Source of the DNA: Streptomyces sp. B3I8
GTDB lineage: Bacteria; Actinomycetota; Actinomycetes; Streptomycetales; Streptomycetaceae
Reading direction: 5' to 3'
DNA: 64,000 bases
Assembly (NCBI RefSeq): GCF_030816915.1
Contig: NZ_JAUSYN010000002.1
Span: forward strand, 7,391,501-7,455,500
A model generated the notes under the pieces. That model worked only from the letters and a program-made list of their open reading frames with translations. It was not told the origin of the DNA and did not search any database. This document shows positions 1 through 64,000 of this stretch, piece after piece. Position 1 is the stretch's first letter. Each line of letters begins with the position of its first letter. The position numbers and the translations under genes are program-made.

Positions 1-791
1 TCGGCGGCGGAGCCCAGCAGCCTGCGCCGGGTGGCGCGGGCCCCGGCCGGGTCCTCGCAGAAGCAGCTGTTGGTGTCGGGTTCGACGATCTGGACCGGGC
101 TGTGCATGAGGTCGCCGACGAAGAGCGCGCGGTCCGTTCCGGACTCCAGTCGCAGCACGGAAGAGCCGGGGGTGTGGCCGGGCGCCGGTTCGAGACGCAG
201 GTTGCCGTCGATGCGGTGGCCGTCCTCCCACAGGTGGGTCAGGCCGGCCTGGTGCACCGGGGCGACGCTGTCCTCGAAGACGTTCTGATTGCCGCGGCCC
301 AGGTGGGTCTTGTGCTCGTTGGCGGGGTTCCAGTAGTCGAAGTCCGCCTTGGGCATGAGGTAGGTGGCGTTCGGGAACGTCGGCACCCACGTCCGGCCGT
401 CGAGGTAGGTGTTCCATCCGACGTGATCGATGTGCAGATGCGTGTTGATCACGATGTCGACGTCCTCGGGACGGACACCGGCGCGCGCGAGGTTGCCCAG
501 GAAGTCGGTGTCGAGCCGGTTCCAGACCGGCGCGTAGGGCCGGTCCTTGTGATTGCCGACGCCGGTGTCGACGAGGATCGTCCTGCCCTCGCTGCGCAGC
601 ACCCACGTCTGTATGGCCGAGTTGACGGATTCGGTCCGCGCGTCCAGGAAGCCCGGCACCAGCCAGGAACGGTGATCGTCCCAGGTCTTCGCCGAGCTCT
701 CCGGGAAGAAGACGTCCGGTGTCATGTCGACCGGACCGAAGTATTCCCAGACGCGAGTCACGGTGACGTCACCCAGGGTGATGGTGTCCAC
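1..791 (-). CDS. Metallo-beta-lactamase-fold hydrolase (C-terminus cut by window edge)
   Basis: A minus-strand reading frame open from 791 to the left edge encodes the N-terminal ~263 residues of an MBL-fold hydrolase. The metal-binding signature HLHIDH lies near residues 118-123. A later His (APGHTPGS) and Asp (FVGDLMHS) supply the remaining usual ligands. The pattern fits the broad lactonase/hydrolase branch of the family, and no substrate can be assigned. I chose the GTG at 791 because a GGAG lies 6-7 bases upstream; an in-frame TTG at 803 is an alternative. The gene points away from the decayed region to its right. Confidence 0.8.
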   Translation of the reverse strand, partial: MDTITLGDVTVTRVWEYFGPVDMTPDVFFPESSAKTWDDHRSWLVPGFLDARTESVNSAIQTWVLRSEGRTILVDTGVGNHKDRPYAPVWNRLDTDFLGNLARAGVRPEDVDIVINTHLHIDHVGWNTYLDGRTWVPTFPNATYLMPKADFDYWNPANEHKTHLGRGNQNVFEDSVAPVHQAGLTHLWEDGHRIDGNLRLEPAPGHTPGSSVLRLESGTDRALFVGDLMHSPVQIVEPDTNSCFCEDPAGARATRRRLLGSAA

Positions 792-924
792 GAATTGCTC
801 CAATGCGCAATGGTTCCGCGAGCTGGGCCGCGGGTTCCTGCCGGGGGAGGAGGGGGTCGCCCGGGACGAGTCCGCCGGCTGAACGACCCTGCTCAGCAAG
901 GGTGCGTCGGCCGGGGCGCGCGGC

Positions 925-948
925 GGTATGCGTCACATGACTGCATCC
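925..948. repeat. 24-bp direct repeat, copy 1
   Basis: Contains ATGCGTCACATGACTGCAT and matches 1691-1714 at 23 of 24 positions. The ends (ATGC/GCAT) are inverted, but the centre is not palindromic. The two copies bracket a decayed FUSC-like gene. Confidence 0.75.
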
Positions 949-1690
949 GGTGCGGCGCTTCGGGGCCAGACGCATCCTCCCGAGGATGAGCCGGGGGCAC
1001 GGAGGGTGCCGGGGGCCCGGAGGGCGGGCGGGGGGAGACGCGGCGGGGAGGCCGCCGACGGGAAGGGCCCCTGCCGGAAGGCGGCCTCCTTCTGCCTGCC
1101 CGCGCGACGGACCCCGCCGCGGCAGGACGAGTACGGCGGCGGTGAGGACCCCGTACGAGACGCCCAGCGCGGTCTCCCGTACACGCACGACGAGCACGCC
1201 CGTCGAGAAGTTGCCGAGCAGGGCGAGCAGCATGCTCAGCCCGCCGGTGAGGAACAACGTCGCTCACCGAGAAGCCTCTCGATCAGCGGCACCGCCGCGT
1301 GCGGCCTGTCCAGGGGGCGTGCGAGCGACATCACGAGCCCGTCGGCGTCCTGCCCGGCGACGCGCAGCGCGGCCACGTCCCGCAGTCGCGCGTCGACGGT
1401 GCGCCGCAGCCGGGCCAGAACGCGGGGCGCCGTCAGGAATCCCGGGCGGCCGTACAGGGCCGCGACGCATCCGAACCACGAAGAAGGCCGCACCCAGCCG
1501 TGGCAGCGTCGCCACACGCGCCTCGCTGAACTCCGCCAGGAAGAAGACCATGAAGGCGAAGACGCCCAGGCCCTGCCCCCTCGCGCCGTACCGGCGGGCG
1601 TGCACGGAGCCGTAGATCAGCAGCAGGAACGCCATCCACGCCGCGAGGCAGGGCGTCGCAGCGCGAGTCTGGATCCGGCCGCGCGGCACC
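949..1690 (-). pseudogene. Remnant of a FUSC-type (aromatic acid exporter) membrane protein
   Basis: Minus-strand frames carry three consecutive pieces of a FUSC/fusaric-acid-resistance transporter, joined by frameshifts and deletions. The first is a membrane segment near 1500-1660 with AAWMAFLLLIYGSVHARR. A cytoplasmic piece near 1270-1430 includes LARLRRTVDARLRDVA. A second membrane block near 1130-1257 includes LLALLGNFSTGVLVVRV and ends in VLVLP. Only about 250 codons survive of a family usually over 600 residues, and no single frame spans them. The remnant lies exactly between two 24-bp direct repeats. Confidence 0.7.
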
Positions 1691-1714
1691 GGTATGCGTC
1701 ACACGACTGCATCC
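1691..1714. repeat. 24-bp direct repeat, copy 2
   Basis: Second copy of the 925-948 repeat, with one mismatch, immediately upstream of the FUSC remnant when read on the minus strand. It could be a recombination footprint or a duplicated promoter/operator element. Confidence 0.75.
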
Positions 1715-1907
1715 CGGCACACCGGGGATACCGGGAACCCGGGGTGCACCGGGGCGAGGCCGGCCCTCAGCGGGCCCTCCCGCCCCGGCCGACCGGAATA
1801 CCCTCGCCGGCGCGCACGTTGCGAGTGATGGAAGTCGCGGGAGCGATGCCCGGCTCGCAGGCAGGGCCGGGTGGAACACTCCGGCGCTCAGGTCGTTCTC
1901 CGCATGT

Positions 1908-4841
1908 GTGAAGTCCCCTGGAGCATCCGTGGAAAGTGGTGGAAGGGCTCGAGGGAACCAGAGCTCGCCCGGCGACACCGGTGTGCCGCTGGTGGATCCC
2001 GGCGTGCCGCTGGTGGGCAGGGAAGCCGAGACCGAGGAGATCATGCGGCGCCTCGACGCCGGCCGGTCCCGCGGTGAGGTGCTGCTCCTCACCGGTGACT
2101 CCGGTGCAGGCAAGAGCGCGTTGCTCGATCTCGCGGCCGCTCATGTGCGCCGCGAGGGCGGCCGGGTACTGCGGGCGGTCGGCAGTGAGTCCGAGGCGCA
2201 CCTCGCGTTCGCGGGCCTCCATCAGTTGCTGCGCCCGGTCCTCGCCGCGCTGGACGGACTGCCCGCGCGGCAGCGCGAGGCGCTGCGCACCGTTCTGGGG
2301 CTGGACGCGGGCGCCGGAACCCCCGACGGCATGACGGTCGGCCTGGCCGTGCTCACCCTGCTGTCGGACCTGTCGGACCCCTCGCTGTCGGACCCCTCGC
2401 TGTCGGACCCCTCGCTGTCGGACCTGTCGGACCCATCAGGCCTGTCGGACCCATTCGAGCTGTCAGGCCCGTCGTACCCGGCGCCCCTGCTCCTGCTGGT
2501 CGACGACGCCCAGTGGATCGACCGCGCGTCGCTCGACGTCCTCTCCTTCGTGGCCCGTCGCATGGCCGACGAACCCGTCACGCTGCTGGTGGGAGCACAT
2601 TCCGCCGACGCGCTGCCCGGCCTCGACAAGGGCTGCGCGCGCCTCGAACTCGGTCCGTTGAGCGGTGCGGCGGCGAACCGGCTGCTCGACCGGCAGCCCG
2701 CACCACCCTCCGGCCGGACCCGGGTACGCATCCTGCAGGAAGCGGCCGGTAACCCGCTGGCGCTGGTCGAACTGACCCGTGCCGCCGGGACCCGGCCCTT
2801 CGCGGGCAGCGGCGTGGAGGGACCTCTGCCCGTCACCGACCGCCTCGAACGAGTCTTCGCGCGGCAACTGGAGTCCCTGCCCACGGCCGCCCGGCGCCCT
2901 CTGCTGCTGCTCGCCGCCGCAGACGCGACGGACGGGCCCGCCGCGTCCCGGGGGATCCCCGAGGTCGACGACCCGGTGTGGGCGTCCGCCGAACGGGCGG
3001 GTCTCGTACGCCAGGAGGGCCCCCGGATCTCCTTCCGCCACCCCCTCATCCGCTCGGCCGTCTACCACGCCGCGTCCTTCGAGGAACGCAGACACGCACA
3101 TCTGTCCCTCGCCCGGCTGCTGCACGAGGAGCCCGACCGCCGTGCCTGGCACCTGGCCGCCGCGACCACACGTCCCGACGAAGAGGTCTCCGCCGCCCTG
3201 CGGCAGACCGCCGACAGGGCCCGCCGACGGGGCGGCCACGCGGCCGCCGCGGCCGCCCTGGCCCGCGCCGCGGAGCTGAGCCCGCACCGGGCCGACCAGG
3301 CGCGCCTGCTCACCGAGGCCGCCCGCACGGCCGTCCTGACCGGCCAGCTCGGCTGGGTGGAACACCTGTCCGCCGAGGCCCGCAGACGCACCGAGGACCC
3401 GGTACTGACCAGCGGGGCCGCATTGGCCACCGGACAGCTCATGGCGCTGAGCCGCAACCACGCGGCGGCCTTCGCCCTGCTGGCCCGCACCGGCGAGGAG
3501 CTGGCGGCCGCCCACTCGTCACGCGCCCTGGAGGCACTCGCCGCGGCCGCCGTGGTCCGCTACTACTCGGGTGAGGAGTCCCAGCGGCAACGGATCGAGG
3601 ATCTGCTCTCGGCCGTGCCGGACGACGCGAACCCCGACGAGGGCGACGCACTTCGCGCCTGGATCCTGGCCGTCTGCGACCCGAACGGCGCGGGAGCGTC
3701 CCTCGCCCCGGCACTGCCCGGACTCATCGCCGAGGCCGGCGACGACCCCGGCCGTCTGACCGCGCTCGCCATCGTGGCCTGGCTCCTGGACCGGACCGCC
3801 CTCGCGGTCCAGACCTTCGACGAGGCGTCCGACCGTTGGCAGGCCCGCGGCTCACTCCCGGACGGCCTGGGCTGCGCCGTGGGCTGGGCCTACCTCGAAC
3901 AGGGCAGGTGGGCCGACGCCCGCGCGGTGGCCGCCGAGATCTCCACGGTGGCGTCGGCCGCCGGACTCGACCACGCCGAAGCCTGCGCGCACGCTCTCGA
4001 CGCGACGGTCCTCGCCCTGCTCGGCGACCCGGCCGCCGCGCGCCGGGCCGCCGAACAGGCGCTGCTCCTGGTCGACCCGCCGCACAGCCGCTCCGTCGCC
4101 GTCGGCGCCCACCGCGCACTGGGCCTGGCCGCACTGGCCGAGGGCGACCACGACACCGCCTACGCCCGCTTCCGCTCCGCCTTCACCGACGACGGCGACC
4201 CCGTGCACTACCACGTCTCCTACACCGTCCTCGCCGAACTCGCCGCCACGGCCGTGCGCCGAGGCCCGCGCGAGGACGCCGCCGTGCTCCTCGAACAGGC
4301 GGCGCGGCACCTTTCCACCGGCACGTCCGCCCGCCTCACCGCGACTCTCCACCGGGGCCGCGCGCTGCTCGCCGAACCCCACCGGGCGGAACACCACTTC
4401 CGGGCCGCGCTGGCGGAGACCGGCGGCGAGCAATGGCCGTTCGAACAGGCCCAGACCCGCCTGGACTACGGCGAATGGCTCAGACGGCAACGCCGCATCG
4501 CCGAGGCCCGGCCACTGCTGACCGCGGCCCTGGACACCTTCCGCCGACTCGGCGCACGCCCGTGGACCGACCGCGCACAGGCCGAACTGCGTGCCGCCGG
4601 CATCGAAGCCGCCGACAGCCCGGTGCCCCGAGCCTTCACCGAACTCAGCCCTCAGCAGCAACAGATCGTCCAGCTCGCGGCCCGCGGCCTCACGAACCGC
4701 CAGATCGGCGCACGACTCTTCCTTTCCCCCCGTACGGTCGGCTCCCACCTCTACCGCGTCTTCCCCAAACTCGGCATCACCGCCCGCGCACAGCTCCGCG
4801 ACGTGGTCGAGGGCACCTTGACGGGCACCGGGCGCAGCTGA
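1908..4841 (+). CDS. Large LuxR-family (LAL) ATP-binding transcriptional regulator
   Basis: A 977-residue regulator of the LAL class. An AAA ATPase domain begins near residue 36 (VPLVGRE), has a Walker A at about 62-70 (TGDSGAGKS) and a Walker B-like LLLLVDDAQW. A long helical TPR-like middle follows. A C-terminal LuxR helix-turn-helix starts at FTELSPQQQQIVQLAARG and includes LTNRQIGARLFLSPRTVGSH. Such proteins are usually ATP- and ligand-responsive activators of secondary metabolism or sugar use; the target here is unknown. The start is uncertain: GTG 1908 gives the longest frame, and GTG 1981 just before the conserved domain is an alternative. A Ser-Asp-Pro-Leu repeat separates Walker A from Walker B. 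Confidence 0.88.
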   Translation: MKSPGASVESGGRARGNQSSPGDTGVPLVDPGVPLVGREAETEEIMRRLDAGRSRGEVLLLTGDSGAGKSALLDLAAAHVRREGGRVLRAVGSESEAHLAFAGLHQLLRPVLAALDGLPARQREALRTVLGLDAGAGTPDGMTVGLAVLTLLSDLSDPSLSDPSLSDPSLSDLSDPSGLSDPFELSGPSYPAPLLLLVDDAQWIDRASLDVLSFVARRMADEPVTLLVGAHSADALPGLDKGCARLELGPLSGAAANRLLDRQPAPPSGRTRVRILQEAAGNPLALVELTRAAGTRPFAGSGVEGPLPVTDRLERVFARQLESLPTAARRPLLLLAAADATDGPAASRGIPEVDDPVWASAERAGLVRQEGPRISFRHPLIRSAVYHAASFEERRHAHLSLARLLHEEPDRRAWHLAAATTRPDEEVSAALRQTADRARRRGGHAAAAAALARAAELSPHRADQARLLTEAARTAVLTGQLGWVEHLSAEARRRTEDPVLTSGAALATGQLMALSRNHAAAFALLARTGEELAAAHSSRALEALAAAAVVRYYSGEESQRQRIEDLLSAVPDDANPDEGDALRAWILAVCDPNGAGASLAPALPGLIAEAGDDPGRLTALAIVAWLLDRTALAVQTFDEASDRWQARGSLPDGLGCAVGWAYLEQGRWADARAVAAEISTVASAAGLDHAEACAHALDATVLALLGDPAAARRAAEQALLLVDPPHSRSVAVGAHRALGLAALAEGDHDTAYARFRSAFTDDGDPVHYHVSYTVLAELAATAVRRGPREDAAVLLEQAARHLSTGTSARLTATLHRGRALLAEPHRAEHHFRAALAETGGEQWPFEQAQTRLDYGEWLRRQRRIAEARPLLTAALDTFRRLGARPWTDRAQAELRAAGIEAADSPVPRAFTELSPQQQQIVQLAARGLTNRQIGARLFLSPRTVGSHLYRVFPKLGITARAQLRDVVEGTLTGTGRS
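2361..2461 (+). repeat. Intragenic tandem repeat in the LAL regulator
   Basis: Three exact copies of a 15-bp unit (CTGTCGGACCCCTCG, 2370-2414) are flanked by four partial copies of its CTGTCGGAC core. In frame this encodes repeated LSDPS. It forms a low-complexity linker within the ATPase domain. The unit length keeps the frame, so copy number can change without breaking the gene. Confidence 0.85.
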
Positions 4842-4847
4842 GCGGAG

Positions 4848-4864
4848 CCGGGCGGACCGCCCGG
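4848..4864 (+). terminator. Inverted repeat after the LAL regulator
   Basis: CCGGGCGG and CCGCCCGG separated by one base, seven bases after the stop codon. It would form a GC-rich stem with a strained loop and has no T run, so it is only a weak terminator candidate. Confidence 0.35.
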
Positions 4865-5019
4865 TCAGCACCTGTTCGCGCTGGTGGGACGCCATTCACC
4901 TGCCGTGGTTGTGGGTGTCAGCACGAACTGGCGTTGGTCTTCCGAGCCGGTGGTTTTTAGTGTGGGTGGTGTGGTGTCGCACGGCGCCGCGCACGCACGA
5001 GGATGTCCGGGAGGATTTC

Positions 5020-5877
5020 ATGCGGGAGCGCACTATCGGTGGGCGGGCCGTCTCCGCCGTGGGCCTTGGCGGGATGCCGATGTCGATCGAGGGGCGTCCG
5101 GACGCGGAGCGCTCGATCGCCACCGTTCACGCCGCACTGGACGCCGGTGTCACTCTGATCGACACGGCGGACGCCTATCACCGCGACGCGGGCGAGGTCG
5201 GCCACAACGAGGAGCTCATCGCCCGGGCGCTGCGCGAGTACGGTGCGGGCGCCACGGAGGTGCTCGTCGCCACGAAGGGCGGGCACCTGCGACCCGGTGA
5301 CGGGACGTGGACGCTCAATGGTGACCCGCAGTACCTGAAGCGTGCCGTGAAGGAGTCCGCCCGCCGGCTCGGCGTCGAGGCGATCGGTCTCTACCAGTTC
5401 CATCGCCCCGACCCCGCCGTGCCGTACGCCGACTCCGTCGGCGCGCTGCGCGAGCTGCTGGACGAGGGCGTGATCGTGATGGCGGGGATCTCCAACGCGA
5501 ACGTGGAGCAGATCGACGTGGCGCGGGAAGTGCTCGGCGGCCGGCTGGTGTCGGTGCAGAACCAGTTCTCGCCCGCTTTCCGTTCCAGCCTGCAGGAACT
5601 CGAACACTGCGCCGAGCTGGGCATCGCCTTCCTGCCGTGGAGCCCGCTCGGCGGCATCGCGAACGCGAAGGAGCTCGCGGAGCGCCACGGCGCGTTCCAG
5701 CGGGTCGCCGACGAGATCGGTGTCAGTGTCCACCGGGTCACCCTGGCATGGGAGCTCGCGCTCGCCCCCGTCGTCATCCCGATCCCCGGCGCCTCGCGCC
5801 CGGAGAGCATCCGTGATTCCGCCGCCGCGGCCGACCTGGAGCTCACAGCCGAGCAGATCGCGTCGCTGTCCGCCTGA
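5020..5877 (+). CDS. Aldo/keto reductase
   Basis: A 285-residue NADPH-dependent aldo/keto reductase of usual family length. The N-terminal strand motif is VSAVGLGGMPMS. DTADAYH supplies the catalytic Asp and Tyr, VATKGG the Lys and QFHRPDP the His. The C-terminal IPIPGASRPESI is the family's cofactor-binding loop. ATG 5020 is preceded by GGGAGG at a good distance, so upstream in-frame codons are not needed. The enzyme probably reduces aldehydes or ketones in the cytoplasm. Neighbours give no substrate clue, and the gene appears to stand alone. Confidence 0.88.
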   Translation: MRERTIGGRAVSAVGLGGMPMSIEGRPDAERSIATVHAALDAGVTLIDTADAYHRDAGEVGHNEELIARALREYGAGATEVLVATKGGHLRPGDGTWTLNGDPQYLKRAVKESARRLGVEAIGLYQFHRPDPAVPYADSVGALRELLDEGVIVMAGISNANVEQIDVAREVLGGRLVSVQNQFSPAFRSSLQELEHCAELGIAFLPWSPLGGIANAKELAERHGAFQRVADEIGVSVHRVTLAWELALAPVVIPIPGASRPESIRDSAAAADLELTAEQIASLSA

Positions 5878-6071
5878 ACCTCGGGGTGCCGCCACCTCCC
5901 CGTGCCGGACCTGGGCGCGGCCGCTGCCCCTCTTGCGCAGCTCGTCGCCGTCGCCGTCGCCGTCGCGTTGACCCACGTCCTTCGGGCATCGTGACGGATG
6001 GCTGGGTGGCCCGAGCGCTGCCGTCGAGAAATGACCTGCACGCAGCGGTACAGCCTGCTAGCTTCTGCGGC

Positions 6072-6122
6072 ATGAAGCGCGCTGCTGTGACGACGACGCC
6101 GGAGAGTGTCCCGGCGCGCTGA
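6072..6122 (+). CDS. Thr-rich leader peptide of thrS (attenuator)
   Basis: A 16-codon frame, MKRAAVTTTPESVPAR, with three consecutive Thr codons (acg acg acg). It ends 14 bases before a strong hairpin and 85 bases before the ThrRS start. A run of cognate codons in a short leader, followed by a terminator, is the classical layout of ribosome-mediated attenuation. No clear Shine-Dalgarno precedes it. TAGCTT at 6059-6064 is well placed as a -10 for a leaderless transcript starting at the ATG, which is common for such leaders in actinomycetes. This is inference from layout. Confidence 0.65.
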   Translation: MKRAAVTTTPESVPAR

Positions 6123-6136
6123 CAGATGTCCGAGTC

Positions 6137-6168
6137 CGAAGCCCCGGGGCGAGTGCCCCGGGGCTTCG
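6137..6168 (+). terminator. Attenuator terminator hairpin upstream of thrS
   Basis: A perfect inverted repeat: 13-bp arms 6138-6150 and 6155-6167 around a GAGT loop, extendable by one C-G pair. It lies between the Thr leader peptide and the ThrRS gene. The segment 6147-6155 (GGGCGAGTG) is also complementary to 6178-6186 (CACTCGCCC). That pairing would break the hairpin and could act as an antiterminator. Confidence 0.7.
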
Positions 6169-6207
6169 CCTTGCGGTCACTCGCCCGATGTCCGCGAGGA
6201 GACCGCC

Positions 6208-7446
6208 ATGCACGACCGCCGCCATGACCACCGCAGACTCGGCCGTGAACTGAGCCTGTTCGACACCGACCCGCTCATCGGCGCCGGCCTGCCGTACTGG
6301 CTGCCCGACGGCGCGACCGTACGGCACACCCTGGAGGAGTACATCCGCGCCGCCGAACGGCGAGCGGGGTACCAGCACGTGTACTCACCGGTCCTCGGCA
6401 AGCGGGAGCTGTACGAGATCTCCGGACACTGGGCGCACTACAGCGACGACATGTTCCCCCCGATGGACCTCGGCGGTGAGCAGGTCGTCCTGCGGCCGAG
6501 CCTGTGTCCCCATCACGCGGTGATCTACCGCTCCCGCTCCCACAGCTACCGCGAACTCCCGCTGCGCATGGCCGAGTTGGGAGGCATGTACCGCTTTGAA
6601 CTCTCGGGTGTGCTCGGCGGGCTGACCCGTGTGCGGGCCATCCAGCTCAACGACGCTCACATCTTCTGCACCCTGGACCAGGTCGCCGAGGAGGCGCAGG
6701 CGGCGCTGGAGATGATCCGCCGGGCGTACGAGGCGCTCGGCATCACCCCGACCCGCTACCGGCTCTCCCTGCCGGGCCCCGGTGGCAAGTACGTTGCCGC
6801 ACCCGAGAAATGGCAGCGGTCCATCGCCCTGCTGACCGACGCCCTCGACCGCTCCGGCCTGCCCTACGAGGCGGCCGGGGGAGAGGCCGCGTTCTACGGC
6901 CCCAAGATCGACGTCCAGGTCACCGACGGCGCCGGCCGGGAGTCCACCCTGTCCACCGTCCAGGTCGACTTCCACCAGCCCGAGCAGTTCGACCTGCACT
7001 ACATCGGCCCGGACGGCGACAGACACCGCCCGGTCATGGTCCACCGCAGCATCATCGGCAGTGTGGAGCGAGCCGTCGCCCACCTCGTCGAACAGCACGG
7101 CGGCGCCTTCCCCGCCTGGCTCGCCCCCACTCAGCTGGTGATCCTTCCGGTCTCCGACACCGAACTGCCGAACGCGGAGGCCCTCGCCCGACGCTGCACC
7201 CGTCTCGGACTGCGTGCCCGGATCGCGGGACCTGACCGCGGCAGTCTGGGCGCCCGGATCCGAGAGGCCCGCCTGGTTCCCTACCAAGCCGTCGTCGGTG
7301 CCAAGGAGGCCGCCGACGACCACATCGCACTGCGCTTGCGTGACGGACGCCGGCTCGACCCGCGGCCGGTCGGTGATGTACTCACTCGCGTCAGCGCTCT
7401 CATCGGGGCCCACAGCACCGACCTGTGGGCCGAAGCCGCCTCATAG
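6208..7446 (+). CDS. thrS: Accessory threonyl-tRNA synthetase lacking TGS and editing domains
   Basis: A 412-residue class II synthetase that contains only the catalytic and anticodon-binding parts of ThrRS. Canonical bacterial ThrRS is about 640 residues, with N-terminal TGS and editing domains that are absent here. The zinc ligands are conserved: Cys in PSLCPHH, His in LNDAHIFC and His in PVMVHRSIIGS. Motif 2 (ELGGMYRFELSG) and motif 3 are recognisable. The strip usually reading FTQDDAHIFC is altered to IQLNDAHIFC, so a normally conserved Gln is Leu. ATG 6208 follows GAGGAG. Probably a stress-induced or inhibitor-resistant second ThrRS rather than the housekeeping enzyme, because it is truncated and sits behind a Thr-codon attenuator. 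Confidence 0.88.
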   Translation: MHDRRHDHRRLGRELSLFDTDPLIGAGLPYWLPDGATVRHTLEEYIRAAERRAGYQHVYSPVLGKRELYEISGHWAHYSDDMFPPMDLGGEQVVLRPSLCPHHAVIYRSRSHSYRELPLRMAELGGMYRFELSGVLGGLTRVRAIQLNDAHIFCTLDQVAEEAQAALEMIRRAYEALGITPTRYRLSLPGPGGKYVAAPEKWQRSIALLTDALDRSGLPYEAAGGEAAFYGPKIDVQVTDGAGRESTLSTVQVDFHQPEQFDLHYIGPDGDRHRPVMVHRSIIGSVERAVAHLVEQHGGAFPAWLAPTQLVILPVSDTELPNAEALARRCTRLGLRARIAGPDRGSLGARIREARLVPYQAVVGAKEAADDHIALRLRDGRRLDPRPVGDVLTRVSALIGAHSTDLWAEAAS

Positions 7447-7479
7447 CCGGTGTCACGATTCTTCGCGCTCGAACCCCAG

Positions 7480-7740
7480 AACGGTTCGTCGTGTGTGCGG
7501 TGAACTGCTCCGGTGTGCCGACGTGGTCCTCGACGCCGGGGTAGGTGATGCCGATGCTGCGAGGGACCGTGTCGAGTCGGAGCGAGGGCATCCGGCCGTG
7601 CCCCGTCGCGTAGAACACCAGCGAACCGTGCGCGCGCCAACACCTGCATGGAGGCGTGGAAGGTGGCCGCGCCTTCGGCGTCGAACACCACACGCACGCC
7701 CGCGCCGCCGGTCAGCTCCCGCACCGGTTCGACGAACGCG
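7480..7740 (-). pseudogene. Remnant of a zinc-type NADPH:quinone oxidoreductase
   Basis: Two minus-strand frames together give a central-to-late stretch of a quinone oxidoreductase/zinc-binding dehydrogenase. One reads EPVRELTGGAGVRVVFDA and continues ATFHASMQVLARA. After a frameshift the other reads GSLVFYATGHGRMPSLRL and then PRSIGITYPGVEDHVGTPE. The N-terminal cofactor region and the C-terminus are missing. Further upstream, 7760-7930 holds an unassigned fragment with PVAKAVTVQLIRQL. The rest of 7447-8150 has no intact gene. Confidence 0.65.
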
Positions 7741-7988
7741 AGGGATCTGCCTCGCCGGCGGCCCGGGTGGCCTCGATGCCGGCCCGGACGCACTCCCGCA
7801 GCTGCCTGATCAGCTGCACCGTGACCGCCTTGGCCACCGGGCTGTGGCGACCCGCGTCGGCGATCAGCACTCCCGGCGGCTTCGCCCGCGCGGTGAGCGT
7901 GCCGCGTGCCGCCGCCTCCGCTGCGTGCGGCGAGACGGTTGGACATTGGTCCAGACTATTGACATGCTCAGGACTTGTCGGGACTCTG

Positions 7989-8002
7989 TGAGAGCGCTTC
8001 CA
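7989..8002. promoter_or_regulatory. LacI-type operator upstream of the GH43 gene
   Basis: TGAGAGCGCTTCCA is a near-palindrome around AGCGCT. It resembles LacI-family operators of Streptomyces sugar genes such as the CebR site. It lies about 150 bp upstream of the secreted glycosidase, with a TTGACA at 7959-7964 just before it. Confidence 0.5.
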
Positions 8003-8152
8003 TCGATGCAAACGCGCCATGGAAGCCGAGGGCCAGGCGGCCGGAATCACTCCCCACAGCTCCCTCCCGCGTGATCCCGGCCGGACGCCGCCCCCACCCG
8101 GCGCCTGCGCCGGTGCGGCGTCGACAACGGAGGACGACCACGGGACGGGGTC

Positions 8153-9223
8153 ATGAGACTTTCCCGCTTTCTTTCCGGCATCGCGGTCTGCGCGCTGTCC
8201 GGAGTACTCGCCGCCGTCATCTCACTGCCGGCGGCGACGCCCGCCCGAGCGGACCAGACATCCCTGCGGGCCTCGGACCCGAGCGTGCTGCGCGTGGGCG
8301 GCACCTACGTCTCGGTGCAGTCGACCGGCGGCGGCATCGCCGTGCGGCAGGCCTCGTCCACGGCCGGTCTCGCCTCGGCGTCGGCCCGCCAGGTCTGGTC
8401 GGACACGCGTGGCCTCGGCGAGATCTGGGCCCCGGAGGTCGTGCGGGACGGCGGGCGCTACTACATCTACTTCTCGGCCGGCCGCGGGGCGGCCCACCGG
8501 ATGTACGTGATCAGCTCGGCCGCCCCGGACAGCGGCTACACCGCCGAGACGAGGCTCTTGCTGCCGGACGACAGGTGGGCCATCGACGGGACGCTGTTCA
8601 CCTTCAACGGGCAGCGCTGGTTCGTCTGGTCGGGCTGGGCCGGCGACACCAACGTCGAGCAGAACCTCTACATCGCGCGGATGAGCGACCCGGTCACACC
8701 CGCCGGCTCGCGGTACGTCATCTCGCAGCCGCGCGAGAGCTGGGAGCGCGTGGTGGGCAACCCGTACATCAACGAGGCACCCGAAGCCATCAAGGACCCG
8801 AACGGGCAGTTGCACATCACGTACTCCGCCAACGGGAGCTGGAGCGAGCAGTACTGCATCGCCGATCTCAGGTTGCGGGCCGGCGGTGACCCGACGTACG
8901 TATGGGACTGGTACAAGTCCAACGGCTGTCTGTTCGGCTCCAACCGCGCGACCATGATGTCCGGCTGGGACCCGACGCTCCACGTCAACGGCCCCGGCCA
9001 CCACACCTTCGTGCTCCTCGACGGTGACATCGACACCAGCCCGCCCGCCGGGCCCACGTTCCCTCTCATGTTCCACGCCGTGCCGAAGGGGACGCCGTAC
9101 GAGTGGGCCAACCGGTACTGGTACACCGGCTCGTTCACATGGTGGGGCAACACCACGTACCGCCGCGCCAACGTCCCCGGTTCGAACACCGACACCGGCT
9201 GGAGCATCAAGTTCTTCGAGTAG
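8153..9223 (+). CDS. Secreted glycoside hydrolase family 43 (arabinosidase/xylosidase-type)
   Basis: 356 residues with a Sec signal peptide: basic start MRLSR, hydrophobic core to about residue 25, then AxA near 33. The rest is a five-bladed beta-propeller GH43 domain. The expected acidic residues are visible: Asp about 42 in SDPSVLR, Asp in RWAIDGTLF and the general acid Glu in INEAPEAI. Family members cleave arabinan, arabinoxylan or xylo-oligosaccharides outside the cell. No carbohydrate-binding module is present. A LacI-type operator upstream suggests sugar-dependent control. The gene is convergent with the CocE-like gene. Confidence 0.85.
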   Translation: MRLSRFLSGIAVCALSGVLAAVISLPAATPARADQTSLRASDPSVLRVGGTYVSVQSTGGGIAVRQASSTAGLASASARQVWSDTRGLGEIWAPEVVRDGGRYYIYFSAGRGAAHRMYVISSAAPDSGYTAETRLLLPDDRWAIDGTLFTFNGQRWFVWSGWAGDTNVEQNLYIARMSDPVTPAGSRYVISQPRESWERVVGNPYINEAPEAIKDPNGQLHITYSANGSWSEQYCIADLRLRAGGDPTYVWDWYKSNGCLFGSNRATMMSGWDPTLHVNGPGHHTFVLLDGDIDTSPPAGPTFPLMFHAVPKGTPYEWANRYWYTGSFTWWGNTTYRRANVPGSNTDTGWSIKFFE

Positions 9224-9356
9224 CCGACGGCCGCCTCCGAGCGGCACGCCGGGGCCTTCCGGGGGCAGTGTGCCGGCCGTCCCGGGTGAGGAGCTCGACG
9301 CTCCTGCTCCCGGTCCGTGTGAGGTCACCGCTCGCCGCGGCCCGCCCGGAGGGCCC

Positions 9357-9379
9357 CGGGCTCACCGTACGTGAGCCGG
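9357..9379. terminator. Bidirectional terminator between convergent genes
   Basis: GGCTCAC and GTGAGCC (9359-9365 and 9371-9377) form a stem around CGTAC. It lies in the gap between the GH43 gene and the CocE-like gene. Confidence 0.5.
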
Positions 9380-9408
9380 GCGCCCCGTCCCCGACTCCGG
9401 ACGCGGTG

Positions 9409-11718
9409 TCAACTCGCCCCCTCCCGGCCCGCCTGTTCGTCCGGGCGGCCCAGGCCGGTGTCGATGAGGGGCAGTTGCAGATAGCCGAGGCGCGTCGGTC
9501 CGGTGTGGACGGTGTTGGTGGCTCCGTCGTGGTAGGCGGGGTCGTAGGCGTGGTGCATGCCGTGTGCGACGCCGTCGTAGGGCTGGACGTCGACGCGGAG
9601 GCGCTGGCCCTTCCTGAGCAGTCCGGTGCTGGGGATCAGTTCGATCTCGACCTCCACCTCCTCGCCCTCGGCGAGCGGCGCGTAGTCGGCCTCGCGGTGG
9701 GTGTGTTTGACGGTGTAGGTGGTGGTGCGCTCTTCGTCGATCCGGCGGTGCGACGCCTTCAGCCAGCCCTTCATCAGCGGGATGGGACGGTCGCCGAAGC
9801 CGCTGGTGGCCAGTCCGGTGAAGTCGACTTCGTGGCCGCTCTCGTCGATGACCCGTACCGACAGGTAGAGGTCCATGTCGTGGCTGGTGGAGGAGACCAC
9901 CAGTCCGGCCCTGCCGTATCCGGCGAGGACGGCGTCGGCGGTCAGCGGGGCGCTGAGGAAGGAGATGCCCGTCGTGCGCGGGTCGGACGGGGCGGAGGCG
10001 GGGTCGACGCGCAGGGCCGCTCCGGTGGCGGGAGGAAGGAGGGCGATCTGGGCGGAGTAGGAGGCGTGGCCGGCCGTGGCCGGCGGGGCCGTCGCGAGCA
10101 GGTGGAAGCGCCGGCTCTGCCGCGGTTCCGGTGTCGGCGTGGTCGAGGTGTCGAAGTACCAGCGCCGGTAGTCGGTGTGCTCGACGGGCCACGCGTTCTC
10201 GTGGCGGATGACGGCGGCGCCGTTCCCGGTCCGTATCTCGAGGCGTACGGGCGGGACGTCCATGATCCCGTTGTCGACACCCTTGAGCCAGTGGTCGAAG
10301 AAGGCCTTGTGAGCGGCGGTGGTCTCCTCGGCGTAGGCCTTCTGGAACCAGTCGTCCCACAGGTCGAGCTTCTTGTGCGGTGTCGGTGTGGCCAGGTAGG
10401 CGCCGGCGCCGCCGAGCTGGTGGAAGTGTGCGGAGTGGGTCGTCGCGGCGACCGCCCAGAGCGGGACGGTGACACCGGACAGGTCGGGGCTCATGAAGAC
10501 GTCCGCCCGTGGCCCGAAGACGGCGTCGGGGTCGGTGTCGCGGAAGGGGCTGTTCTTCAGGGTCTCGACGAAGTCGGCGATGCCGGGCTCCCCGACGATC
10601 GCGGGCTCGATGCCGGCGGCCTTCCAGACGGACCAGAACTGTTCGTTGAAGATGCCGCCGTTGTAGGCGACCTCCTCGTAGAGGTCCACGTCCGTGCCGA
10701 TGGCGATCATCGCCTTGAGGTGCTCGGGACGCAGACTGGCGGCCTGGTGCTGGTTCATCGCGAGGTAGGACATGCCCCAGGTGCCGACGTTGCCGTTGGA
10801 CCACGGCTGGGTGCCGGCCCATTCGATGCAGTCGCGCAGGGCCTCGGCCCCGGTGATGCCCCATGGGGCGAGCCGCCCGGGGGAGTTGCCGGCGCCGGGC
10901 ATGTCGGCGCGTACGACCACGTATCCGTCGGGGACCCAGGAGGCGGTGTTGACGGTCTCGTGGTTCTCGAACGCCTGCCCGCCGGGGTTGCCCGAGAAGT
11001 AGTCGTCCTCCATCACCTCGTGCGCTTCGAGGTCCGCCGCGGTGGCGATGGAGTGGTGGTTGAAGGCTTTGCCGTAAGGCCCTGAGCTGACGACGACCGG
11101 GTGGGTGCCAGGTCCGGCGGGGCGGAAGACGTCCGCGAGGACGTGGCCGCCGTCGCGCAGGGGGATCTCGACGTTGCGGAAGCGCAGGATGCCCATCGCG
11201 TTGCGGCGGACCTCGTTGCGGGCGCTCGCCGGGGAGCACCACGTCCGCGGCTCGGTGCCCTCGAAGACACCGGCCTCGTTCAGGTCGCGCAGGAGCTGGA
11301 CGAGGACCGGGTCGTCGGTGAACGCGCGGAGCTTGTCGACTACCCCCGTGCCCTGGAAATCGGCGTCGTGGCGGAAGTCGACCGGCCGGCGGCCGACGAT
11401 GTCGTGGACCTCCGGCGCGAGGTGCGTGCCGTGGTCGCGGACGGCCGTGCGGCCGAGGGTGAACACGAAGCGGGCGATGTTCGTCAGCCCCGGGTCGCGC
11501 AGTTTGGCGAGGTCGCCGTCGACGCGGGCGACGATCTGCGCGAGGCCGAGCCGCGGACGCGCGAGGGCGTTGCCGATGGGCACCGCTCCCACCAGGAACG
11601 CGACGCGCTCTCCGTCCTCGTAGCGGAACTCGCCCCGCGGGCCCGTGAGCCCCCGATGCGTCGGGGTCTCGTACCTGAGACCGCTGATCGGGCCGGCCAG
11701 AAGGCCTGTGTGCGTCAT
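9409..11718 (-). CDS. CocE/NonD-family alpha/beta hydrolase with an extra N-terminal domain
   Basis: About 769 residues. The C-terminal ~600 form an X-Pro dipeptidyl-peptidase S15/CocE hydrolase. ADMPGAGNSPG precedes the nucleophile-elbow region GTWGMSYLAM, the catalytic Ser. A PepX_C jelly-roll follows with YDGVAHGMHH. The first ~170 residues are an added domain starting SGLRYETPTHRG and continuing GEFRYEDGERVAFLVGAVP. It resembles beta-domains seen in bacterial lipoproteins, here without a signal peptide. ATG 11718 has AGGAG nine bases upstream; ATG 11727 is a close alternative. The enzyme probably hydrolyses an ester or amide. It is divergent from a TetR gene, with a perfect palindrome between them. 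Confidence 0.85.
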   Translation of the reverse strand: MTHTGLLAGPISGLRYETPTHRGLTGPRGEFRYEDGERVAFLVGAVPIGNALARPRLGLAQIVARVDGDLAKLRDPGLTNIARFVFTLGRTAVRDHGTHLAPEVHDIVGRRPVDFRHDADFQGTGVVDKLRAFTDDPVLVQLLRDLNEAGVFEGTEPRTWCSPASARNEVRRNAMGILRFRNVEIPLRDGGHVLADVFRPAGPGTHPVVVSSGPYGKAFNHHSIATAADLEAHEVMEDDYFSGNPGGQAFENHETVNTASWVPDGYVVVRADMPGAGNSPGRLAPWGITGAEALRDCIEWAGTQPWSNGNVGTWGMSYLAMNQHQAASLRPEHLKAMIAIGTDVDLYEEVAYNGGIFNEQFWSVWKAAGIEPAIVGEPGIADFVETLKNSPFRDTDPDAVFGPRADVFMSPDLSGVTVPLWAVAATTHSAHFHQLGGAGAYLATPTPHKKLDLWDDWFQKAYAEETTAAHKAFFDHWLKGVDNGIMDVPPVRLEIRTGNGAAVIRHENAWPVEHTDYRRWYFDTSTTPTPEPRQSRRFHLLATAPPATAGHASYSAQIALLPPATGAALRVDPASAPSDPRTTGISFLSAPLTADAVLAGYGRAGLVVSSTSHDMDLYLSVRVIDESGHEVDFTGLATSGFGDRPIPLMKGWLKASHRRIDEERTTTYTVKHTHREADYAPLAEGEEVEVEIELIPSTGLLRKGQRLRVDVQPYDGVAHGMHHAYDPAYHDGATNTVHTGPTRLGYLQLPLIDTGLGRPDEQAGREGAS

Positions 11719-11741
11719 CGGTGCCATCTCCTCCACGGAAA

Positions 11742-11759
11742 TATCAACGGACGTTGATA
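11742..11759. promoter_or_regulatory. TetR operator between the CocE-like gene and tetR
   Basis: A perfect palindrome, TATCAACG-GA-CGTTGATA, in the divergent intergenic region. The right arm includes TTGATA, a possible -35 for the tetR promoter. One site could repress both directions. Confidence 0.75.
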
Positions 11760-11786
11760 ATATGGCGGCCACCGTACACTACGCCC

Positions 11787-12443
11787 ATGACCGAGCACCC
11801 CGACGAGCCGAAGCCGCCCGCGCGGCGCGGCCGCAGACCCGGACGGAACACGACCCGTCAGGCGGTGCTCGACGCGGCGCGCCGACTCTTCGCGACGAAC
11901 GGCTTCAAGGACACGACGATCCGCGCCGTCGCCGCGGAGGCCGGCGTCGACGCCGCGCTCGTGATGCAGTTCTTCCGTTCCAAGGACGAACTCTTCGGCG
12001 CCGTGATGTCGCTGTCCCCGGACGCGCTCGCCCGTATCGCGGGCGCGTTCGGCGGCCCCGCCGAGTCGGTCGGTGAGCGGGTCGTCCGCGCGCATCTGGC
12101 CGTCTGGGAGGGCGATGGACCCGACGCGGCGGCGCTGGGCGCGATGCTGCGCGGAGCGATCACCAACACCCGGGCGAACACGCAGCTCAGGGAGTTCATC
12201 GAGGCCCGGCTGTCCGAGGACGCGGCGCAGTTCGGCTCGGACGGCCAGGACGCCGCGATCCGCGTCGCCCTCGCGGCCTCCATGCTGATCGGTCTCACCG
12301 TCGGACGGCAGATCGTGCGGGTCACGGTGCTCGCGCAGGAGGAGCGCGAGGCGATCGTCCGACGGCTCGGCCCGGCCCTGCAGGCCGTCCTCCTGCCCGC
12401 GCCGCACCCCGTGGAGCCGGTGGACGGGAAGGGCCACGACTGA
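11787..12443 (+). CDS. TetR-family repressor of the CocE-like hydrolase
   Basis: 218 residues. An N-terminal TetR helix-turn-helix spans roughly residues 20-65 (AARRLFATNGFKDTTIRAVA, then VDAALVMQFFRSKDELF), followed by an all-helical ligand domain. ATG 11787 has no clear ribosome site. TACACT at 11775-11780 would place transcription at the start codon, so a leaderless message is likely. The 18-bp palindrome at 11742-11759 implies autoregulation and control of the divergent hydrolase. The ligand may be the hydrolase substrate. Confidence 0.85.
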   Translation: MTEHPDEPKPPARRGRRPGRNTTRQAVLDAARRLFATNGFKDTTIRAVAAEAGVDAALVMQFFRSKDELFGAVMSLSPDALARIAGAFGGPAESVGERVVRAHLAVWEGDGPDAAALGAMLRGAITNTRANTQLREFIEARLSEDAAQFGSDGQDAAIRVALAASMLIGLTVGRQIVRVTVLAQEEREAIVRRLGPALQAVLLPAPHPVEPVDGKGHD

Positions 12444-12862
12444 GCCGCACCGTGACTGAGCCGCGCCGCGAACCGCGTGGAGGTGCGCCCTTGGGGTGGC
12501 GCGGTGCGCGCGGTCGAGTCAGGTCGGACGGGGACGAGGCGGTGGACTCGACGGTCCGGGAGGCTTGACGGCGGCCCGCCCAGCCGTGCGCGCCCCCCTC
12601 GCCCGCCGGCAGCCCGCGCCTCACCCTGGCCGCCTGACCGGAGTCGACCGCCCCGATCCGCCGGGAGTCCGCCGAGGTGGCCGCCTGCCGCCGCTGCTGC
12701 CGCCGGTGCGGTTCGACGGCGTGGTCCGCTTCGAGAGACCCGCCTCGGTGCCGCCCGTTCGCCGGAGCCCGATCCCGCGCCGGCCGAGCCGCACCGCCGG
12801 GTGCGAGAGGCGGTGCCGGCCGAGACGGGATCCGAGGATCGGCTCGGCCGCACCTACCGGTA
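12444..12862. other. Gap without a recognisable gene
   Basis: Very GC-rich sequence with Arg/Pro/Gly-rich frames on both strands and no family motif. Together with the two TetR-type boxes that follow, it forms the upstream region of secY. Confidence 0.5.
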
Positions 12863-12883
12863 GGTAGACCGTTCGGTCTTGAC
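12863..12883 (+). promoter_or_regulatory. TetR-type box (secY upstream site 1) with -35
   Basis: AGACCGTTCGGTCTTGAC, one mismatch to the window consensus AGAACGTTCGGTCTTGAC. The TTGACA at 12879-12884 can serve as a -35, with GACGAT 18 bases on as a weak -10. Confidence 0.65.
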
Positions 12884-12915
12884 AAGAACGCTTCCCGCGG
12901 TCGACGATGCTGCGA

Positions 12916-12936
12916 GATAGAACGTTTGGTCTTGCC
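12916..12936 (+). promoter_or_regulatory. TetR-type box (secY upstream site 2)
   Basis: AGAACGTTTGGTCTTGCC. Its centre is 53 bp from site 1, and it lies 51 bp before the secY start. The same paired spacing recurs before ohr and both DUF308-like genes. Confidence 0.65.
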
Positions 12937-12986
12937 GGGCGCCGACGATCCACGACGGCGCGTCTGGCAGGGTCGCCGGAGGCACC

Positions 12987-14300
12987 GTGATCGTCGCATT
13001 CGCCCACGCATTCAGGACGCCCGACCTGCGCAGGAAACTGCTCTTCACGCTCGGTGTCGTCGTGGTGTACCGGCTGGGCACCCACGTCCCGCTCCCGGGC
13101 GTCGACTACGGGGCCGTCCAGCGGTGTGTCGACGGAGCCTCCGCCAACCAGGGGCTGCTCGGGCTGGTCAACCTCTTCAGCGGCGGTGCGTTGCTTCAGA
13201 TCACGATCTTCGCCCTGGGCGTCCTGCCCTACATCACCGCCGGCATCATCCTGCAACTGCTGACCGTCGTCGTCCCCCGTCTGGAGACGCTCAAGAAGGA
13301 GGGCCGGGCCGGGAGCGCGAGGATCATCCAGTACACCCGCTATCTGACCGTCGCGCTCGCCGTGCTCCAGGGCACCGGACTGGTGGCGACCGCCCGCAGC
13401 GGAACCCTCTTCTCCGGCTGCGCGGTCGCCTCCGACATCGTCCCGGACAAGGCGATCCTCACCACTGTCACGATGGTCGTCTCCATGACCGCCGGCACAT
13501 GCGTGGTCATGTGGCTCGGTGAACTGATCACCGAGCGCGGCATCGGCAACGGCATGTCGATCCTCATGTTCGTCTCGATCGCCGCCACGACCCCCTCCGC
13601 ACTGTGGGCCATCAAGAAGCAGGGCACCCTCGCCGACGGCTGGATCGCGTTCGGCGGTGTCCTCCTCGTCGGACTGGTCCTGGTGGGCCTCGTGGTCTTC
13701 GTGGAGCAGGCCCAACGCCGCATCCCGGTCCAGTACGCCAAGCGCGTGATCGGCCGCCGTTCCTACGGCGGTGCGTCCACTTACCTACCGCTGAAACTGA
13801 ATCAGGCCGGTGTCGTCCCGGTCATCTTCGCCTCGTCACTTCTCTACCTCCCGGCCCTGATCGCCCAGTTCTCGCACGGCGACTCGGGGTGGAAGACCTG
13901 GATCACCCAGAACCTCACCAAGAGCGATCACCCCGTCTACCTCGTCGCCTACTCCGTACTCATCGTCCTCTTCGCGTTCTTCTACGTCGCGATCACCTTC
14001 GATCCGGACGAGATCGCGACCACCATGAAGCAGCACGGTGGCTTCGTCCCGGGCATCAGGGCCGGACGCCCGACCGCCGAGTACCTGCGCCACACGCTCA
14101 ACCGGATCACCTGGCCGGGCGCGCTGTACCTGGGGCTGATCGCCCTCGTCCCCACCCTCGCGCTGGCCACGAGCGGAACGAGCCAGAACTTCCCGTTCGG
14201 CGGCACCAGCCTCCTGATCATCGTCGGCGTGGGCCTGGACACCGTGAGACAGATCGAGAGCCGGCTCCGGCAACGCCACTACGAGGGCTTCCTCCGCTGA
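12987..14300 (+). CDS. secY: SecY protein translocase channel, stand-alone paralogue
   Basis: 437 residues with ten membrane segments, full SecY length. It starts close to the canonical actinobacterial form (FRTPDLRRKLLFTLGVVVVY). It retains signature stretches such as GGALLQITIFALGVLPYITA, the cytoplasmic loop QAQRRIPVQYAKRVIGRRSY and GIRAGRPTAEYL. The GTG at 12987 follows CCGGAGG. Housekeeping secY normally lies between rplO and adk; here it is alone, with no ribosomal protein, secE or secA gene nearby. This is probably a conditional second copy. Two TetR-type boxes at 12863 and 12916 imply repression that is lifted by a signal shared with ohr and the DUF308-like genes. Confidence 0.93.
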   Translation: MIVAFAHAFRTPDLRRKLLFTLGVVVVYRLGTHVPLPGVDYGAVQRCVDGASANQGLLGLVNLFSGGALLQITIFALGVLPYITAGIILQLLTVVVPRLETLKKEGRAGSARIIQYTRYLTVALAVLQGTGLVATARSGTLFSGCAVASDIVPDKAILTTVTMVVSMTAGTCVVMWLGELITERGIGNGMSILMFVSIAATTPSALWAIKKQGTLADGWIAFGGVLLVGLVLVGLVVFVEQAQRRIPVQYAKRVIGRRSYGGASTYLPLKLNQAGVVPVIFASSLLYLPALIAQFSHGDSGWKTWITQNLTKSDHPVYLVAYSVLIVLFAFFYVAITFDPDEIATTMKQHGGFVPGIRAGRPTAEYLRHTLNRITWPGALYLGLIALVPTLALATSGTSQNFPFGGTSLLIIVGVGLDTVRQIESRLRQRHYEGFLR

Positions 14301-14366
14301 GCGGCCCGCACTTCCCACCCAAGGGCCCTGTGGCGACACGGTGTCCTCGCACATGAGGAGTCACTC

Positions 14367-15377
14367 GTGCACGTCTTTCTCACCGGCGGCAGCGGCTTCG
14401 TCGGCCGGCATCTGATTCGACGACTGCGCGCCGAAGGGCACACCGTCGCCGCGCTGGCCCGCTCCGGTGCGGGCGCGAAGAAGGTCACCGACGCCGGAGC
14501 CCGGCCGGTGCCCGGCGATCTGGCCGAACTCGTCCGGCCGGACGGTTCCCTCCCAGCCTGGCTCGACACCCTGCACCACGTCGACGCCGTCGTGCACGCC
14601 GCGGCCAGAACGGGACCCCGGGGCGACGAAGCGGGCTTCCGGGCCGACAACCAAGAACCGACCGTCGCTCTGCACGCGGCCGCCGTGAAAGCGGAAGTGC
14701 CCCGGTTCGTACTGCTCAGCGCCGCGCATGTGTCCACCGGCACCCAACGCGCCACCGTGGTCGACGAACACACCGACAGCGGCACCCCCGTCACCGCGTA
14801 CCTGCGCACCAAGTTGGCGACCGAGGAGGCGCTGCGCGGCACCGCGTCACAGGCGACCACCCTGCTGATCCTGCGGCCGCCCCTCGTCTGGGGACCGGGG
14901 ATGAACCTCACCGAAATGGCCGCCGTCGCCGCCAGGGGCCGGTTCCTGTGGATCGACGGGGGCCGGCGGGTCATCGACTTCATCCATGTCGACAACCTCG
15001 CCGACGCCGTGCTGCTGACCCTGGAGCACGGCCACCACGGTGTGCCCTACTACGTCACCGACGGCGCCCCGATGCCGGTACGCGACTTCCTCACCGCACT
15101 GCTGGCCACCCGAGGTGTCGACGTCTCCACCGGCCGCAGCCTCCCCTCGCGTGTCGCCGCACCCCTCGCGGTCCTCATGGAAAGCAGGGCCCGCCTGCCG
15201 CGCAGGACCACCACCCCGCCGCTCACCAAGTGGTGGGTCGCGGTCCTGGGCCGCGACCGCGTCTACGACATCAGCGCCGCCCGCACCGTCCTCGGCTACC
15301 GGCCGCGCATCGCATTCGACGACGGCCTCCTGGAGATGACCGCCCTGACCCGCCACTGCCACGCCGAGGCGGGGTGA
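14367..15377 (+). CDS. NAD(P)-dependent epimerase/dehydratase (extended SDR)
   Basis: 336 residues of the extended short-chain dehydrogenase fold, closest in style to 3-beta-hydroxysteroid-dehydrogenase/sugar-epimerase-like proteins. The nucleotide motif TGGSGFVG is at residues 6-13. LLSAAHVSTG and the catalytic TAYLRTK (YxxxK) follow, then FIHVDNLADAVLLTLEHG, typical of this group. The GTG at 14367 is preceded by GAGGAG. It probably oxidises or epimerises a hydroxylated substrate in the cytosol. It lies 66 bp after secY and before an exporter, and co-transcription is possible. Confidence 0.85.
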   Translation: MHVFLTGGSGFVGRHLIRRLRAEGHTVAALARSGAGAKKVTDAGARPVPGDLAELVRPDGSLPAWLDTLHHVDAVVHAAARTGPRGDEAGFRADNQEPTVALHAAAVKAEVPRFVLLSAAHVSTGTQRATVVDEHTDSGTPVTAYLRTKLATEEALRGTASQATTLLILRPPLVWGPGMNLTEMAAVAARGRFLWIDGGRRVIDFIHVDNLADAVLLTLEHGHHGVPYYVTDGAPMPVRDFLTALLATRGVDVSTGRSLPSRVAAPLAVLMESRARLPRRTTTPPLTKWWVAVLGRDRVYDISAARTVLGYRPRIAFDDGLLEMTALTRHCHAEAG

Positions 15378-15504
15378 CGGACCGACGCCGACGCGCCCCG
15401 CGGCCCACCTCCGAGAACCGCCCCGCGGCTCACCTGTGAGGACCGCGCCCGGTGCGCCGCCGGCCACGGCACACCCACCGCACCACATGAAGGAACCACA
15501 CCCC

Positions 15505-17112
15505 ATGCCAACCACCCCCAGCGCGGGTACGGAGTCACCCGCCCCCCACACCGAGGACTACGGCGAGGGCACGATGACCCATGCGCAGATCATGCGCGCC
15601 CTGTCCGGTCTGCTGCTCGGTCTGTTCTGCGCCATCCTGTCCTCCACCGTCGTCACCAACGCGCTGCCGCGCATCATCGGTGACCTCGGCGGCGGCCAGA
15701 GCGCCTACACATGGGTCGTCACCTCGTCCCTCCTCGCGGTCACCGCCTCTACCCCCCTGTGGGGCAAACTCGCCGACCTGTTCAGCAAGAAGATCCTGGT
15801 CCAGTCGGCGCTGGTGATCTTCGTCCTCGGCTCCCTGGTGGCCGGACTCGCGCCGAACCCCGCCACCCTGATCGCCGCGCGGGTCATCCAGGGCCTGGGC
15901 GGCGGCGGCCTCTCGGCGCTGGGACAGGTCGTGCTGGCCGCGATGATCAGCCCTCGTGAACGGGGCCGCTACTCGGGGTACCTGGGCGCCACCTTCGCCG
16001 TGGCCACCGTCGGCGGACCGCTGCTCGGCGGCGTCATCACCGACACCAGTTGGCTCGGCTGGCGCTGGTGCCTGTTCGTCGGTGTCCCCTTCGCCGTCGT
16101 CGCGCTGATAGTGCTGCAGCGCACGCTGAACCTGCCGCTGACCAAGCGTCACGTCAAGGTCGACTGGGCCGGCGCGTTCCTCGTCACCGCCGCCGTGTGC
16201 ACCCTGCTGATCTGGGTCACCTTCGCCGACGACAAGTACGCCTGGCTGTCCTGGCAGACGTACACGCTGCTCGGCGCCGCGCTCGCACTGACGCTCGTCT
16301 TCCTGTACGTGGAGACGAAGGTGAGCGAACCGGTCATCCCGCTGCGCCTGTTCCGCAACCCCACCATCGCCCTCGCCTCCGTCGCCTCCCTGTTCGTCGG
16401 CGTCGCCCTGTTCGCGGGTACCGTCTTCTTCAGCCAGTACTTCCAGTTGGCCCGCGGCGCGTCCCCCACCCTGTCGGGGGTCATGACGATCCCGCTCATC
16501 GGCGGCCTGTTCCTCTCCTCCACCGTCTCCGGCCGGGTCATCACCCGGACCGGTCGATGGAAGGGATGGCTCCTGGCCGGCGGCATCCTGCTCACGGCGG
16601 GGTTGGCCCTGCTCGGCATGCTCCGTCACGACACCCCGTACCTCTACGTGGCCGGCTGCATGGCGCTGGTCGGGCTCGGCGTCGGCATGACCCTGCAGAA
16701 CCTCGTCCTGTGCACGCAGAACCAGGTCTCCACCCGCGACCTCGGCGTCGCGTCCTCGACCGTGACCTTCTTCCGCTCGCTCGGCGGCGCGGTGGGGGTC
16801 TCGGTCCTCGGCTCGATCCTCTCCAGCCGCATCGGCCGGCACGCGATGGAGACCATCGGCGACCTCGGCCCGCAGGACCGGGCGGCCGCCGCGAAGGCTG
16901 CCGGCAGTGGCCGGCTGCCCGACCTCGCCGTGCTGCCCGCCTCCGTTCGCATCTGGCTCGAGGGCGCATACGGCCGGGGCATCGGCGACATCTTCCTGTA
17001 CGCCGCCCCCGTCGCCCTGATCGCCTTCCTGGTGACGTTGTTCATCAAGGAGGTCCCCCTGCGCGCGTCCGACAGCGCGGTGCGGGCGCCGGAGGCGGAG
17101 CAGGCCTCCTGA
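15505..17112 (+). CDS. MFS multidrug exporter, DHA2 (14-TM) family
   Basis: 535 residues with about 14 hydrophobic segments, the EmrB/QacA drug:proton antiporter layout. The family motif region is present (GKLADLFSKKILVQSALVIF, then ARVIQGLGGGGLSALGQVV), as is motif C-like GPLLGGVITD. ATG 15505 is preceded by AAGGA. An in-frame ATG at 15487 has no ribosome site. It is expected to export a hydrophobic toxic compound across the plasma membrane. No dedicated regulator is adjacent on the same side; the epimerase precedes it. Confidence 0.9.
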   Translation: MPTTPSAGTESPAPHTEDYGEGTMTHAQIMRALSGLLLGLFCAILSSTVVTNALPRIIGDLGGGQSAYTWVVTSSLLAVTASTPLWGKLADLFSKKILVQSALVIFVLGSLVAGLAPNPATLIAARVIQGLGGGGLSALGQVVLAAMISPRERGRYSGYLGATFAVATVGGPLLGGVITDTSWLGWRWCLFVGVPFAVVALIVLQRTLNLPLTKRHVKVDWAGAFLVTAAVCTLLIWVTFADDKYAWLSWQTYTLLGAALALTLVFLYVETKVSEPVIPLRLFRNPTIALASVASLFVGVALFAGTVFFSQYFQLARGASPTLSGVMTIPLIGGLFLSSTVSGRVITRTGRWKGWLLAGGILLTAGLALLGMLRHDTPYLYVAGCMALVGLGVGMTLQNLVLCTQNQVSTRDLGVASSTVTFFRSLGGAVGVSVLGSILSSRIGRHAMETIGDLGPQDRAAAAKAAGSGRLPDLAVLPASVRIWLEGAYGRGIGDIFLYAAPVALIAFLVTLFIKEVPLRASDSAVRAPEAEQAS

Positions 17113-17225
17113 CCGCTCCGGACACCTTCCGCCACCGGACCGCTCCGGCCACCGGCCCTCGCCGGCAGCCGAGTACGCGACCCATGTCACCCGTCCCTTC
17201 CACACCACGAGAACGAGGCAGACCC

Positions 17226-17894
17226 TTGAACCTGCGCACCCGGACGACGCACCGCGCGGCGACCGTCGGACTCCTGCTGGCCGCCACGGTACTGACCGCC
17301 CCCCAGGCCGTGGCGGCAGGTACGCGCACGAGCGCCGAACCCGCGAGCAGTGCCACCGCGAAACCCCTCGGCAGGCTCGGCCCTCTCACGGCCCTCGTCA
17401 TCGAACGCCTCCTGGTGAGCGACGAGGTGGCGGCGGCGAAATTCGGCACCGACTCACCCGTCGAGGACCCGGTGCGCGAGGCCCAGGTGCTGGAGCAGGT
17501 CCGCGCGCAGGCCGAGGCCGCGGGAGTCGACGCGGACACGGCGGTGGCGTTCTTCCGGGACCAGATCACCGCGAGCAAGGAGGTGCAGCGCGCACTGTTC
17601 GCCCGCTGGACCGCTCACCCCGAAGAAGCCCCCACCACACGCCCCGACCTCGGCGTGATCCGGGTACGCCTCGACCGACTGACCACGGACCTGCTCGCGG
17701 AACTGCGGAACACGGCGGAACTCCGCGACAGGCCGGTCACCTGCTCGGTGCAGCTCGCGCTGGCGGAGGTGTCGGGAGCGGTGCGGGAGCGCCTGGACGC
17801 GCCCCACCGCCGGGCGCTGAGCACGGCGACGAACTCCGTGTGCCGCACCGGTGGGACTGTCAGTCCCGTGCCGCAGGGGACGCCGCGTTCGTGA
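17226..17894 (+). CDS. Secreted AroQ-gamma chorismate mutase
   Basis: About 222 residues: a signal peptide (RAATVGLLLAATVLTAPQ, cleavage near AVAAG) and an all-helical chorismate mutase of the exported Mycobacterium type. Diagnostic features are LVSDEVAAAKFGTDSPVED, AVAFFRDQITASKEVQ and a Cys pair (VTCSVQLA and SVCR) able to form the family's disulfide. It converts chorismate to prephenate outside the cytoplasm; the physiological role of exported forms is unclear. I prefer the TTG at 17226 because GAGG lies eight bases before it. ATG 17184 is in frame but lacks a ribosome site. Its 3' end overlaps the convergent tetR gene by 35 bp. Confidence 0.82.
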   Translation: MNLRTRTTHRAATVGLLLAATVLTAPQAVAAGTRTSAEPASSATAKPLGRLGPLTALVIERLLVSDEVAAAKFGTDSPVEDPVREAQVLEQVRAQAEAAGVDADTAVAFFRDQITASKEVQRALFARWTAHPEEAPTTRPDLGVIRVRLDRLTTDLLAELRNTAELRDRPVTCSVQLALAEVSGAVRERLDAPHRRALSTATNSVCRTGGTVSPVPQGTPRS

Positions 17895-18483
17895 GTTCGG
17901 GGATGGTGCGGGCCTTGATGATGCCTTCGACGCCGTGGAGGAAGGTGTCGGAGATCAGCTTCGGGTCGAAGAGGCAGCCGGCCGCCATCGCGCCGTCGCG
18001 GAGCATCACGAAGTGACGGCCCGCGGCCTCGGCGGGCTTGTCGCCGGTTCGGGCCAGCAGTTCGGTGACCGTGTTGAGGAACCACTGCCGGTGGGCCAGG
18101 ACGGCCTGGTGGATCGGGTGCGTGGGGTCGGAGTACTCGGCGGCCGCGTTGAGGAAGGCGCAGCCGCGGAACCCGGCGGACCGGATCCCGTCGGTGATCG
18201 CCTTGGCCACGGCCCGCACCTGGTCGGTCGGGGACGCACCGCTCGCCCGAGCGGCGTCGACCTGTCCCCGGATGGCCTGGTCGGCCTGGTCCAGATAGGC
18301 CAGGACGAGGTCTTCCTTGCTGGCGAAGTGCCGGTAGAGGGTGGCCCGGGTCACCTTGGCCTCGGCGACGATCCGGTCGATGCCGACGGAGTGGATCCCC
18401 TCCGCGTAGAAGATCCGGGTCGCGGTGTTGAGCAACCGGGTCCGTGCCTCGGACACGGTGCCGCCTTCAGTACTCCGACTCAT
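17860..18483 (-). CDS. TetR-family regulator, paralogue A
   Basis: 207 residues. The DNA-binding domain runs from about residue 11 to 60 (LLNTATRIFYAEGIHSVGID, then KVTRATLYRHFASKEDLVLA). The helix-turn-helix is identical to paralogue B at 19069-19677, and long stretches of the ligand domain match as well. A TetR-type box sits about 20 bp upstream of the ATG (18503-18523), so it probably represses itself. The ribosome site is poorly spaced, and TACCGT seven bases before the ATG suggests a leaderless start. Likely candidate for binding the shared boxes in this window. Confidence 0.87.
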   Translation of the reverse strand: MSRSTEGGTVSEARTRLLNTATRIFYAEGIHSVGIDRIVAEAKVTRATLYRHFASKEDLVLAYLDQADQAIRGQVDAARASGASPTDQVRAVAKAITDGIRSAGFRGCAFLNAAAEYSDPTHPIHQAVLAHRQWFLNTVTELLARTGDKPAEAAGRHFVMLRDGAMAAGCLFDPKLISDTFLHGVEGIIKARTIPELTNAASPAARD

Positions 18484-18502
18484 GCCTCCCACGGTACCAA
18501 AC

Positions 18503-18523
18503 GGTAGAACGTTCAGTCTTGAG
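18503..18523 (+). promoter_or_regulatory. TetR-type box upstream of tetR A
   Basis: AGAACGTTCAGTCTTGAG. A single copy in this gap, just upstream of the minus-strand tetR A start. Confidence 0.65.
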
Positions 18524-19068
18524 GGCTTTCGCCCGAAGTCGGGCGATGCGGGCCGCGGGGCGGAGGGCGACGGTCCGGCCCGGCGAGTCCGAGATGCGCG
18601 CCGGGCCGGGAGGAACGGTGGCCGGGGCGATGTCCGCGTCCGCGGTGTGGGCGTACCGGCGTGCGGCGAGGAGTGCCGTGGTGCCGCCGCTCCGGATCGC
18701 CCGTGACCGACGGCGCCGTGACGGAGGACCGGCGCGGACGGTTCGGCTCCCGCGAGGCGAGGAGTTCGTCGATGTCCACCGTGGTGAGACCGCGCGCTCG
18801 TGTCCCGCTCCTCGCTGACCTCGCGGTCGCGACGACGTCGCCGGTGTGGCCGCCCGGCGAGCAGTACCGCTGTCGAGTGCGGGCCGGCAGGTCAGGCGGC
18901 GCGAGCCCGTGTAGTGGCACAGCACCACCCGGTACCGCTCGGCCGGCCTCGGCACCACGAGACGTCCTCCCCGCCGGGCGGGTGCTTCCGCGGAGGTGGG
19001 GAGGAACATGCGTGAAGGCGCGTGCGCCGTCGGCCGAGGAGACGGGGGGACCCGTCGGCCGGGCAGCC
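18524..19068. other. Gap between the two tetR paralogues, no intact gene
   Basis: About 545 bp of GC-rich sequence. Minus-strand frames carry a short plausible peptide (GLTTVDIDELLASREPN), but it is broken by frame changes and I cannot assign it. Probably a decayed gene trapped between the duplicated regulators. Confidence 0.4.
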
Positions 19069-19677
19069 TCAAACCTTGCGCGGGGCGAGTTCGGGGACGG
19101 CACGGGCCCTGATGATGCCTTCGACGCCGTGGAGGAAGGTGTCGGAGATCAGCTTCGGGTCGAAGAGGCAGCCGGCCGCCATCGCGCCGTCGCGGAGCAT
19201 CACGAAGTGACGGCCCGCGGCCTCGGCGGGCTTGTCGCCGGTTCGGGCCAGCAGTTCGGTGACCGTGTCGAGGAACCACTGCCGGTGGGCCAGGACGGCC
19301 TGGTGGATCGGGTGCGTGGGGTCGGAGTACTCGGCGGCCGCGTTGAGGAAGGCGCAGCCGCGGAACCCGGCGGACCGGATGCCCTGGGTGATGGACGTGG
19401 CCACGGCCCGCACCTGGTCGGCCGGGGCGGGGGCGTCGGCCAGGGCGGCGCCCACCTGTCCCCGGACGGCCTGGTCGGCCTGCTGCAGGTAGGCGAGGAC
19501 GAGGTCTTCCTTGCTGGCGAAGTGCCGGTAGAGGGTGGCCCGGGTCACCTTGGCCTCGGCGACGATCCGGTCGATGCCGACGGAGTGGATCCCCTCCGCG
19601 TAGAAGATCCGGGTTGCCGTGTTGAGCAGCCGCGTCCGGGCCTCGGACACGGCGGCACCTTCAATGCTCCGACTCAT
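19069..19677 (-). CDS. TetR-family regulator, paralogue B
   Basis: 202 residues, a close duplicate of the regulator at 17860-18483. The helix-turn-helix is identical; differences cluster in one linker (about residues 65-95) and at the C-terminus. DNA identity is near-perfect over long blocks, for example 19112-19272 against 17920-18080, which indicates recent duplication or gene conversion. A TetR-type box lies just upstream (19701-19720). Because the recognition helix is the same, A and B should bind the same sites but may respond to different ligands. Confidence 0.87.
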   Translation of the reverse strand: MSRSIEGAAVSEARTRLLNTATRIFYAEGIHSVGIDRIVAEAKVTRATLYRHFASKEDLVLAYLQQADQAVRGQVGAALADAPAPADQVRAVATSITQGIRSAGFRGCAFLNAAAEYSDPTHPIHQAVLAHRQWFLDTVTELLARTGDKPAEAAGRHFVMLRDGAMAAGCLFDPKLISDTFLHGVEGIIRARAVPELAPRKV

Positions 19678-19700
19678 ACGCTCACTTACCCGACTGGCGC

Positions 19701-19720
19701 GATAGAACGTTCGTTTTAGC
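19701..19720 (+). promoter_or_regulatory. TetR-type box upstream of tetR B
   Basis: GATAGAACGTTCGTTTTAGC. The left half is intact, while the right half is diverged from GGTCTTGAC. Confidence 0.55.
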
Positions 19721-19800
19721 CATCGTACGCCGAACAGCCCTGTGGATGCAGGAAACCGTCCGGCCGGGGGAGGGGAGGCTTGCTCTCCCGGCCGGGGGCG

Positions 19801-20229
19801 TCAGGCCACCGTCACGTCGAGGGTGACCGGGAGGTTGCCGCGGGTGGCGTTGGAGTACGGGCACATCGCGTGGGCCGCCTCCACGAGCTTGTCCGCCGTC
19901 TCCTGCTCGACGCCGGACAGTTCGACGCGCAGGACGGCGCTGAGGCCGAAGCCGCCCTCGGGAGTCTTCTGAACACCCACCTCGGCGACGACGGTGGAGT
20001 CGGAGATCTCGGTCCGCTGCTGAGCCGCTACGGCCTTGAGTGCGGAGTGGAAGCACGAGGCCCAGCCGGCCGCGAACAACTGTTCGGGATTGGTCGCGCC
20101 GCCGGGGCCGCCCATCTCCTTCGGGATCGCCAGGGTGAGGTCGAGCAGTCCGTCATTGGTCCGGGCGCGGCCCCCCGACCTGCCGTCGCCGGTGGACGTG
20201 GCGATGCCTCTGTACGGGATGTCGGTCAC
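19801..20229 (-). CDS. ohr: Organic hydroperoxide resistance protein (Ohr/OsmC family)
   Basis: 142 residues, full Ohr length. It carries both redox Cys residues, Cys59 in GWASCFHSAL and Cys123 in HAMCPYSNATRGN. Ohr proteins reduce organic hydroperoxides with lipoyl-protein electrons in the cytosol. The GTG at 20229 follows GGAGAG. Ohr is usually controlled by the MarR-type repressor OhrR. No such gene is visible here; instead two TetR-type boxes (20273 and 20325) flank a TTGACG/CACACT promoter, and a TetR gene lies on the other side. This suggests an atypical peroxide or electrophile circuit. Confidence 0.9.
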   Translation of the reverse strand: MTDIPYRGIATSTGDGRSGGRARTNDGLLDLTLAIPKEMGGPGGATNPEQLFAAGWASCFHSALKAVAAQQRTEISDSTVVAEVGVQKTPEGGFGLSAVLRVELSGVEQETADKLVEAAHAMCPYSNATRGNLPVTLDVTVA

Positions 20230-20272
20230 TTCTCTCTCCTCGGATCGGAGGGCCGTGGTGGCCCTCGACAAA

Positions 20273-20287
20273 GTAGAACGTTCTGTC
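20273..20287 (-). promoter_or_regulatory. TetR-type box (ohr proximal site)
   Basis: GTAGAACGTTCTGTC, downstream of the predicted ohr -10 (CACACT, complement of 20296-20301). Confidence 0.65.
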
Positions 20288-20318
20288 TCTATGTGAGTGT
20301 GTCCACGGAGGCGGTCGG

Positions 20319-20339
20319 CGTCAAGACAGAACGTTCTAC
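20319..20339 (-). promoter_or_regulatory. TetR-type box with ohr -35 (ohr distal site)
   Basis: On the minus strand, AGAACGTTCTGTCTTGAC. The TTGACG (20319-20324) is followed by 17 bases and CACACT. Its centre is 53 bp from the proximal box and in opposite orientation. Confidence 0.7.
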
Positions 20340-20470
20340 TGCTTTGCAGTCCTGGTCTGTTTCGCCGTCTCGGGGCAGGTCTCCGGGGCAGGGCCTGGAG
20401 CAGGTCTCCGGGGGGAGGAGCCCGGGGCGGGCCTCCGGGGGAGGGGAGTGCGGGGATCTATGATGGCCGC

Positions 20471-21103
20471 ATGGCGAGGGTTTCAGGTTCGGCGTCGGCT
20501 GGTGCCGGCTTGAGCAGCCGCGAGGTCATCTTGAACGCGGCTCGTTCGCTCATCGGTGAAAAGGGCTACGACGGCATGGCCATCTCGGACCTGTCGGCGC
20601 AGTCGGGGCTCCCGCCCAGCTCGATCTACTACCACTTCGGCAACAAGTTCGGCGTGCTGGCGGCGCTGCTCGAGCGCACCTTCGAGGAACTCCACGCCCT
20701 GTTCCCCAATCCGTCCTCGTTCGACGAACTGGCACCGTTCGAGCGCCTGGAGGCATGGTTCTCGGCTGCCTGCGGCTCCCTCGACCGGCGCCCCGACTAC
20801 CTGCGTCTGCTGGTCGCCGTCAGCGTCGGCCCGCACAAGGATGCCGAGGCCGTGCAGCGGATCGTGCGTCGCATCCGGGACTACGCCCACAAGTCGTGGG
20901 TGGACGCCCTGACCCCGATATTCGTGCCGGACGGCGGCGACGAGGACGCGCAAGCGCTCGTCCAGGAGCTGGCGGTCCTCGGGCGGGCCCTGACGGACGG
21001 CCTGTCGGTGACCAACAGCTTCGACAACGTGGCCTACAGCTCCCATGTCGCCCCGTTCCTCTCGATGGTCCGCGGCCTGGCGGCGCAGCGCGGAGCGGCG
21101 TAG
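20471..21103 (+). CDS. TetR-family regulator divergent from ohr
   Basis: 210 residues. The helix-turn-helix (LNAARSLIGEKGYDGMAISD, then LPPSSIYYHFGNKFGVL) and ligand domain are typical of TetR. The recognition helix differs from that of paralogues A and B, so it may recognise another site. ATG 20471 gives the normal N-terminus; no strong ribosome site precedes it. It shares its upstream region with ohr, where the two boxes lie 132-198 bp from its start. It may regulate ohr or the downstream catabolic genes; I cannot tell which. Confidence 0.85.
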   Translation: MARVSGSASAGAGLSSREVILNAARSLIGEKGYDGMAISDLSAQSGLPPSSIYYHFGNKFGVLAALLERTFEELHALFPNPSSFDELAPFERLEAWFSAACGSLDRRPDYLRLLVAVSVGPHKDAEAVQRIVRRIRDYAHKSWVDALTPIFVPDGGDEDAQALVQELAVLGRALTDGLSVTNSFDNVAYSSHVAPFLSMVRGLAAQRGAA

Positions 21104-21174
21104 CGCGGAGTGGCGTGGCGGGGCGGGGCGGGTCGTAGCGCGGCCTGACACGGTCGGCCGACCGCGAAGTTGCG

Positions 21175-21218
21175 GCAGAACGTTCGGTCTTGACGGAGGG
21201 GTGTGGCGACCCTAGGCT
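21175..21218 (+). promoter_or_regulatory. TetR-type box joined to a strong promoter
   Basis: AGAACGTTCGGTCTTGAC overlaps TTGACG (21190-21195), followed by exactly 17 bases and TAGGCT (21213-21218). This is the best promoter of the set, and it points toward the small ORF at 21311. I see no good second box at +52. Confidence 0.7.
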
Positions 21219-21310
21219 GCCGTTCGTACCGAGTGCTCCAGTCAAGGCGGGCATGAAGATCCTGCCGCTTTGCGTCCACACCTCGCCGCACGCCTCGCAG
21301 GAGACACGCC

Positions 21311-21523
21311 ATGCCTCAATGGGCTGTCACCATCCCGACGCTCACCGCTCAAGGGACGTTCGGGACGCATGTCTTCATCGTCACCGCCGACCGCCCCGAA
21401 GAGGCCTGCGGCCATGCCGTGGCCAGGGCGGACACGCCGGCGTCGCGGCGCCATCGCCGCGACGCGACCCTGCGGCTCGCGGCCCTGACCGTCGCCGAGA
21501 TAACTCCCCGGTGGGGCATGTAG
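21311..21523 (+). CDS. Small uncharacterised protein (70 aa)
   Basis: Frame starting MPQWAVTIPTLTAQGTFGTH and rich in Ala/Arg/Thr toward the end. The ATG is preceded by CAGGAGA at a good distance, and it is the first such start after the box-linked promoter at 21190-21218. No domain recognised. The N-terminal half looks like a beta-rich strand pattern also seen in short actinomycete orphans. It could be a truncated gene; the promoter and ribosome site favour expression. Confidence 0.5.
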   Translation: MPQWAVTIPTLTAQGTFGTHVFIVTADRPEEACGHAVARADTPASRRHRRDATLRLAALTVAEITPRWGM

Positions 21524-21573
21524 CCGGATTCGCACAGCCGTGTCGCGGAGGTAGCCAACACGGTGCGAGCGCC

Positions 21574-21594
21574 GTAGAGTGAACGCTACATACA
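21574..21594. promoter_or_regulatory. Catabolic operator, copy 1
   Basis: AGTGAACGCTACATACA preceded by GTAG. It matches 32495-32515 at 19 of 21 positions and is a partial palindrome (TGTA...TACA type). TAGAGT at 21575-21580 may be the -10, so a bound regulator would block transcription of the operon starting at 21772. Confidence 0.65.
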
Positions 21595-21771
21595 CAACGC
21601 TCCATGCGCGCCAGGGCCGCGCCGTATGACCCGGTCGAGGGCGCTGCGGCCGGAGCGTGACATCCCTGGCTCCGTCGCAGGTGGTCACCGCAGACGAGGC
21701 TCGGCCGCCGTGAAGAGAGACCCGACGTACGACCCGGTGCTACCCAGCACTGCCCAGCGAGGAGGCTGCAC

Positions 21772-22554
21772 GTGGCGGACACATCGGAGAATGTCGCCCG
21801 TACCGGCATCGGACCCGTTCTCGTCCTGCTGCACGGGGGAGGTCCGGGCGTCGACGCCGAGAGCAACTGGGCGAGCGTGCGCTCGCGGCTCTCGGACGAG
21901 TTCCGCTGCCTGGCCCCGGATCTCCTCGGGTTCGGCGCCCGGATCGAAGGGCCGGCCGGAATACGGGGGCCGCGCGCCTGGGCGCTGGCGCGGGCACGGC
22001 AGGTCCTGGACCTCCTCGACCGCGAGGGACTGGAACGCGTACACCTCCTCGGCAACTCCACCGCCGGCGGAGCCGCGGCACTGGCGCTCCTGTCCCTGGC
22101 ACCCGACCGCGTCGGTCGGGCGGTCGTCATGGGAGGTGCGGGAACCGGACCGCCGCCGCGGGTCGTTCCCTTCTACGACGACCCGACCGAGAACTCGATG
22201 CGCGCCACCCTCGGGCGGCTGGTCGCCGACGAGAGCGCCCACCGCGCGCTCCTCGACGCCCTCACCGCCGTCCGGCTGCGCCAGGCGCTGCGCCCCGGAG
22301 CGGAGCCGGCGTTCCGGTCGATGTTCGCCGACGTCGCGGGCGGTCCCCCTCCCGTCGATCTCACGAAGCTCGCCAATCCGGTGCTCGCCCTGCACGGCGC
22401 CCGCGACCGGGTCTCACCGGTCGAGGTCTCCGAGCGCCTTGTCGATGCCCTGCCCGACGCCCGCCTGGAGGTGGTGGCGGGGGCGGGCCACTGGATCCAT
22501 GTCGATCGGCCGGACGCCTTCTGCGGCCTGGTAGGAGAGTTCCTGAGCGCATGA
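21772..22554 (+). CDS. Alpha/beta hydrolase, meta-cleavage product hydrolase-like
   Basis: 260 residues. The oxyanion region is LLHGGGPGVDAESNW. The nucleophile Ser lies in GNSTAGG, where relatives have GNSxGG. The Asp is in LHGARDRVSP and the His in GAGHWIHVD. This is the MhpC/BphD/HsaD layout: hydrolysis of a C-C bond in ring-fission products. The inserted Ala in the elbow (GNSTAGG) is unusual. The start codon is GTG. Its stop overlaps the next gene by ATGA. First gene of a probable four-gene operon (to 30103), with a shared operator upstream. A second hydrolase at 32530 is more canonical, so this one may act on a different substrate. Confidence 0.85.
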   Translation: MADTSENVARTGIGPVLVLLHGGGPGVDAESNWASVRSRLSDEFRCLAPDLLGFGARIEGPAGIRGPRAWALARARQVLDLLDREGLERVHLLGNSTAGGAAALALLSLAPDRVGRAVVMGGAGTGPPPRVVPFYDDPTENSMRATLGRLVADESAHRALLDALTAVRLRQALRPGAEPAFRSMFADVAGGPPPVDLTKLANPVLALHGARDRVSPVEVSERLVDALPDARLEVVAGAGHWIHVDRPDAFCGLVGEFLSA

Positions 22555-24182
22555 CGAAAGCAACCAGCAACAGCGAGGACCGTGTCCCGGTCCTGGTCGT
22601 CGGTGCCGGGCCCGCCGGGCTGACCCTCGCCATCGACCTGGCCCGGCGCGGCGTGCGGTGCCATGTAGTGGAGGCGGCCGAGGAACGGGCCGTCAACCCC
22701 CGGTGCAACACCACCTCCGCACGGTCCATGGAGATCTTCCGCAGACTCGGAGTGGCCGACGACGTCCGGCGTGCCGGGCTCCCCGAGAACCACCCCACCA
22801 CCATCCAGTACCGGACGACCCTGACCGGTGAGGAGATCTTCCGCATCGACCTGCCGTCGGCCCGCGACGTGCTGGACGGGGAGGGAAAGGAGGACTGGCC
22901 GACCCCGGAGCCGCAGCACCGGATCTCGCAGCTCTACCTCGAGCCGATCCTGGAGGAGTACGCGCGCCGGCTCCCCGGGCTCACCCTGGAGCGGGGCACC
23001 CGCCTGGTCGGGTTCGAGCAGGACGACGACCATGTCGAGGCGGTCGTGGAGAGTGCCGGGGAGCGCCGCACCCTGCGGTGTGCCTACGTGGTCGGCTGCG
23101 ACGGCGCCCACAGCACCGTGCGGCGTCGACTCGGCATCCGCTACGAGGGCGTCGACGCCCTCCAGAAGTTCGTCTCCACCTACCTCCGCTCGCCCGAGCT
23201 CGGGCGGCTGGCCGCACGGGACCGGGCGTGGACGTACTGGACCTACGGCCGTCGGATCTCCTCCCTCATCGCCATCGACGGTGACACGCGGTGGCTGCAC
23301 CACGTGGCCTTCGCCCCCGACCACGACACCGAGGCCGAGGACCCCGAGAAGCTGCTGCGGGAGGCGGTCGGCGCATCCGTCGCGCACGAGGTGCTCGGCG
23401 TGGTGCGCTGGACCGGACGCCGGCTGGTCGCCCAGCGGTATCGCACCGGGCGCGTGTTCCTGGCCGGGGATGCCGCCCACATCTGGATCCCCGTCGGGGG
23501 GTTCGGCATGAACGCCGGTATCCAGGACGCGGCGGCACTGGGCTGGATGCTGGCGGCGGTCCATCACGGGTGGGCCGCACCGGAGGTACTGGACGCGTAC
23601 GAGCGGGAGCGCAGGCCGGTGGGCGAGCAGTTCGCCGCTGCGGTGGGGGCGGCGGCGGACAAGGCCTTCGCGGAGTTCTCGCCGGACATCCATCTGCCCG
23701 GTCCCGAGGGCGAGCGTGCCCGCGCGGAGTTCGCCGCCCGGCTCGCCGCCTCGGAGCCGCAGCGCTACTCGCCCGACGGCTTCAGCTTCGGCTACCACTA
23801 CGCGGACTCGCCCCTCGTGGTCGGGGGCGAGGAACAGGCCGCGATCACCATGGGCGACCACCTCCGGCGGGCACAGCCGGGGTTCCGGCTGCCGCACGTC
23901 TGGCTCGACGACGAGCGTTCCGTGCTCGATGTGCTCGGTCCCGGCTTCACCCTGCTGCGGACCGACCCGGGCGTCGGCGTGACGTCGTGGACCTCGGCGG
24001 CCGACCGCCTCGGCATCCCGCTCGCCGTCGTCGACCTGCCGGCACCCCGGCCCGACCACTACCCCACCGAGCTGCTGCTCGTACGCCCCGACCAGCACGT
24101 CGCCTGGATGGGCGGGCCGCAGGCCCGTCCCGAGGAACTCCTGCGGACAGTCACCGGGCGGGCCGCCGCCCCTCAGCGGTAG
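22551..24182 (+). CDS. FAD-dependent aromatic ring hydroxylase (MhpA/PheA-type)
   Basis: 543 residues of the class A flavoprotein monooxygenase family. The FAD-binding motif GAGPAG is at about residues 18-23. The DG motif is in GCDGAHSTVRRRLG, and the GD motif is LAGDAAHIWIPVGGFGMNAG. A thioredoxin-like C-terminal part follows, as in phenol hydroxylase and MhpA. Such enzymes use NAD(P)H and O2 to add an ortho hydroxyl to a phenolic ring, giving a catechol for extradiol cleavage. Translationally coupled (4-bp overlap) to the preceding hydrolase. Confidence 0.9.
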   Translation: MTKATSNSEDRVPVLVVGAGPAGLTLAIDLARRGVRCHVVEAAEERAVNPRCNTTSARSMEIFRRLGVADDVRRAGLPENHPTTIQYRTTLTGEEIFRIDLPSARDVLDGEGKEDWPTPEPQHRISQLYLEPILEEYARRLPGLTLERGTRLVGFEQDDDHVEAVVESAGERRTLRCAYVVGCDGAHSTVRRRLGIRYEGVDALQKFVSTYLRSPELGRLAARDRAWTYWTYGRRISSLIAIDGDTRWLHHVAFAPDHDTEAEDPEKLLREAVGASVAHEVLGVVRWTGRRLVAQRYRTGRVFLAGDAAHIWIPVGGFGMNAGIQDAAALGWMLAAVHHGWAAPEVLDAYERERRPVGEQFAAAVGAAADKAFAEFSPDIHLPGPEGERARAEFAARLAASEPQRYSPDGFSFGYHYADSPLVVGGEEQAAITMGDHLRRAQPGFRLPHVWLDDERSVLDVLGPGFTLLRTDPGVGVTSWTSAADRLGIPLAVVDLPAPRPDHYPTELLLVRPDQHVAWMGGPQARPEELLRTVTGRAAAPQR

Positions 24183-24202
24183 AGAGCAACAGGAGAAGGT
24201 AC

Positions 24203-26305
24203 ATGTCATACGCACTGGGCATCGACGTCGGTGGCACGTTCACCGACGCGGTCGCCTCCGACGGCGCCGGCCGGATCGTGTCGGCCAAGACACCGACGAC
24301 GCCGCCGCACCGTGAGGTCGGTGTCATGCGCGCGATCGAGGACATCGCGGGCGAGCTGGGCATCGACGTCGGCGAACTGCTCTCGCGGACCGACTACATC
24401 GCCCACGGCACGACCGCCTCGATCAACGCCCTGGTCCAGGGCCAGGTGGCCGACGTGGGGCTCATCGCCACGAAGGGACACCGCGACGCCATCTACATCA
24501 TGAACGCCGAGGGCCGCACCCTCGGCCGGTCGGCCCACGAGATCCAGGACACCCTCCGGCAGCGCAAACCCGCACCGCTGATCCCGAAGTACCGGGCCCT
24601 CGAAGTCACCGAGCGCGTCGACCACGCCGGGAAGATCCTGGTCCCCCTCGACGAGGACGAGGTCCGCGAGGTCACGCGGTCCCTCGTCGACCAGGGCGTC
24701 GAGGCGATCGCGGTCTGCCTGCTGTGGTCGTTCAAGAACGACGCGCACGAACAACGCGTCCGCGAGCTGATCCACGAGATCGCCCCGGACCTGTACGTCA
24801 CCCTCTCGTCCGAGGTCAGCCCGCGCATCCGCGAGTTCGCGAGAACCTCCACCACGATCATGAACGCCCAGGTGGGCCCGCGGCTGCGCACCTATCTCCT
24901 GCCGCTGCAGAAGCAGTTGGAGGAGGGCGGCCTCAAGGGGCCCCTGCTGGTCATGCAGAGCGAGGGCGGCACCATCACCGCCGACCGCGCACCGGAACAC
25001 GCCATCACCACGGTCGGTTCCGTCCTGTCCGGCGGCGTCATCGGCGGCATGCGCCTGGCCGGGCAACTGGGGCATCGCAACGTCATCACCACCGACGTCG
25101 GCGGCACCACCTTCCTCGCCGGGCTCATCGTCGACGGAGAGCCGGTCATGGCACCGGGCTCCGTCGTCAACCAGTTCCCCATCAACGCGGCGACCATCCA
25201 CGTGCACACCATCGGCTCCGGCGGCGGGGCACTCGCCTCGGTGGACGCCGGCGGGAACCTGCGCCTGGGTCCGCGAAGCGCCGAGGCCGTCCCCGGCCCC
25301 GCCTGCTACGGCAACGGGGGCACCCACCCGACGAACACCGACGCCAACCTGGTCCTCGGCATCCTCAGCCCGCACGGTCTGCTCGGCGGCCGGAAACCGC
25401 TGCGAATGGACCTGGCACGGGAGGCGATCCGCACCCACGTGGCCGAGCCGCTCGGCCTCACCGTGGAAGAAGCCGCCGTCGCCATCCACGAGGTGCAGAA
25501 CGCCCAGGCGGGCGACCTGCTGCGCCGGGCCGTCGTGCAGGCCGGCTACGACCCCCGCGACTTCGTCGTCTACGCCTTCGGCGGTGCCGGGCCCGCCCAC
25601 TGCGCCGGCTACTGCCAGGATCTCGGGGTCAGCGAGGTCGTCGTCCCCCTCGGCCCCGTCGCCTCCGCCTTCTCGGCCTACGGACTCGCCGCCTCGGACG
25701 TCATCATGAGCGCCGAACTCTCCGACCCCTCCTCCTTCCCGGTCGACCACACGGTCCTCGAAGCGCACTACGCCCGTCTCGAAGCCGATCTGTGGCGCGC
25801 GCTCGACCGGCAGCAGGTGACGTTCCAGGACGTCACGCTGCAACGGGAGATCGACCTGCGCTACTCGATGCAGGTCACCGAACTCTCGACGGCCGTACCG
25901 GACACCGAGTTCACCGAGCACACCGGTGCCGAGATTCTCCGGCGCTTCGAGGAGCGCTACGAACGCGTCAACGGCAGCGGCGCCGGCTACCGCGAGGCCG
26001 GTGTGCAGGCGATCACCTACCGCGTGCGGGCCAAGGCCGGTCTCGGCTTCCCCGTGACACTGCCGGTCGCGCCCGTGGCCGACGGCCCCGACCCGGCCGA
26101 GGCCCTCCTCGGGGAACGCGACGTCTGCCTCGACTCACGGACCGGCTATGTGCCCACCCCCGTCTACGACTACGCCCGGCTCCGGGCCGGCCACGAGCTC
26201 GTCGGACCGGCGATCGTCGATGTCCCGACCACGGTGGTCGTGGTCCCCGCCGGGGTCACCGGCCGCGTCGACCACCTCGGCAACCTCGTGCTGCGCTACC
26301 AGTGA
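24203..26305 (+). CDS. Hydantoinase A/oxoprolinase-family subunit (ketone-carboxylase type)
   Basis: 700 residues of the HyuA superfamily. The ATPase-fold start ALGIDVGGTFTDAVASD and HGTTASINALVQG are followed by TTDVGGTTFLAGLIVDG and FGGAGPAHCAGYCQDLGVSE. The family includes N-methylhydantoinase, 5-oxoprolinase and the ATP-dependent acetone and acetophenone carboxylases. The ATG follows AGGAGA. It forms a complex with the HyuB-type subunit 11 bp downstream. The partner's acetone-carboxylase-gamma-like tail favours a ketone carboxylase over a hydantoinase. The specific substrate is inference. Confidence 0.88.
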   Translation: MSYALGIDVGGTFTDAVASDGAGRIVSAKTPTTPPHREVGVMRAIEDIAGELGIDVGELLSRTDYIAHGTTASINALVQGQVADVGLIATKGHRDAIYIMNAEGRTLGRSAHEIQDTLRQRKPAPLIPKYRALEVTERVDHAGKILVPLDEDEVREVTRSLVDQGVEAIAVCLLWSFKNDAHEQRVRELIHEIAPDLYVTLSSEVSPRIREFARTSTTIMNAQVGPRLRTYLLPLQKQLEEGGLKGPLLVMQSEGGTITADRAPEHAITTVGSVLSGGVIGGMRLAGQLGHRNVITTDVGGTTFLAGLIVDGEPVMAPGSVVNQFPINAATIHVHTIGSGGGALASVDAGGNLRLGPRSAEAVPGPACYGNGGTHPTNTDANLVLGILSPHGLLGGRKPLRMDLAREAIRTHVAEPLGLTVEEAAVAIHEVQNAQAGDLLRRAVVQAGYDPRDFVVYAFGGAGPAHCAGYCQDLGVSEVVVPLGPVASAFSAYGLAASDVIMSAELSDPSSFPVDHTVLEAHYARLEADLWRALDRQQVTFQDVTLQREIDLRYSMQVTELSTAVPDTEFTEHTGAEILRRFEERYERVNGSGAGYREAGVQAITYRVRAKAGLGFPVTLPVAPVADGPDPAEALLGERDVCLDSRTGYVPTPVYDYARLRAGHELVGPAIVDVPTTVVVVPAGVTGRVDHLGNLVLRYQ

Positions 26306-26316
26306 GGACAGCTCCC

Positions 26317-28641
26317 ATGACATCCCAGATCCCCGGGGCGGACGAGTACACCAGCCGCCCCCTGCCCCGCGAGGAACTGCTGCGGCAGATCTCGCCCGGT
26401 CTTCCCTTGCACCAGATCGACGACGAGACGGCCGACCGCGTCGACGCACTGACCTACGAGGTGGTGCGGCACCGGCTGTGGGCCATCACTCAGGAGATGG
26501 GCGAGACGCTGCGCCGGATGTCGGGCTCGCACGTCGTCACCGAGTCCAACGACTTCAACTTCTCCATCTGCGACGAACTCGGCGAACAGGTCCAGGTCGG
26601 CGCCTACAACGTGGGCCTCATCGGCTCGATGGACCTGGCCGTCGTCTGGACGCTGCGCAAGCGCAGCGACAACCCGGGGATCGAAGAGGGCGACATGTTC
26701 CTCTGCAACGACCCGTGGATCGGCGGCGGACTGCACCAGAACGACGCCGCGATCCTCGCCCCGGTCTTCCACGACGGCAAGCTCTTCGGCTGGACGACGG
26801 CCATCGCCCACCAGGTCGACCTCGGCGGCCCGCGGCCCGGCTCGTTCAGCCCCTCGGCCCAGGACGTCTTCGGCGAAGCCGTCCCCACGCCGCCGATCAA
26901 GGTCGTCCGGGGCGGGGTGCTGCAACGCGACGTCGCCGACGCGTGGGTCCGCAGGTCGCGCCTTCCCCATCTGGTGGGCCTCGACCTGCGCGCCAAGATC
27001 GCCGCGAACAAGAACGCCGCCGAACAGATCCTGCGGCTCATCACCAAGTACGGTGCCGACACCGTCAAGGCCGTGATGCGCCGGATGATGGACGACGCCG
27101 AACGCCGGCTGCGGGCCAAGCTGGAAACCCTGCCCGACGGGACGTGGAGCGCCGTCGGCTACCAGGAGCAGTCGGGGACAGGCGACCGCGGCCTGCACGC
27201 CATCAAGGTCACGATGACCAAGGAGGCCGACCGGCTCGTCTTCGACTTCCGCGGAACCGCCGAGCAGACCGGCGTCATCAACTGCCCCTACCCGGGCCTG
27301 CGGGCCGGCATCGTCTTCACGATGCTGCCCCTCCTGGCCGGCGACATCCCCTGGGCGGCGGGCGGGTTGATGCGCTGCTTCGAGATCGTCACCGACGAGA
27401 ACACGATCACCAACGCCTCCTTCCCCGCGGCCGTGGGCAAGGGCCCCTTCGGGCCTGCCTGGGGATCGGGCAACCTCGTCGCCGAGGTGCTCGCCAGGAT
27501 GCTGGACGCCGAACCCGACCACCGCGCCGACGTGCAGTCCATCTGCAACGGCACCACCGACCTCTGCGTGGTCTCCGGCGTCGACGTCCGCGGCGGCGCG
27601 CACAAAGGTTTCGTGTCCCCCGTCTTCGACGTCATGGCCGGCGGCTACGGGGCCCAGGTGCACCACGACGGCGTCGACACCGGCGGCCGGCTCATCATCC
27701 CCTCCGCCCGGGCCCCCGACGTGGAGATGACCGAGTACCTCTACCCCCTCGTCGCCCTGTGGCGGCGTGAGCAGACCGACTCCGGCGGCCCGGGCCGGCA
27801 GCGCGGCGGGATGAGCGGCTCGGTCTGCTACGTGCAGCACCCGGACCAGACGGGCACGATGTCGCTGGTCGTCTCGGGCACCGGCAAGGTCGCCAACCAG
27901 AACGTCGGACTGGCCGGCGGCTACCCGGGCAACTCGCAGCTCGACCTCGTGGTGCGCGGCATCGACGTGCCCCGGCTCGCCGGGGCGACGGCGATCCCCG
28001 CGGACCTCGACGGGCTCGGCGGGGAGATCGAGGTACTGCCCTGCGAGGGGGAGTCCACCCTCGGCGCCGGTGACGCGCTCTACCTGCACTGGCAGGCCGG
28101 CGGCGGCTACGGCGACCCGCTGCTGCGCGAGCCCGACAGCGTCCGCGAGGACGTGCTGATGGTGCGCGTGTCGGCGGACGCCGCGCGGGACGTCTACGGT
28201 GTCGTACTGCGCGAGGACGGCACGGTGGACCCGACGGCGTCCGGTGAGCTCCGCCGGAAAATGCGCCACCGTCGCGCCGCCGGCGCCGGACTGGCCGACA
28301 CCCGCCTCAAGCCGCTGGGCACCCATGACCTCGGCGACGCCCGCAGGCTCGACGACAACCTCGCCGTCCGGGAGTCCGCCGGCGGCGGGACGGTGGTGTG
28401 CGTCCACTGCGCCACCGAGATCGGCCCGCCGGCCGACGGCGCGTACGTCCGGTCGCTGGCCCGTCTCGACTCGGCGCCGACGGAGGCCGGGCCGCACATC
28501 TGGCACGACCCGTCGGAGTACGTCGACGCGGAGGTCGTCTTCCGGCAGCTCTGCTGTCCCGGCTGCCTGACCGCGGTCAACTCCCGTGTCGTGCCCGTCG
28601 ACCACCCCCTCCCGGCCGACCACTACAAGGGCTGGGCGTGA
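26317..28641 (+). CDS. Hydantoinase B-family subunit fused to an acetone-carboxylase-gamma-like zinc domain
   Basis: 774 residues. The first ~580 form a HyuB/oxoprolinase beta subunit (FNFSICDELGEQVQVGAYNV, then GDMFLCNDPWIGGGLHQND and GGPGRQRGGMSGSV). The last ~80 carry two Cys clusters, CVHC near 695-698 and CCPGC near 746-750. The surrounding FRQLCCPGCLTAVNSRVVP resembles the zinc-binding gamma subunit of acetone carboxylase. In this family the subunits carboxylate ketones with ATP and bicarbonate. The fusion replaces a separate gamma gene. Sits between the HyuA-type gene and an aldehyde dehydrogenase, probably in one operon. Confidence 0.87.
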   Translation: MTSQIPGADEYTSRPLPREELLRQISPGLPLHQIDDETADRVDALTYEVVRHRLWAITQEMGETLRRMSGSHVVTESNDFNFSICDELGEQVQVGAYNVGLIGSMDLAVVWTLRKRSDNPGIEEGDMFLCNDPWIGGGLHQNDAAILAPVFHDGKLFGWTTAIAHQVDLGGPRPGSFSPSAQDVFGEAVPTPPIKVVRGGVLQRDVADAWVRRSRLPHLVGLDLRAKIAANKNAAEQILRLITKYGADTVKAVMRRMMDDAERRLRAKLETLPDGTWSAVGYQEQSGTGDRGLHAIKVTMTKEADRLVFDFRGTAEQTGVINCPYPGLRAGIVFTMLPLLAGDIPWAAGGLMRCFEIVTDENTITNASFPAAVGKGPFGPAWGSGNLVAEVLARMLDAEPDHRADVQSICNGTTDLCVVSGVDVRGGAHKGFVSPVFDVMAGGYGAQVHHDGVDTGGRLIIPSARAPDVEMTEYLYPLVALWRREQTDSGGPGRQRGGMSGSVCYVQHPDQTGTMSLVVSGTGKVANQNVGLAGGYPGNSQLDLVVRGIDVPRLAGATAIPADLDGLGGEIEVLPCEGESTLGAGDALYLHWQAGGGYGDPLLREPDSVREDVLMVRVSADAARDVYGVVLREDGTVDPTASGELRRKMRHRRAAGAGLADTRLKPLGTHDLGDARRLDDNLAVRESAGGGTVVCVHCATEIGPPADGAYVRSLARLDSAPTEAGPHIWHDPSEYVDAEVVFRQLCCPGCLTAVNSRVVPVDHPLPADHYKGWA

Positions 28642-28663
28642 ACCGCCCGTCGAAGGAGACGCC

Positions 28664-30103
28664 ATGAATCCGCACCACGATGCGCTCTTCATCGGCGGCC
28701 GGTGGGTGACCCCCGCATCCGGCGAGCGCATCACGGTCCTCGGCGCGAGCACCGAGGAGATCCTCGGCAGCGTCCCGGCGGGCACGGAGAAGGACATGGA
28801 CGCGGCCGTGGCCGCCGCCCGGGCCGCCTTCGACGATCCGGACGGATGGGCCCACTGGGAGCCGGCGCGGCGGGCGGAAGCCCTGCACCGCCTCGCCGAC
28901 GCACTCGAACGGCGGGTCAAGGACATCACCCACCTCGTCAGCGCCCAGAACGGCATGACGATCGGACTCTCCGAACAGGTCGAGGGCGCGCTCCCGGGCG
29001 TCCTGCTGCGCTACTACGCCGACCTCGTCCGCGACGAGCCGGGCGAGAGCGTCCGCGACGGCATGCTCGGCGCGCCCGTCCATGTCCGCCGGGAACCCCT
29101 CGGCGTGGTGGCGGCGATCGTGCCGTGGAACGCACCGCAGCTCCTGTCCGCGACGAAGTACGCGCCCGGCCTGGCCGCGGGGTGCACCTTTGTGCTGAAG
29201 CCGTCGCCGGAGACCGTGCTCGACTCGGTGCTCTTCGCGGAGGCGGTCGAGGAGGCGGGGCTGCCGCCGGGCGTCGTCAATGTCGTGCCGGCGGGCCGCG
29301 AGGCCGGCGCGTACCTCGTCTCCCACCCCGATGTCGACAAGGTGGCCTTCACCGGTTCCACAGCGGCGGGCCGGCGGATCGCCGCGACCTGCGGCGCCCT
29401 GCTGCGTCCGGTCACGCTGGAGCTCGGGGGCAAGTCGGCCGCCGTCATCCTCGACGACGTCGACCTCGCGACGGCGATGTCCGAACCGTTCGTCCGGGCC
29501 ACGCTCCTGGCGAACGGTCAGGCATGCTTCGCCAGCACCCGCATCCTGGCGCCGCGGAGCCGGTACGACGAGGTCGTGGACGCGGTGGCCTCCCTGGTCG
29601 GCGGCCTCACCGTCGGCGATCCCCTGGACCCCACCACGCAGGTCGGGCCGATGGCGAGCGCGCGTCAGCGCGACCGGGTCGAGGGGTACATCGAGAAGGG
29701 CAGGTCGGAAGGCGCCCGGCTGGTCGTCGGCGGCACCCGGCCGAGCCTCGAGAAGGGCTACTACGTCACGCCCACCGTGTTCGCCGACGTGGACAACACC
29801 CAGGTCATCGCCCGTGAGGAGATCTTCGGTCCGGTACTGGCCGTCATTCCGTACACCGACGAGGACGACGCCGTGCGCCTCGCGAACGACTCGGAGTACG
29901 GCCTCGGCGGCACCGTGTGGACGGACGACGACGAACGCGCCCTGCGCGTCGCCCGTCGTATGCACACCGGGACGGTCGGGCTGAACCACTACACGGTCGA
30001 CCCGGCGGCGCCGTTCGGCGGGGTCAAGGCGAGCGGGCTGGGCCGGGAGTTCGGGCCGGAGGCGGTGTTCAACTACCAGCAGGTGAAGTCGATCTACCGG
30101 TGA
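28664..30103 (+). CDS. NAD(P)-dependent aldehyde dehydrogenase
   Basis: 479 residues with all ALDH signatures: the Asn in VPWNAPQL, the Glu in LELGGKSA and the catalytic Cys in GQACFAST. PTVFADVD and EEIFGPVLAV lie further on, and the C-terminal NHYTVDPAAPFGGVKASG gives the substrate-proximal loop. It oxidises an aldehyde to an acid (family knowledge). ATG 28664 follows AAGGAG, 22 bp after the HyuB stop. Within this cluster it probably acts on an aromatic or semialdehyde intermediate. Confidence 0.9.
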   Translation: MNPHHDALFIGGRWVTPASGERITVLGASTEEILGSVPAGTEKDMDAAVAAARAAFDDPDGWAHWEPARRAEALHRLADALERRVKDITHLVSAQNGMTIGLSEQVEGALPGVLLRYYADLVRDEPGESVRDGMLGAPVHVRREPLGVVAAIVPWNAPQLLSATKYAPGLAAGCTFVLKPSPETVLDSVLFAEAVEEAGLPPGVVNVVPAGREAGAYLVSHPDVDKVAFTGSTAAGRRIAATCGALLRPVTLELGGKSAAVILDDVDLATAMSEPFVRATLLANGQACFASTRILAPRSRYDEVVDAVASLVGGLTVGDPLDPTTQVGPMASARQRDRVEGYIEKGRSEGARLVVGGTRPSLEKGYYVTPTVFADVDNTQVIAREEIFGPVLAVIPYTDEDDAVRLANDSEYGLGGTVWTDDDERALRVARRMHTGTVGLNHYTVDPAAPFGGVKASGLGREFGPEAVFNYQQVKSIYR

Positions 30104-30222
30104 CGACCACGACGGGAACGGCGGGCTCGCCCCGTCGTGCCCGGATGCCGTCGGCGCTCCCGGTCGTCGCGGGCTGTTCCGCGGTGACCGGGAGCCGTGT
30201 TCTCGCGGATCGCGTTGTGCAA

Positions 30223-30267
30223 GGTAGAACGTTCGGTCTTGACAGGGGTCGGCGGAGTCGCCATGCT
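30223..30267 (+). promoter_or_regulatory. TetR-type box and promoter for the DUF308-like gene (site 1)
   Basis: GGTAGAACGTTCGGTCTTGA followed by C and A. TTGACA at 30239-30244, 17 bases, then CATGCT at 30262-30267. Confidence 0.7.
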
Positions 30268-30274
30268 GGACCAA

Positions 30275-30295
30275 GGTAGAACGTTCGGTATCAAC
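30275..30295 (+). promoter_or_regulatory. TetR-type box (site 2) after the promoter
   Basis: AGAACGTTCGGTATCAAC. Its centre is 52 bp from site 1, placing it just downstream of the predicted transcription start. The remainder of 30104-30415 holds no gene. Confidence 0.65.
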
Positions 30296-30415
30296 ACCGG
30301 CGGTTCTCATGGCCCGTTCCGCGGCCGCCTCCCGGAGCCGGACGGACGTGCCACCCGCTGAATCGCACCTGTGGCCTCGCCACAGCCCCGAGAACACAAC
30401 CCCGAAAGGATCATC

Positions 30416-30973
30416 GTGACCACCGTTGACACTCCCGCCGCCGGAAGCATCGCTCCGGCTCTGCGCCGGCTGTACTTCGTGCGGTTCGCCTTCGCCGTCG
30501 TCTGGGCGGCCCTGGTGTTCGCCACCAAGTCCGAACTCGGCGCGTTCGGCGTCGCCCTGGTCGTCGTCTACCCGCTCTTCGACGTCGCCGCAGCGGTGTG
30601 GGACGCCCGCTCGTCCGACACCAACGAGCAGGTCCGCAGCCTCCAGGTGAACATGGCCATCAGCCTCGTCGCCGCCGTGGGCCTCGCCGTCGCCGGCGCC
30701 TCCGGTGTGCCGGCGGTCCTGCGGGTGTGGGGAGCCTGGGCGATCGTCTCGGGAGTCGTCCAGCTCATCGTCGGCGTCGGGCGCCGCGCGATGGGGGGCC
30801 AGTGGCCGATGATCCTCAGCGGCGGCATCTCCGTACTGGCCGGCGGCAACTTCGTGGCGAGCGCCTCCGGGTCGGACCCGAAGCTCAGCGGTGTGGCCGG
30901 CTACGCCGTTCTCGGCGGCATCTTCTTCCTCGTCTCGGCGCTGCGTCTCGGCCGCTCCCGCAAGGAAGGCTGA
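30416..30973 (+). CDS. DUF308/HdeD-like membrane protein, paralogue 1
   Basis: 185 residues with about five or six hydrophobic segments (FVRFAFAVVWAALVFAT, then GVALVVVYPLFDVAAAV and ILSGGISVLAGGNFVASAS). Very similar to the protein at 47174-47755, and both sit behind paired TetR-type boxes. HdeD-type proteins are poorly understood membrane proteins linked to acid or envelope stress. The GTG at 30416 follows GAAAGGA. Its stop precedes the flavoprotein start by one base, so the two are probably co-expressed. Assignment to DUF308 is by topology and pattern, not by search. Confidence 0.7.
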   Translation: MTTVDTPAAGSIAPALRRLYFVRFAFAVVWAALVFATKSELGAFGVALVVVYPLFDVAAAVWDARSSDTNEQVRSLQVNMAISLVAAVGLAVAGASGVPAVLRVWGAWAIVSGVVQLIVGVGRRAMGGQWPMILSGGISVLAGGNFVASASGSDPKLSGVAGYAVLGGIFFLVSALRLGRSRKEG

Positions 30974-30974
30974 C

Positions 30975-32414
30975 ATGAGCACCCACACCTACGACGTCGT
31001 CGTCATCGGCGCGGGCCCGGTCGGGGAGAACGTCGCCGACCGGGTGGCACAGGGCGGCCTGAGCGCGGCCGTCGTCGAGCGCGAACTGGTCGGGGGCGAG
31101 TGCTCATACTGGGCCTGCATGCCGACCAAGGCCCTGCTGCGCGGCGGGGCCGCGCTCCGCGCGGCCCGCCAGGTGCCCGGCGCCCGCGAGGCGGTGACCG
31201 GCGACCTCGACGTGGTCGCCGTGCTGCGGCGCCGCGACTCCTTGGCCTCGCACTGGAAGGACGACGGGCAGGCGGCGTGGCTCGAACAGGTGGGCGTCCC
31301 GCTGTACCGCGGACACGGGAGGATCAGCTCCGCCCGGGTCGTCGAGGTGACCGGCGAGGACGGCACCACGACCACACTGAACGCGCGCTGCGCGGTCGTC
31401 GTCGCGACCGGGAGCGGCGCCCTGGTCCCGGACGTCGAGGGGCTGCGCCGGGCCCGTCCCTGGACCAGCCGCGAAGCGGCCGCGACGAGTGCGGTGCCCG
31501 GACGGCTCGCCGTCATCGGCGGTGGCGTGGTCGCCTCGGAGATGGCCACCGCGTTCGCCGCGCTGGGCGCCTCGGTGACGGTGCTGGCGCGGGACGGGGT
31601 GCTCCCGTCGGCGGAGCCGTTCGCCGGCGAGCACGTCGTCGAGTCGCTGCGGGAGAGCGGTGTGTCGGTCCGCCTCGGCGCCGAGGCCGTCTCGGTGAAG
31701 CGGGCCGACGACGGGACGGTGTCCCTCACGCTCACCGACGGTGAGCAGGTGGAGGCCGACGAAGTGCTCGTCGCGGTCGGCCGCACGCCGAACACGCGGG
31801 ACATCGGCCTGGACACGGTCGGACTGACACCCGGTGCCTGGCTCACCGTCGACGACACCCTGCGGGTGACCGGGGAGGACGGCACACCGCTCGACGGCGG
31901 GTGGCTGTACGCCGCCGGAGACGTCAACCGCCGCGTGCTGCTGACTCATCAGGGCAAGTATCAGGCCCGCGCCGTGGGCGACGTCATCGTGGCCCGGGCG
32001 AAGGACGAACCGGTCGAGCGGGGTCGGTGGGGCCGGCACGTGGCCACCTCCGACGAGCGCGCCGTACCGCAGGTGGTCTTCACCGACCCCGAGGTCGCGT
32101 CCGTCGGGCTGACGGCCGCCGCCGCCGAGGCCGCCGGGCTGCGCATCCGGGTCGTCGACCACGACCTGGCCGCCCTCGCCGGCTCCTCCCTGCACGCGGA
32201 GGGATATCACGGCCGGGCGCGGATGGTCGTCGACGAGGACCGCAAGGTGATCGTCGGATTCACCCTGGTCGGCCCGGACGTGGCGGAACTGCTGCACGCG
32301 GCGACCATCGCGGTGGTGGGGGAGGTGCCGCTGGACCGGCTGTGGCACGCGGTTCCGGCGTTCCCCACGGTCAGCGAGGTGTGGCTGCGGCTGCTGGAGG
32401 CCTACGGCCGATGA
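30975..32414 (+). CDS. FAD/NAD(P) disulfide-reductase-family flavoprotein
   Basis: 479 residues of the lipoamide dehydrogenase/mercuric reductase family. FAD motif GAGPVGENVAD. Redox pair Cys43 and Cys48 in GGECSYWACMPTK. NAD motif IGGGVVASEMATAFAALGAS, second FAD motif YAAGDVNRR, and a dimerisation domain. Lipoamide dehydrogenases carry a catalytic His in HPTxSE near the end. Here the motif reads FPTVSE, so that His is Phe and a standard dihydrolipoamide role is unlikely. It may reduce quinones, metals or another disulfide. It follows the DUF308-like gene after one base and ends at a terminator. Confidence 0.87.
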   Translation: MSTHTYDVVVIGAGPVGENVADRVAQGGLSAAVVERELVGGECSYWACMPTKALLRGGAALRAARQVPGAREAVTGDLDVVAVLRRRDSLASHWKDDGQAAWLEQVGVPLYRGHGRISSARVVEVTGEDGTTTTLNARCAVVVATGSGALVPDVEGLRRARPWTSREAAATSAVPGRLAVIGGGVVASEMATAFAALGASVTVLARDGVLPSAEPFAGEHVVESLRESGVSVRLGAEAVSVKRADDGTVSLTLTDGEQVEADEVLVAVGRTPNTRDIGLDTVGLTPGAWLTVDDTLRVTGEDGTPLDGGWLYAAGDVNRRVLLTHQGKYQARAVGDVIVARAKDEPVERGRWGRHVATSDERAVPQVVFTDPEVASVGLTAAAAEAAGLRIRVVDHDLAALAGSSLHAEGYHGRARMVVDEDRKVIVGFTLVGPDVAELLHAATIAVVGEVPLDRLWHAVPAFPTVSEVWLRLLEAYGR

Positions 32415-32425
32415 CCCGCGCGGCG

Positions 32426-32455
32426 CCCCCTGCTCCCGTGCGGGCAGGGGGTTTT
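32426..32455 (+). terminator. Rho-independent terminator after the flavoprotein gene
   Basis: CCCCCTGC and GCAGGGGG (32426-32433 and 32444-32451) form a stem followed by TTTT. It separates the upstream operon from the one starting at 32530. Confidence 0.75.
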
Positions 32456-32494
32456 CGCGGCGCTTGACAGCAGGTGCGAGTGCCGCACAGACTT

Positions 32495-32515
32495 GTATAG
32501 TGAGCGCTACATACA
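32495..32515. promoter_or_regulatory. Catabolic operator, copy 2
   Basis: AGTGAGCGCTACATACA preceded by GTAT. It matches 21574-21594 at 19 of 21 bases. TATAGT at 32496-32501 (after TTG) looks like an extended -10. Confidence 0.7.
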
Positions 32516-32529
32516 GAGAGGGGGCCGAC

Positions 32530-33354
32530 ATGACGAACACGGCGGACACGGTGGACGTCGGGGACACCCGGCTGGCCTTCACCGACGTCGGCTCGGGCAG
32601 TCCGGTCGTCTGGCTGCACGGCTCGGGCCCGGGCGCGACGGGCATGAGCAACTTCGGGGGCAACCTGGCGGCTTTCCAGGACCACCGCAACATCGTGCTG
32701 GACCTCCCCGGCTGGGGGAACTCCCCGCGGCCCGCCCCGGACGAACCGCTGATCTTCCACGCGGCGGAGCGGGTGCGCCGGGCGATGACGGCGCTGGGGA
32801 TCGAGCGCGCCCACCTGGTGGGCAACTCCTACGGTGGCGCCGTCGCGATGCGCCTCGCGACGCGCCACCCCGACCTCGTGGACCGGCTGGTCCTCATGGC
32901 CCCGGGCGGGGTCCTCCCGGCGGACGCGCCGCCGTGGCCCGTCGGCCTCGACCGGCTCTTCGCCTACATGGCCGCCCAGAAGCCGTCGCGCGAGGCGATG
33001 GCCGAGTTCGTACGGCTGATGGTGTACGACGAGACGCTGGCGACCGAAGCCCTCATCGACGAGCGGTACGAGGCGAGCCTGCGCGCCCACCCGGAGCTGC
33101 CGATCCCGCCGAACTTCGGGGATCTGACCCCCGACCTGCCGCTCATCGCCGCCCCCACCCTGCTCGTCTGGGGGCGCGAGGACCAGACCGTCCCGCTCAC
33201 CTGGGCTTCCACGCTCCTCGCGGGCATCCCCGACGCGGAGCTCCGCGTCCTTCCCCACTGCCGGCACTGGGTGCAGTACGAGCGCGCACCGGAGTTCAAC
33301 CACATCGTCCGAGAGTTCCTGCAGGGCGGCGCGGCCGCCGCGGCGGAGGGATGA
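32530..33354 (+). CDS. Meta-cleavage product (C-C bond) hydrolase
   Basis: 274 residues, a canonical MhpC/BphD/HsaD-type alpha/beta hydrolase. Oxyanion motif HGSGPGATGMSNF, nucleophile Ser in GNSYGG, Asp in WGREDQTVP and His in CRHWVQYE. It cleaves 2-hydroxy-6-oxo-dienoates produced by extradiol dioxygenases, releasing 2-hydroxypenta-2,4-dienoate and an acid. The ATG at 32530 is nine bases after GAGAGGGGG. The dioxygenase follows four bases later. Confidence 0.9.
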   Translation: MTNTADTVDVGDTRLAFTDVGSGSPVVWLHGSGPGATGMSNFGGNLAAFQDHRNIVLDLPGWGNSPRPAPDEPLIFHAAERVRRAMTALGIERAHLVGNSYGGAVAMRLATRHPDLVDRLVLMAPGGVLPADAPPWPVGLDRLFAYMAAQKPSREAMAEFVRLMVYDETLATEALIDERYEASLRAHPELPIPPNFGDLTPDLPLIAAPTLLVWGREDQTVPLTWASTLLAGIPDAELRVLPHCRHWVQYERAPEFNHIVREFLQGGAAAAAEG

Positions 33355-33358
33355 GACC

Positions 33359-34225
33359 GTGGGTATCCGCAAACTGGGCTACGTCGGGCTGAACGTCTCG
33401 GACGCCGAGGCCTGGACCGACCTGCTCGGGCGCACGCTGGGCATCGGAGTCACCCCGGCGAAGTCCGGCACACAGGAGATCGCACTCGCCGAACTGGACG
33501 AGTTCAAGTACCGGCTGGCCCTCTACCCGTCCACGGAGGACTCCCCACGGCACCTCGGCTGGATCGTCGACACCCCGCGCGAGCTGGACCGGCTCACCGG
33601 CCGGCTCACCGACTCGGGCCGCACCGTCCAGGACGGCTCGGCGCAGGAGACGGAACTGCGCGGGGCCACACTCCTGCGCTGGTTCACCGACCCCGTCGGC
33701 CACCGGGTGGAACTGGCGGTCGGCGAGGCCAAGGCACGCACCGGCGTCGCCCGGCCCGACGGTATGCCCGGCACCACCGGCCTCGGCCACTTCGTGCTGG
33801 CCAGTCCCCGGCTCGCCGAGCTGCGTGAACTCTACGAGTCCGTCCTGGAGTTCAGACTGACCGACTACCGTGCCCCCGGGCTGTACTTCCTCCGCTGCAA
33901 CGCGGCGCACCACAGCATCGCGCTCGCCGACGCCGACACGCCCTCGATCCACCACCTGGAGTTCGAGCACGGTTCGATCGACGACGTCGGGCGCGCGTAC
34001 GACCGCGCCAAGGCCAACGGCGCGCCCATCTCCATCAGCCTGGGCCGGCACATGAACGACAAGGCGATCTCGTTCTACGTGCGGAACCCCAGCGGTTTCC
34101 ACCTGGAGATCGGCTGCGGCGGGATAGAGGTGGGGGAGGACTGGGTTCCGCACGACTTCGGTGTCTCCGACGTCTGGGGACACCACCACACCCACGCCAA
34201 TCCGTTCGCCTCCCCGGCGTCATGA
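33359..34225 (+). CDS. Two-domain type I extradiol (catechol) dioxygenase
   Basis: 288 residues, two VOC modules as in BphC/HsaC. The iron ligands in the second module are His144 (GLGHFVL), His199 (IHHLEFE) and Glu250 (GFHLEIG). It opens a catechol ring next to the hydroxyls using Fe(II) and O2. The GTG at 33359 follows a GGAGGG inside the previous gene's end. The stop overlaps the SDR start by ATGA. Together with the hydrolase before it, this is the ring-cleavage core of the cluster. Confidence 0.92.
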   Translation: MGIRKLGYVGLNVSDAEAWTDLLGRTLGIGVTPAKSGTQEIALAELDEFKYRLALYPSTEDSPRHLGWIVDTPRELDRLTGRLTDSGRTVQDGSAQETELRGATLLRWFTDPVGHRVELAVGEAKARTGVARPDGMPGTTGLGHFVLASPRLAELRELYESVLEFRLTDYRAPGLYFLRCNAAHHSIALADADTPSIHHLEFEHGSIDDVGRAYDRAKANGAPISISLGRHMNDKAISFYVRNPSGFHLEIGCGGIEVGEDWVPHDFGVSDVWGHHHTHANPFASPAS

Positions 34226-35022
34226 CCGGCCCCGCCAACGGCCCTGCCGACGGCCCCGTCATCGGTCCCGCCCCCGGCCCCGACCTCTCCGGCCGCCGCG
34301 CGCTCGTCACGGGCGCGGCGAGCGGGATCGGCCGGGCCGTCGCGTTCCGGCTCGCGGAACTCGGCGCCCACGTCGTCGCCTGCGACATCGACGCCGAGGG
34401 AGCGGAGAGCACCGCCGGGCTGATCGGCGGCGAACCGCTCGTGCTCGACCTCAGCCGGACCACCGAACTGGCCGGGCCGGCTCTGGGCGCGGACATCCTG
34501 GTGAACAACGCCGGTGTCCAACATGTGGCGCCCGTCGAGGAGTTCGAGCCCGAACGGTTCTCCTTCATGCTGCGGCTGATGCTGGAGGCACCGTTCCTGC
34601 TCAGCCGCGCCGTGCTGCCCGGCATGTACGCGCGGGGCTGGGGACGGATCGTCCACATCTCCAGCGTCCACGGCCTGAGAGCCAGCGCCTACAAGTCCGC
34701 CTACGTCAGTGCCAAGCACGGTCTGCTCGGGCTGTCGAAGGTCATCGCGCTGGAGGGCGCCGCCAAGGGCGTCACCAGCAACTGCGTGTGCCCGGGTTAC
34801 GTGCGCACCCCCTTGGTGGAGAAGCAGTTGGCGGACCAGGCGGCCCTGCACGGACTGGACGCCGGACAGGTCCTCTCGGAGGTGCTGCTGACCCGGTCCG
34901 CGGTCAAGCGTCTGATCGAGCCCGAGGAGGTCGCCGACGCGGTGGCGTTCCTGTGCTCACCGCAGGCGGCGTCCTTCACGGGGTCCGAGCTGACGCTCGA
35001 CGGCGGGTGGAGCGCGTCCTGA
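34222..35022 (+). CDS. Short-chain dehydrogenase (3-hydroxybutyrate dehydrogenase-like)
   Basis: 266 residues, classical SDR. The nucleotide motif is TGAASGIG, preceded by a Pro/Gly-rich leader of about 20 residues. NNAGV, Ser in HISSVHG and the catalytic Tyr/Lys in YVSAKHG follow. The C-terminal FTGSELTLDGGWS is standard. The pattern resembles D-3-hydroxybutyrate dehydrogenases, but in this operon it may oxidise a side-chain secondary alcohol to a ketone. Coupled to the dioxygenase by a 4-bp overlap; last gene of operon 2. Confidence 0.88.
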   Translation: MTGPANGPADGPVIGPAPGPDLSGRRALVTGAASGIGRAVAFRLAELGAHVVACDIDAEGAESTAGLIGGEPLVLDLSRTTELAGPALGADILVNNAGVQHVAPVEEFEPERFSFMLRLMLEAPFLLSRAVLPGMYARGWGRIVHISSVHGLRASAYKSAYVSAKHGLLGLSKVIALEGAAKGVTSNCVCPGYVRTPLVEKQLADQAALHGLDAGQVLSEVLLTRSAVKRLIEPEEVADAVAFLCSPQAASFTGSELTLDGGWSAS

Positions 35023-35149
35023 CGGCCACGTGCCTCGGCCGGTGGGCCGCCACATGATGTGCGGTTCCGTGTCGGTGCACGTGTGCGTGGACGCCGGGTA
35101 CAAAGAGGGGGAACCCCTCGGTCACGTACGTCGTAGGTGGCCGGCACAT

Positions 35150-35653
35150 CACCTGGGGGCCGTCCTGCTCGCATCGTTCGCGAACTCTCCGATGGCCGAG
35201 AAGCGGCTCACCGGCCGGCGATCCACCTTCCCGCCCGTTCGGCCGCGCGGCCACCTGGAGTTGCGCGTGATCGACGCGCAGCCCGGCGGTGACGGCTGGA
35301 TCGTGCCCCTCGCGGTGACGGCCGCGCTGTTCGACGACCGCGAGGCCACCGAAACCGCCTGTCGAGCCGTTCGCCGAGCGCACGCCCGGTCGGCAGGCGC
35401 CCGAACAATTCCCTGTACGAGGTCGCGGCCCGCGACGGGCTCACCGATCCCGAGTTGCGTCGGGCGGCCGTCATCTGCGTCACCACCGCACTCGACGACC
35501 TGCCCCGGCTCGGCGCCAAGAACCTGGTCACGGACGCTGCGACCGAGTTCTCCTGGAGCGCCCCGTGTCGTGGGCCGCTGCCCCGCCGACGACATGCCGG
35601 TCACGCCGGGCGCCACCGGCCCCGGCCCGCTCAACGAGAAGAACGGCCGATGA
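35150..35653 (+). pseudogene. egtA: egtA (glutamate-cysteine ligase) C-terminal remnant
   Basis: Plus-strand frames carry the C-terminal part of EgtA, the ergothioneine-pathway gamma-glutamylcysteine ligase. HLELRVIDAQPGGDGWIVPL leads into AVTAALFDDREATE. After frameshifts, AVICVTTALDDLPRLGAKNL and GRCPADDMP follow. The N-terminal catalytic part is missing and no frame is continuous. Either ergothioneine synthesis is encoded elsewhere or this copy is a relic. Confidence 0.65.
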
Positions 35654-36453
35654 ACCGTTCTACCGACGCCACCTGCACCACAGCCGTGGGTGAGGTGTCC
35701 ACAGACGCCAAGACCCGGCGTGAGCGTGGCGCTCCTCACGCTCGTCACGGGTCCGCGAACGCACCCCCTTGCTGACCGGTTGCGCGGAAGGCCCCGAGCT
35801 GTCCACTCCGGTGTCACCGCTGATGTCCCCTCGGTGTGGGATCTCGCACATCGCCGACCAGGGCGAGCACTGGCTGCCGCGCGTCGTCGCAGGAGGCGAT
35901 ACGACCCGAGAGCGGCAGCCTGCACGACGCGTTCGAGCACCCGCGTTCCGAAAGAACCGGTCTGCCGTTGCTCGCCCCGGCCAGGCCCGCCGGTAGCGGC
36001 CGAGGTACGTGGGCGGGCTCCGGACGCGCTGCGGGAATCAGCGTTCGACGGGACACTGCCGACGAAGGCGGGATGCCTGAGCTCGATGGCCCGGGCTTCG
36101 CCTGCTCACGGAGGTCGAGTGGGAAATACCGCCTGACACGCGGCATGGCGTGGCGGGGGATCCCCTCTCTTGAGCAGGCAGTCATTGCCACCGGAGCTGG
36201 ACTGAGGTTCCACGTGACCGGGGCCTGGCCGACCTACCTGCCGCCAACCCGCCGCCCCGGTAAGGCAACGATGTCAGCGTTTCGTAAGAGCTCGGCCGGT
36301 GGGAAACCCTCCGGTCCTCCCTAGGGTGTTGCTCGCAGCCGATGCCCGAGCGTCACGGATCGCTGTGCATTTCTCGAACCGTCTTGTGCACCGCGACATC
36401 CAGGATGCACGACACGTATTCCAGGTAGGACTCAGCCCTCGAAGGAGAGAGTT
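35654..36453. other. Gap of ~800 bp with no recognisable gene
   Basis: Short frames on both strands show no family motif, and codon patterns change repeatedly. Part of 36250-36450 is less GC-rich than its surroundings. It probably holds the promoter of the aquaporin gene; GAAGGAG just before 36454 is its ribosome site. The rest looks like decayed coding sequence. Confidence 0.45.
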
Positions 36454-37158
36454 TTGCGTAAACCGGCAGCTGAATTCATCGGTGCGTTATTCCTGGTCTT
36501 CACCATTACCGCTGCGGTGTTGACCAAGGCCGCCCTCGCCCCCTTGGCGATCGGTGCGGCCCTCATGGTGATGGTGTACGCCGGAGGCCATGTCTCGGGT
36601 GCTCACTTCAACCCGGCTGTCACGCTCGGCGTCTTCGTGCGCGGACGCATCGGCGGAGCCGAGGCGATGGCCTATGTGGTGGCACAGGTAGCGGGTGGGA
36701 CAGGTGGAGGACTGCTCGGCCGCTGGGCCGTCGACCCGGATGAGGTCTCGGCCGTCTCCCTGTCCGGCCATCAACTCGCGGCGGCGCTCGTGGTGGAGGT
36801 ACTTCTCACCTTCATGCTCGTCTACGTGGTTCTCAACGTCGCCACCAGCAGTGACCACCCGCAGAACTCCTTCTACGGCCTGGCCATCGGTTTCACCGTC
36901 CTCGCGGGCGCGGTAGCGGTAGGGGGCATATCCGGCGGAGCCTTCAACCCGGCTGTGGCTGTGGGGGGTTCCGTGGCCGGCCTTTTCGCCTGGTCCTCCC
37001 TCTGGGTCTACCTCATCGCTCAGGGTGTCGGTGGTGCGCTCGCCGGTCTTGTCTTCCTCACGCTCAACCCGCATGAGCGTGCCGCGTCACGGACGGCGCC
37101 GGACACAGTGGTGCACGGTGTCGACGCGGTGGACACGGGAGCCACCGCTCAGACGTGA
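36454..37158 (+). CDS. Aquaporin/MIP-family channel
   Basis: 234 residues with six membrane segments and both half-pore NPA motifs (HFNPAVTLG and AFNPAVAVG). This is an AqpZ/GlpF-family water or small-solute channel. The TTG at 36454 follows GAAGGAGAGAG, a strong ribosome site, and gives MRKPAAEFIGALFL, the normal family start. katG begins 101 bp downstream on the same strand. Some family members pass hydrogen peroxide, so a shared role in peroxide entry and removal is possible but inferred from adjacency only. Confidence 0.9.
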   Translation: MRKPAAEFIGALFLVFTITAAVLTKAALAPLAIGAALMVMVYAGGHVSGAHFNPAVTLGVFVRGRIGGAEAMAYVVAQVAGGTGGGLLGRWAVDPDEVSAVSLSGHQLAAALVVEVLLTFMLVYVVLNVATSSDHPQNSFYGLAIGFTVLAGAVAVGGISGGAFNPAVAVGGSVAGLFAWSSLWVYLIAQGVGGALAGLVFLTLNPHERAASRTAPDTVVHGVDAVDTGATAQT

Positions 37159-37235
37159 GGTCCGCGGACCTCGAGCGGAGATCACGGGGCCTGTGTTCCG
37201 TCTGCTCCGTCGAAGCCCCCGCTCCAGCCTCCTGA

Positions 37236-39473
<2,238 letters not shown>

Positions 39474-39501
39474 ACCCACCGCACCGCACCGCCCACCAGG
39501 G

Positions 39502-39537
39502 CCGGCTCCGTCGCTTCCTCCGAGGTGACGGAGCCGG
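39502..39537 (+). terminator. Terminator after katG
   Basis: 11-bp arms CCGGCTCCGTC and GACGGAGCCGG with a 14-base loop, about 30 bp after the stop codon. Confidence 0.7.
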
Positions 39538-39611
39538 TGACCCGTGGCGGAGAACCGTGAAGTGCCGTTCTCCGCCTGGGCTGTGCTGTCCGGGCTGTGC
39601 CGTCCGCATGA

Positions 39612-39764
39612 GAATCCACGCGTACGGACTGTCCCTTCAAGGGCGACGCATCGTACTGGTCGCCGCCGGACGCGGCCGACCTCGCCCGGGCGTACCTCGG
39701 CCCGAAACCGGAGGCGGACGCGATCAAGGAGCATTTCTGCTTCTACGAGGTGCAGGTGTTCTGA
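39612..39764 (+). pseudogene. DUF427-family remnant
   Basis: A 50-codon frame open from a stop at 39609 reads TDCPFKGDASYWS and then EADAIKEHFCFYEVQVF. This matches the core of DUF427 proteins (CPxKGxAxYW), but the N-terminal half and a start codon are absent. The remaining 39765-40046 holds no recognisable gene. Confidence 0.55.
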
Positions 39765-40046
39765 GGAGTCGGTACGCCAGGGTGGGCGGGGCGCACCTGA
39801 CCTGCTCGGGGACTCACGAAAGGGTCCCGGCCGGTCCGCTGCCGCGTTCCCACCCATCTACCGAAGCGCTCGGACACGGGCGGCGACCGGGGCGAGCCGC
39901 CCACTGTACGACGCGATCTCCGTCGAGAACGGCGTACCGCTGCTGCGACCGCTGTCCGGCCCGGACGGCGCGCCGCGTGGCACCCGGCGGCAGCCCGAGC
40001 CCGCTCGGTCCGTGTTCATGCTGCGGCTGCGGCCTGGGGAGAGCCG

Positions 40047-41060
40047 TTATTTCCCGGCCGCGGCGGCGAGATCGAGGGCGATGTCGGTGATCATGTCCTC
40101 CTGGCCGCCGACCATGCCCCGCCGCCCCACCTCCACAAGGATCGCCCGGGTGTCGAGGCCGTAGCGGGACGCGGCGGCCTCGGCATGGCGCAGGAAACTG
40201 GAGTACACGCCGGCGTAGCCGAGACTGAGCGTCTCGCGGTCGACGCGGACCTCGCGGTCCTGCAAGGGGCGGACCACGTCGTCGGCGGCGTCCATGAGGG
40301 GGAACAGATCGCAGCCGTGCTCCCAGCCCATCAGGTCGGCCACGGCGACGAACGCCTCCAGCGGGCAGTTGCCCGCCCCCGCGCCCTGTCCCGCCAGGGA
40401 GGCGTCGACCCGGTACGCGCCCTCCTCGACGGCGACGACGCTGTTGGCGACGCCCAGCCCCAGATTGTGGTGGGCGTGGATGCCGACCTGGGTGGCGGGG
40501 TCGAGCACGTCGCGGTACGCGCGGAAGCGGTCGCGGACACCGTCCATGGTGAGCCGGCCGCCGGAGTCGGTGACATAGACGCACTGGGCCCCGTAGGACT
40601 CCATCAGCCGTGCCTGCCCGGCGAGTTCGGCCGGCTCGGCCATGTGGGACATCATCAGGAACCCCGACACGTCCATGCCCATCCCACGGGCCGCGGCGAT
40701 GTGCTGGGCGGAGATGTCCGCCTCGGTGCAGTGCGTGGCGATCCGCACCGACCGCACCCCCAGCCGGTGTGCCTGGCGCAGATCGCGCAGCGTGCCGATC
40801 CCGGGCAGCAGCAGGGTCGTCGGAACGGCCCGCGTGGTGACGTCGCAGACCGCCTCGATCCACTCCCAGTCGGTGTGCGCGCCCACGCCGTACGTGATCG
40901 AGGAACCGGAGAGCCCGTCGCCGTGCGCGATCTCGATCGCCGCGACACCGGCGGCGTCGAGGGCTGCCGCGATCTCCCGCGCCTGGGCGACGGTGTAGCG
41001 GTGTCGAACGGCGTGCATGCCGTCGCGGAGGGTCACGTCCTGGAGGTACAGACTGGTCAT
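40047..41060 (-). CDS. mhpE: 4-hydroxy-2-oxovalerate aldolase
   Basis: 337 residues of the DmpG/BphI/MhpE family. The N-terminal [14 protein letters not shown] holds the catalytic Arg, metal-binding Asp and general-base His; [16 protein letters not shown] supplies the two metal His residues. It splits 4-hydroxy-2-oxovalerate to pyruvate and acetaldehyde, with acetaldehyde channelled to the adjacent dehydrogenase. The start overlaps the dehydrogenase stop by ATGA, as expected for a complex. Last gene of the lower meta operon. Confidence 0.95.
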
Positions 41061-42007
41061 CAGCGGGCTTCCTTGTCCGCGCGGTGGGTGGCGATGCGTT
41101 CGGCGGTGCGCAGGGCCGCGGAGGTCATGATGTCCAGGTTTCCGGCGTAGGCGGGGAGGTAGTGCGCCGCTCCCTCGACCTCCAGGAAGACGGACACCTT
41201 CGTGGGCGTGTCGTCCATACCGTCCGGCAGGAGCGACCGCAGCGGGTCGTCCCCGGCGACGGACCCGAACTGCACCTTCTGCTTGAGCCGGTAGCCGGGA
41301 ACGTAGGCCTGGACCGTGCCGACCATCGCCTCGACCGACGCCGTGATCGCCTCCGTGTCGGCGGCCGACACGAGGCAGTGGACGGTGTCCCGCATGATCA
41401 GCGGCGGCTCCGCCGGATTGAGGACGATGATCGCCTTGCCCCGGGCGGCGCCTGCGACCTCCTGGATGGCGGCGGACGTGGTCTCGGTGAACTCGTCGAT
41501 GTTGGCCCGGGTGCCGGGGCCGGCGGAGCGGGAGGAGATCGACGCGACGATCTCGCCGTAGTGCACGGGGGTGACCGCTCCGACGGCGGCCACGATCGGA
41601 ATCGTGGCCTGGCCCCCGCAGGTGACCATGTTGACGTTGTCCGCGTCGAGATGCTCGTCCAGGTTGACCGGCGGCACCACGTACGGGCCCACCGCCGCCG
41701 GCGTGAGGTCGACGACCGTCCGGCCCCTGCCCCGCAGCACCGCGTCATGGCGGCGGTGGGCTCCCGCCGAGGTCGCGTCGAAGACGTACTGCACGTCGGC
41801 GAACTCGTCCATGCCGAGCAGACCGTCGAGCCCCTCATGTGTGGTGGCCACCTTGAGCCGACGCGCCCGGGCCAGCCCGTCGGAGTCCGGGTCGATGCCG
41901 GCCATCGCGGCGATCTCCAGCTGCTCCGACAGCCGCAGGATCTTGATCATCAGATCGGTGCCTATGTTGCCCGATCCGAGGACGGCCACCTTGACGCGGT
42001 CACTCAT
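41060..42007 (-). CDS. mhpF: Acetaldehyde dehydrogenase (acylating)
   Basis: 315 residues of the DmpF/BphJ/MhpF family. NAD motif [13 protein letters not shown], catalytic Cys in [11 protein letters not shown], and conserved DATSAGAH and [15 protein letters not shown]. It converts acetaldehyde, NAD+ and CoA to acetyl-CoA, in complex with the aldolase. The ATG at 42007 lies 8 bp inside the hydratase gene's end. Residues of the expected active site are intact. Confidence 0.95.
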
Positions 42008-42866
42008 CTGCCGCTCCTTCGCCGGTGGAGTCGTCCGCAAAGTCGTCCGCAAAGTCGTCGGCGGAGCGAGGGGCGAAGCCGACCCGCACCGAGCCCAGGC
42101 CGGAGACGGAGGCGTCGAACGTGTCCCCCGGTGCGGCGGGGGCCATCGGCCCCAGTGCCCCGGTCAGCACGATGTCGCCCGCGCGGAGCGGATCGCCGAG
42201 GCGGGCGAGGGTGCGGGCCAGCCACACGGCGGCCTCCAGCGGACTTCCCAGGCAGTCGGCGCCGGTGCCCTCGGAGACCACGTCGCCGTTCCGGGACATG
42301 GTCATCCGCACCGTGCGCAGATCGACCTCGTCGACGGGCACACGTGCGTCCCCGAGCACGAAGAGTCCCGAGGACGCGTTGTCCGCGACGGTGTCCATGA
42401 GGGAGATGTCCCAGCCCGCGATACGGCTGTCCACGATTTCCAGGGCGGGTACGGCGAACCCGGTGGCCGCCACCACGTCCTCGACCGTGCACCGCTCGTC
42501 CGACAGGCCGGCGGCCAGGATCAGTGCCACCTCCGCCTCCACCTTCGGCTGGAGCAGCCGTCCCGGGGGCACCTCGCCGCCCTGGTCCACCGCCATGTCG
42601 GAGAGCAGGGCTCCGTAGTCGGGCTGGTCGACGCCGAGTTGGCGCTGTACGGCGCTCGAGGTCAGCCCGATCTTCCGGCCCACCAGCCGACTGCCGGCCG
42701 AGAGCGCCCGCTCGGTGTTGAGGCGCTGGACCGCGTAGGCGGCGTCGATGTCGCCGGGGGCGAGCAGGTCGCGGACGGGGGGACTGGGGTGCCCGCTCCT
42801 GGCGGCGGCCGCCAGGAGATCGGCGACGTAGCGGACGGGGACGGGGATGTCGGCCACTTCGGTCAC
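42000..42866 (-). CDS. mhpD: 2-hydroxypenta-2,4-dienoate (2-oxopent-4-enoate) hydratase
   Basis: About 288 residues of the MhpD/DmpE/BphH family. [33 protein letters not shown] and [18 protein letters not shown] are the family signature blocks holding the metal-binding Glu residues. It adds water to the dienoate released by the C-C hydrolase, giving 4-hydroxy-2-oxovalerate for the aldolase. I chose GTG 42866 because it gives the usual N-terminus. The C-terminus has an unusual acidic tail containing FADDFADDS from a 12-bp duplication. Confidence 0.92.
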
Positions 42867-42961
42867 GGCAGGGGTTCTCCCGGAGGATGGACGAGCGCCC
42901 CGGACAGGGGCGAGCGCCTCAGATATAGAGGGCTCCACGGTCCTGTGCCAAAGTTCGTTCC

Positions 42962-43750
42962 ATGTCACGGAACAGCGCGGGCGGCAACATGCTCGACAAG
43001 GCGGACAGAATCCTCCATGTGTTCCAGCGTGCGGGAGGGGAGTTCCGGCTCACGGAACTCTCCGCCATGTCGGGCCTGTCGAAGACCACGACCTTCCGCC
43101 TCGTCGGAGAGCTGGTCCGGCTCGGTTTCCTGGAGCGGGCGGGGGAGCGGTACCGACTCGGAAACCGGCTGTTCGAACTCGGCTCGCTGGTGCCCCGGAG
43201 GCTGGACCTGCGGGAAGCGGCGCTGCCCTTCCTCCAGGACCTGTTCGAGGGCACGCGCCGGACCGTGCACCTGGGGGTGCGCGACGGCACGGACGTCGTC
43301 TACCTGGAGCGCATGCACGGGCACGACACGCTCGCCCTGCCCTCACGCATCGGCGGCCGGCTCCCCCTGACCTGTACCGCGATCGGCAAAGCACTGCTGG
43401 CTTTCTCCGCGTCGGAGCTCGTGGAGGAGGTCCTCGCTGCGCCGCTGCCCCGGCTCGCGCCCCGTTCGGTCACGGACCCGGTGCGCCTCCGCACCGAACT
43501 CGAACAGACCCAGATCTCGGGTCTCGCCTACGAGGAGCAGGAGGCGGCGCCGGGTGTGTGCTGCATCGCGGCCCCCGTGTTCGCCGGCGCCACAGCCGTG
43601 GCGGCCCTGTCCGTCGCCGTCCCCCGGGAGCACTACAGACCCGCGCACCTCGCACCGGCCGTACGGACGGCGGCCCTCGGTCTGTCCCGTGTTCTCAAGG
43701 GCGGTACCGACTTCGCGATCTCGCTCAGCGGCCACCGTCCGGCGCTGTAG
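42962..43750 (+). CDS. IclR-family regulator of the lower meta operon
   Basis: 262 residues. An N-terminal winged helix (FRLTELSAMSGLSKTTTFRL) and an IclR effector domain with RIGGRLPLTCTAIGKALLAF. IclR proteins such as MhpR and PcaR commonly control aromatic degradation. It is divergent from the hydratase gene with under 100 bp between them, so it probably governs that operon. Whether it also binds the 21-bp operators at 21574 and 32495 is open: I see no exact copy of those in its own promoter. Confidence 0.9.
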   Translation: MSRNSAGGNMLDKADRILHVFQRAGGEFRLTELSAMSGLSKTTTFRLVGELVRLGFLERAGERYRLGNRLFELGSLVPRRLDLREAALPFLQDLFEGTRRTVHLGVRDGTDVVYLERMHGHDTLALPSRIGGRLPLTCTAIGKALLAFSASELVEEVLAAPLPRLAPRSVTDPVRLRTELEQTQISGLAYEEQEAAPGVCCIAAPVFAGATAVAALSVAVPREHYRPAHLAPAVRTAALGLSRVLKGGTDFAISLSGHRPAL

Positions 43751-43773
43751 TGAGCGATTCGTTCAAGGGATGG

Positions 43774-43801
43774 CCGCGGGTGCGCATCCGCACACCCGCG
43801 G
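43774..43801. terminator. Bidirectional terminator between iclR and tetR
   Basis: CCGCGGGTG and CACCCGCGG (43774-43782 and 43793-43801) form a stem between convergent genes. Confidence 0.65.
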
Positions 43802-43802
43802 G

Positions 43803-44459
43803 TCACGCCGACGCCGCCGGTCGCCGGCCCATCCGGTGCAGGACTCCGCTGGTCGCCAGGGACGCCACGTCGTCCGCGTACCGGTCCAGGTCGTCCGGCC
43901 ATACGGACGCCGACTGCAGCAGGAGCAGGGAGACGGCGCCGTGCAGACAGGCGCAGACGGCGCGGGTCAGCGCCGTCACCTCGTTGTCCGGCACACCGTC
44001 GTCCCCCGCCGTCCTCCGCACCGCCTGCCGCAGGTTGCGGAAGCAGGCGTCCGCCACCTGCGCCGTGGCCTCCGTCGCCGGTCCCGAGGCGACGAGGCGG
44101 TAGCGGAGCGGGTGGTCGAGGCCAAACCTGATGTAGGCGACGCAGCGGTTCCTCAGATCGGTGACGGGGTCCGTGGCGGCCGAGCCGGCATCCGCCATGT
44201 ATGCGTCGAGCCGGTCCCAGACCCTGAGGCAGACGGTGCTCAACAGGGCCGAGCGGTCGGCGAAATGGAGGTACACGGCGGGGTTGCTGACGCCCACCCG
44301 CCGCGCCACGGCGCGGATGGTGACGGCGTCCTCCCCCGAGGTGTCGAGCAGATCCTCCGCGGCGTCGAGGAGCTCCTCGTACAGCCGGCCTCCCTCGCCG
44401 CGCCGGGCCCGTGGACGGCGCCGTGGGCGAGGGGCGCCGGAGTCACCGGATCCGGTCAT
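43803..44459 (-). CDS. TetR-family regulator, coupled to a PaaI thioesterase
   Basis: 218 residues after an Arg-rich start. The helix-turn-helix is DAVTIRAVARRVGVSNPAVY followed by LHFADRSALL. The ligand domain matches the TetR_C group with FGLDHPLRYRLVAS. ATG 44459 overlaps the thioesterase stop (ATGA), so the two form one operon. The 29-bp inverted repeat at 44879-44907 in front of the operon is the probable operator. Effector unknown; a CoA thioester or aromatic acid is plausible given the partner. Confidence 0.87.
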   Translation of the reverse strand: MTGSGDSGAPRPRRRPRARRGEGGRLYEELLDAAEDLLDTSGEDAVTIRAVARRVGVSNPAVYLHFADRSALLSTVCLRVWDRLDAYMADAGSAATDPVTDLRNRCVAYIRFGLDHPLRYRLVASGPATEATAQVADACFRNLRQAVRRTAGDDGVPDNEVTALTRAVCACLHGAVSLLLLQSASVWPDDLDRYADDVASLATSGVLHRMGRRPAASA

Positions 44460-44863
44460 CGGGGCCTCTTGAGAGCGACGAGCTGAGTGACACGCGTGCA
44501 CAGACGTTTCTGGTCGTCGTGGATGTCCACTTCGATCGTCACGGTCGATCTGCCGACGTGCAGGGGGCGTGACATCGCGAACGCCGCGGCTCCCAGCACC
44601 GGGCGGAGAAAGTGCGTGCTGGACTCCATGGTCGCCGGGACCGGGACCGCACCCTCCCCGCCGTTGAGCGCCGCGCAGACCGCGGCGGCCACATCGGCCA
44701 GTCCCATCAGCGCTCCGCCGTGCATCGCCCCGCCGCCGGTCGACAGGGCGACGGCGTGAGGGAGACGTGCCTCGACCGACCCGGCCTTAAGTCTTCCGAA
44801 TTCGACTCCCAGGGTCTTGGCGTACGGCGCCAGCGCGTAGATGTCGGCCGCGGTGATGGGCAT
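44456..44863 (-). CDS. PaaI-type hotdog thioesterase
   Basis: 135 residues. Hotdog-fold signature GGGAMHGGALMGLADVAAAV, with the catalytic acidic residue in GLAD, and STHFLRPVLGAAAFAMSRPL. Such enzymes hydrolyse acyl-CoA or phenylacetyl-CoA-type thioesters and can free CoA trapped in dead-end intermediates. The ATG follows GGAGGC. It is translationally coupled to a TetR gene and lies near the aromatic-degradation operon. Confidence 0.87.
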   Translation of the reverse strand: MPITAADIYALAPYAKTLGVEFGRLKAGSVEARLPHAVALSTGGGAMHGGALMGLADVAAAVCAALNGGEGAVPVPATMESSTHFLRPVLGAAAFAMSRPLHVGRSTVTIEVDIHDDQKRLCTRVTQLVALKRPR

Positions 44864-44878
44864 GGGGAAGCCTCCTGA

Positions 44879-44907
44879 CTTGACTGCGTTAAGTTAACAG
44901 CATCAAG
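44879..44907. promoter_or_regulatory. Operator in front of the thioesterase-tetR operon
   Basis: An inverted repeat with outer arms CTTGA/TCAAG and inner arms GTTAA/TTAAC around a central G, 29 bp in all. It lies immediately upstream of the ribosome site. Confidence 0.6.
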
Positions 44908-44978
44908 TCATTCGGGTCACCCCTTCGGGTCACCTCTTCGGGCGCCGCCGGGGTGTGCGGTGCCGGCCGGGACGTCGA

Positions 44979-45845
44979 CTACCGTCCTGTGCCGAAGAAC
45001 TCGCCGACCAGTTCCGCGACGTCGAGGTCCTGGCTGGTCCTGCCGAGGACGGCGGGCGCCTTCTTGGGGCCGGGTACGGTGTGGCCGCCCCCGTGCACGG
45101 TGTACAGCACCACCGGCGGCCGGTCCTGCTGCTCGTAGGCGGTGCGTTCGACCGAGGTCCCGTCGGCCGAGCCGGCCCGGTGCGGCACGGTGGTGCTGAC
45201 GGGCTCGGTGGCGATGCCGTTGTGGCGAGCGAAGTACGCCGCCGTCCGCGGCGCCGACAGGCCCCGTCCGCCGACCTTGAAGAGCTTCCGGGTCCACCAG
45301 GCCATCTCGCCGCCCGCGTAGGGGACGATGCGGTCCTTGGTCCCGTGGATCAGCGCCACCGGCATCGGCGCGGGCGACAGGTCCGCCGCCAGGAAGTTCT
45401 CCGGCGCCGGCAGCGTCGCCGCGATCACCGCCGCCCCCGCGAGCAGTTCCGGCGCCTCGTGCATCAGACGCATCACCATCTGCCCGCCGTTGGAGTAGCC
45501 GACGGCGAAGACCCGGTGGGTGTCGATGCGGTGGCTCTCCGCCAGCTTTCCGACCACCGACCGGGCGAAGGCGACGTCGTCGATGTTCTCCGTCCGCGCG
45601 GGGAAGGAGCTGCCGCGGCGTGCGTCGTTCCAGTTGCCCTTGTGGCCGTCGAGGTAGACGACGACGGCCTCATTCGTGTCCGCCAGGGCGTCGTAGGCGG
45701 CGCCGGTGAACGCCCGGTGCTTCCGCCCGGTCTGGGACGAGCCGTGGAAGACGAGGACGAGCGCGCGGGAGGGCTTGCCGTCCGCGGGGCCCACCACGGT
45801 GTAGGTGCGAGGTCTGCCGTCGACGTCGACGCTGTTCGGGTTCAT
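44979..45845 (-). CDS. PHB-depolymerase/feruloyl-esterase-like alpha/beta hydrolase
   Basis: 288 residues of the LpqC/poly(3-hydroxybutyrate)-depolymerase-like esterase family. Oxyanion motif LVFHGSSQTG, nucleophile Ser in VGYSNGGQM, Asp in LIHGTKDRIVPY and His in HGGGHTVPGP. WNDARRGSSF is also typical. There is no signal peptide from ATG 45845, so it appears cytoplasmic, unlike many relatives. It is divergent from a TetR gene with two palindromic operators between them. Confidence 0.85.
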   Translation of the reverse strand: MNPNSVDVDGRPRTYTVVGPADGKPSRALVLVFHGSSQTGRKHRAFTGAAYDALADTNEAVVVYLDGHKGNWNDARRGSSFPARTENIDDVAFARSVVGKLAESHRIDTHRVFAVGYSNGGQMVMRLMHEAPELLAGAAVIAATLPAPENFLAADLSPAPMPVALIHGTKDRIVPYAGGEMAWWTRKLFKVGGRGLSAPRTAAYFARHNGIATEPVSTTVPHRAGSADGTSVERTAYEQQDRPPVVLYTVHGGGHTVPGPKKAPAVLGRTSQDLDVAELVGEFFGTGR

Positions 45846-45875
45846 CTGCCTGTCCTCTGATCGCCACGGTTGATC

Positions 45876-45914
45876 GCTACGGTGAAACGGATGACTCATC
45901 CGTTTCACCGTAGC
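45876..45914. promoter_or_regulatory. 39-bp perfect palindrome (TetR operator 1)
   Basis: Two perfect 19-base arms around a single C; the core is CGGATGACTCATCCG. It covers the esterase promoter region. The inner 19 bp (45886-45904) match the neighbouring second operator. Confidence 0.8.
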
Positions 45915-45917
45915 ACA

Positions 45918-45936
45918 AACGGATGGCTCATCCGTT
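45918..45936. promoter_or_regulatory. TetR operator 2
   Basis: AACGGATG-GCT-CATCCGTT, just upstream of the tetR start. Its centre is 32 bp (about three helical turns) from operator 1. Confidence 0.75.
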
Positions 45937-45948
45937 AAGCTGGTTCCC

Positions 45949-46530
45949 ATGTCCCCCGCCCCTTTGCGCAAGGACGCCGCCCGCAATCGGCAGAAGATCA
46001 TCGACGTGGCGCGCCGGCTGGTGGACGAGGGGACGCCGCTCCAGCTCAACGACGTGGCCCGGGTCGCCTCGGTCGGAGTGGCCACGGTCTACCGGCACTT
46101 CCCCACCCCCGAAGCGCTCCTCGAAACGGTGGCCACCCCCGGCATCGAGGCGCTGATCGGCCACGCCGAGCGCGTGCTCCAGCTCGACGACCCCTGGACC
46201 GCGCTGTCGGACTATCTGCACGCGGGCACGACCGCCGTCATGGTCGACGCCTCGCTCCCTCCGGTGTTCGCCGCGCCGGCCGACGCCCTGCCGCACATCA
46301 CGGCGCTCAAGCGCCGGCTCAACGAGGTGTTCGGAGAGCTCCTCGACCGCGCGCACGCCGCGGGAGTGGCCGACCCGGAGGTGACACGGGGCGACCTGCT
46401 GCCGCTGATGTGCGGCGTGGTCCACGCGTCGAGGATGCGCGCGGCCGCCGACACGGAGGACCGCGCGGCCGTCGTCCGCCGCTACCTCACCCTCACGCTC
46501 GAAGGGCTGCGCACGCACACCCACACGTAA
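45949..46530 (+). CDS. TetR-family regulator divergent from the esterase
   Basis: 193 residues. The helix-turn-helix is PLQLNDVARVASVGVATVY followed by RHFPTPEALLETV, and a ligand domain with MCGVVHASRMRAAADTEDRA closes the protein. ATG 45949 follows immediately after the second palindromic operator, so autoregulation is likely. The C-terminus ends in a His-Thr repeat (RTHTHT), and related repeated codons continue past the stop, suggesting local slippage. Probably represses the esterase. Confidence 0.87.
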   Translation: MSPAPLRKDAARNRQKIIDVARRLVDEGTPLQLNDVARVASVGVATVYRHFPTPEALLETVATPGIEALIGHAERVLQLDDPWTALSDYLHAGTTAVMVDASLPPVFAAPADALPHITALKRRLNEVFGELLDRAHAAGVADPEVTRGDLLPLMCGVVHASRMRAAADTEDRAAVVRRYLTLTLEGLRTHTHT

Positions 46531-46559
46531 CCCGCACGCTCGAAGGGCCGCTCAACGAC

Positions 46560-46940
46560 ACCCGCACGCGCGAAGGGCCGCGCATCCGCACCCACCGGCT
46601 CCTCGCCGAGGTGGCCGACGCGATGTCCGCCGGCCCGGCCGAGATCGAGCCCGCCGAGTGCTGGGGTGTCGCGGTGCCGGCCGACCTGGAACTGCTCGGC
46701 CTCCTGGCGGGACAGGGCTGTGTCGGGGTGTCGCTGCGCGATGCCGAGGTGGTCGAGGGGTGGAAGAAGACGTACCTGCTGGTGGAGGAGCGCGGCATCG
46801 ATGAGTTGTCGCCCCCCGTCCGGCTGCAGGGACGAGCGTCGCGCGGTGACGATCCGTGCGTTCGACGACTTGGCCGAGTTCGGGAGGGAGAACGGCGCGG
46901 AGGGGCGACCGCCCTCCGACCCGCGCCCGTAGACCTCGGC
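46560..46940 (+). pseudogene. Frameshifted hypothetical ORF
   Basis: A frame with good codon bias reads LLAEVADAMSAGPAEIEPAE, then GCVGVSLRDAEVVEGWKKTY and VEERGIDELSPPVRLQ. It changes frame near 46825 to continue DERRAVTIRAFDDLAEFGRE. The two halves fit one protein broken by a single frameshift. I do not recognise the family. No start codon or ribosome site is convincing, and the 5' end runs into duplicated tetR 3' sequence. Confidence 0.45.
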
Positions 46941-46996
46941 AGAGGGCGCACTCCGCAACGCCGGTAAAGGCGCGGTAGGCACCGTAAGCCTGACAG

Positions 46997-47040
46997 GGAG
47001 AACGTTCTGTCTTGACAAGGAGGGGCGGGCCCGTGATGCT
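46997..47040 (+). promoter_or_regulatory. TetR-type box and promoter for DUF308-like paralogue 2
   Basis: AGAACGTTCTGTCTTGAC overlapping TTGACA (47012-47017), then 17 bases and GATGCT (47035-47040). Confidence 0.72.
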
Positions 47041-47042
47041 GA

Positions 47043-47064
47043 GTCAAGACAGAACGTTCAGTAC
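47043..47064 (-). promoter_or_regulatory. TetR-type box (second site, inverted)
   Basis: GTCAAGACAGAACGTTCAGT; on the minus strand it reads GAACGTTCTGTCTTGAC. Its centre is 52 bp from the first box. Confidence 0.7.
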
Positions 47065-47173
47065 CGAGACGGACCCGGTGGTTCCACACCCTCGCCTGCC
47101 CGCAGAGGGAGCTGACGACAGTGCCGCCGGCCGACACGTCCTGTCCCCTCCGTCACAGCCCGAAAGGAACATC

Positions 47174-47755
47174 GTGACTTCCTTGGACGTGCCGGCCGCC
47201 GGCTCCACCGCGGCCGTCGGCAGATTCGCGCCGGCCCTGCGCCAGCTCTACCTCGTGCGGTCCGGTTTCGCCGTCGTCTGGGCGGCCCTGCTGTTCGCCG
47301 ACAAGTCGGACCTCGGCGTCTTCGGCATCACCCTGCTCGTTCTCTACCCCCTGTTCGACGTCGCCGCGGCGATCGCCGACGCACGCTCGTCCGGCGTCAC
47401 CGGACCGCTCCGCGGACTGCAGACGAACATCGCGATCAGCACCGTCGCCGCGGTCGGCCTCGCCGTCGCCGGTGCCTCGGGAGTGCCGGCGGTCCTGCGT
47501 GTCTGGGGCGCCTGGGCCGTCGTCTCCGGAGCCCTCCAGTTGTTCGTGGGGCTCGGCCGCCGCAAGCGCCGGATGGGCGGCCAGTGGCCGATGATCCTCA
47601 GCGGTGGCATCTCCGTGCTGGCCGGGACGCAGTTCTGCCTGAGTGCCTCCGCCCCGGATCCGAAGCTGACCAATGTGGGCGGCTACGCCGTCCTCGGCGG
47701 GATCTTCTTCCTCGTCTCGGCGCTGCGCCTCGGCCGCGCCCACCAGGCGGACTGA
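47174..47755 (+). CDS. DUF308/HdeD-like membrane protein, paralogue 2
   Basis: 193 residues, closely similar to the protein at 30416-30973 in both halves (shared FAVVWAALLFADKS-type start, VAGASGVPAVLRVWGAWA, GGQWPMILSGGISVLAG and YAVLGGIFFLVSALRLGR). Multiple membrane segments. The GTG at 47174 follows GAAAGGA, the same layout as paralogue 1, including box spacing and leader length. The whole promoter-gene unit thus appears duplicated. It precedes a molybdopterin oxidoreductase rather than a flavoprotein, so the two copies serve different redox partners. Confidence 0.7.
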   Translation: MTSLDVPAAGSTAAVGRFAPALRQLYLVRSGFAVVWAALLFADKSDLGVFGITLLVLYPLFDVAAAIADARSSGVTGPLRGLQTNIAISTVAAVGLAVAGASGVPAVLRVWGAWAVVSGALQLFVGLGRRKRRMGGQWPMILSGGISVLAGTQFCLSASAPDPKLTNVGGYAVLGGIFFLVSALRLGRAHQAD

Positions 47756-47839
47756 CATGGGCAGCGCATCGTTAGACGTCACCCCCGCACCGGCCGCCCC
47801 GTTCCTCCCGGCATCGACTGCGACGTTCACGGAGGGCGT

Positions 47840-49486
47840 ATGAGCGAGCAGCAGCCCGACGGTGGTCGGGGGAAGGCCGCGGACACCCCGGTGCCGGAGC
47901 CGGGAGGCATGGACGTGGAGCAGGAGCCGGGTTCCACCAGGGCCAGGACGCGCCCGGCCGCTCGCGTCGGGCGGATCGCGCGGGGCGCGCTGGTCGGCCT
48001 GGTGGCCGGCGGCGCGGGCCTGGCGGTCGGTGAACTGGTCGCGGTGGCCACGGGGGAGGCCTCCGCGCCGGTGACGGCGGTCGGGAACTGGGCGATCAGC
48101 ATCACGCCCACATGGCTCGAGCAGTTCGCGATCCGCAACTTCGGCAGCAACGACAAGACGGTGCTGCTGACCGGCGTCTACACGACGATCGGCATAGGAG
48201 CGGCCGCCAACGGCGTACTCGCCCGCGCCCGGCTGACCCTCGCGAGCGTGCTGACGGCCGCGTTCGGCGTCGTCGGCGCGATCACCGCCGTCACCCGGCC
48301 CACGGCGAGCACCAACTGGCTGTTCCCCTCACTGTTCGCCGGAATCGCCGCGGCGCTGGTGCTGTGGCGGCTCACCCTCCTGTCGCTCGAGGAGTCGCAG
48401 CCGTCCGCGGAGTCGGGAGCCAGGCGCCGCTTCGTGATCGGCGCACTCGGTACGACGGCGGGCGCTCTGGTGGCCGGATACGGCGGCAGGGAGTGGATCA
48501 AGCAGCGTTACGACGTCGCGAAGGCGCGCGCGAAGGTGGTGCTCCCGACGCCGGCCACCGCACTGCCCGAACCGCCCGCCTCGGTGCATGCGAAGGTCCG
48601 CGGCCTCGGTCCCTTCTTCACCCCGACCTCGGAGTTCTACCGGGTGGACACGGCACTCGTCGTCCCGCGGGTGGACCCGGGGGACTGGAAGCTGAAGATC
48701 CACGGAATGGTGGACCGCCCGTTCGAGATCACGTTCGACGAGCTCCTCTCCTACCGGTTCGAAGAACACGACATGACCTTGACCTGCGTGTCCAACCCGG
48801 TCGGCGGACCGTACGTCGGCAACGCGCGCTGGCTCGGCACGCCGCTGGCGCCCCTGCTGCGCCGCGCCGGTGTCCACCGCGGAGCGGACATGATCCTCTC
48901 CACCTCCACCGACGGGATGACGATCGGCTCGCCGGTCGAAGCGGTGCTCGACGGCAGGCAGGCCATGCTGGCGATCGCGATGAACGGCGAGGTGCTGCCG
49001 ACCCAGCACGGCTTCCCCTGCCGGATGCTGATCCCCGGGCTGTACGGATACGTGTCGGCCACCAAGTGGCTGACCGATCTGAACCTCACCACCTTCGCCG
49101 CCTCCGACGCGTACTGGACACCGCGCGGCTACTCGCCGCAGGCCCCGGTCAAGACCGCGTCCCGGATCGATGTGCCGCGGAGCGGGGCGACGGTCCCGGC
49201 CGGGACCGTGACGCTCGCCGGCACGGCCTGGGCCACCCACCGCGGCGTCGCCGCCGTGGAGGTGCAGATCGACAACGGTCCCTGGCGGGAGGCGACGCTG
49301 ACGGCGGCGGACACCCCGGACACCTGGCGGCAGTGGTCGTACGAGTGGACGAACGCGCCCAAGGGTTCGCACAAGGTCAGGGTGCGCGCGACCGACGCCA
49401 CCGGCGCCGTGCAGACCTCCGCCGTCCAGGGCGTGGTGCCGAACGGCGCCACCGGCTACCACACCCTCACCGTCAAGGTCTCCTGA
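47840..49486 (+). CDS. Membrane-anchored molybdopterin oxidoreductase (sulfite oxidase/YedY-like)
   Basis: 548 residues. A ~220-residue N-terminal part has about four or five membrane segments (ARGALVGLVAGGAGLAVGEL; TVLLTGVYTTIGIGAAANGV; FVIGALGTTAGALVAGYGG). A sulfite-oxidase-fold Moco domain follows, with the metal-ligand Cys in LTCVSNPVGG and conserved GFPCRMLIPGLYGY and ATKWL. A C-terminal Ig-like domain (AAVEVQIDNGPWREATL) closes the protein. The active site is predicted outside the membrane. Substrate unknown; relatives reduce or repair sulfoxides. It lies in a run with the DUF308-like gene and a PF03640 lipoprotein. Confidence 0.88.
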   Translation: MSEQQPDGGRGKAADTPVPEPGGMDVEQEPGSTRARTRPAARVGRIARGALVGLVAGGAGLAVGELVAVATGEASAPVTAVGNWAISITPTWLEQFAIRNFGSNDKTVLLTGVYTTIGIGAAANGVLARARLTLASVLTAAFGVVGAITAVTRPTASTNWLFPSLFAGIAAALVLWRLTLLSLEESQPSAESGARRRFVIGALGTTAGALVAGYGGREWIKQRYDVAKARAKVVLPTPATALPEPPASVHAKVRGLGPFFTPTSEFYRVDTALVVPRVDPGDWKLKIHGMVDRPFEITFDELLSYRFEEHDMTLTCVSNPVGGPYVGNARWLGTPLAPLLRRAGVHRGADMILSTSTDGMTIGSPVEAVLDGRQAMLAIAMNGEVLPTQHGFPCRMLIPGLYGYVSATKWLTDLNLTTFAASDAYWTPRGYSPQAPVKTASRIDVPRSGATVPAGTVTLAGTAWATHRGVAAVEVQIDNGPWREATLTAADTPDTWRQWSYEWTNAPKGSHKVRVRATDATGAVQTSAVQGVVPNGATGYHTLTVKVS

Positions 49487-49591
49487 CGGCCACGACCGGC
49501 GGCGCTCCTGCGGAGCCGCGAGCCGGTCCACCTCACCACCACAACCCGCACCACGGCACATGTCGCGTTGCACTCACACACAAGGATGGTC

Positions 49592-50128
49592 ATGCTCCGT
49601 ACGACTTCACTGCGCACGCTCGGCCTCGGCCTCTCCCTCGCCGCCCTGGCGACGTTCGCGGCAGCATGCAGTGACTCCTCCGACGATTCGTCGTCCACCG
49701 GTTCGAAGACGGCGTCCACGGCGCCGGACTCGGCGGACTCGGGTGCGAAGTCGGACGCGGGTTCGAAGCTGGTCCTGAAGACCGCGAAGGGCAGCGCCGG
49801 CATCTGGCTCACCGACACGGCCGGGCGCACGCTGTACCTGAACACCGACGACAAGAAGTCGGCGTCCAACTGCTACGACGCGTGCGCCAAGAAGTGGCCG
49901 CCGCTCACGACGACCAAGCCGGTGACCGTGACGGGCAAGTACACCGTGCCGAGCAACCTGGGCACCATCAAGCGGACCGACGGCACGAAGCAGGTCACCT
50001 ACGGAGGCCACCCGCTGTACTACTACACGGGCGACACCGAGCCCCACCAGATCAAGGGCCAGGGTGTCGACAACAAGTGGTTCCTCATCGGACCGATCGC
50101 CAACATCATGAACGGCTCCAAGCCGTAA
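49592..50128 (+). CDS. Lipoprotein with PF03640 secreted repeats
   Basis: 178 residues. A lipoprotein signal peptide ([18 protein letters not shown], lipid-modified Cys near residue 26), a Ser/Asp-rich linker and two PF03640-type repeats follow. The repeats show [19 protein letters not shown] with [12 protein letters not shown], and [12 protein letters not shown] with [11 protein letters not shown]. The function of these repeats is not established, though they often accompany extracytoplasmic redox proteins. Here it follows a Moco oxidoreductase by 105 bp. ATG 49592 is favoured by AAGGA upstream; ATG 49586 is possible. Confidence 0.87.
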
Positions 50129-50497
50129 CAACCGCAGGTGTCGCATGCGCGTTGCCACGGGCCCGCCGGTCGTCCGCCGGCGGGCCCATTCCGTCGGGTT
50201 CCCTCCCCGCCGTCCGAAGGGCGGCCGGTGCGGGCGGCGCTCGGGCCGGGACGCCCGACAGCAGGGCAGGGGTGATCCGGGCGAGAGCGCCTTCGCGGGT
50301 ACCCGGGCGGACCGGCCGCCCGGAAGATCCTCGCGCGGTGCAACGAGCCGGACCCCGGTCGGCGACGCGCGCGGGGAGATGAGCGGCTCGGCCGCCGTCG
50401 CAGTACGCCGCGCCGGTCGCCCTGCGCACACCGGCGGGCAGCGCCACGACGCGGCAGACCGCGGCCGGGACCCGTCGTGGGACCGGGGCCGAAAGAC
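50129..50497. other. Gap without a recognisable gene
   Basis: About 370 bp between the lipoprotein and the terminator. No frame shows a known motif on either strand. Confidence 0.5.
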
Positions 50498-50522
50498 GGC
50501 ACCCGGCGTCGCGCCGGGTGCC
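50498..50522. terminator. Bidirectional terminator between convergent operons
   Basis: GGCACCCGGC and GCCGGGTGCC around GTCGC, a perfect 10-bp stem 16 bp from the GH13 gene's stop codon. Confidence 0.75.
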
Positions 50523-50538
50523 GTGCCTCCTGCTCCCT

Positions 50539-52212
50539 CTACTCCCTGACGAACCAGACCGTTCCCTCGGCCGGCAGCCGATCGCCCACCGCCGTCGAGG
50601 CGGCCAGCACCCGGGCCCCGGCCGGAAGGGGAACCGGCTCGGTGGTGAGGTTGGCCAGGACCTCGACGGTGCCGTTGGTGAAGGACAGCAGCCCGGGCGG
50701 GGACGGCAGCCAGCGCAGCCCGCCCGCACCCAGCCCGTACCGGCGGCGCAGTGACAGCAGGTGGCGGTAGAGGTGGAGGGTCGAGTCGGGATCGTCGCGC
50801 TGGGTGTCGGCCGCGAAGGAGGCGTAGTAGGAGGGTTGCGGCAGCCAGGTGTCGGGGGTGTCGCTGAAGCCCAGGGCGGTGTCGCCGGCGGTCCAGGGCA
50901 GGGGGATCCGGCAGCCGTCGCGGCCGCGGATGCGGTGGCCGGAGCGCTCCCAGACGGGATCCTGACGGGCGGCGTCGGGCAGGTCGGTGACCTCGGGGAG
51001 GCCGAGTTCCTCCCCCTGGTAGAGGTAGGCGGAGCCGGGCAGGGCGAGCATCAGCGCGGTCGCGGCGCGGGCGCGGCGCAGGCCCAGCGCGCGGTCGGGC
51101 TGGGGGTCGTCGGCGCCGACGCCGTGTTCCAGGGCGACGGGGCCGTCGTAGCCGAAACGGCTGGCGTGGCGCATCACGTCGTGATTGGACAGGACCCAGG
51201 TGGTGGGGGCGCCCACGGCGTCGTTGGCGGCCAGGGACTCGTCGATGACGCGGCGCAGGTCGGCCGGCCGCCACGGGGTCTCCAGGAAGCGGAAGTTGAA
51301 GGCCTGGTGCATCTCGTCGGGGCGGATGATGCGGGCGGCGCGCTCGGGGGGCAGCCAGGCCTCGGCGCACAGGATGCGGTGGCCGGCGTAGCCGTCCAGC
51401 AGCCGGCGCCAGGAGCGGAAGATGTCGTGGATGCCGTCCTGGTCCCACATGGGCGGCATCACGCCGTCGACCGGTTCGACGACCCCGTGGGTGGGGTGCG
51501 GCCAGTCGGGCAGGCCGGGGGCCTTGACGAGGGCGTCGCAGACGTCGACGCGGAAGCCGTCGACGCCGCGGTCGAGCCAGAACCTCAGCGTGGTCTCGAA
51601 GTCCTCGCGCACAGCGGGGTTGTCCCAGTTCCAGTCGGGCTGGCCGGGGTCGAACAGGTGGAGGTACCACTGCCCGGGGCTGCCGTCGGCCTCGGTGACG
51701 CGGGTCCAGGCGGGGCCCTCGAACATCGATGTCCAGTCGTTGGGCGGCAGGCTTCCGTCGGGACCGCGGCCGTCACGGAAGTGGAACAGGGCCCGCTCCG
51801 CGCTGCCGGGCGGCGCGGTCAACGCCGCCCGGAAGGAGGGATGCAGGGCGGAGCAGTGGTTCGGGACGAGGTCGGCGACGACGCGGATGCCCATCGCGTG
51901 GGCGCGGGCCAGCAGGGCGTCGAAGTCGCGGAGGGTGCCGTAGCGCGGGTCGACGTCACGGTAGTCGGCGACGTCGTAGCCGCCGTCCACCTGCGGGGAG
52001 GGATAGAACGGCGAGAGCCACAGGGCGTCGACGCCGAGATCGGCCAGATGGTCCAGGCGGGCGGTGATGCCGGGCAGGTCGCCGGTACCGTCGCCGTCGC
52101 TGTCGGCGAAGGAGCGCGGGTAGATCTGGTAGATGACGGCGGTGCGCCACCAGGCGTCGTCCGCCGCGGGGGAGGCGGGCGCCGGCGCGGGCGTGGTGTC
52201 GGCTGACGTCAT
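50539..52212 (-). CDS. GH13 alpha-glucosidase
   Basis: 557 residues of the alpha-amylase superfamily, oligo-1,6-glucosidase/alpha-glucosidase type. AVIYQIYPRSFADSDGDGTG and VVADLVPNHCS open the barrel. The nucleophile Asp is in DGFRVDVCDAL, the acid/base Glu in LCAEAWLP and the transition-state Asp in VLSNHDV. No signal peptide, so it acts on imported oligosaccharides. The ATG at 52212 overlaps the nitrilase stop (ATGA). Last gene of a five-gene transport-and-hydrolysis operon. Confidence 0.92.
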   Translation of the reverse strand: MTSADTTPAPAPASPAADDAWWRTAVIYQIYPRSFADSDGDGTGDLPGITARLDHLADLGVDALWLSPFYPSPQVDGGYDVADYRDVDPRYGTLRDFDALLARAHAMGIRVVADLVPNHCSALHPSFRAALTAPPGSAERALFHFRDGRGPDGSLPPNDWTSMFEGPAWTRVTEADGSPGQWYLHLFDPGQPDWNWDNPAVREDFETTLRFWLDRGVDGFRVDVCDALVKAPGLPDWPHPTHGVVEPVDGVMPPMWDQDGIHDIFRSWRRLLDGYAGHRILCAEAWLPPERAARIIRPDEMHQAFNFRFLETPWRPADLRRVIDESLAANDAVGAPTTWVLSNHDVMRHASRFGYDGPVALEHGVGADDPQPDRALGLRRARAATALMLALPGSAYLYQGEELGLPEVTDLPDAARQDPVWERSGHRIRGRDGCRIPLPWTAGDTALGFSDTPDTWLPQPSYYASFAADTQRDDPDSTLHLYRHLLSLRRRYGLGAGGLRWLPSPPGLLSFTNGTVEVLANLTTEPVPLPAGARVLAASTAVGDRLPAEGTVWFVRE

Positions 52213-53066
52213 AGCTGAGGGCTCTCCTGGGCGTAGAGGTCGGTTCGGCGGTCGCGCAGCAGGTCGTTGTGCGGGGAGAGGGACTTGTCCCGGGAGAGAT
52301 GGAGGAAGACGTCGGTGACGGCCCGGTGCCGTGTCGCGGCGGTCGCGGTGGCGGTGAGCCAGCCGTACTGGTTGACGACGGCCGACCCCTGTGTCCAGGC
52401 CTGCCCGCGCTCGGTGCCGCCGCGGTCCGCGCAGGCGATGTAGACACCGTTGGCGCGCGCGGCGGCCTGCGCCTGGACGATCTCGGCGGGGCGTTCGCCC
52501 GCCGGGTGCTCCTCCAGGGGCCAGTTGGTCGGCACGGCGATCAGGTCGGCCCCCGCCGTGGCCAGCCGGCGGGGCATCTCCGGAAACTCCAGGTCGTAGC
52601 AGATCAGCACACCGATGCGGCCGTGCGCCGTGGTGACGACCGGGGCCATCCGTTCGCCGGGGGTGAAGAACAGCGTCTCGCGGTCCCACAGATGGGTCTT
52701 GCGGTACACGGCGCGTACGCCGTCGGCGTCGAGGACGGCGGCGCTGTTGTACAGCGTGGGGCCGCCGTCCTCGCAGAAGCCGAGCACCACGACGGTGCGG
52801 GTCCCGGCCAGGAGGCGGGTGAGGTCGCTGAAGAAGGCGTCGTCCGGGGTGATCGCGGTGCGCCGTGCCTCGTCCAGGTCGGCGAACATGTAGCCGGACG
52901 TGGCGAGTTCGGGCAGGACGACGATGTCGGCCCGCTCGGAGCGGGCGCGCCGCACGGCGTCCAGGGCCAGTTCCTTGTTGTGGGCCAGCTCGCCGACGCG
53001 CGGCGCGAGCTGTTCGCAGACCACGAGTGCGACGCCACTGTCCGGGTGCGGGACGGGCGCGGTCAT
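52209..53066 (-). CDS. Nitrilase-superfamily carbon-nitrogen hydrolase
   Basis: 285 residues. The Glu-Lys-Cys triad is visible: Glu in VVLPELATSGY, Lys in VYRKTHLW and Cys in VLICYDLEFPEM. This points to an amidase/carbamoylase-type CN hydrolase rather than a true nitrilase; substrate unknown. It overlaps both neighbours by 4 bp, lying between a sugar-transport permease and an alpha-glucosidase. That is unusual for sugar operons and suggests the imported compound carries an amide, ureido or nitrile group. Confidence 0.9.
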   Translation of the reverse strand: MTAPVPHPDSGVALVVCEQLAPRVGELAHNKELALDAVRRARSERADIVVLPELATSGYMFADLDEARRTAITPDDAFFSDLTRLLAGTRTVVVLGFCEDGGPTLYNSAAVLDADGVRAVYRKTHLWDRETLFFTPGERMAPVVTTAHGRIGVLICYDLEFPEMPRRLATAGADLIAVPTNWPLEEHPAGERPAEIVQAQAAARANGVYIACADRGGTERGQAWTQGSAVVNQYGWLTATATAATRHRAVTDVFLHLSRDKSLSPHNDLLRDRRTDLYAQESPQL

Positions 53067-53872
53067 TTGACGGCTCCTTCGGTCAGGCCGCTGATCAGGC
53101 GCCGCTGGAGGAAGACGTAGGCGAGCAGCACCGGCAGGGCGACCAGGACGGCGGCGGCGGCGGTCACGGCCGGGTCACTGGACCGGGCGGCTCCCGAGAA
53201 GAAGGACAGCGCCAGCGGCACGGTCTGCACCGAGGGGTTGTCCGGGACGAGGATGAGCGCGAGGAGGAACTCGTTCCAGGTGAACAGGAACAGCACGGTA
53301 CCCAGGGTGGTGAGCGCGGGGCCGGCGATGGGCAGGAGGACCAGGCGCAGGCTCTGCAGACGGCTCGTGCCGTCGATGCGCGCCGCCTCCATCAGCTCCA
53401 CCGGGACGGAGGCGAAGAACGACCGCATCCACAGCACGCCCAGCGGCACCGACAGCGCGATCTGCGGCAGGATCAGTGCCCAGTAGGTGTCGATGAGATG
53501 CCACCCGGTGAGCAGCTCGTACAGCGGCAGTACGGTCACCTCGTAGGGCAGGACCAGGCCCAGCAGCAGCAGTGCCACGATGATCTTGCCGCCGGGCACC
53601 CGCATGGTGGCGAGCGCGTAGCCGGCCAGGGCGGCCAGGACGACGGTGACCACCACGACAGTGACCGACACCAGCGCGCTCGACAGCAGGGCGGAGCCGA
53701 ACCGGCCCTGCGTCCAGGCCGTGGAGTAGCCGTCGAACGTCAGCCCGCCGGACGAGCCGGCCACCCCGTGCAGGGACGAGACGACGATCGAGGCCAGGGG
53801 GAACACGGCGACGACGGAGGCGAGGACGAGCAGCGTGTGGGTGGCGATGCTCTCGCTGCGGGCGATCCTCAT
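53063..53872 (-). CDS. ABC sugar-transport permease (MalG-like)
   Basis: 269 residues with six membrane segments. The cytoplasmic EAA loop reads VELMEAARIDGTSRLQSLRL followed by VLLP, which docks the ATPase. Carbohydrate uptake type 1 family. The operon has no ATP-binding gene, so a shared MsiK-type ATPase encoded elsewhere is likely. The ATG at 53872 overlaps the previous permease stop by 4 bp. Confidence 0.93.
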   Translation of the reverse strand: MRIARSESIATHTLLVLASVVAVFPLASIVVSSLHGVAGSSGGLTFDGYSTAWTQGRFGSALLSSALVSVTVVVVTVVLAALAGYALATMRVPGGKIIVALLLLGLVLPYEVTVLPLYELLTGWHLIDTYWALILPQIALSVPLGVLWMRSFFASVPVELMEAARIDGTSRLQSLRLVLLPIAGPALTTLGTVLFLFTWNEFLLALILVPDNPSVQTVPLALSFFSGAARSSDPAVTAAAAVLVALPVLLAYVFLQRRLISGLTEGAVK

Positions 53873-54882
53873 GACGACTGCACCTTTCTGTCCGGTGTGC
53901 GCGGCCTGGTGAACCGGCGGCGCGGGCCCTCGCGTTCGCGCAGCGCCAGCTGGACGACCACCACGACGAGAAGGATGACCAGGGTCAGCACGATGGCCAG
54001 GGCGGAGGCCCGGCCGAGCATGCGGTTCTGGAAGGCGTCCTGGTAGACGTACAGGCTGGGCACGGTCGTGGTGGTGCCGGGGCCGCCCCGGGTGGTGTTC
54101 CAGATCAGGTCGAAGTTGCGCAGCGCGAACGTGACGGTGAGGACCAGCGCGATCGAGATCTGCGGGCGCAGCGCGGGCAGGGTGATCGCGAAGAACTCCC
54201 GCACCGGCCCGGCGCCGTCGAGACGGGCGGCCTCGTAGGTGGAGCGGTCGATGGTGACGATGCCGCTGAGGAAGAGCACCATGCACAGCCCGTACTCCAC
54301 CCAGGTACCGATCAGCCCGATCGACGGCAGGGCGGTGTCGAAGTCGCCCAGCCAGCTGGTGGCGAACCGGCCCAGCCCCACGGCCCGGAACACCGCGTTG
54401 ACGGGGCCGTCCGCGGCGAGCAGGTTCCGCCAGGCGACGGCGACGACGACGCTGGACAGGATCTGCGGCAGGAACAGCACCGCGCGGAACACCGTCAGTC
54501 CGTACACCCGGATCCGGGACATCGCCCCGGCCAGCAGCAGGCCCACGCAGACCGGCAGAGCGGCGTAGAAGAGCAGCAGGACCAGGGAGTGCAGCAGTGC
54601 GGCGCGCAGCCGGCCGTCGGTGAAGACGGCCGTGTAATTGCCCCAGCCGACCGGCGTGCCCACGGTCAGACCGTCGTAGGCGTAGAACGAGTACCAGACG
54701 GAGATGCCGATGGGGTAGAGCACGAAGACGCCGAAGAAGGCCAGGGCCGGGGCGACGTACAGCAGTGAGGTCCAGGACAGGGAGGACAGGCGGGCGAGGG
54801 GGGAGGGGCGGCGGCGGCCGCCGGTGGCCGACGGCGCGGAGGTCTCGGTGGGGCGCCCGGTGGTGGGGGCCGCGGTGCTCAT
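53869..54882 (-). CDS. ABC sugar-transport permease (MalF-like)
   Basis: 337 residues: a Pro/Thr-rich N-terminal tail, then six membrane segments. The EAA loop is STYEAARLDGAGPVREFFAI followed by TLPALRP. It pairs with the MalG-like permease. Start ATG 54882 overlaps the binding-protein stop by 4 bp. Confidence 0.93.
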   Translation of the reverse strand: MSTAAPTTGRPTETSAPSATGGRRRPSPLARLSSLSWTSLLYVAPALAFFGVFVLYPIGISVWYSFYAYDGLTVGTPVGWGNYTAVFTDGRLRAALLHSLVLLLFYAALPVCVGLLLAGAMSRIRVYGLTVFRAVLFLPQILSSVVVAVAWRNLLAADGPVNAVFRAVGLGRFATSWLGDFDTALPSIGLIGTWVEYGLCMVLFLSGIVTIDRSTYEAARLDGAGPVREFFAITLPALRPQISIALVLTVTFALRNFDLIWNTTRGGPGTTTTVPSLYVYQDAFQNRMLGRASALAIVLTLVILLVVVVVQLALREREGPRRRFTRPRTPDRKVQSS

Positions 54883-56240
54883 CGCTTCTGCCTCGCCGTC
54901 CGCCAGGAGTCCTGGACCGCCTTCAGGAACTCCGCGCCGCTCGTGCGGCCGGACATGACCTCCTGGAGCTTGCCGCCCATGACGTTGAGCATGTCGGTGG
55001 CGGTCCAGTCGTAGTAGCCGACCTGGGTTCCGGCGGCGATGGTGCGCTTGAGCGCGTCGAGGGTCTGGCTCTGCAGGGTGTTGCCGCCCTTCACCCCGTC
55101 GGTGACGACGGGAAGCCGGCCGGTGTCGAGGATCTCCTGGCCGGTTCGCGGGGTGTGCAGGGCGGCGAGGAAGGCGACGGCGGCGGGGGTGACCTCGGAG
55201 GAGGCGGAGATGTGCCAGGGGGAGGCGGTCGCTCCGGCGCCACCGGTGGTCAGGGCGCCGAAGCCGAACTTCCCGGGGTCGAGCGTGGCGCCGTTCCACG
55301 AGCCGCCGACGAAGAAGACACCCGAGCCCTTGGCGAAGCGGGAGACGGCGTCCTCGTTGCTCAGGCCGTCGTAGCCGGAGCCGAAGTAGCCCTTCTTCGC
55401 CCAGTCGGCCATCGTCCCGGCCGCCTTCGCGTTGCCCGGGGTGACGAAGGTGGTGCCCGCCCTGCCGCCGATCCAGTCCCGGATCGAGGCCGGTGACTGC
55501 TCGGTGGCGGCGAGGTCGGAGAAGATGTGGGTGGCGGCGTACTGGTCGCTGTTGCCCAGCATGATCGGCTGCTTGCCGGCCTTCTTGACGAGCGGCAGGT
55601 CCTTCTCCAGGTCGGCGAGGGACCGCGGCGGCCGCAGGCCGAGCTCGTCGAGTCGGGCCTTGTTGTAGTAGATGCCCTGGACCTCGCTGATGGGTGACAT
55701 GCCGTAGAGGTTGCCGTTGCCGAACGCTGTGCCCGAGCCGTTCCAGCGGGCGGGGGCCAGGGTGCTGGCACCGGTGCCGGTGATCCAGCCGTAGGCGGCC
55801 GCCACGTCGTCGAGCGGCCGGACCAGCTTGGCCTTGACCAGCGCCCCGTCGACCGCATAGCCGATGTTGCCCTGGAAGAGGTCGGGCGGGTTGGTGCCGG
55901 AGGCCGCGTTGACGACGGTGGCGACGAGGTCGTCGAAGCTCTTGTAGGTGAGGTCGACCCTGACGTTCGGGTACCGCTTCTCGAAGGCCGGTACCACGGA
56001 CTTCATCAGGGGCTTCTCCGCCTGGTCCGCCCACATCCGCAAGGTGACCTCGCCGAGTTCCGCGACCTGCGCGGGGGTCACGGGGTCGGTGACGGCGGGC
56101 TGGTTCGCCCCGGCGGGGCTCCTGCCCGCCCCGGGCGGGCTGCATCCGGCGCAGGCCAGCAGGGCGGCCAGCGCGGTGACCGCGGCGGCGACCGGGGCGA
56201 ACCGGGGCGGGCCCGCCCCTTCACGACGTACGGATTTCAT
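54879..56240 (-). CDS. ABC sugar-binding lipoprotein
   Basis: 453 residues. The lipoprotein signal peptide has lipobox LLACAGC, with the lipid Cys near residue 33. A family 1 extracellular solute-binding fold follows (EVTLRMWADQAEKPLMKSV; NPPDLFQGNIGYAVDG; SPISEVQGIYYNKARLDELG). It captures an oligosaccharide outside the membrane and delivers it to the two permeases. First gene of the operon that runs to 50539. No LacI operator is evident upstream; the 263-bp gap to the HisD-like gene is G-rich and without a gene. Confidence 0.92.
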   Translation of the reverse strand: MKSVRREGAGPPRFAPVAAAVTALAALLACAGCSPPGAGRSPAGANQPAVTDPVTPAQVAELGEVTLRMWADQAEKPLMKSVVPAFEKRYPNVRVDLTYKSFDDLVATVVNAASGTNPPDLFQGNIGYAVDGALVKAKLVRPLDDVAAAYGWITGTGASTLAPARWNGSGTAFGNGNLYGMSPISEVQGIYYNKARLDELGLRPPRSLADLEKDLPLVKKAGKQPIMLGNSDQYAATHIFSDLAATEQSPASIRDWIGGRAGTTFVTPGNAKAAGTMADWAKKGYFGSGYDGLSNEDAVSRFAKGSGVFFVGGSWNGATLDPGKFGFGALTTGGAGATASPWHISASSEVTPAAVAFLAALHTPRTGQEILDTGRLPVVTDGVKGGNTLQSQTLDALKRTIAAGTQVGYYDWTATDMLNVMGGKLQEVMSGRTSGAEFLKAVQDSWRTARQKR

Positions 56241-56503
56241 GGTGCACCGGTTCTCTGTACGGGATGGCTGGATCGGGAGGTGGGGGAAGAAGGGGGGAGC
56301 CGCGCGGTCCGTACCGTCCCGGGGCGGCGAGGGCGAGGGCGAGGGGGACGGGACGGTACGGCCCGCCGGAGAGCCCGACGGGCATCGTCCGCTCGGTGGC
56401 CGAGGGCCCGCCGTGACCCGGGGCACGGAGTGCCGTCGGACGGACCGCGACGGCGGGGGGCCCGGGAGGGCGGGACCTCGGCGCCGAGGGGGCGCGGGCG
56501 GGG

Positions 56504-57823
56504 TCAGCCCTGGTAGGTGCGCAGCCGCAGGGTGGCCGTGGCCTCGTGGGCGGACATGCCCTCGCTCGCCGAGATGACCTCCACCGCCTCGGCGAGGAGC
56601 GGGGTCGCCTCCCGGGCGACGCGCTGGTAGGTGAGCGGCTTGAGGTAACGCGAGACGGACAGCCCGGCGCTGTGCTTGGCACCGCCCGCGGTCGGCAGGG
56701 TGTGGTTGGTGCCGGCCATGCCCTTGTCCGAGTAGGCCACCGTGCTCCAGTGACCGAGGAAGAGGGAGCCGTAGTTGTGCAGCGCGTCGTGGTACCAGTC
56801 GTCCTCGCCCGTGTGCACCTCCAGGTGCTCGGGGGCGAACTCGTCCATGACCGCCACCGCGTCCTCCCGGCTGCCGACCAGGACGACCGAGCCGTGGTCG
56901 CGCCAGGCGGGACCGCAGATGTCCCGCGTGGACAGGGTGGTCAGCTGTCGTTCCACCGCGGCGACGACATCCCGCCCCAGCCGTTCGGAGGTGGTGACGA
57001 GGGCGGCCGGGGACGTCGGGCCGTGCTCGGCCTGCCCGAGCAGGTCCGCCGCGACGGCCTCTGCGTCGGCCGTCTCGTCCGCGATCACGGCGACCTCGGA
57101 GGGGCCCGCGAGCAGGTCGATGGCGACCGTCCCGAACAGCTGGCGCTTGGCCTCGGCGACATAGGCGTTGCCCGCGCCGACGATCATGTCGACGGGCGGC
57201 CGGTCCAGCAGGCCGAACGCCATGGCGGCCAGTGCCTGCACGCCTCCGAGGACGTAGAGGTGGTCGATCCCGGACAGGTGCGCGGCGTAGGTGACGGCGT
57301 CGTTGGCGCGGCCGTCAGGCTGCGGGGGAGTGCATCCCACCACCGTCGGGACGCCCGCGGCCTTGGCCACGCCCACGGTCATGAACGCGCTGGCCGTGAG
57401 CGGGAAGCGCCCGGCCGGCAGATACGCGCCGACCGCGCCGACGGGAACGTAGCGCTGCCCGACCAGCAGCCCGGGGGCGATCTCCTCCTCGAAGTCCGTC
57501 AGATGAGCGCGCTGGAGCGCGGCGAAACGCCGGGTGCGCTCGGCACCGAGTTCGATCGCCTCCCGCAGTTTCTCGGGCAGCCGGTCGCCGCTGCGGGCCA
57601 CCTCCGCCGCACCGAGTTCGACCGGGCCGTCGGGCTGGCCGTCCAGGGAGCTCGCGTAGCGGCGGATCGCGTCCATGCCGTGGCGCTCGATGTCCGACAG
57701 CATCCGGCTGACGGTCTCGATCACCTCGGGGTCGCGCTGGGCCGGGGGAGCGTTCACCTCGGGAGCCTTGAGCAGGGTGAAGCGGCCGGCGAAGGCAGTG
57801 GTGAAGCGGTGGCTCAATTTCAT
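56504..57823 (-). CDS. Histidinol-dehydrogenase-family enzyme (sulfopropanediol dehydrogenase-like)
   Basis: 439 residues. The zinc ligands and catalytic residues of the HisD family are kept: Gln/His in LLGQAEHGPTSPAALV, Glu/His in DEFAPEHLEVH, Asn/His in AGTNHTLPTAGGAKHS and His in EGMSAHEATATLR. It has no neighbouring his genes. It is divergent from a LysR regulator, a setting typical of catabolic homologues such as 2,3-dihydroxypropane-1-sulfonate 3-dehydrogenase (HpsN) rather than histidine biosynthesis. It probably oxidises an alcohol twice to an acid with NAD+. The ATG at 57823 lies 58 bp from a perfect palindrome. Confidence 0.85.
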   Translation of the reverse strand: MKLSHRFTTAFAGRFTLLKAPEVNAPPAQRDPEVIETVSRMLSDIERHGMDAIRRYASSLDGQPDGPVELGAAEVARSGDRLPEKLREAIELGAERTRRFAALQRAHLTDFEEEIAPGLLVGQRYVPVGAVGAYLPAGRFPLTASAFMTVGVAKAAGVPTVVGCTPPQPDGRANDAVTYAAHLSGIDHLYVLGGVQALAAMAFGLLDRPPVDMIVGAGNAYVAEAKRQLFGTVAIDLLAGPSEVAVIADETADAEAVAADLLGQAEHGPTSPAALVTTSERLGRDVVAAVERQLTTLSTRDICGPAWRDHGSVVLVGSREDAVAVMDEFAPEHLEVHTGEDDWYHDALHNYGSLFLGHWSTVAYSDKGMAGTNHTLPTAGGAKHSAGLSVSRYLKPLTYQRVAREATPLLAEAVEVISASEGMSAHEATATLRLRTYQG

Positions 57824-57880
57824 GCATCTGAGACTGAAGCAGCACCTTCTCAAGGACAACCCCGAATTGTCCTCGGCATT

Positions 57881-57899
57881 CCATAGGGCTGCCCTATGG
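57881..57899. promoter_or_regulatory. LysR binding palindrome
   Basis: CCATAGGGC-T-GCCCTATGG, a perfect 9+1+9 palindrome containing a T-N11-A element. It lies just upstream of lysR in the divergent gap. Confidence 0.75.
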
Positions 57900-57911
57900 C
57901 ACAATCCCGGC

Positions 57912-58829
57912 ATGCCTCCGTCCGCCGCCGTCGCGATCACCCTCAACCAGTTGCGCGCCTTCCTCGCCTCCGCACGGCTGGGCACGTTCTCCGCCGCCGC
58001 GGCCGAGCTGCGGACGAGCCAGCCCTCGGTGTCGGAGCTGATCAGACGCATGGAGGAGCACTACGGGGTGCCCCTGTTCACCCGCGGCCCGCGCCGGCTG
58101 GTGCTGACCGCCGCGGGTCAGGAACTCCTGCCCTACGCCCAGCAGGCCACCGAAGCGGCCGACGGCGCCGACCGCGCCCTGCGCTCCCTGACCTCCCTCG
58201 ACGGCGGCGTCGCCACCTTCGGTCTGCTGCGCAACGCCGACTACTACTTCCTGTCCGAACTGCTGGAGACCTTTCACGCCCGCCACCCCAGGGTGCGGCT
58301 GCGGATCGTCGGCCTGAACTCCGTCGAGGTCGCGGAAGCCGTCACCGCCGGCGACCTGGAGGCGGGGCTCGTCGTGCTGCCCATCGATGCCGAGGGGCTC
58401 GACGTCACCCCCCTCATGCGGGACGAGGTCGTCTACACCTCAGCCGATCCCGACCGCACCGCACGGCCCGTCACCATGGCCGACCTCGCCAAGGCGAACC
58501 TCATCCTCTACGACGCCCACTACGGCTGGCGGGACCCCACCCGCCGCCAGCTCGCCGAACGGGCCCAGGTGGAGGGCGTCGCCCTCTCCGCGGCCATCGA
58601 GGTCGAGCACGTCGAATCCGCGCTGCACATCGTGGCCCGGGGAGCCGGCGACACGGTCGTCTCCCGCGCGGTCTCCCGCAGCCGCACCTTCCCCGACACC
58701 CTCCACACCGTCGGCTTCGCGGAGCCCCTCTACGACACGATCGCGGTGGTCCGCAGACAGGGCTCGGTACTGTCACCGGCGACCCGGGAGATCACCCGCC
58801 TGGCCCGGCGGATGCTGCTGGCGCACTGA
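57912..58829 (+). CDS. LysR-family regulator
   Basis: 305 residues. The N-terminal winged helix is TLNQLRAFLASARLGTFSAA followed by AAELRTSQPSVSELIRRMEE. A periplasmic-binding-like effector domain follows. ATG 57912 gives the normal LysR start. It is divergent from the HisD-like dehydrogenase and probably activates it on substrate binding. Whether it also controls the sugar operon behind that gene is unclear. Confidence 0.9.
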   Translation: MPPSAAVAITLNQLRAFLASARLGTFSAAAAELRTSQPSVSELIRRMEEHYGVPLFTRGPRRLVLTAAGQELLPYAQQATEAADGADRALRSLTSLDGGVATFGLLRNADYYFLSELLETFHARHPRVRLRIVGLNSVEVAEAVTAGDLEAGLVVLPIDAEGLDVTPLMRDEVVYTSADPDRTARPVTMADLAKANLILYDAHYGWRDPTRRQLAERAQVEGVALSAAIEVEHVESALHIVARGAGDTVVSRAVSRSRTFPDTLHTVGFAEPLYDTIAVVRRQGSVLSPATREITRLARRMLLAH

Positions 58830-58843
58830 GGTCTGTCCCGGGG

Positions 58844-58875
58844 CGTGCGCCCGTCAGCGCACGGGTGGGCGCACG
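58844..58875 (+). terminator. Terminator after lysR
   Basis: CGTGCGCCC and GGGCGCACG (58844-58852 and 58867-58875) form a 9-bp stem 14 bp after the stop codon. Confidence 0.55.
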
Positions 58876-59210
58876 TGGCGGAGGGCGACTTCGCAGCAGT
58901 GGTCGCCGGCACCTCCGCCTACGGCCACGACATCACCCGGACCGTGCGGGAGGACGGCGGAACCACGACGCCCGTGCGTGAATCCCTGCTCCGCGCACCG
59001 AAGTACCCCGACCCGGAGGCCGATCAGGGCGTCCACGTCCTGCACACCGTCCTCGGTGTCACCGGTGGAGTCGTCGACGCCGCATCCACCGGATACCGCA
59101 CGAACCCGCCGACGCGAACCCTGAACGATGCCCAGCAGGGCGTGGAGCCTGTCGTGACGGTCTCCGCGGCCTCCGGCGCCCGACGGCTCTGGCTCCTCGG
59201 GTGGGGGTGA
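58876..59210 (+). pseudogene. GH38 alpha-mannosidase C-terminal fragment
   Basis: An open frame reads VVAGTSAYGHDITRTVREDG and TTTPVRESLLRAPKYPDPEA, then DQGVHVLHTVLGVTGGVVDA. This matches the C-terminal beta-domain of family 38 alpha-mannosidases. About 900 upstream residues, including the catalytic domain, are absent, and the reading frame ends early. A relic of a larger gene. Confidence 0.65.
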
Positions 59211-59253
59211 TGCTCCCTCCCACGCCGGCCGGAGCACTCCTACCGTCGACCTC

Positions 59254-60108
59254 ATGACCAGTCATTCCCACACCGCGGACGCGGTCCGCACCCGTCCACG
59301 GTCCACGGCGGAGGAGGCCGTGGTCCCGGGCCGGGCCGCGGCCGATGGCCGCCCCCTCTCCGGCACGGTCGCCCTGGTGACCGGAGCCAGCAGCGGAATC
59401 GGTGAGGGCACCGCGCTCACGCTGGCCGCCCTCGGCGCCCGCGTGACCGTCGTGGCCCGCCGCGCGGACCGCCTCCACGCACTCGTCGAGGTGATCGAAG
59501 GCGCCGGTGGCCAGGCCCTGGCCGTGGGTGCCGACCTCACCCGCGAAGAGCAGGCCCACGCGGCCGTCGCCCGCGCCGTCGACACCTACGGCCGCCTCGA
59601 CACCGTCGTGGCCAACGCCGGTGTCATGATCCTCGGACCGATCACGGACGCCGACACCACCGACTGGCGCCGGATGATCGAACTCAACACCCTCGGACTC
59701 ATGTACACCGCCCACGCGGCCGCTCCCCACCTGCTCGAGGCCGCGGCCGGCGGCCCGCGCGGAGTCGGCGACATCGTCCTGGTCAGCAGCACCGCGGGCC
59801 GAATGGTCCGCGGCGGCGGCGGTGTCTACAACGCGAGCAAGTACGCGGTGACCGCCTTCGGCGAAGCCTTCCGCAAGGAGGTCACCCAGCGCCACCTGCG
59901 CGTTTCGCTCGTCGAACCCGGTGCGGTGGAGACCGAACTGCCCCTCCAGAACCGCCCCGACGTCCGGGACCGCATGTACGAGCGTTACACCACGATGGAG
60001 TGCCTGCGTCCCACGGACGTGGCGGACACCATCGCCTTCATCGTCACCAGGCCGCGCCACGTCGCGGTGAACGAGATCCTGGTCCGGCCGACGGAGCAGC
60101 AGGAATGA
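59254..60108 (+). CDS. Short-chain dehydrogenase/reductase
   Basis: 284 residues. The SDR nucleotide motif is TGASSGIGEG after a ~35-residue leader. NAGVMILGP, Ser in VLVSSTAG and the catalytic YNASKYAV follow. The late segment LRPTDVADTIAFIVTRP with an 'RPTxQ'-type end matches the clavaldehyde-dehydrogenase-like/YdfG-like group of NADP-linked SDRs. An XRE/MmyB-type regulator follows, a common pairing in Streptomyces, although usually divergent. Confidence 0.88.
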   Translation: MTSHSHTADAVRTRPRSTAEEAVVPGRAAADGRPLSGTVALVTGASSGIGEGTALTLAALGARVTVVARRADRLHALVEVIEGAGGQALAVGADLTREEQAHAAVARAVDTYGRLDTVVANAGVMILGPITDADTTDWRRMIELNTLGLMYTAHAAAPHLLEAAAGGPRGVGDIVLVSSTAGRMVRGGGGVYNASKYAVTAFGEAFRKEVTQRHLRVSLVEPGAVETELPLQNRPDVRDRMYERYTTMECLRPTDVADTIAFIVTRPRHVAVNEILVRPTEQQE

Positions 60109-60194
60109 CGGGCGCGACGCCGCGGCGGCGGCTCGGCCGGCGTGGGTGCACCACACCCACGCCCGGGGAGCCGGTCCGCATTACTGTCGTCAGG

Positions 60195-61061
60195 GTGGAC
60201 AGCGAGAACAAGCTCGGTGAATACCTCCGGGCCCGACGCGCACTGGTCCGGCCGCGGAACGTCGGTCTGCCCGACGACGGTCCCCGGCGGGTGCCGGGGC
60301 TCCGGCGTGACGAGGTGGCCCTGCTCGCCGGGGTGAGCACGGACTACTACATCCGGCTGGAGCAGGGCCGGGAACGGCACCCCTCCGACCAGGTGCTGCG
60401 GTCGATCGCCGGCGCCCTGCGACTGGACGACGACGCCGCCGCGCATCTGTTCCGGCTCGGCCTGCCGGTGTTCGGGACGAGGGCGGCCGCGTCGCCGACC
60501 GTCGCCCCGGAGCTGGTCCGGCTGATGGACGGCATGCCGGACGTGCCGGCCTTCCTGGTCGGCGCGGCGCAGGACATCCTGGGCGCGAACGCGATGGCGC
60601 GCGAGCTGTACCGCGGATTCGCCCGGTACGACAACTTGCTGCGCATGATCTTCCTGGACCCGTACGCGAAGTCCTTCTACGGTGACTGGGACGCCGCGGC
60701 GCGTCTTGCGGTGAGCAATCTGCGGGCGTCGTCCTCGCAATTCCCCGCGGACGGGCGCATCGAGCGGGTCGTCGGTGAACTGACCCTGCACAGCCCGGCG
60801 TTCTCGAACCTGTGGGCCCGCTACGAGGTGCGTCCGCGGACCCGGGAGCAGAAGCACTTCGTGCACCCGCGCGTAGGGGAACTGCGGTTGCACTTCGAGA
60901 CCTTCGCCGTCGCCAGCGCCCCCGGACAGCATCTGTCCGTCTACAGCGCCGAACCCGGCAGTGCCGGCCACGACAGCCTGGTCCTCCTGCGCCGGCTGGC
61001 CGACCAGGCGGCCACCGATGCGGCGGACACCGGCGAGAACGTGACTCCGGAGACTAGGTGA
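60195..61061 (+). CDS. XRE-family regulator with MmyB-like ligand domain
   Basis: 288 residues. An N-terminal helix-turn-helix (GLRRDEVALLAGVSTDYYIR, then LEQGRERHPSDQVLRSIAGA) is followed by an MmyB-like PAS-type domain (LVGAAQDILGANAMARELYR; RARYEVRPRTRE-type strand; VGELRLHFETFAVAS). GTG 60195 has no ribosome site. TACTGT at 60182-60187 suggests a leaderless message. These proteins often regulate an adjacent SDR gene. Confidence 0.87.
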   Translation: MDSENKLGEYLRARRALVRPRNVGLPDDGPRRVPGLRRDEVALLAGVSTDYYIRLEQGRERHPSDQVLRSIAGALRLDDDAAAHLFRLGLPVFGTRAAASPTVAPELVRLMDGMPDVPAFLVGAAQDILGANAMARELYRGFARYDNLLRMIFLDPYAKSFYGDWDAAARLAVSNLRASSSQFPADGRIERVVGELTLHSPAFSNLWARYEVRPRTREQKHFVHPRVGELRLHFETFAVASAPGQHLSVYSAEPGSAGHDSLVLLRRLADQAATDAADTGENVTPETR

Positions 61062-61070
61062 CACACGATC

Positions 61071-61200
61071 ATGAACACCTTTCTCGCCGACAGCGTGGGC
61101 ACCTGCGAGATCGCCGGGAAGAAGATCGCTCGCCCGGGCTTCGGCGCCATGCGGCTTACCGGACTCGGCATCCGGGGCGAGCCCGGGGACCGCGCCGAGT
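61071..61200 (+). pseudogene. Aldo/keto reductase N-terminal remnant
   Basis: About 40 codons read GTCEIAGKKIARPGFGAMRL followed by TGLGIRGEPGDR, the opening strands of an aldo/keto reductase. The frame then departs into unrelated Arg-rich sequence. The catalytic Tyr, Lys and His regions are missing. Confidence 0.6.
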
Positions 61201-61689
61201 GCGGAACCGGCCGAACTCGACGCGGCCGCGTAGCCGGCGCTCCGTCACCGAGGGCCGGTGGGCGACAGCCACGGACACGCCGACCTTTTCGAAAGAACCA
61301 AGCAACCGTGATACCTCCCTACGAAGCCGGCCCGGGCCGGCCGCACGACCTGCCGCCCTCCTCCTGTCCGCGGAGCGCGTGGGACAGGGAGGGCGGCGCT
61401 GGAGGCCGGCGACAACGAAGCCGCCGTGCGGGCCGGGGCCGAGGCCTGGACCTCGCCGAAGGCATCGGACGACGTCCGCGCGCAGACGGCCGTCATGATG
61501 CGCGGCCAACTGGTCGCACGCACCGCCCATGGCGACGCGACCAGGAGCCCTCCGTCGCCGTGTTCGGTGCGCCGGAGACCGAGGAAGTGAGGAACGGCAT
61601 CGTTCGCTGCACCGACCTCACCCCCTCCCGGCTCCGTGGTGTCCCTTTCACCTACTGAGCCCGCTGCACGACGTCGACGTGCTCGGTCA
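61201..61689. other. Decayed region, no intact gene
   Basis: Short coding-like pieces in different frames, for example AEAWTSPKASDDVRAQTAVM near 61430 and SVAVFGAPETEEVRNGIVRC near 61550. I cannot assign them. This looks like a mosaic of truncated genes between two remnants. Confidence 0.45.
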
Positions 61690-62232
61690 GGGGATGACCA
61701 ACGTCGCGTGCAGGTCAATGTCCGCCGTCGATCGGCCGGCTTCAACCAGCTGTTCGGCAGCAAGGCCGAGGTGTTCGCCGACGCGAACACGCACTGCCGC
61801 ACGACCTGCGGACGCGCGCCGGAACCGCTGACCGATGCGTCGCCGGATCCGTGGGAAGCCGTCGGGCCGACCCTGAGCCGGTCGATCGCGATGCGGGCCA
61901 ACAAGCGACACCCGCCCGGCTGCACGATGGTTCCGGCCGCCCCGATCTCGGACTGCGACGACCCGGCCCACCGGAGGGAGGCCGAGCGCCGGGACATCAC
62001 TTGCTCCCGCGTACTCGACAGGGTCCGGCAGGCGGTCGCGGAAGGCGCGCCGCCGTCGGGAACGGACGCGGAAGCCATGGCCGGTCTCGTCCACGAATTC
62101 CTCATGAGCATCTCCGCCCAGGCACGCGACGGCGTGCCCGCCGACACGATGCAACGTTCCGCCGACGCCCTTCTGCCCCTCCGGGAGACGCAGGCCGAGA
62201 CGGTCGTTGCCGAGAACAAGGCCAAGCAATGA
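61690..62232 (+). pseudogene. TetR-type regulator with damaged DNA-binding domain
   Basis: The ligand domain is intact (FNQLFGSKAEVFADANTHCR; NKRHPPGCTMVPAAPISDCD; AEAMAGLVHEFLMSISAQAR) and ends ATGA-coupled to the MFS gene. Upstream, most of the helix-turn-helix is missing: only the end of the recognition helix before FGSK can be traced, and no normal start codon is found. The protein probably no longer binds DNA normally, which would leave the exporter unrepressed. Confidence 0.6.
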
Positions 62233-63722
62233 CTTCTTCGTCACGTACGTCCGCCCGGACCTGGGTGGGCGTGGTCACACTCCTGGCCGGCACGCTGCTG
62301 CCGCCACTCGACTTCTTCGTCGTCAACCTCGCCATCCCCTCGATTCAGGACGACCTCGGCGGCGGCGACATCCTGGGCCGGCAGATCGTGGCCAGTTACG
62401 CCGCCACCTATGCCGTGATGCTTATTCTCGGTGGCCGTCTGGGCGATCTGTACGGGCGGCGACGAGTCTTTCTCATCGGCCTCGTAGGGTTCGCCCTCGC
62501 CTCGCTCCTGTGCGGTGCGGTCGGCGAGCCCTGGCTGCTGGTCGTCGGACGCGTCCTGCAAGGTCTCACCGCCGCGCTGATGGCGCCGCAGTCGCTGGCC
62601 CTCATCCGCGCGAGCCTCGACGGCCGGGACCAGACGATCGCCCTCGGCTTCCACGGCGCGACCATCGGACTCGCCGCGGTCATCGGCCAGTCGCTGGGCG
62701 GACTCCTCGTCACCGCCGACCTCTGGGGCCTGGGCTGGCGGACGATCTTCTTCATCAACCTGCCCGTCGCGGCCCTGGGCCTGGTGGGCAGTCTGTTCCT
62801 GCACGACCCGCACACCCGAGGCGCGGAGAGGCTCGACGCGGTCGGCGCCGTCCTGCTCTTCACCGGGCTTGCCGGAATCGTCATCCCGTTGCTCGAGTGG
62901 CAGGCCCTGGGCCGGCCGTGGTGGTGCTTCGTCCTGTTCGTCGTCGCGGCCGGCGTGCTGCACAGGTTCTGGCGCTACGAGGCCGCCTTCGACGGCGACG
63001 GCGACCGCTCTCGCGGACGACATGTCATGCCTTTGGTGCCGCCCCGGGCCGTGACCGCGCCGGGCGTGCGGATCTCCCTGGCGGCGGTCGCCCTGTTCTA
63101 CTCGATCGCCGCGTTCTTCCTCGTCTTCTCCGAGCACGAGCAGGCCGTCGGCCGTACGCCGCTCGAGGCGAGCCTGGACATCCTGCCGCTGGGCATCGGC
63201 TTCCTGGTGGGGCCGCTGACCGTGCCGCACCTCATGCGGGTCATGCCGCGCCGGATCGCCGCTCTCGGCCTGTGCCTGGAGACCATCGGCTTCCTCGCCT
63301 TCGCCGGACTCGTCGCCGCGTTCGACCGGACCCCGTGGGCCGCCGCACCCCTGGCGCTCATCGGCTTCGGGCAGGGGCTCGCCCTGCCTTCACTGATCCG
63401 GATCACGGTGACGCACATTCCACGCGCTTTCGCCGGCCTGGCCAGCGGTCTGGTCAACGCGACCCTTCAGATCAGCGCCGCCCTGTCGGTCGCGATCATC
63501 GGTGGCATCTTCTACGCGGCCGCCGACGCGTACGGGTCGGCGCACGCCATCACCTCGGTGTCGATCCTCATCGCCGTGCTGCTGTGCGTCTCCTCGCTGC
63601 TGTCACTGCGGGCCGAACGCGTCCCCTCCCTGGAAACCCCGTCGAAGATCGTCGACGCCCACGATCCCGGGACGCCGGGAACCAAGGAAGGAGAGGCGCT
63701 CTCTTCCGTGCGAGAGCGGTAG
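62229..63722 (+). CDS. MFS drug exporter (DHA2-like)
   Basis: 497 residues with 12-14 hydrophobic segments. GGRLGDLYGRRRVFLIGLVG is the MFS motif A, followed by GRVLQGLTAALMAPQSLALI and GQSLGGLLVTADLWGLGWRT (motif C/D region). The ATG at 62229 overlaps the tetR remnant stop, showing an ancestral tetR-exporter operon. Substrate unknown, probably an aromatic or other hydrophobic toxin. The gene is intact although its regulator appears broken. Confidence 0.9.
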   Translation: MTSSSRTSARTWVGVVTLLAGTLLPPLDFFVVNLAIPSIQDDLGGGDILGRQIVASYAATYAVMLILGGRLGDLYGRRRVFLIGLVGFALASLLCGAVGEPWLLVVGRVLQGLTAALMAPQSLALIRASLDGRDQTIALGFHGATIGLAAVIGQSLGGLLVTADLWGLGWRTIFFINLPVAALGLVGSLFLHDPHTRGAERLDAVGAVLLFTGLAGIVIPLLEWQALGRPWWCFVLFVVAAGVLHRFWRYEAAFDGDGDRSRGRHVMPLVPPRAVTAPGVRISLAAVALFYSIAAFFLVFSEHEQAVGRTPLEASLDILPLGIGFLVGPLTVPHLMRVMPRRIAALGLCLETIGFLAFAGLVAAFDRTPWAAAPLALIGFGQGLALPSLIRITVTHIPRAFAGLASGLVNATLQISAALSVAIIGGIFYAAADAYGSAHAITSVSILIAVLLCVSSLLSLRAERVPSLETPSKIVDAHDPGTPGTKEGEALSSVRER

Positions 63723-63797
63723 GTGCGGTCTTCGCACGGGAGGCGCAGGGACCACGCGCTGTGGAACGCCGGACGGGCGCTGCCGGGGCCCGCCGCG

Positions 63798-64000
63798 TCA
63801 CGCCCGGTGGCGACGGCACGCGCGGAGCCGGACGGCCAGATGCGGGACCACGAACCTCCCCCTCCCGTGTCCGCCTGCGGAGTGAGCATGCGCTTCCCGG
63901 ATCTGCTCGAGCGAGCAGGTCTTACCGACTCGAGGTGTACAGAGGCCCTGACGGCCCAGTGCCGCGGCTTGGACGAGAAGACGGAAGTCGTTGCGCGCGT
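63798..64000 (-). CDS. Probable zinc-type dehydrogenase/quinone oxidoreductase C-terminus (cut by window edge)
   Basis: A minus-strand frame open to the right edge ends at 63798. It reads VGKTCSLEQIREAHAHSAGG and HGRGRFVV, resembling the C-terminal 'leaEAHxxxExGxxxGKxVl' strand of zinc-binding dehydrogenases. A short extra Arg-rich tail follows, so a late frameshift is possible. Only ~66 residues are visible. Confidence 0.5.
   Translation of the reverse strand, partial: ARNDFRLLVQAAALGRQGLCTPRVGKTCSLEQIREAHAHSAGGHGRGRFVVPHLAVRLRACRRHRA

Follow-up and report, generated by a model that had tools for sequence, protein, structure and literature searches.

A putative TetR-type operator shared by detoxification gene rows and a second secY gene in Streptomyces sp. 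B3I8

The window, a 64,000-nucleotide stretch of the Streptomyces sp. B3I8 genome, had been said in the earlier note to carry eleven TetR-type boxes. All eleven were found, each at most about three bases from where it had been placed. Sequence analysis also bore out that these predicted operators precede secY, two tetR paralogues, ohr, a 70-aa ORF and two DUF308-like genes. The boxes, the promoter geometry, the tetR-box linkage, their co-occurrence among genomes and the conserved targets can be read from the sequences. I consider it probable (about 60%) that the two TetR paralogues, TetR1 and TetR2, are autoregulated repressors acting on the boxes, and that a phenolic/quinone-type or oxidant signal releases them, co-inducing a detoxification set and a second SecY (SecY2).

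Operator boxes and promoter layout

The boxes in the window are as follows (scores are those of a palindromic matrix built from tetR-centred loci).

12859..12882, +, box 1 of the secY2 promoter, 21.4 bits
12912..12935, +, box 2 of the secY2 promoter, 28.4 bits, 53 bp from box 1
18499..18522, no strand assigned, box upstream of tetR1, 29.1 bits
19697..19720, no strand assigned, box upstream of tetR2, 22.6 bits
20268..20291, no strand assigned, box in the ohr-tetR3 interval, 33.6 bits
20321..20344, no strand assigned, box in the ohr-tetR3 interval, 28.8 bits, 53 bp from its partner at 20268
21170..21193, +, box upstream of orf70, 29.1 bits
30219..30242, +, box 1 of the DUF308a row, 34.1 bits, a TTGACA -35 overlapping the box end
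30271..30294, +, box 2 of the DUF308a row, 28.7 bits, 52 bp from box 1
46992..47015, +, box 1 of the DUF308b row, 30.7 bits
47044..47067, +, box 2 of the DUF308b row, 30.2 bits, 52 bp from box 1

The predicted operator is a palindrome, approximately cgAGrcaGAACGTTCtgyCTcg, which spans 24 bp in box coordinates. With at most one mismatch, AGAACGTTC has 22 strand-matches in the window versus 6.9 (sd 2.8) in shuffled sequences, and none of the 100 shuffles reached 22. With at most three mismatches, GAACGTTCNGTCTTGAC has 10 matches versus 0.5; the eleventh site (19704) was missed because its arm is too distant from the consensus. In 1.54 Mb of tetR-centred loci, the matrix gave 200 matches of at least 18 bits versus none for the reversed control. 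A chance motif is ruled out by the shuffles and the empty reversed-matrix control. One core site (position 5175 of locus L020) scores 22.3 bits inside a coding ORF, and thus the matrix is imperfectly specific.

The box had been described as a two-part motif. Its palindromic core held up; the GTCTTGAC arm turned out to be the -35 of the adjacent promoter, outside the longer palindrome, and is missing at three of the eleven sites (19704, 20275 and 30278). The palindrome matrix and the -35 position rule out GTCTTGAC as a part of the operator. Usually, two boxes about 52 bp apart flank one promoter. TTGAC, or one of three accepted variants, lies at the box end in 118 of 127 distinct pairs, and 114 of these 118 share one orientation, with one fixed offset per strand. 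When the -10 was scored as the best of five spacers, position 6 was T in 96% of 81 promoters versus 42% of 643 control TTGACs scored alike.

It had also been claimed that the boxes are purely intergenic. The sites do lie between genes or at their 5′ ends, but ORFs called by a simple gene caller overlap those at 12866, 20328, 21177, 30226/30278, 46999 and 47051. Most of these ORFs are weakly coding (score 8-11) or are 5′-extended reading frames, while a minus-strand ORF (46482-47018) across the site 46999 has a moderate coding score. Overall, 38 of 215 boxes are inside coding calls, versus a coding share of 71%, and 11 of the 20 such boxes listed are directly upstream of a tetR gene. Since the caller relies on simple codon phase, some starts and small ORFs are uncertain.

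The regulon had been called dispersed. In this genome it is local. The full motif with at most one mismatch occurs at eight places, all in C2:7,404,366-7,457,826, a single 54-kb stretch of 7.98 Mb. This island lies in a chromosome arm, 61-114 kb from the end of a 7.518 Mb contig. The bare 9-mer AGAACGTTC has 12 positions inside the island and 14 in the rest of the 7.98 Mb, both strands of one position counting as one. Thus, the full-motif and 9-mer scans rule out a genome-wide dispersed regulon in this strain. The degenerate palindrome with at most one mismatch has one of its eight places outside the island (C1:188730, with a broken core); at three mismatches it is no longer specific (89 places versus 34 in the control). 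Three further boxes were found just past the window, at genome positions 7456207, 7457809 and 7457853, which brings the total to 14. They lie upstream of genes for an Asp/Glu racemase and a Methyltransf_19 protein.

Candidate repressors and the genes behind the boxes

Three TetR-type proteins are encoded among the boxes.

17860..18492, -, tetR1, candidate repressor, PF00440 1.5e-15, with a box just upstream
19069..19677, -, tetR2, candidate repressor, PF00440 1.7e-15
20471..21103, +, tetR3, of another TetR subfamily, possibly a target, PF00440 4.9e-12

TetR1 and TetR2 are 88% identical. Their TetR_N helix-turn-helix domains score 57.1 and 56.9 bits, respectively (cutoff 24), and TetR_C_13 scores 27.6 bits in TetR1 and 25.2 bits in TetR2 (cutoff 27). 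No NCBIfam model among those listed reached its cutoff. The nearest solved relative of TetR2 is PDB 3g7r (E 4.7e-90), deposited as 'Putative transcriptional regulator', which I take to be S. coelicolor SCO4454. In 78 of 79 relatives of TetR1/TetR2, a box lies 35-66 bp upstream of the start of the tetR match; the locus of the sole exception is cut by a contig end. In a sample of 150 genomes including this one, the strict motif was found in 17/17 genomes having a TetR relative of at least 63% identity, a cutoff picked after the list was seen, versus 2/133 others (Fisher 1.6e-20). When all 23 genomes with a TetR match were counted, the figures were 17/23 versus 2/127 (1.5e-15). Two cysteines are conserved in 83/83 box-adjacent TetRs, which is weak evidence because 60 other residues are equally conserved.

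These sequence relationships indicate that the regulator of the boxes is almost certainly the paralogous pair TetR1/TetR2. Of the three TetRs that had been proposed as binders, only those at 17860 and 19069 stand as good candidates. TetR3 (20471) is a poor one, because its likeness is limited to the DNA-binding region (25% identity to TetR1 over 69 residues); with box co-occurrence following TetR1/TetR2 relatives, it is unlikely to be the regulator.

The other boxed genes and gene rows in the window are as follows.

19801..20244 (longest ORF start 20271), -, ohr, organic hydroperoxide reductase, TIGR03561 164.4 bits (cutoff 88.85)
21311..21523, +, orf70, small protein, no known domain in Pfam and NCBIfam searches
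21772..22554, +, alpha/beta hydrolase of the orf70 row, PF12697 3.8e-22
22551..24182, +, FAD aromatic-ring hydroxylase, PF01494 7.5e-85, PF21274 1.5e-11
24206..26305, +, hydantoinase/oxoprolinase A-type subunit, PF01968 3.4e-73
26302..28641, +, hydantoinase B/carboxylase-type subunit, PF02538 2.6e-126
28679..30103, +, aldehyde dehydrogenase, PF00171 1.3e-155 (for 28586-30103)
30371..30973 (start maybe ~30416), +, DUF308a, DUF308-like membrane protein, PF03729 E 0.0014, below cutoff
30978..32414, +, FAD pyridine-nucleotide-disulphide oxidoreductase with CxxxxC, PF07992 2.1e-45; 0 of 25 NCBIfam models listed reaches its cutoff
32530..33354, +, meta-cleavage C-C hydrolase-like protein, HsaD/BphD models below cutoff
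33359..34225, +, extradiol dioxygenase-like protein, PF00903 8.6e-25, BphC/HsaC-type models below cutoff
34222..35022, +, SDR dehydrogenase, last of the DUF308a row, PF13561 2.7e-43
47174..47755, +, DUF308b, 70% identical to DUF308a, ORF open from 47012, start taken from the alignment
47840..49486, +, membrane-anchored molybdopterin oxidoreductase (sulfite oxidase/MsrP superfamily), PF00174 3e-40
49568..50128, +, Lipoprotein_15 secreted repeat protein, PF03640 5.1e-25

Aromatic-catabolic gene rows, which the earlier note had missed, thus lie behind two boxed promoters, those of the orf70 row and the DUF308a row. The DUF308a structure model has six helices at low confidence (mean pLDDT 56) and is too poor for a fold search. 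The window ohr has tetR2 and tetR3 as neighbours, with no MarR-family regulator adjacent. A second Ohr gene of the same genome (54% identical) has no boxes and is beside a divergent ORF read as MarR-like.

The link between the operator and secY, tetR, ohr, orf70 and DUF308 recurs in other species. DUF308, Ohr, orf70, Methyltransf_19, Oxidored_molyb, Lipoprotein_15, MFS and SecY2 genes were found behind boxes elsewhere, orf70 being called behind a box in three other species. The common unit combines tetR with DUF308. The regulon of some species has been enlarged by ohr, orf70, a methyltransferase, molybdo-oxidoreductases, efflux pumps, aromatic-catabolic rows and egtA; an EgtA-type gene lies behind a box in two other species. 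In 57 of 80 sets the stretch read contained only two boxes, and the inducer of the core therefore need not be what the expanded regulon handles. Some targets have no obvious stress role: the racemase and Methyltransf_19 genes here, and terpene synthase, chorismate mutase-type, polyketide-synthase-like and P450-like genes elsewhere. Because many of these kinds of genes are boxed in other species, this looks like a real stress-response network, and apparently an undescribed one. The earlier note knew of no such regulon, and no description was found in the open-licence PMC literature, where searches on DUF308-TetR, TetR-ohr/ergothioneine, secY self-resistance and TetR aromatic regulons returned nothing on the system.

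The second SecY

In the secY2 row, neither of the two genes that follow secY2 is secA2.

12987..14300, +, secY2, second SecY translocon subunit (437 aa), PF00344 E 3e-109, TIGR00967
14367..15377, +, NAD-dependent epimerase/reductase, gene 2 after secY2, PF01370 4.7e-28
15436..17112, +, DHA2/EmrB-type MFS efflux pump, gene 3 after secY2, PF07690 3.9e-43; TIGR00711 212.9 bits, slightly below the cutoff of 230.2

SecY2 is 78% identical to the other SecY of the same genome and passes the SecY equivalog TIGR00967 (457.6 bits versus a cutoff of 253.6). A Firmicutes-type accessory SecY was rejected (TIGR02920, 159.6 versus 249.6; NF009082, 169.8 versus 353). The gene falls in a SecY2 clade of 21 rows (SH-aLRT 99). 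All six clade members whose DNA was read have boxes at the gene or gene row. Boxes were found at none of 45 other chromosomal secY loci, all outside the clade, nor at the housekeeping secY of this genome, nor at four second secY genes on Streptomyces plasmids, also outside the 21-row clade.

Three methionines that are invariant or almost so in housekeeping SecY are replaced in SecY2 (M63L, M80L and M232L/V/I), which makes three of ten conserved Met columns (nominal P 0.007). The six box-bearing SecY2 proteins have 6-7 Met versus 10-14 in housekeeping SecY; for the whole clade of 21 rows the count is 6-10 and the ranges touch, with the start Met included for 13 SecY2-clade rows and not for the others. 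The residue counts left out L185, L186, L191, L192 and the four plasmid copies. The depletion is no more than suggestive because the idea is post hoc and 20 residues were tested, Met among them; SecY2 is also poorer in Asn, Glu and Lys, and Cys depletion is absent (2-4 Cys in both groups). From the three lost Met, SecY2 is perhaps, speculatively, oxidation-hardened. It is doubtful, though conceivable, that an old duplication under purifying selection, with stress-repressor operators and lost Met, provides an oxidation-hardened translocon swapped in under chemical stress. If so, protein export would be protected against oxidation through an exchange of the channel, a strategy for which no other example is known to me. 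The regulon here also has MsrP-superfamily molybdo-oxidoreductases, and related regulons have ergothioneine synthesis.

Proposed switch, alternatives and known systems

That the boxes mediate repression rather than activation is my inference, as are the kind of inducer and the function of SecY2. Before the signal, dimers of TetR1/TetR2 (3g7r family) would occupy boxes over the -35 and the start region of the promoters, and the occupied boxes, usually two about 52 bp apart, would obstruct sigma-70-type RNA polymerase. The repressor may be released by a toxic phenolic/quinone-type compound or by the resulting oxidant stress. Enzymes that hydroxylate and cleave aromatic rings, an efflux pump, a disulphide/FAD reductase and organic-hydroperoxide reductase would then be co-produced, along with the envelope molybdo-oxidoreductase, DUF308 membrane proteins and the second SecY, which probably joins or replaces housekeeping SecY in SecYEG. 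De-repression by such a signal is suggested by the gene content.

The TetRs might instead sense a specific small molecule with no tie to oxidative stress, in self-resistance or specialised metabolism, the pump and the spare SecY being resistance determinants. Target duplication is typically recognised by an extra copy of a housekeeping protein, as the spare SecY might be, and a DHA2-type pump is in the secY2 row; boxes also precede a terpene synthase in S. apricus and, as read from sequence, P450-like and polyketide-synthase-like ORFs in S. canus. However, detoxification is indicated by Ohr, egtA, the disulphide reductase and the ring-cleavage genes, tetR-DUF308 forms the common core, and no biosynthetic cluster was noticed among translations from part of the window. 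I regard this alternative as rather unlikely. That the TetR is mainly an activator, or a dual regulator, at the boxed promoters is quite improbable: a box lying immediately before the -35, as single-box promoters have, could be compatible with activation, but repression fits the pairs of boxes that flank a good -35/-10 core, where the second covers the start region, and tetR lies directly behind a box as in autorepressed TetRs. There is very little chance that TetR3 or another TetR binds the boxes and TetR1/TetR2 are merely targets. TetR3 also adjoins a box pair, but the boxes track TetR1/TetR2 relatives in the genome and locus counts given above, and TetR3-like genes occur in three of nine fetched loci with at least four boxes, none directly behind a box. 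Those three are 87% (L054), 68% (L112) and 35% (L106) identical to TetR3. A mobile repeat or chance promoter motif with no common regulator can practically be dismissed: the boxes do cluster in one chromosome arm, but the palindrome is conserved while the flanks differ, box positions relative to -35/-10 and tetR starts are fixed in many species, and the reversed control is empty.

For many Streptomyces TetR regulators, no targets are known. Here, one widespread TetR subfamily with a solved structure gains a predicted operator, a layout for its promoters and a set of targets across several species. One proposed switch would connect efflux and a second SecY with peroxide defence and the breakdown of aromatic compounds, and the reason why some bacteria keep a spare SecY becomes directly testable.

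TetR1/TetR2 resemble TetR autorepressors and 3g7r in subfamily (the E-value given above), TetR_N and a box just upstream of their own genes, whereas the regulon here is a large local cluster; no paper naming SCO4454 or 3G7R was found in the open-licence PMC literature. MsrPQ and RclA are bacterial hypochlorite defences. Similarly, the boxed rows encode an RclA/MerA-like FAD oxidoreductase and a molybdo-oxidoreductase whose Pfam family is that of MsrP, both with predicted functions; no NCBIfam equivalog among those listed scored above its cutoff. The quinone-response regulons of MhqR, QsrR and YodB in Firmicutes are controlled by thiol- or electrophile-responsive MarR/DUF24 repressors. As in these, ring-cleavage dioxygenase, hydrolase and reductase genes lie behind one operator type, the ring-cleavage and detoxification genes being behind the boxes 21182 and 30231/30283. 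In contrast, the candidate repressor here is a TetR, and the set adds efflux, ohr and secY2. In Streptomyces, the MarR-family OhrR is reported to control the Ohr peroxidase (PMC6034001), whereas ohr here is behind TetR boxes with no MarR regulator beside it. 'A second set of secA2/secY2 genes in several species' of Streptomyces has been described, and the relevant part of that source names no regulator (PMC5001237). As in accessory SecA2/SecY2 systems, a second secY exists here beside the housekeeping copy, but the SecY found here clears the housekeeping-SecY cutoff by a wide margin and falls short of those for accessory SecY2.

Operator boxes and promoter layout

The eleven near-identical sites reported in the earlier note were recovered at the same coordinates, to within about 3 bases, and they far exceed chance (22 strand-matches versus 6.9 expected; none of 100 shuffles reached that number). 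A symmetric 24-bp matrix derived from 42 distinct boxes (predicted palindromic operators) has a consensus of roughly cgAGrcaGAACGTTCtgyCTcg. At 14 bits or more, exactly the eleven sites and no others were found in the window, which spans C2:7391501-7455500 of a genome whose closest relatives point to Streptomyces. Scanning of the flanking DNA revealed three further boxes, all in L015, and none in a further 55 kb (L016, L017 and L018). Loci centred on TetR2 relatives, 1.54 Mb in total, gave 200 matches to the matrix at a threshold of 18 bits; their reversed sequence gave none. The matrix scans covered the window, its flanks and these loci, and genome-wide specificity was judged by pattern searches. 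The regulon had been thought to be dispersed; in fact, the full motif with up to one mismatch is confined to a single 54-kb stretch of the genome (7.98 Mb, two contigs), lying 61-114 kb from a contig end and hereafter called the island.

The boxes are mostly paired. Counted over the window set and the 79 fetched loci, 86 of 96 neighbouring pairs are spaced by 49-57 bp, most commonly by 52. TTGAC, or one of three accepted variants, lies at one fixed offset per strand and in a single orientation in 114 of 127 distinct pairs; in the rest, TTGAC occurs in both orientations (4), at another offset (1), or is absent (8). A -10-like hexamer was found 17-18 bp away in 75 of 81 cases (best of five spacers), and its sixth position is T in 96% of the 81 versus 42% of 643 box-distant TTGACs under identical scoring. 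The fixed offset and the hexamer indicate that the 'GTCTTGAC' arm, previously taken as part of the motif, is actually the -35 region. A box pair probably brackets a sigma-70-type core promoter, the layout expected under repression.

Candidate repressors and the common tetR-DUF308 unit

The proteins concerned are as follows.
17860: TetR1, candidate repressor
19069: TetR2, candidate repressor, 88% identical to TetR1
20471: TetR3, of another subfamily, its likeness to TetR1 limited to the DNA-binding region

Of 80 sets, 76 have a TetR1/TetR2-family gene called beside a box, and a box lies 35-66 bp upstream of the match to a TetR1/TetR2 relative at 78 of 79 loci; the sole exception, L070, begins at a contig end. 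Among 150 genomes, the source genome included, the strict motif was found in all 17 that carry a relative at 63% identity or more (best matches 67-100%) and in 2 of the 133 without one (G003 and G024), this cutoff having been set after the list was inspected. The strict motif is absent from the six genomes with weaker TetR matches (51-59% identity). All 83 box-adjacent family members share C108 and C170, along with 60 other residues. Two TetR relatives, from two genomes, have one TGA within the matched stretch (G061:C62:78419-78997 and G005:C1:3966973-3967539).

Of 23 motif-bearing loci of relatives, 14 have their boxes between a tetR and a DUF308-like gene; a DUF308 gene was called behind the boxes in 54 of 80 sets. 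Exactly two boxes are present in 57 of the 80 sets; the window set and nine of the fetched loci have at least four. A degenerate palindrome with up to one mismatch occurs at 40 places in S. canus, 25 in S. dioscori and 17 in S. apricus; its control gave 0 in all 12 genomes searched. S. canus 299MFChir4.1 (L195-L218), with 40 boxes, has a much larger set than the window, and some of its boxes precede P450-like and polyketide-synthase-like ORFs.

Boxed genes of the island and of other species

Two boxed rows of the island concern aromatic catabolism.
Behind box 21182, same strand: orf70, alpha/beta hydrolase, FAD ring hydroxylase, hydantoinase A- and B-type subunits, aldehyde dehydrogenase
Behind boxes 30231/30283: DUF308a, FAD disulphide oxidoreductase, C-C hydrolase-like, extradiol-dioxygenase-like, SDR

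Judged by spacing, each row may be co-transcribed; the gap between orf70 and the next gene is 248 bp. Relatives of these genes are also boxed in S. aurantiacus (G032 C27), S. spinosisporus (L054) and Actinacidiphila acididurans (L112). The matrix found no box at the lower meta-cleavage genes (40047-42968), which include a 4-hydroxy-2-oxovalerate aldolase (above cutoff) and an FAA_hydrolase-type gene; the adjoining ORF at 42962 reads IclR-like. Also inside the island and lacking an upstream box is a MIP-family channel gene, with a catalase-peroxidase-type gene (PF00141) behind it (36454-39473).

Boxed genes were examined in nine other genomes with uneven coverage: 40/40 places in S. canus, 16/17 in S. 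apricus, 6/6 in A. acididurans, the first 7 of the 25 in S. dioscori, and chiefly the surroundings of tetR in the remainder.

Table. Genes standing first behind a box; counts are species sets out of 10 (source genome included) unless stated otherwise.
tetR family: 10/10
DUF308: 7/10
Ohr: 7/10
Alpha/beta hydrolase: 5/10
orf70: 4/10
FAD_binding_4/BBE oxidase: 4/10
Methyltransf_19: 4/10
Molybdo-oxidoreductase: 3 other species; later gene of a boxed row in the window
Lipoprotein_15: 3 other species; later gene of a boxed row in the window
DHA2 efflux: 3 other species; later gene of a boxed row in the window

An EgtA-type gene is boxed in two species: S. canus, whose protein exceeds the TIGR03444 cutoff (474.9 versus 370.8 bits), and S. 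dioscori. Many further called neighbours (clusters 16-66) are single-species, and some are spurious ORFs. In S. apricus, a terpene synthase gene (PF19086; L226 3323-4426) has four boxes upstream and a boxed ohr opposite. In S. dioscori (L052 900-3010), a cytochrome b-type-looking frame comes after a boxed molybdo-oxidoreductase-like gene, and a nearby EgtB-like frame is broken by stops.

SecY2 and the possible signal

12987..14300, + strand: SecY2, the second SecY of this genome

The other of the two SecYs (C2:4179308) is 78% identical to SecY2, and no box was found within the 7.5 kb examined around its gene. A tree of 72 SecYs has a 21-row branch (SH-aLRT 99) that unites all six box-bearing copies (this strain, S. 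canus, S. dioscori, S. apricus, Streptomyces sp. RB17 and A. acididurans) and excludes the 45 other chromosomal rows; the remaining 15 rows of the branch are database proteins, examined as protein sequences. Five of the six have boxes immediately upstream of secY2, RB17 having a single one; the boxes of A. acididurans lie before a BBE-type oxidase gene, and secY2 is the next gene of the same row. No box was found at the 45 other chromosomal secY loci (up to 1.5 kb on each side) or within 6 kb of the four plasmid copies. These four are second secY genes carried by linear plasmids of Streptomyces (L161-L164), and they fall outside the SecY2 clade. The secY2 copy is rare: 6 of 392 Streptomyces genomes, this one included, matched at a score exceeding nearly all housekeeping SecYs, and some of the six are housekeeping copies.

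The secY2 gene is intact, and its dN/dS of 0.07-0.28 (simple method) indicates constraint. Ten columns fully separate SecY2 from 43 housekeeping SecYs, two of them being M to L, and a third Met (232) is substituted in 21 of 21 clade rows. Because of these Met differences, SecY2 could be imagined as an oxidation-hardened translocon used in chemical stress, an unlikely reading; the Met-loss statistics are weak (nominal P 0.007, post hoc).

The combined targets seem to fit a phenolic/quinone or oxidant signal, since they comprise Ohr, a CxxxxC FAD oxidoreductase, molybdo-oxidoreductases, efflux, ring cleavage and, in relatives, EgtA. The island Ohr exceeds the TIGR03561 cutoff, and the molybdo-oxidoreductases of the boxed rows belong to the sulphite-oxidase/MsrP superfamily. 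Another Ohr gene of this genome adjoins a divergent ORF that reads MarR-like; thus, the boxed ohr appears to be a second ohr under different control. On the other hand, the common core is tetR-DUF308, and some targets appear unrelated to stress.

No publication on the operator, the TetR subfamily or the regulon was found, although reports may exist beyond the literature searched. The second secY of some Streptomyces has already been published (PMC5001237), being described, in the part of that article consulted, without a TetR1/TetR2-type regulator.
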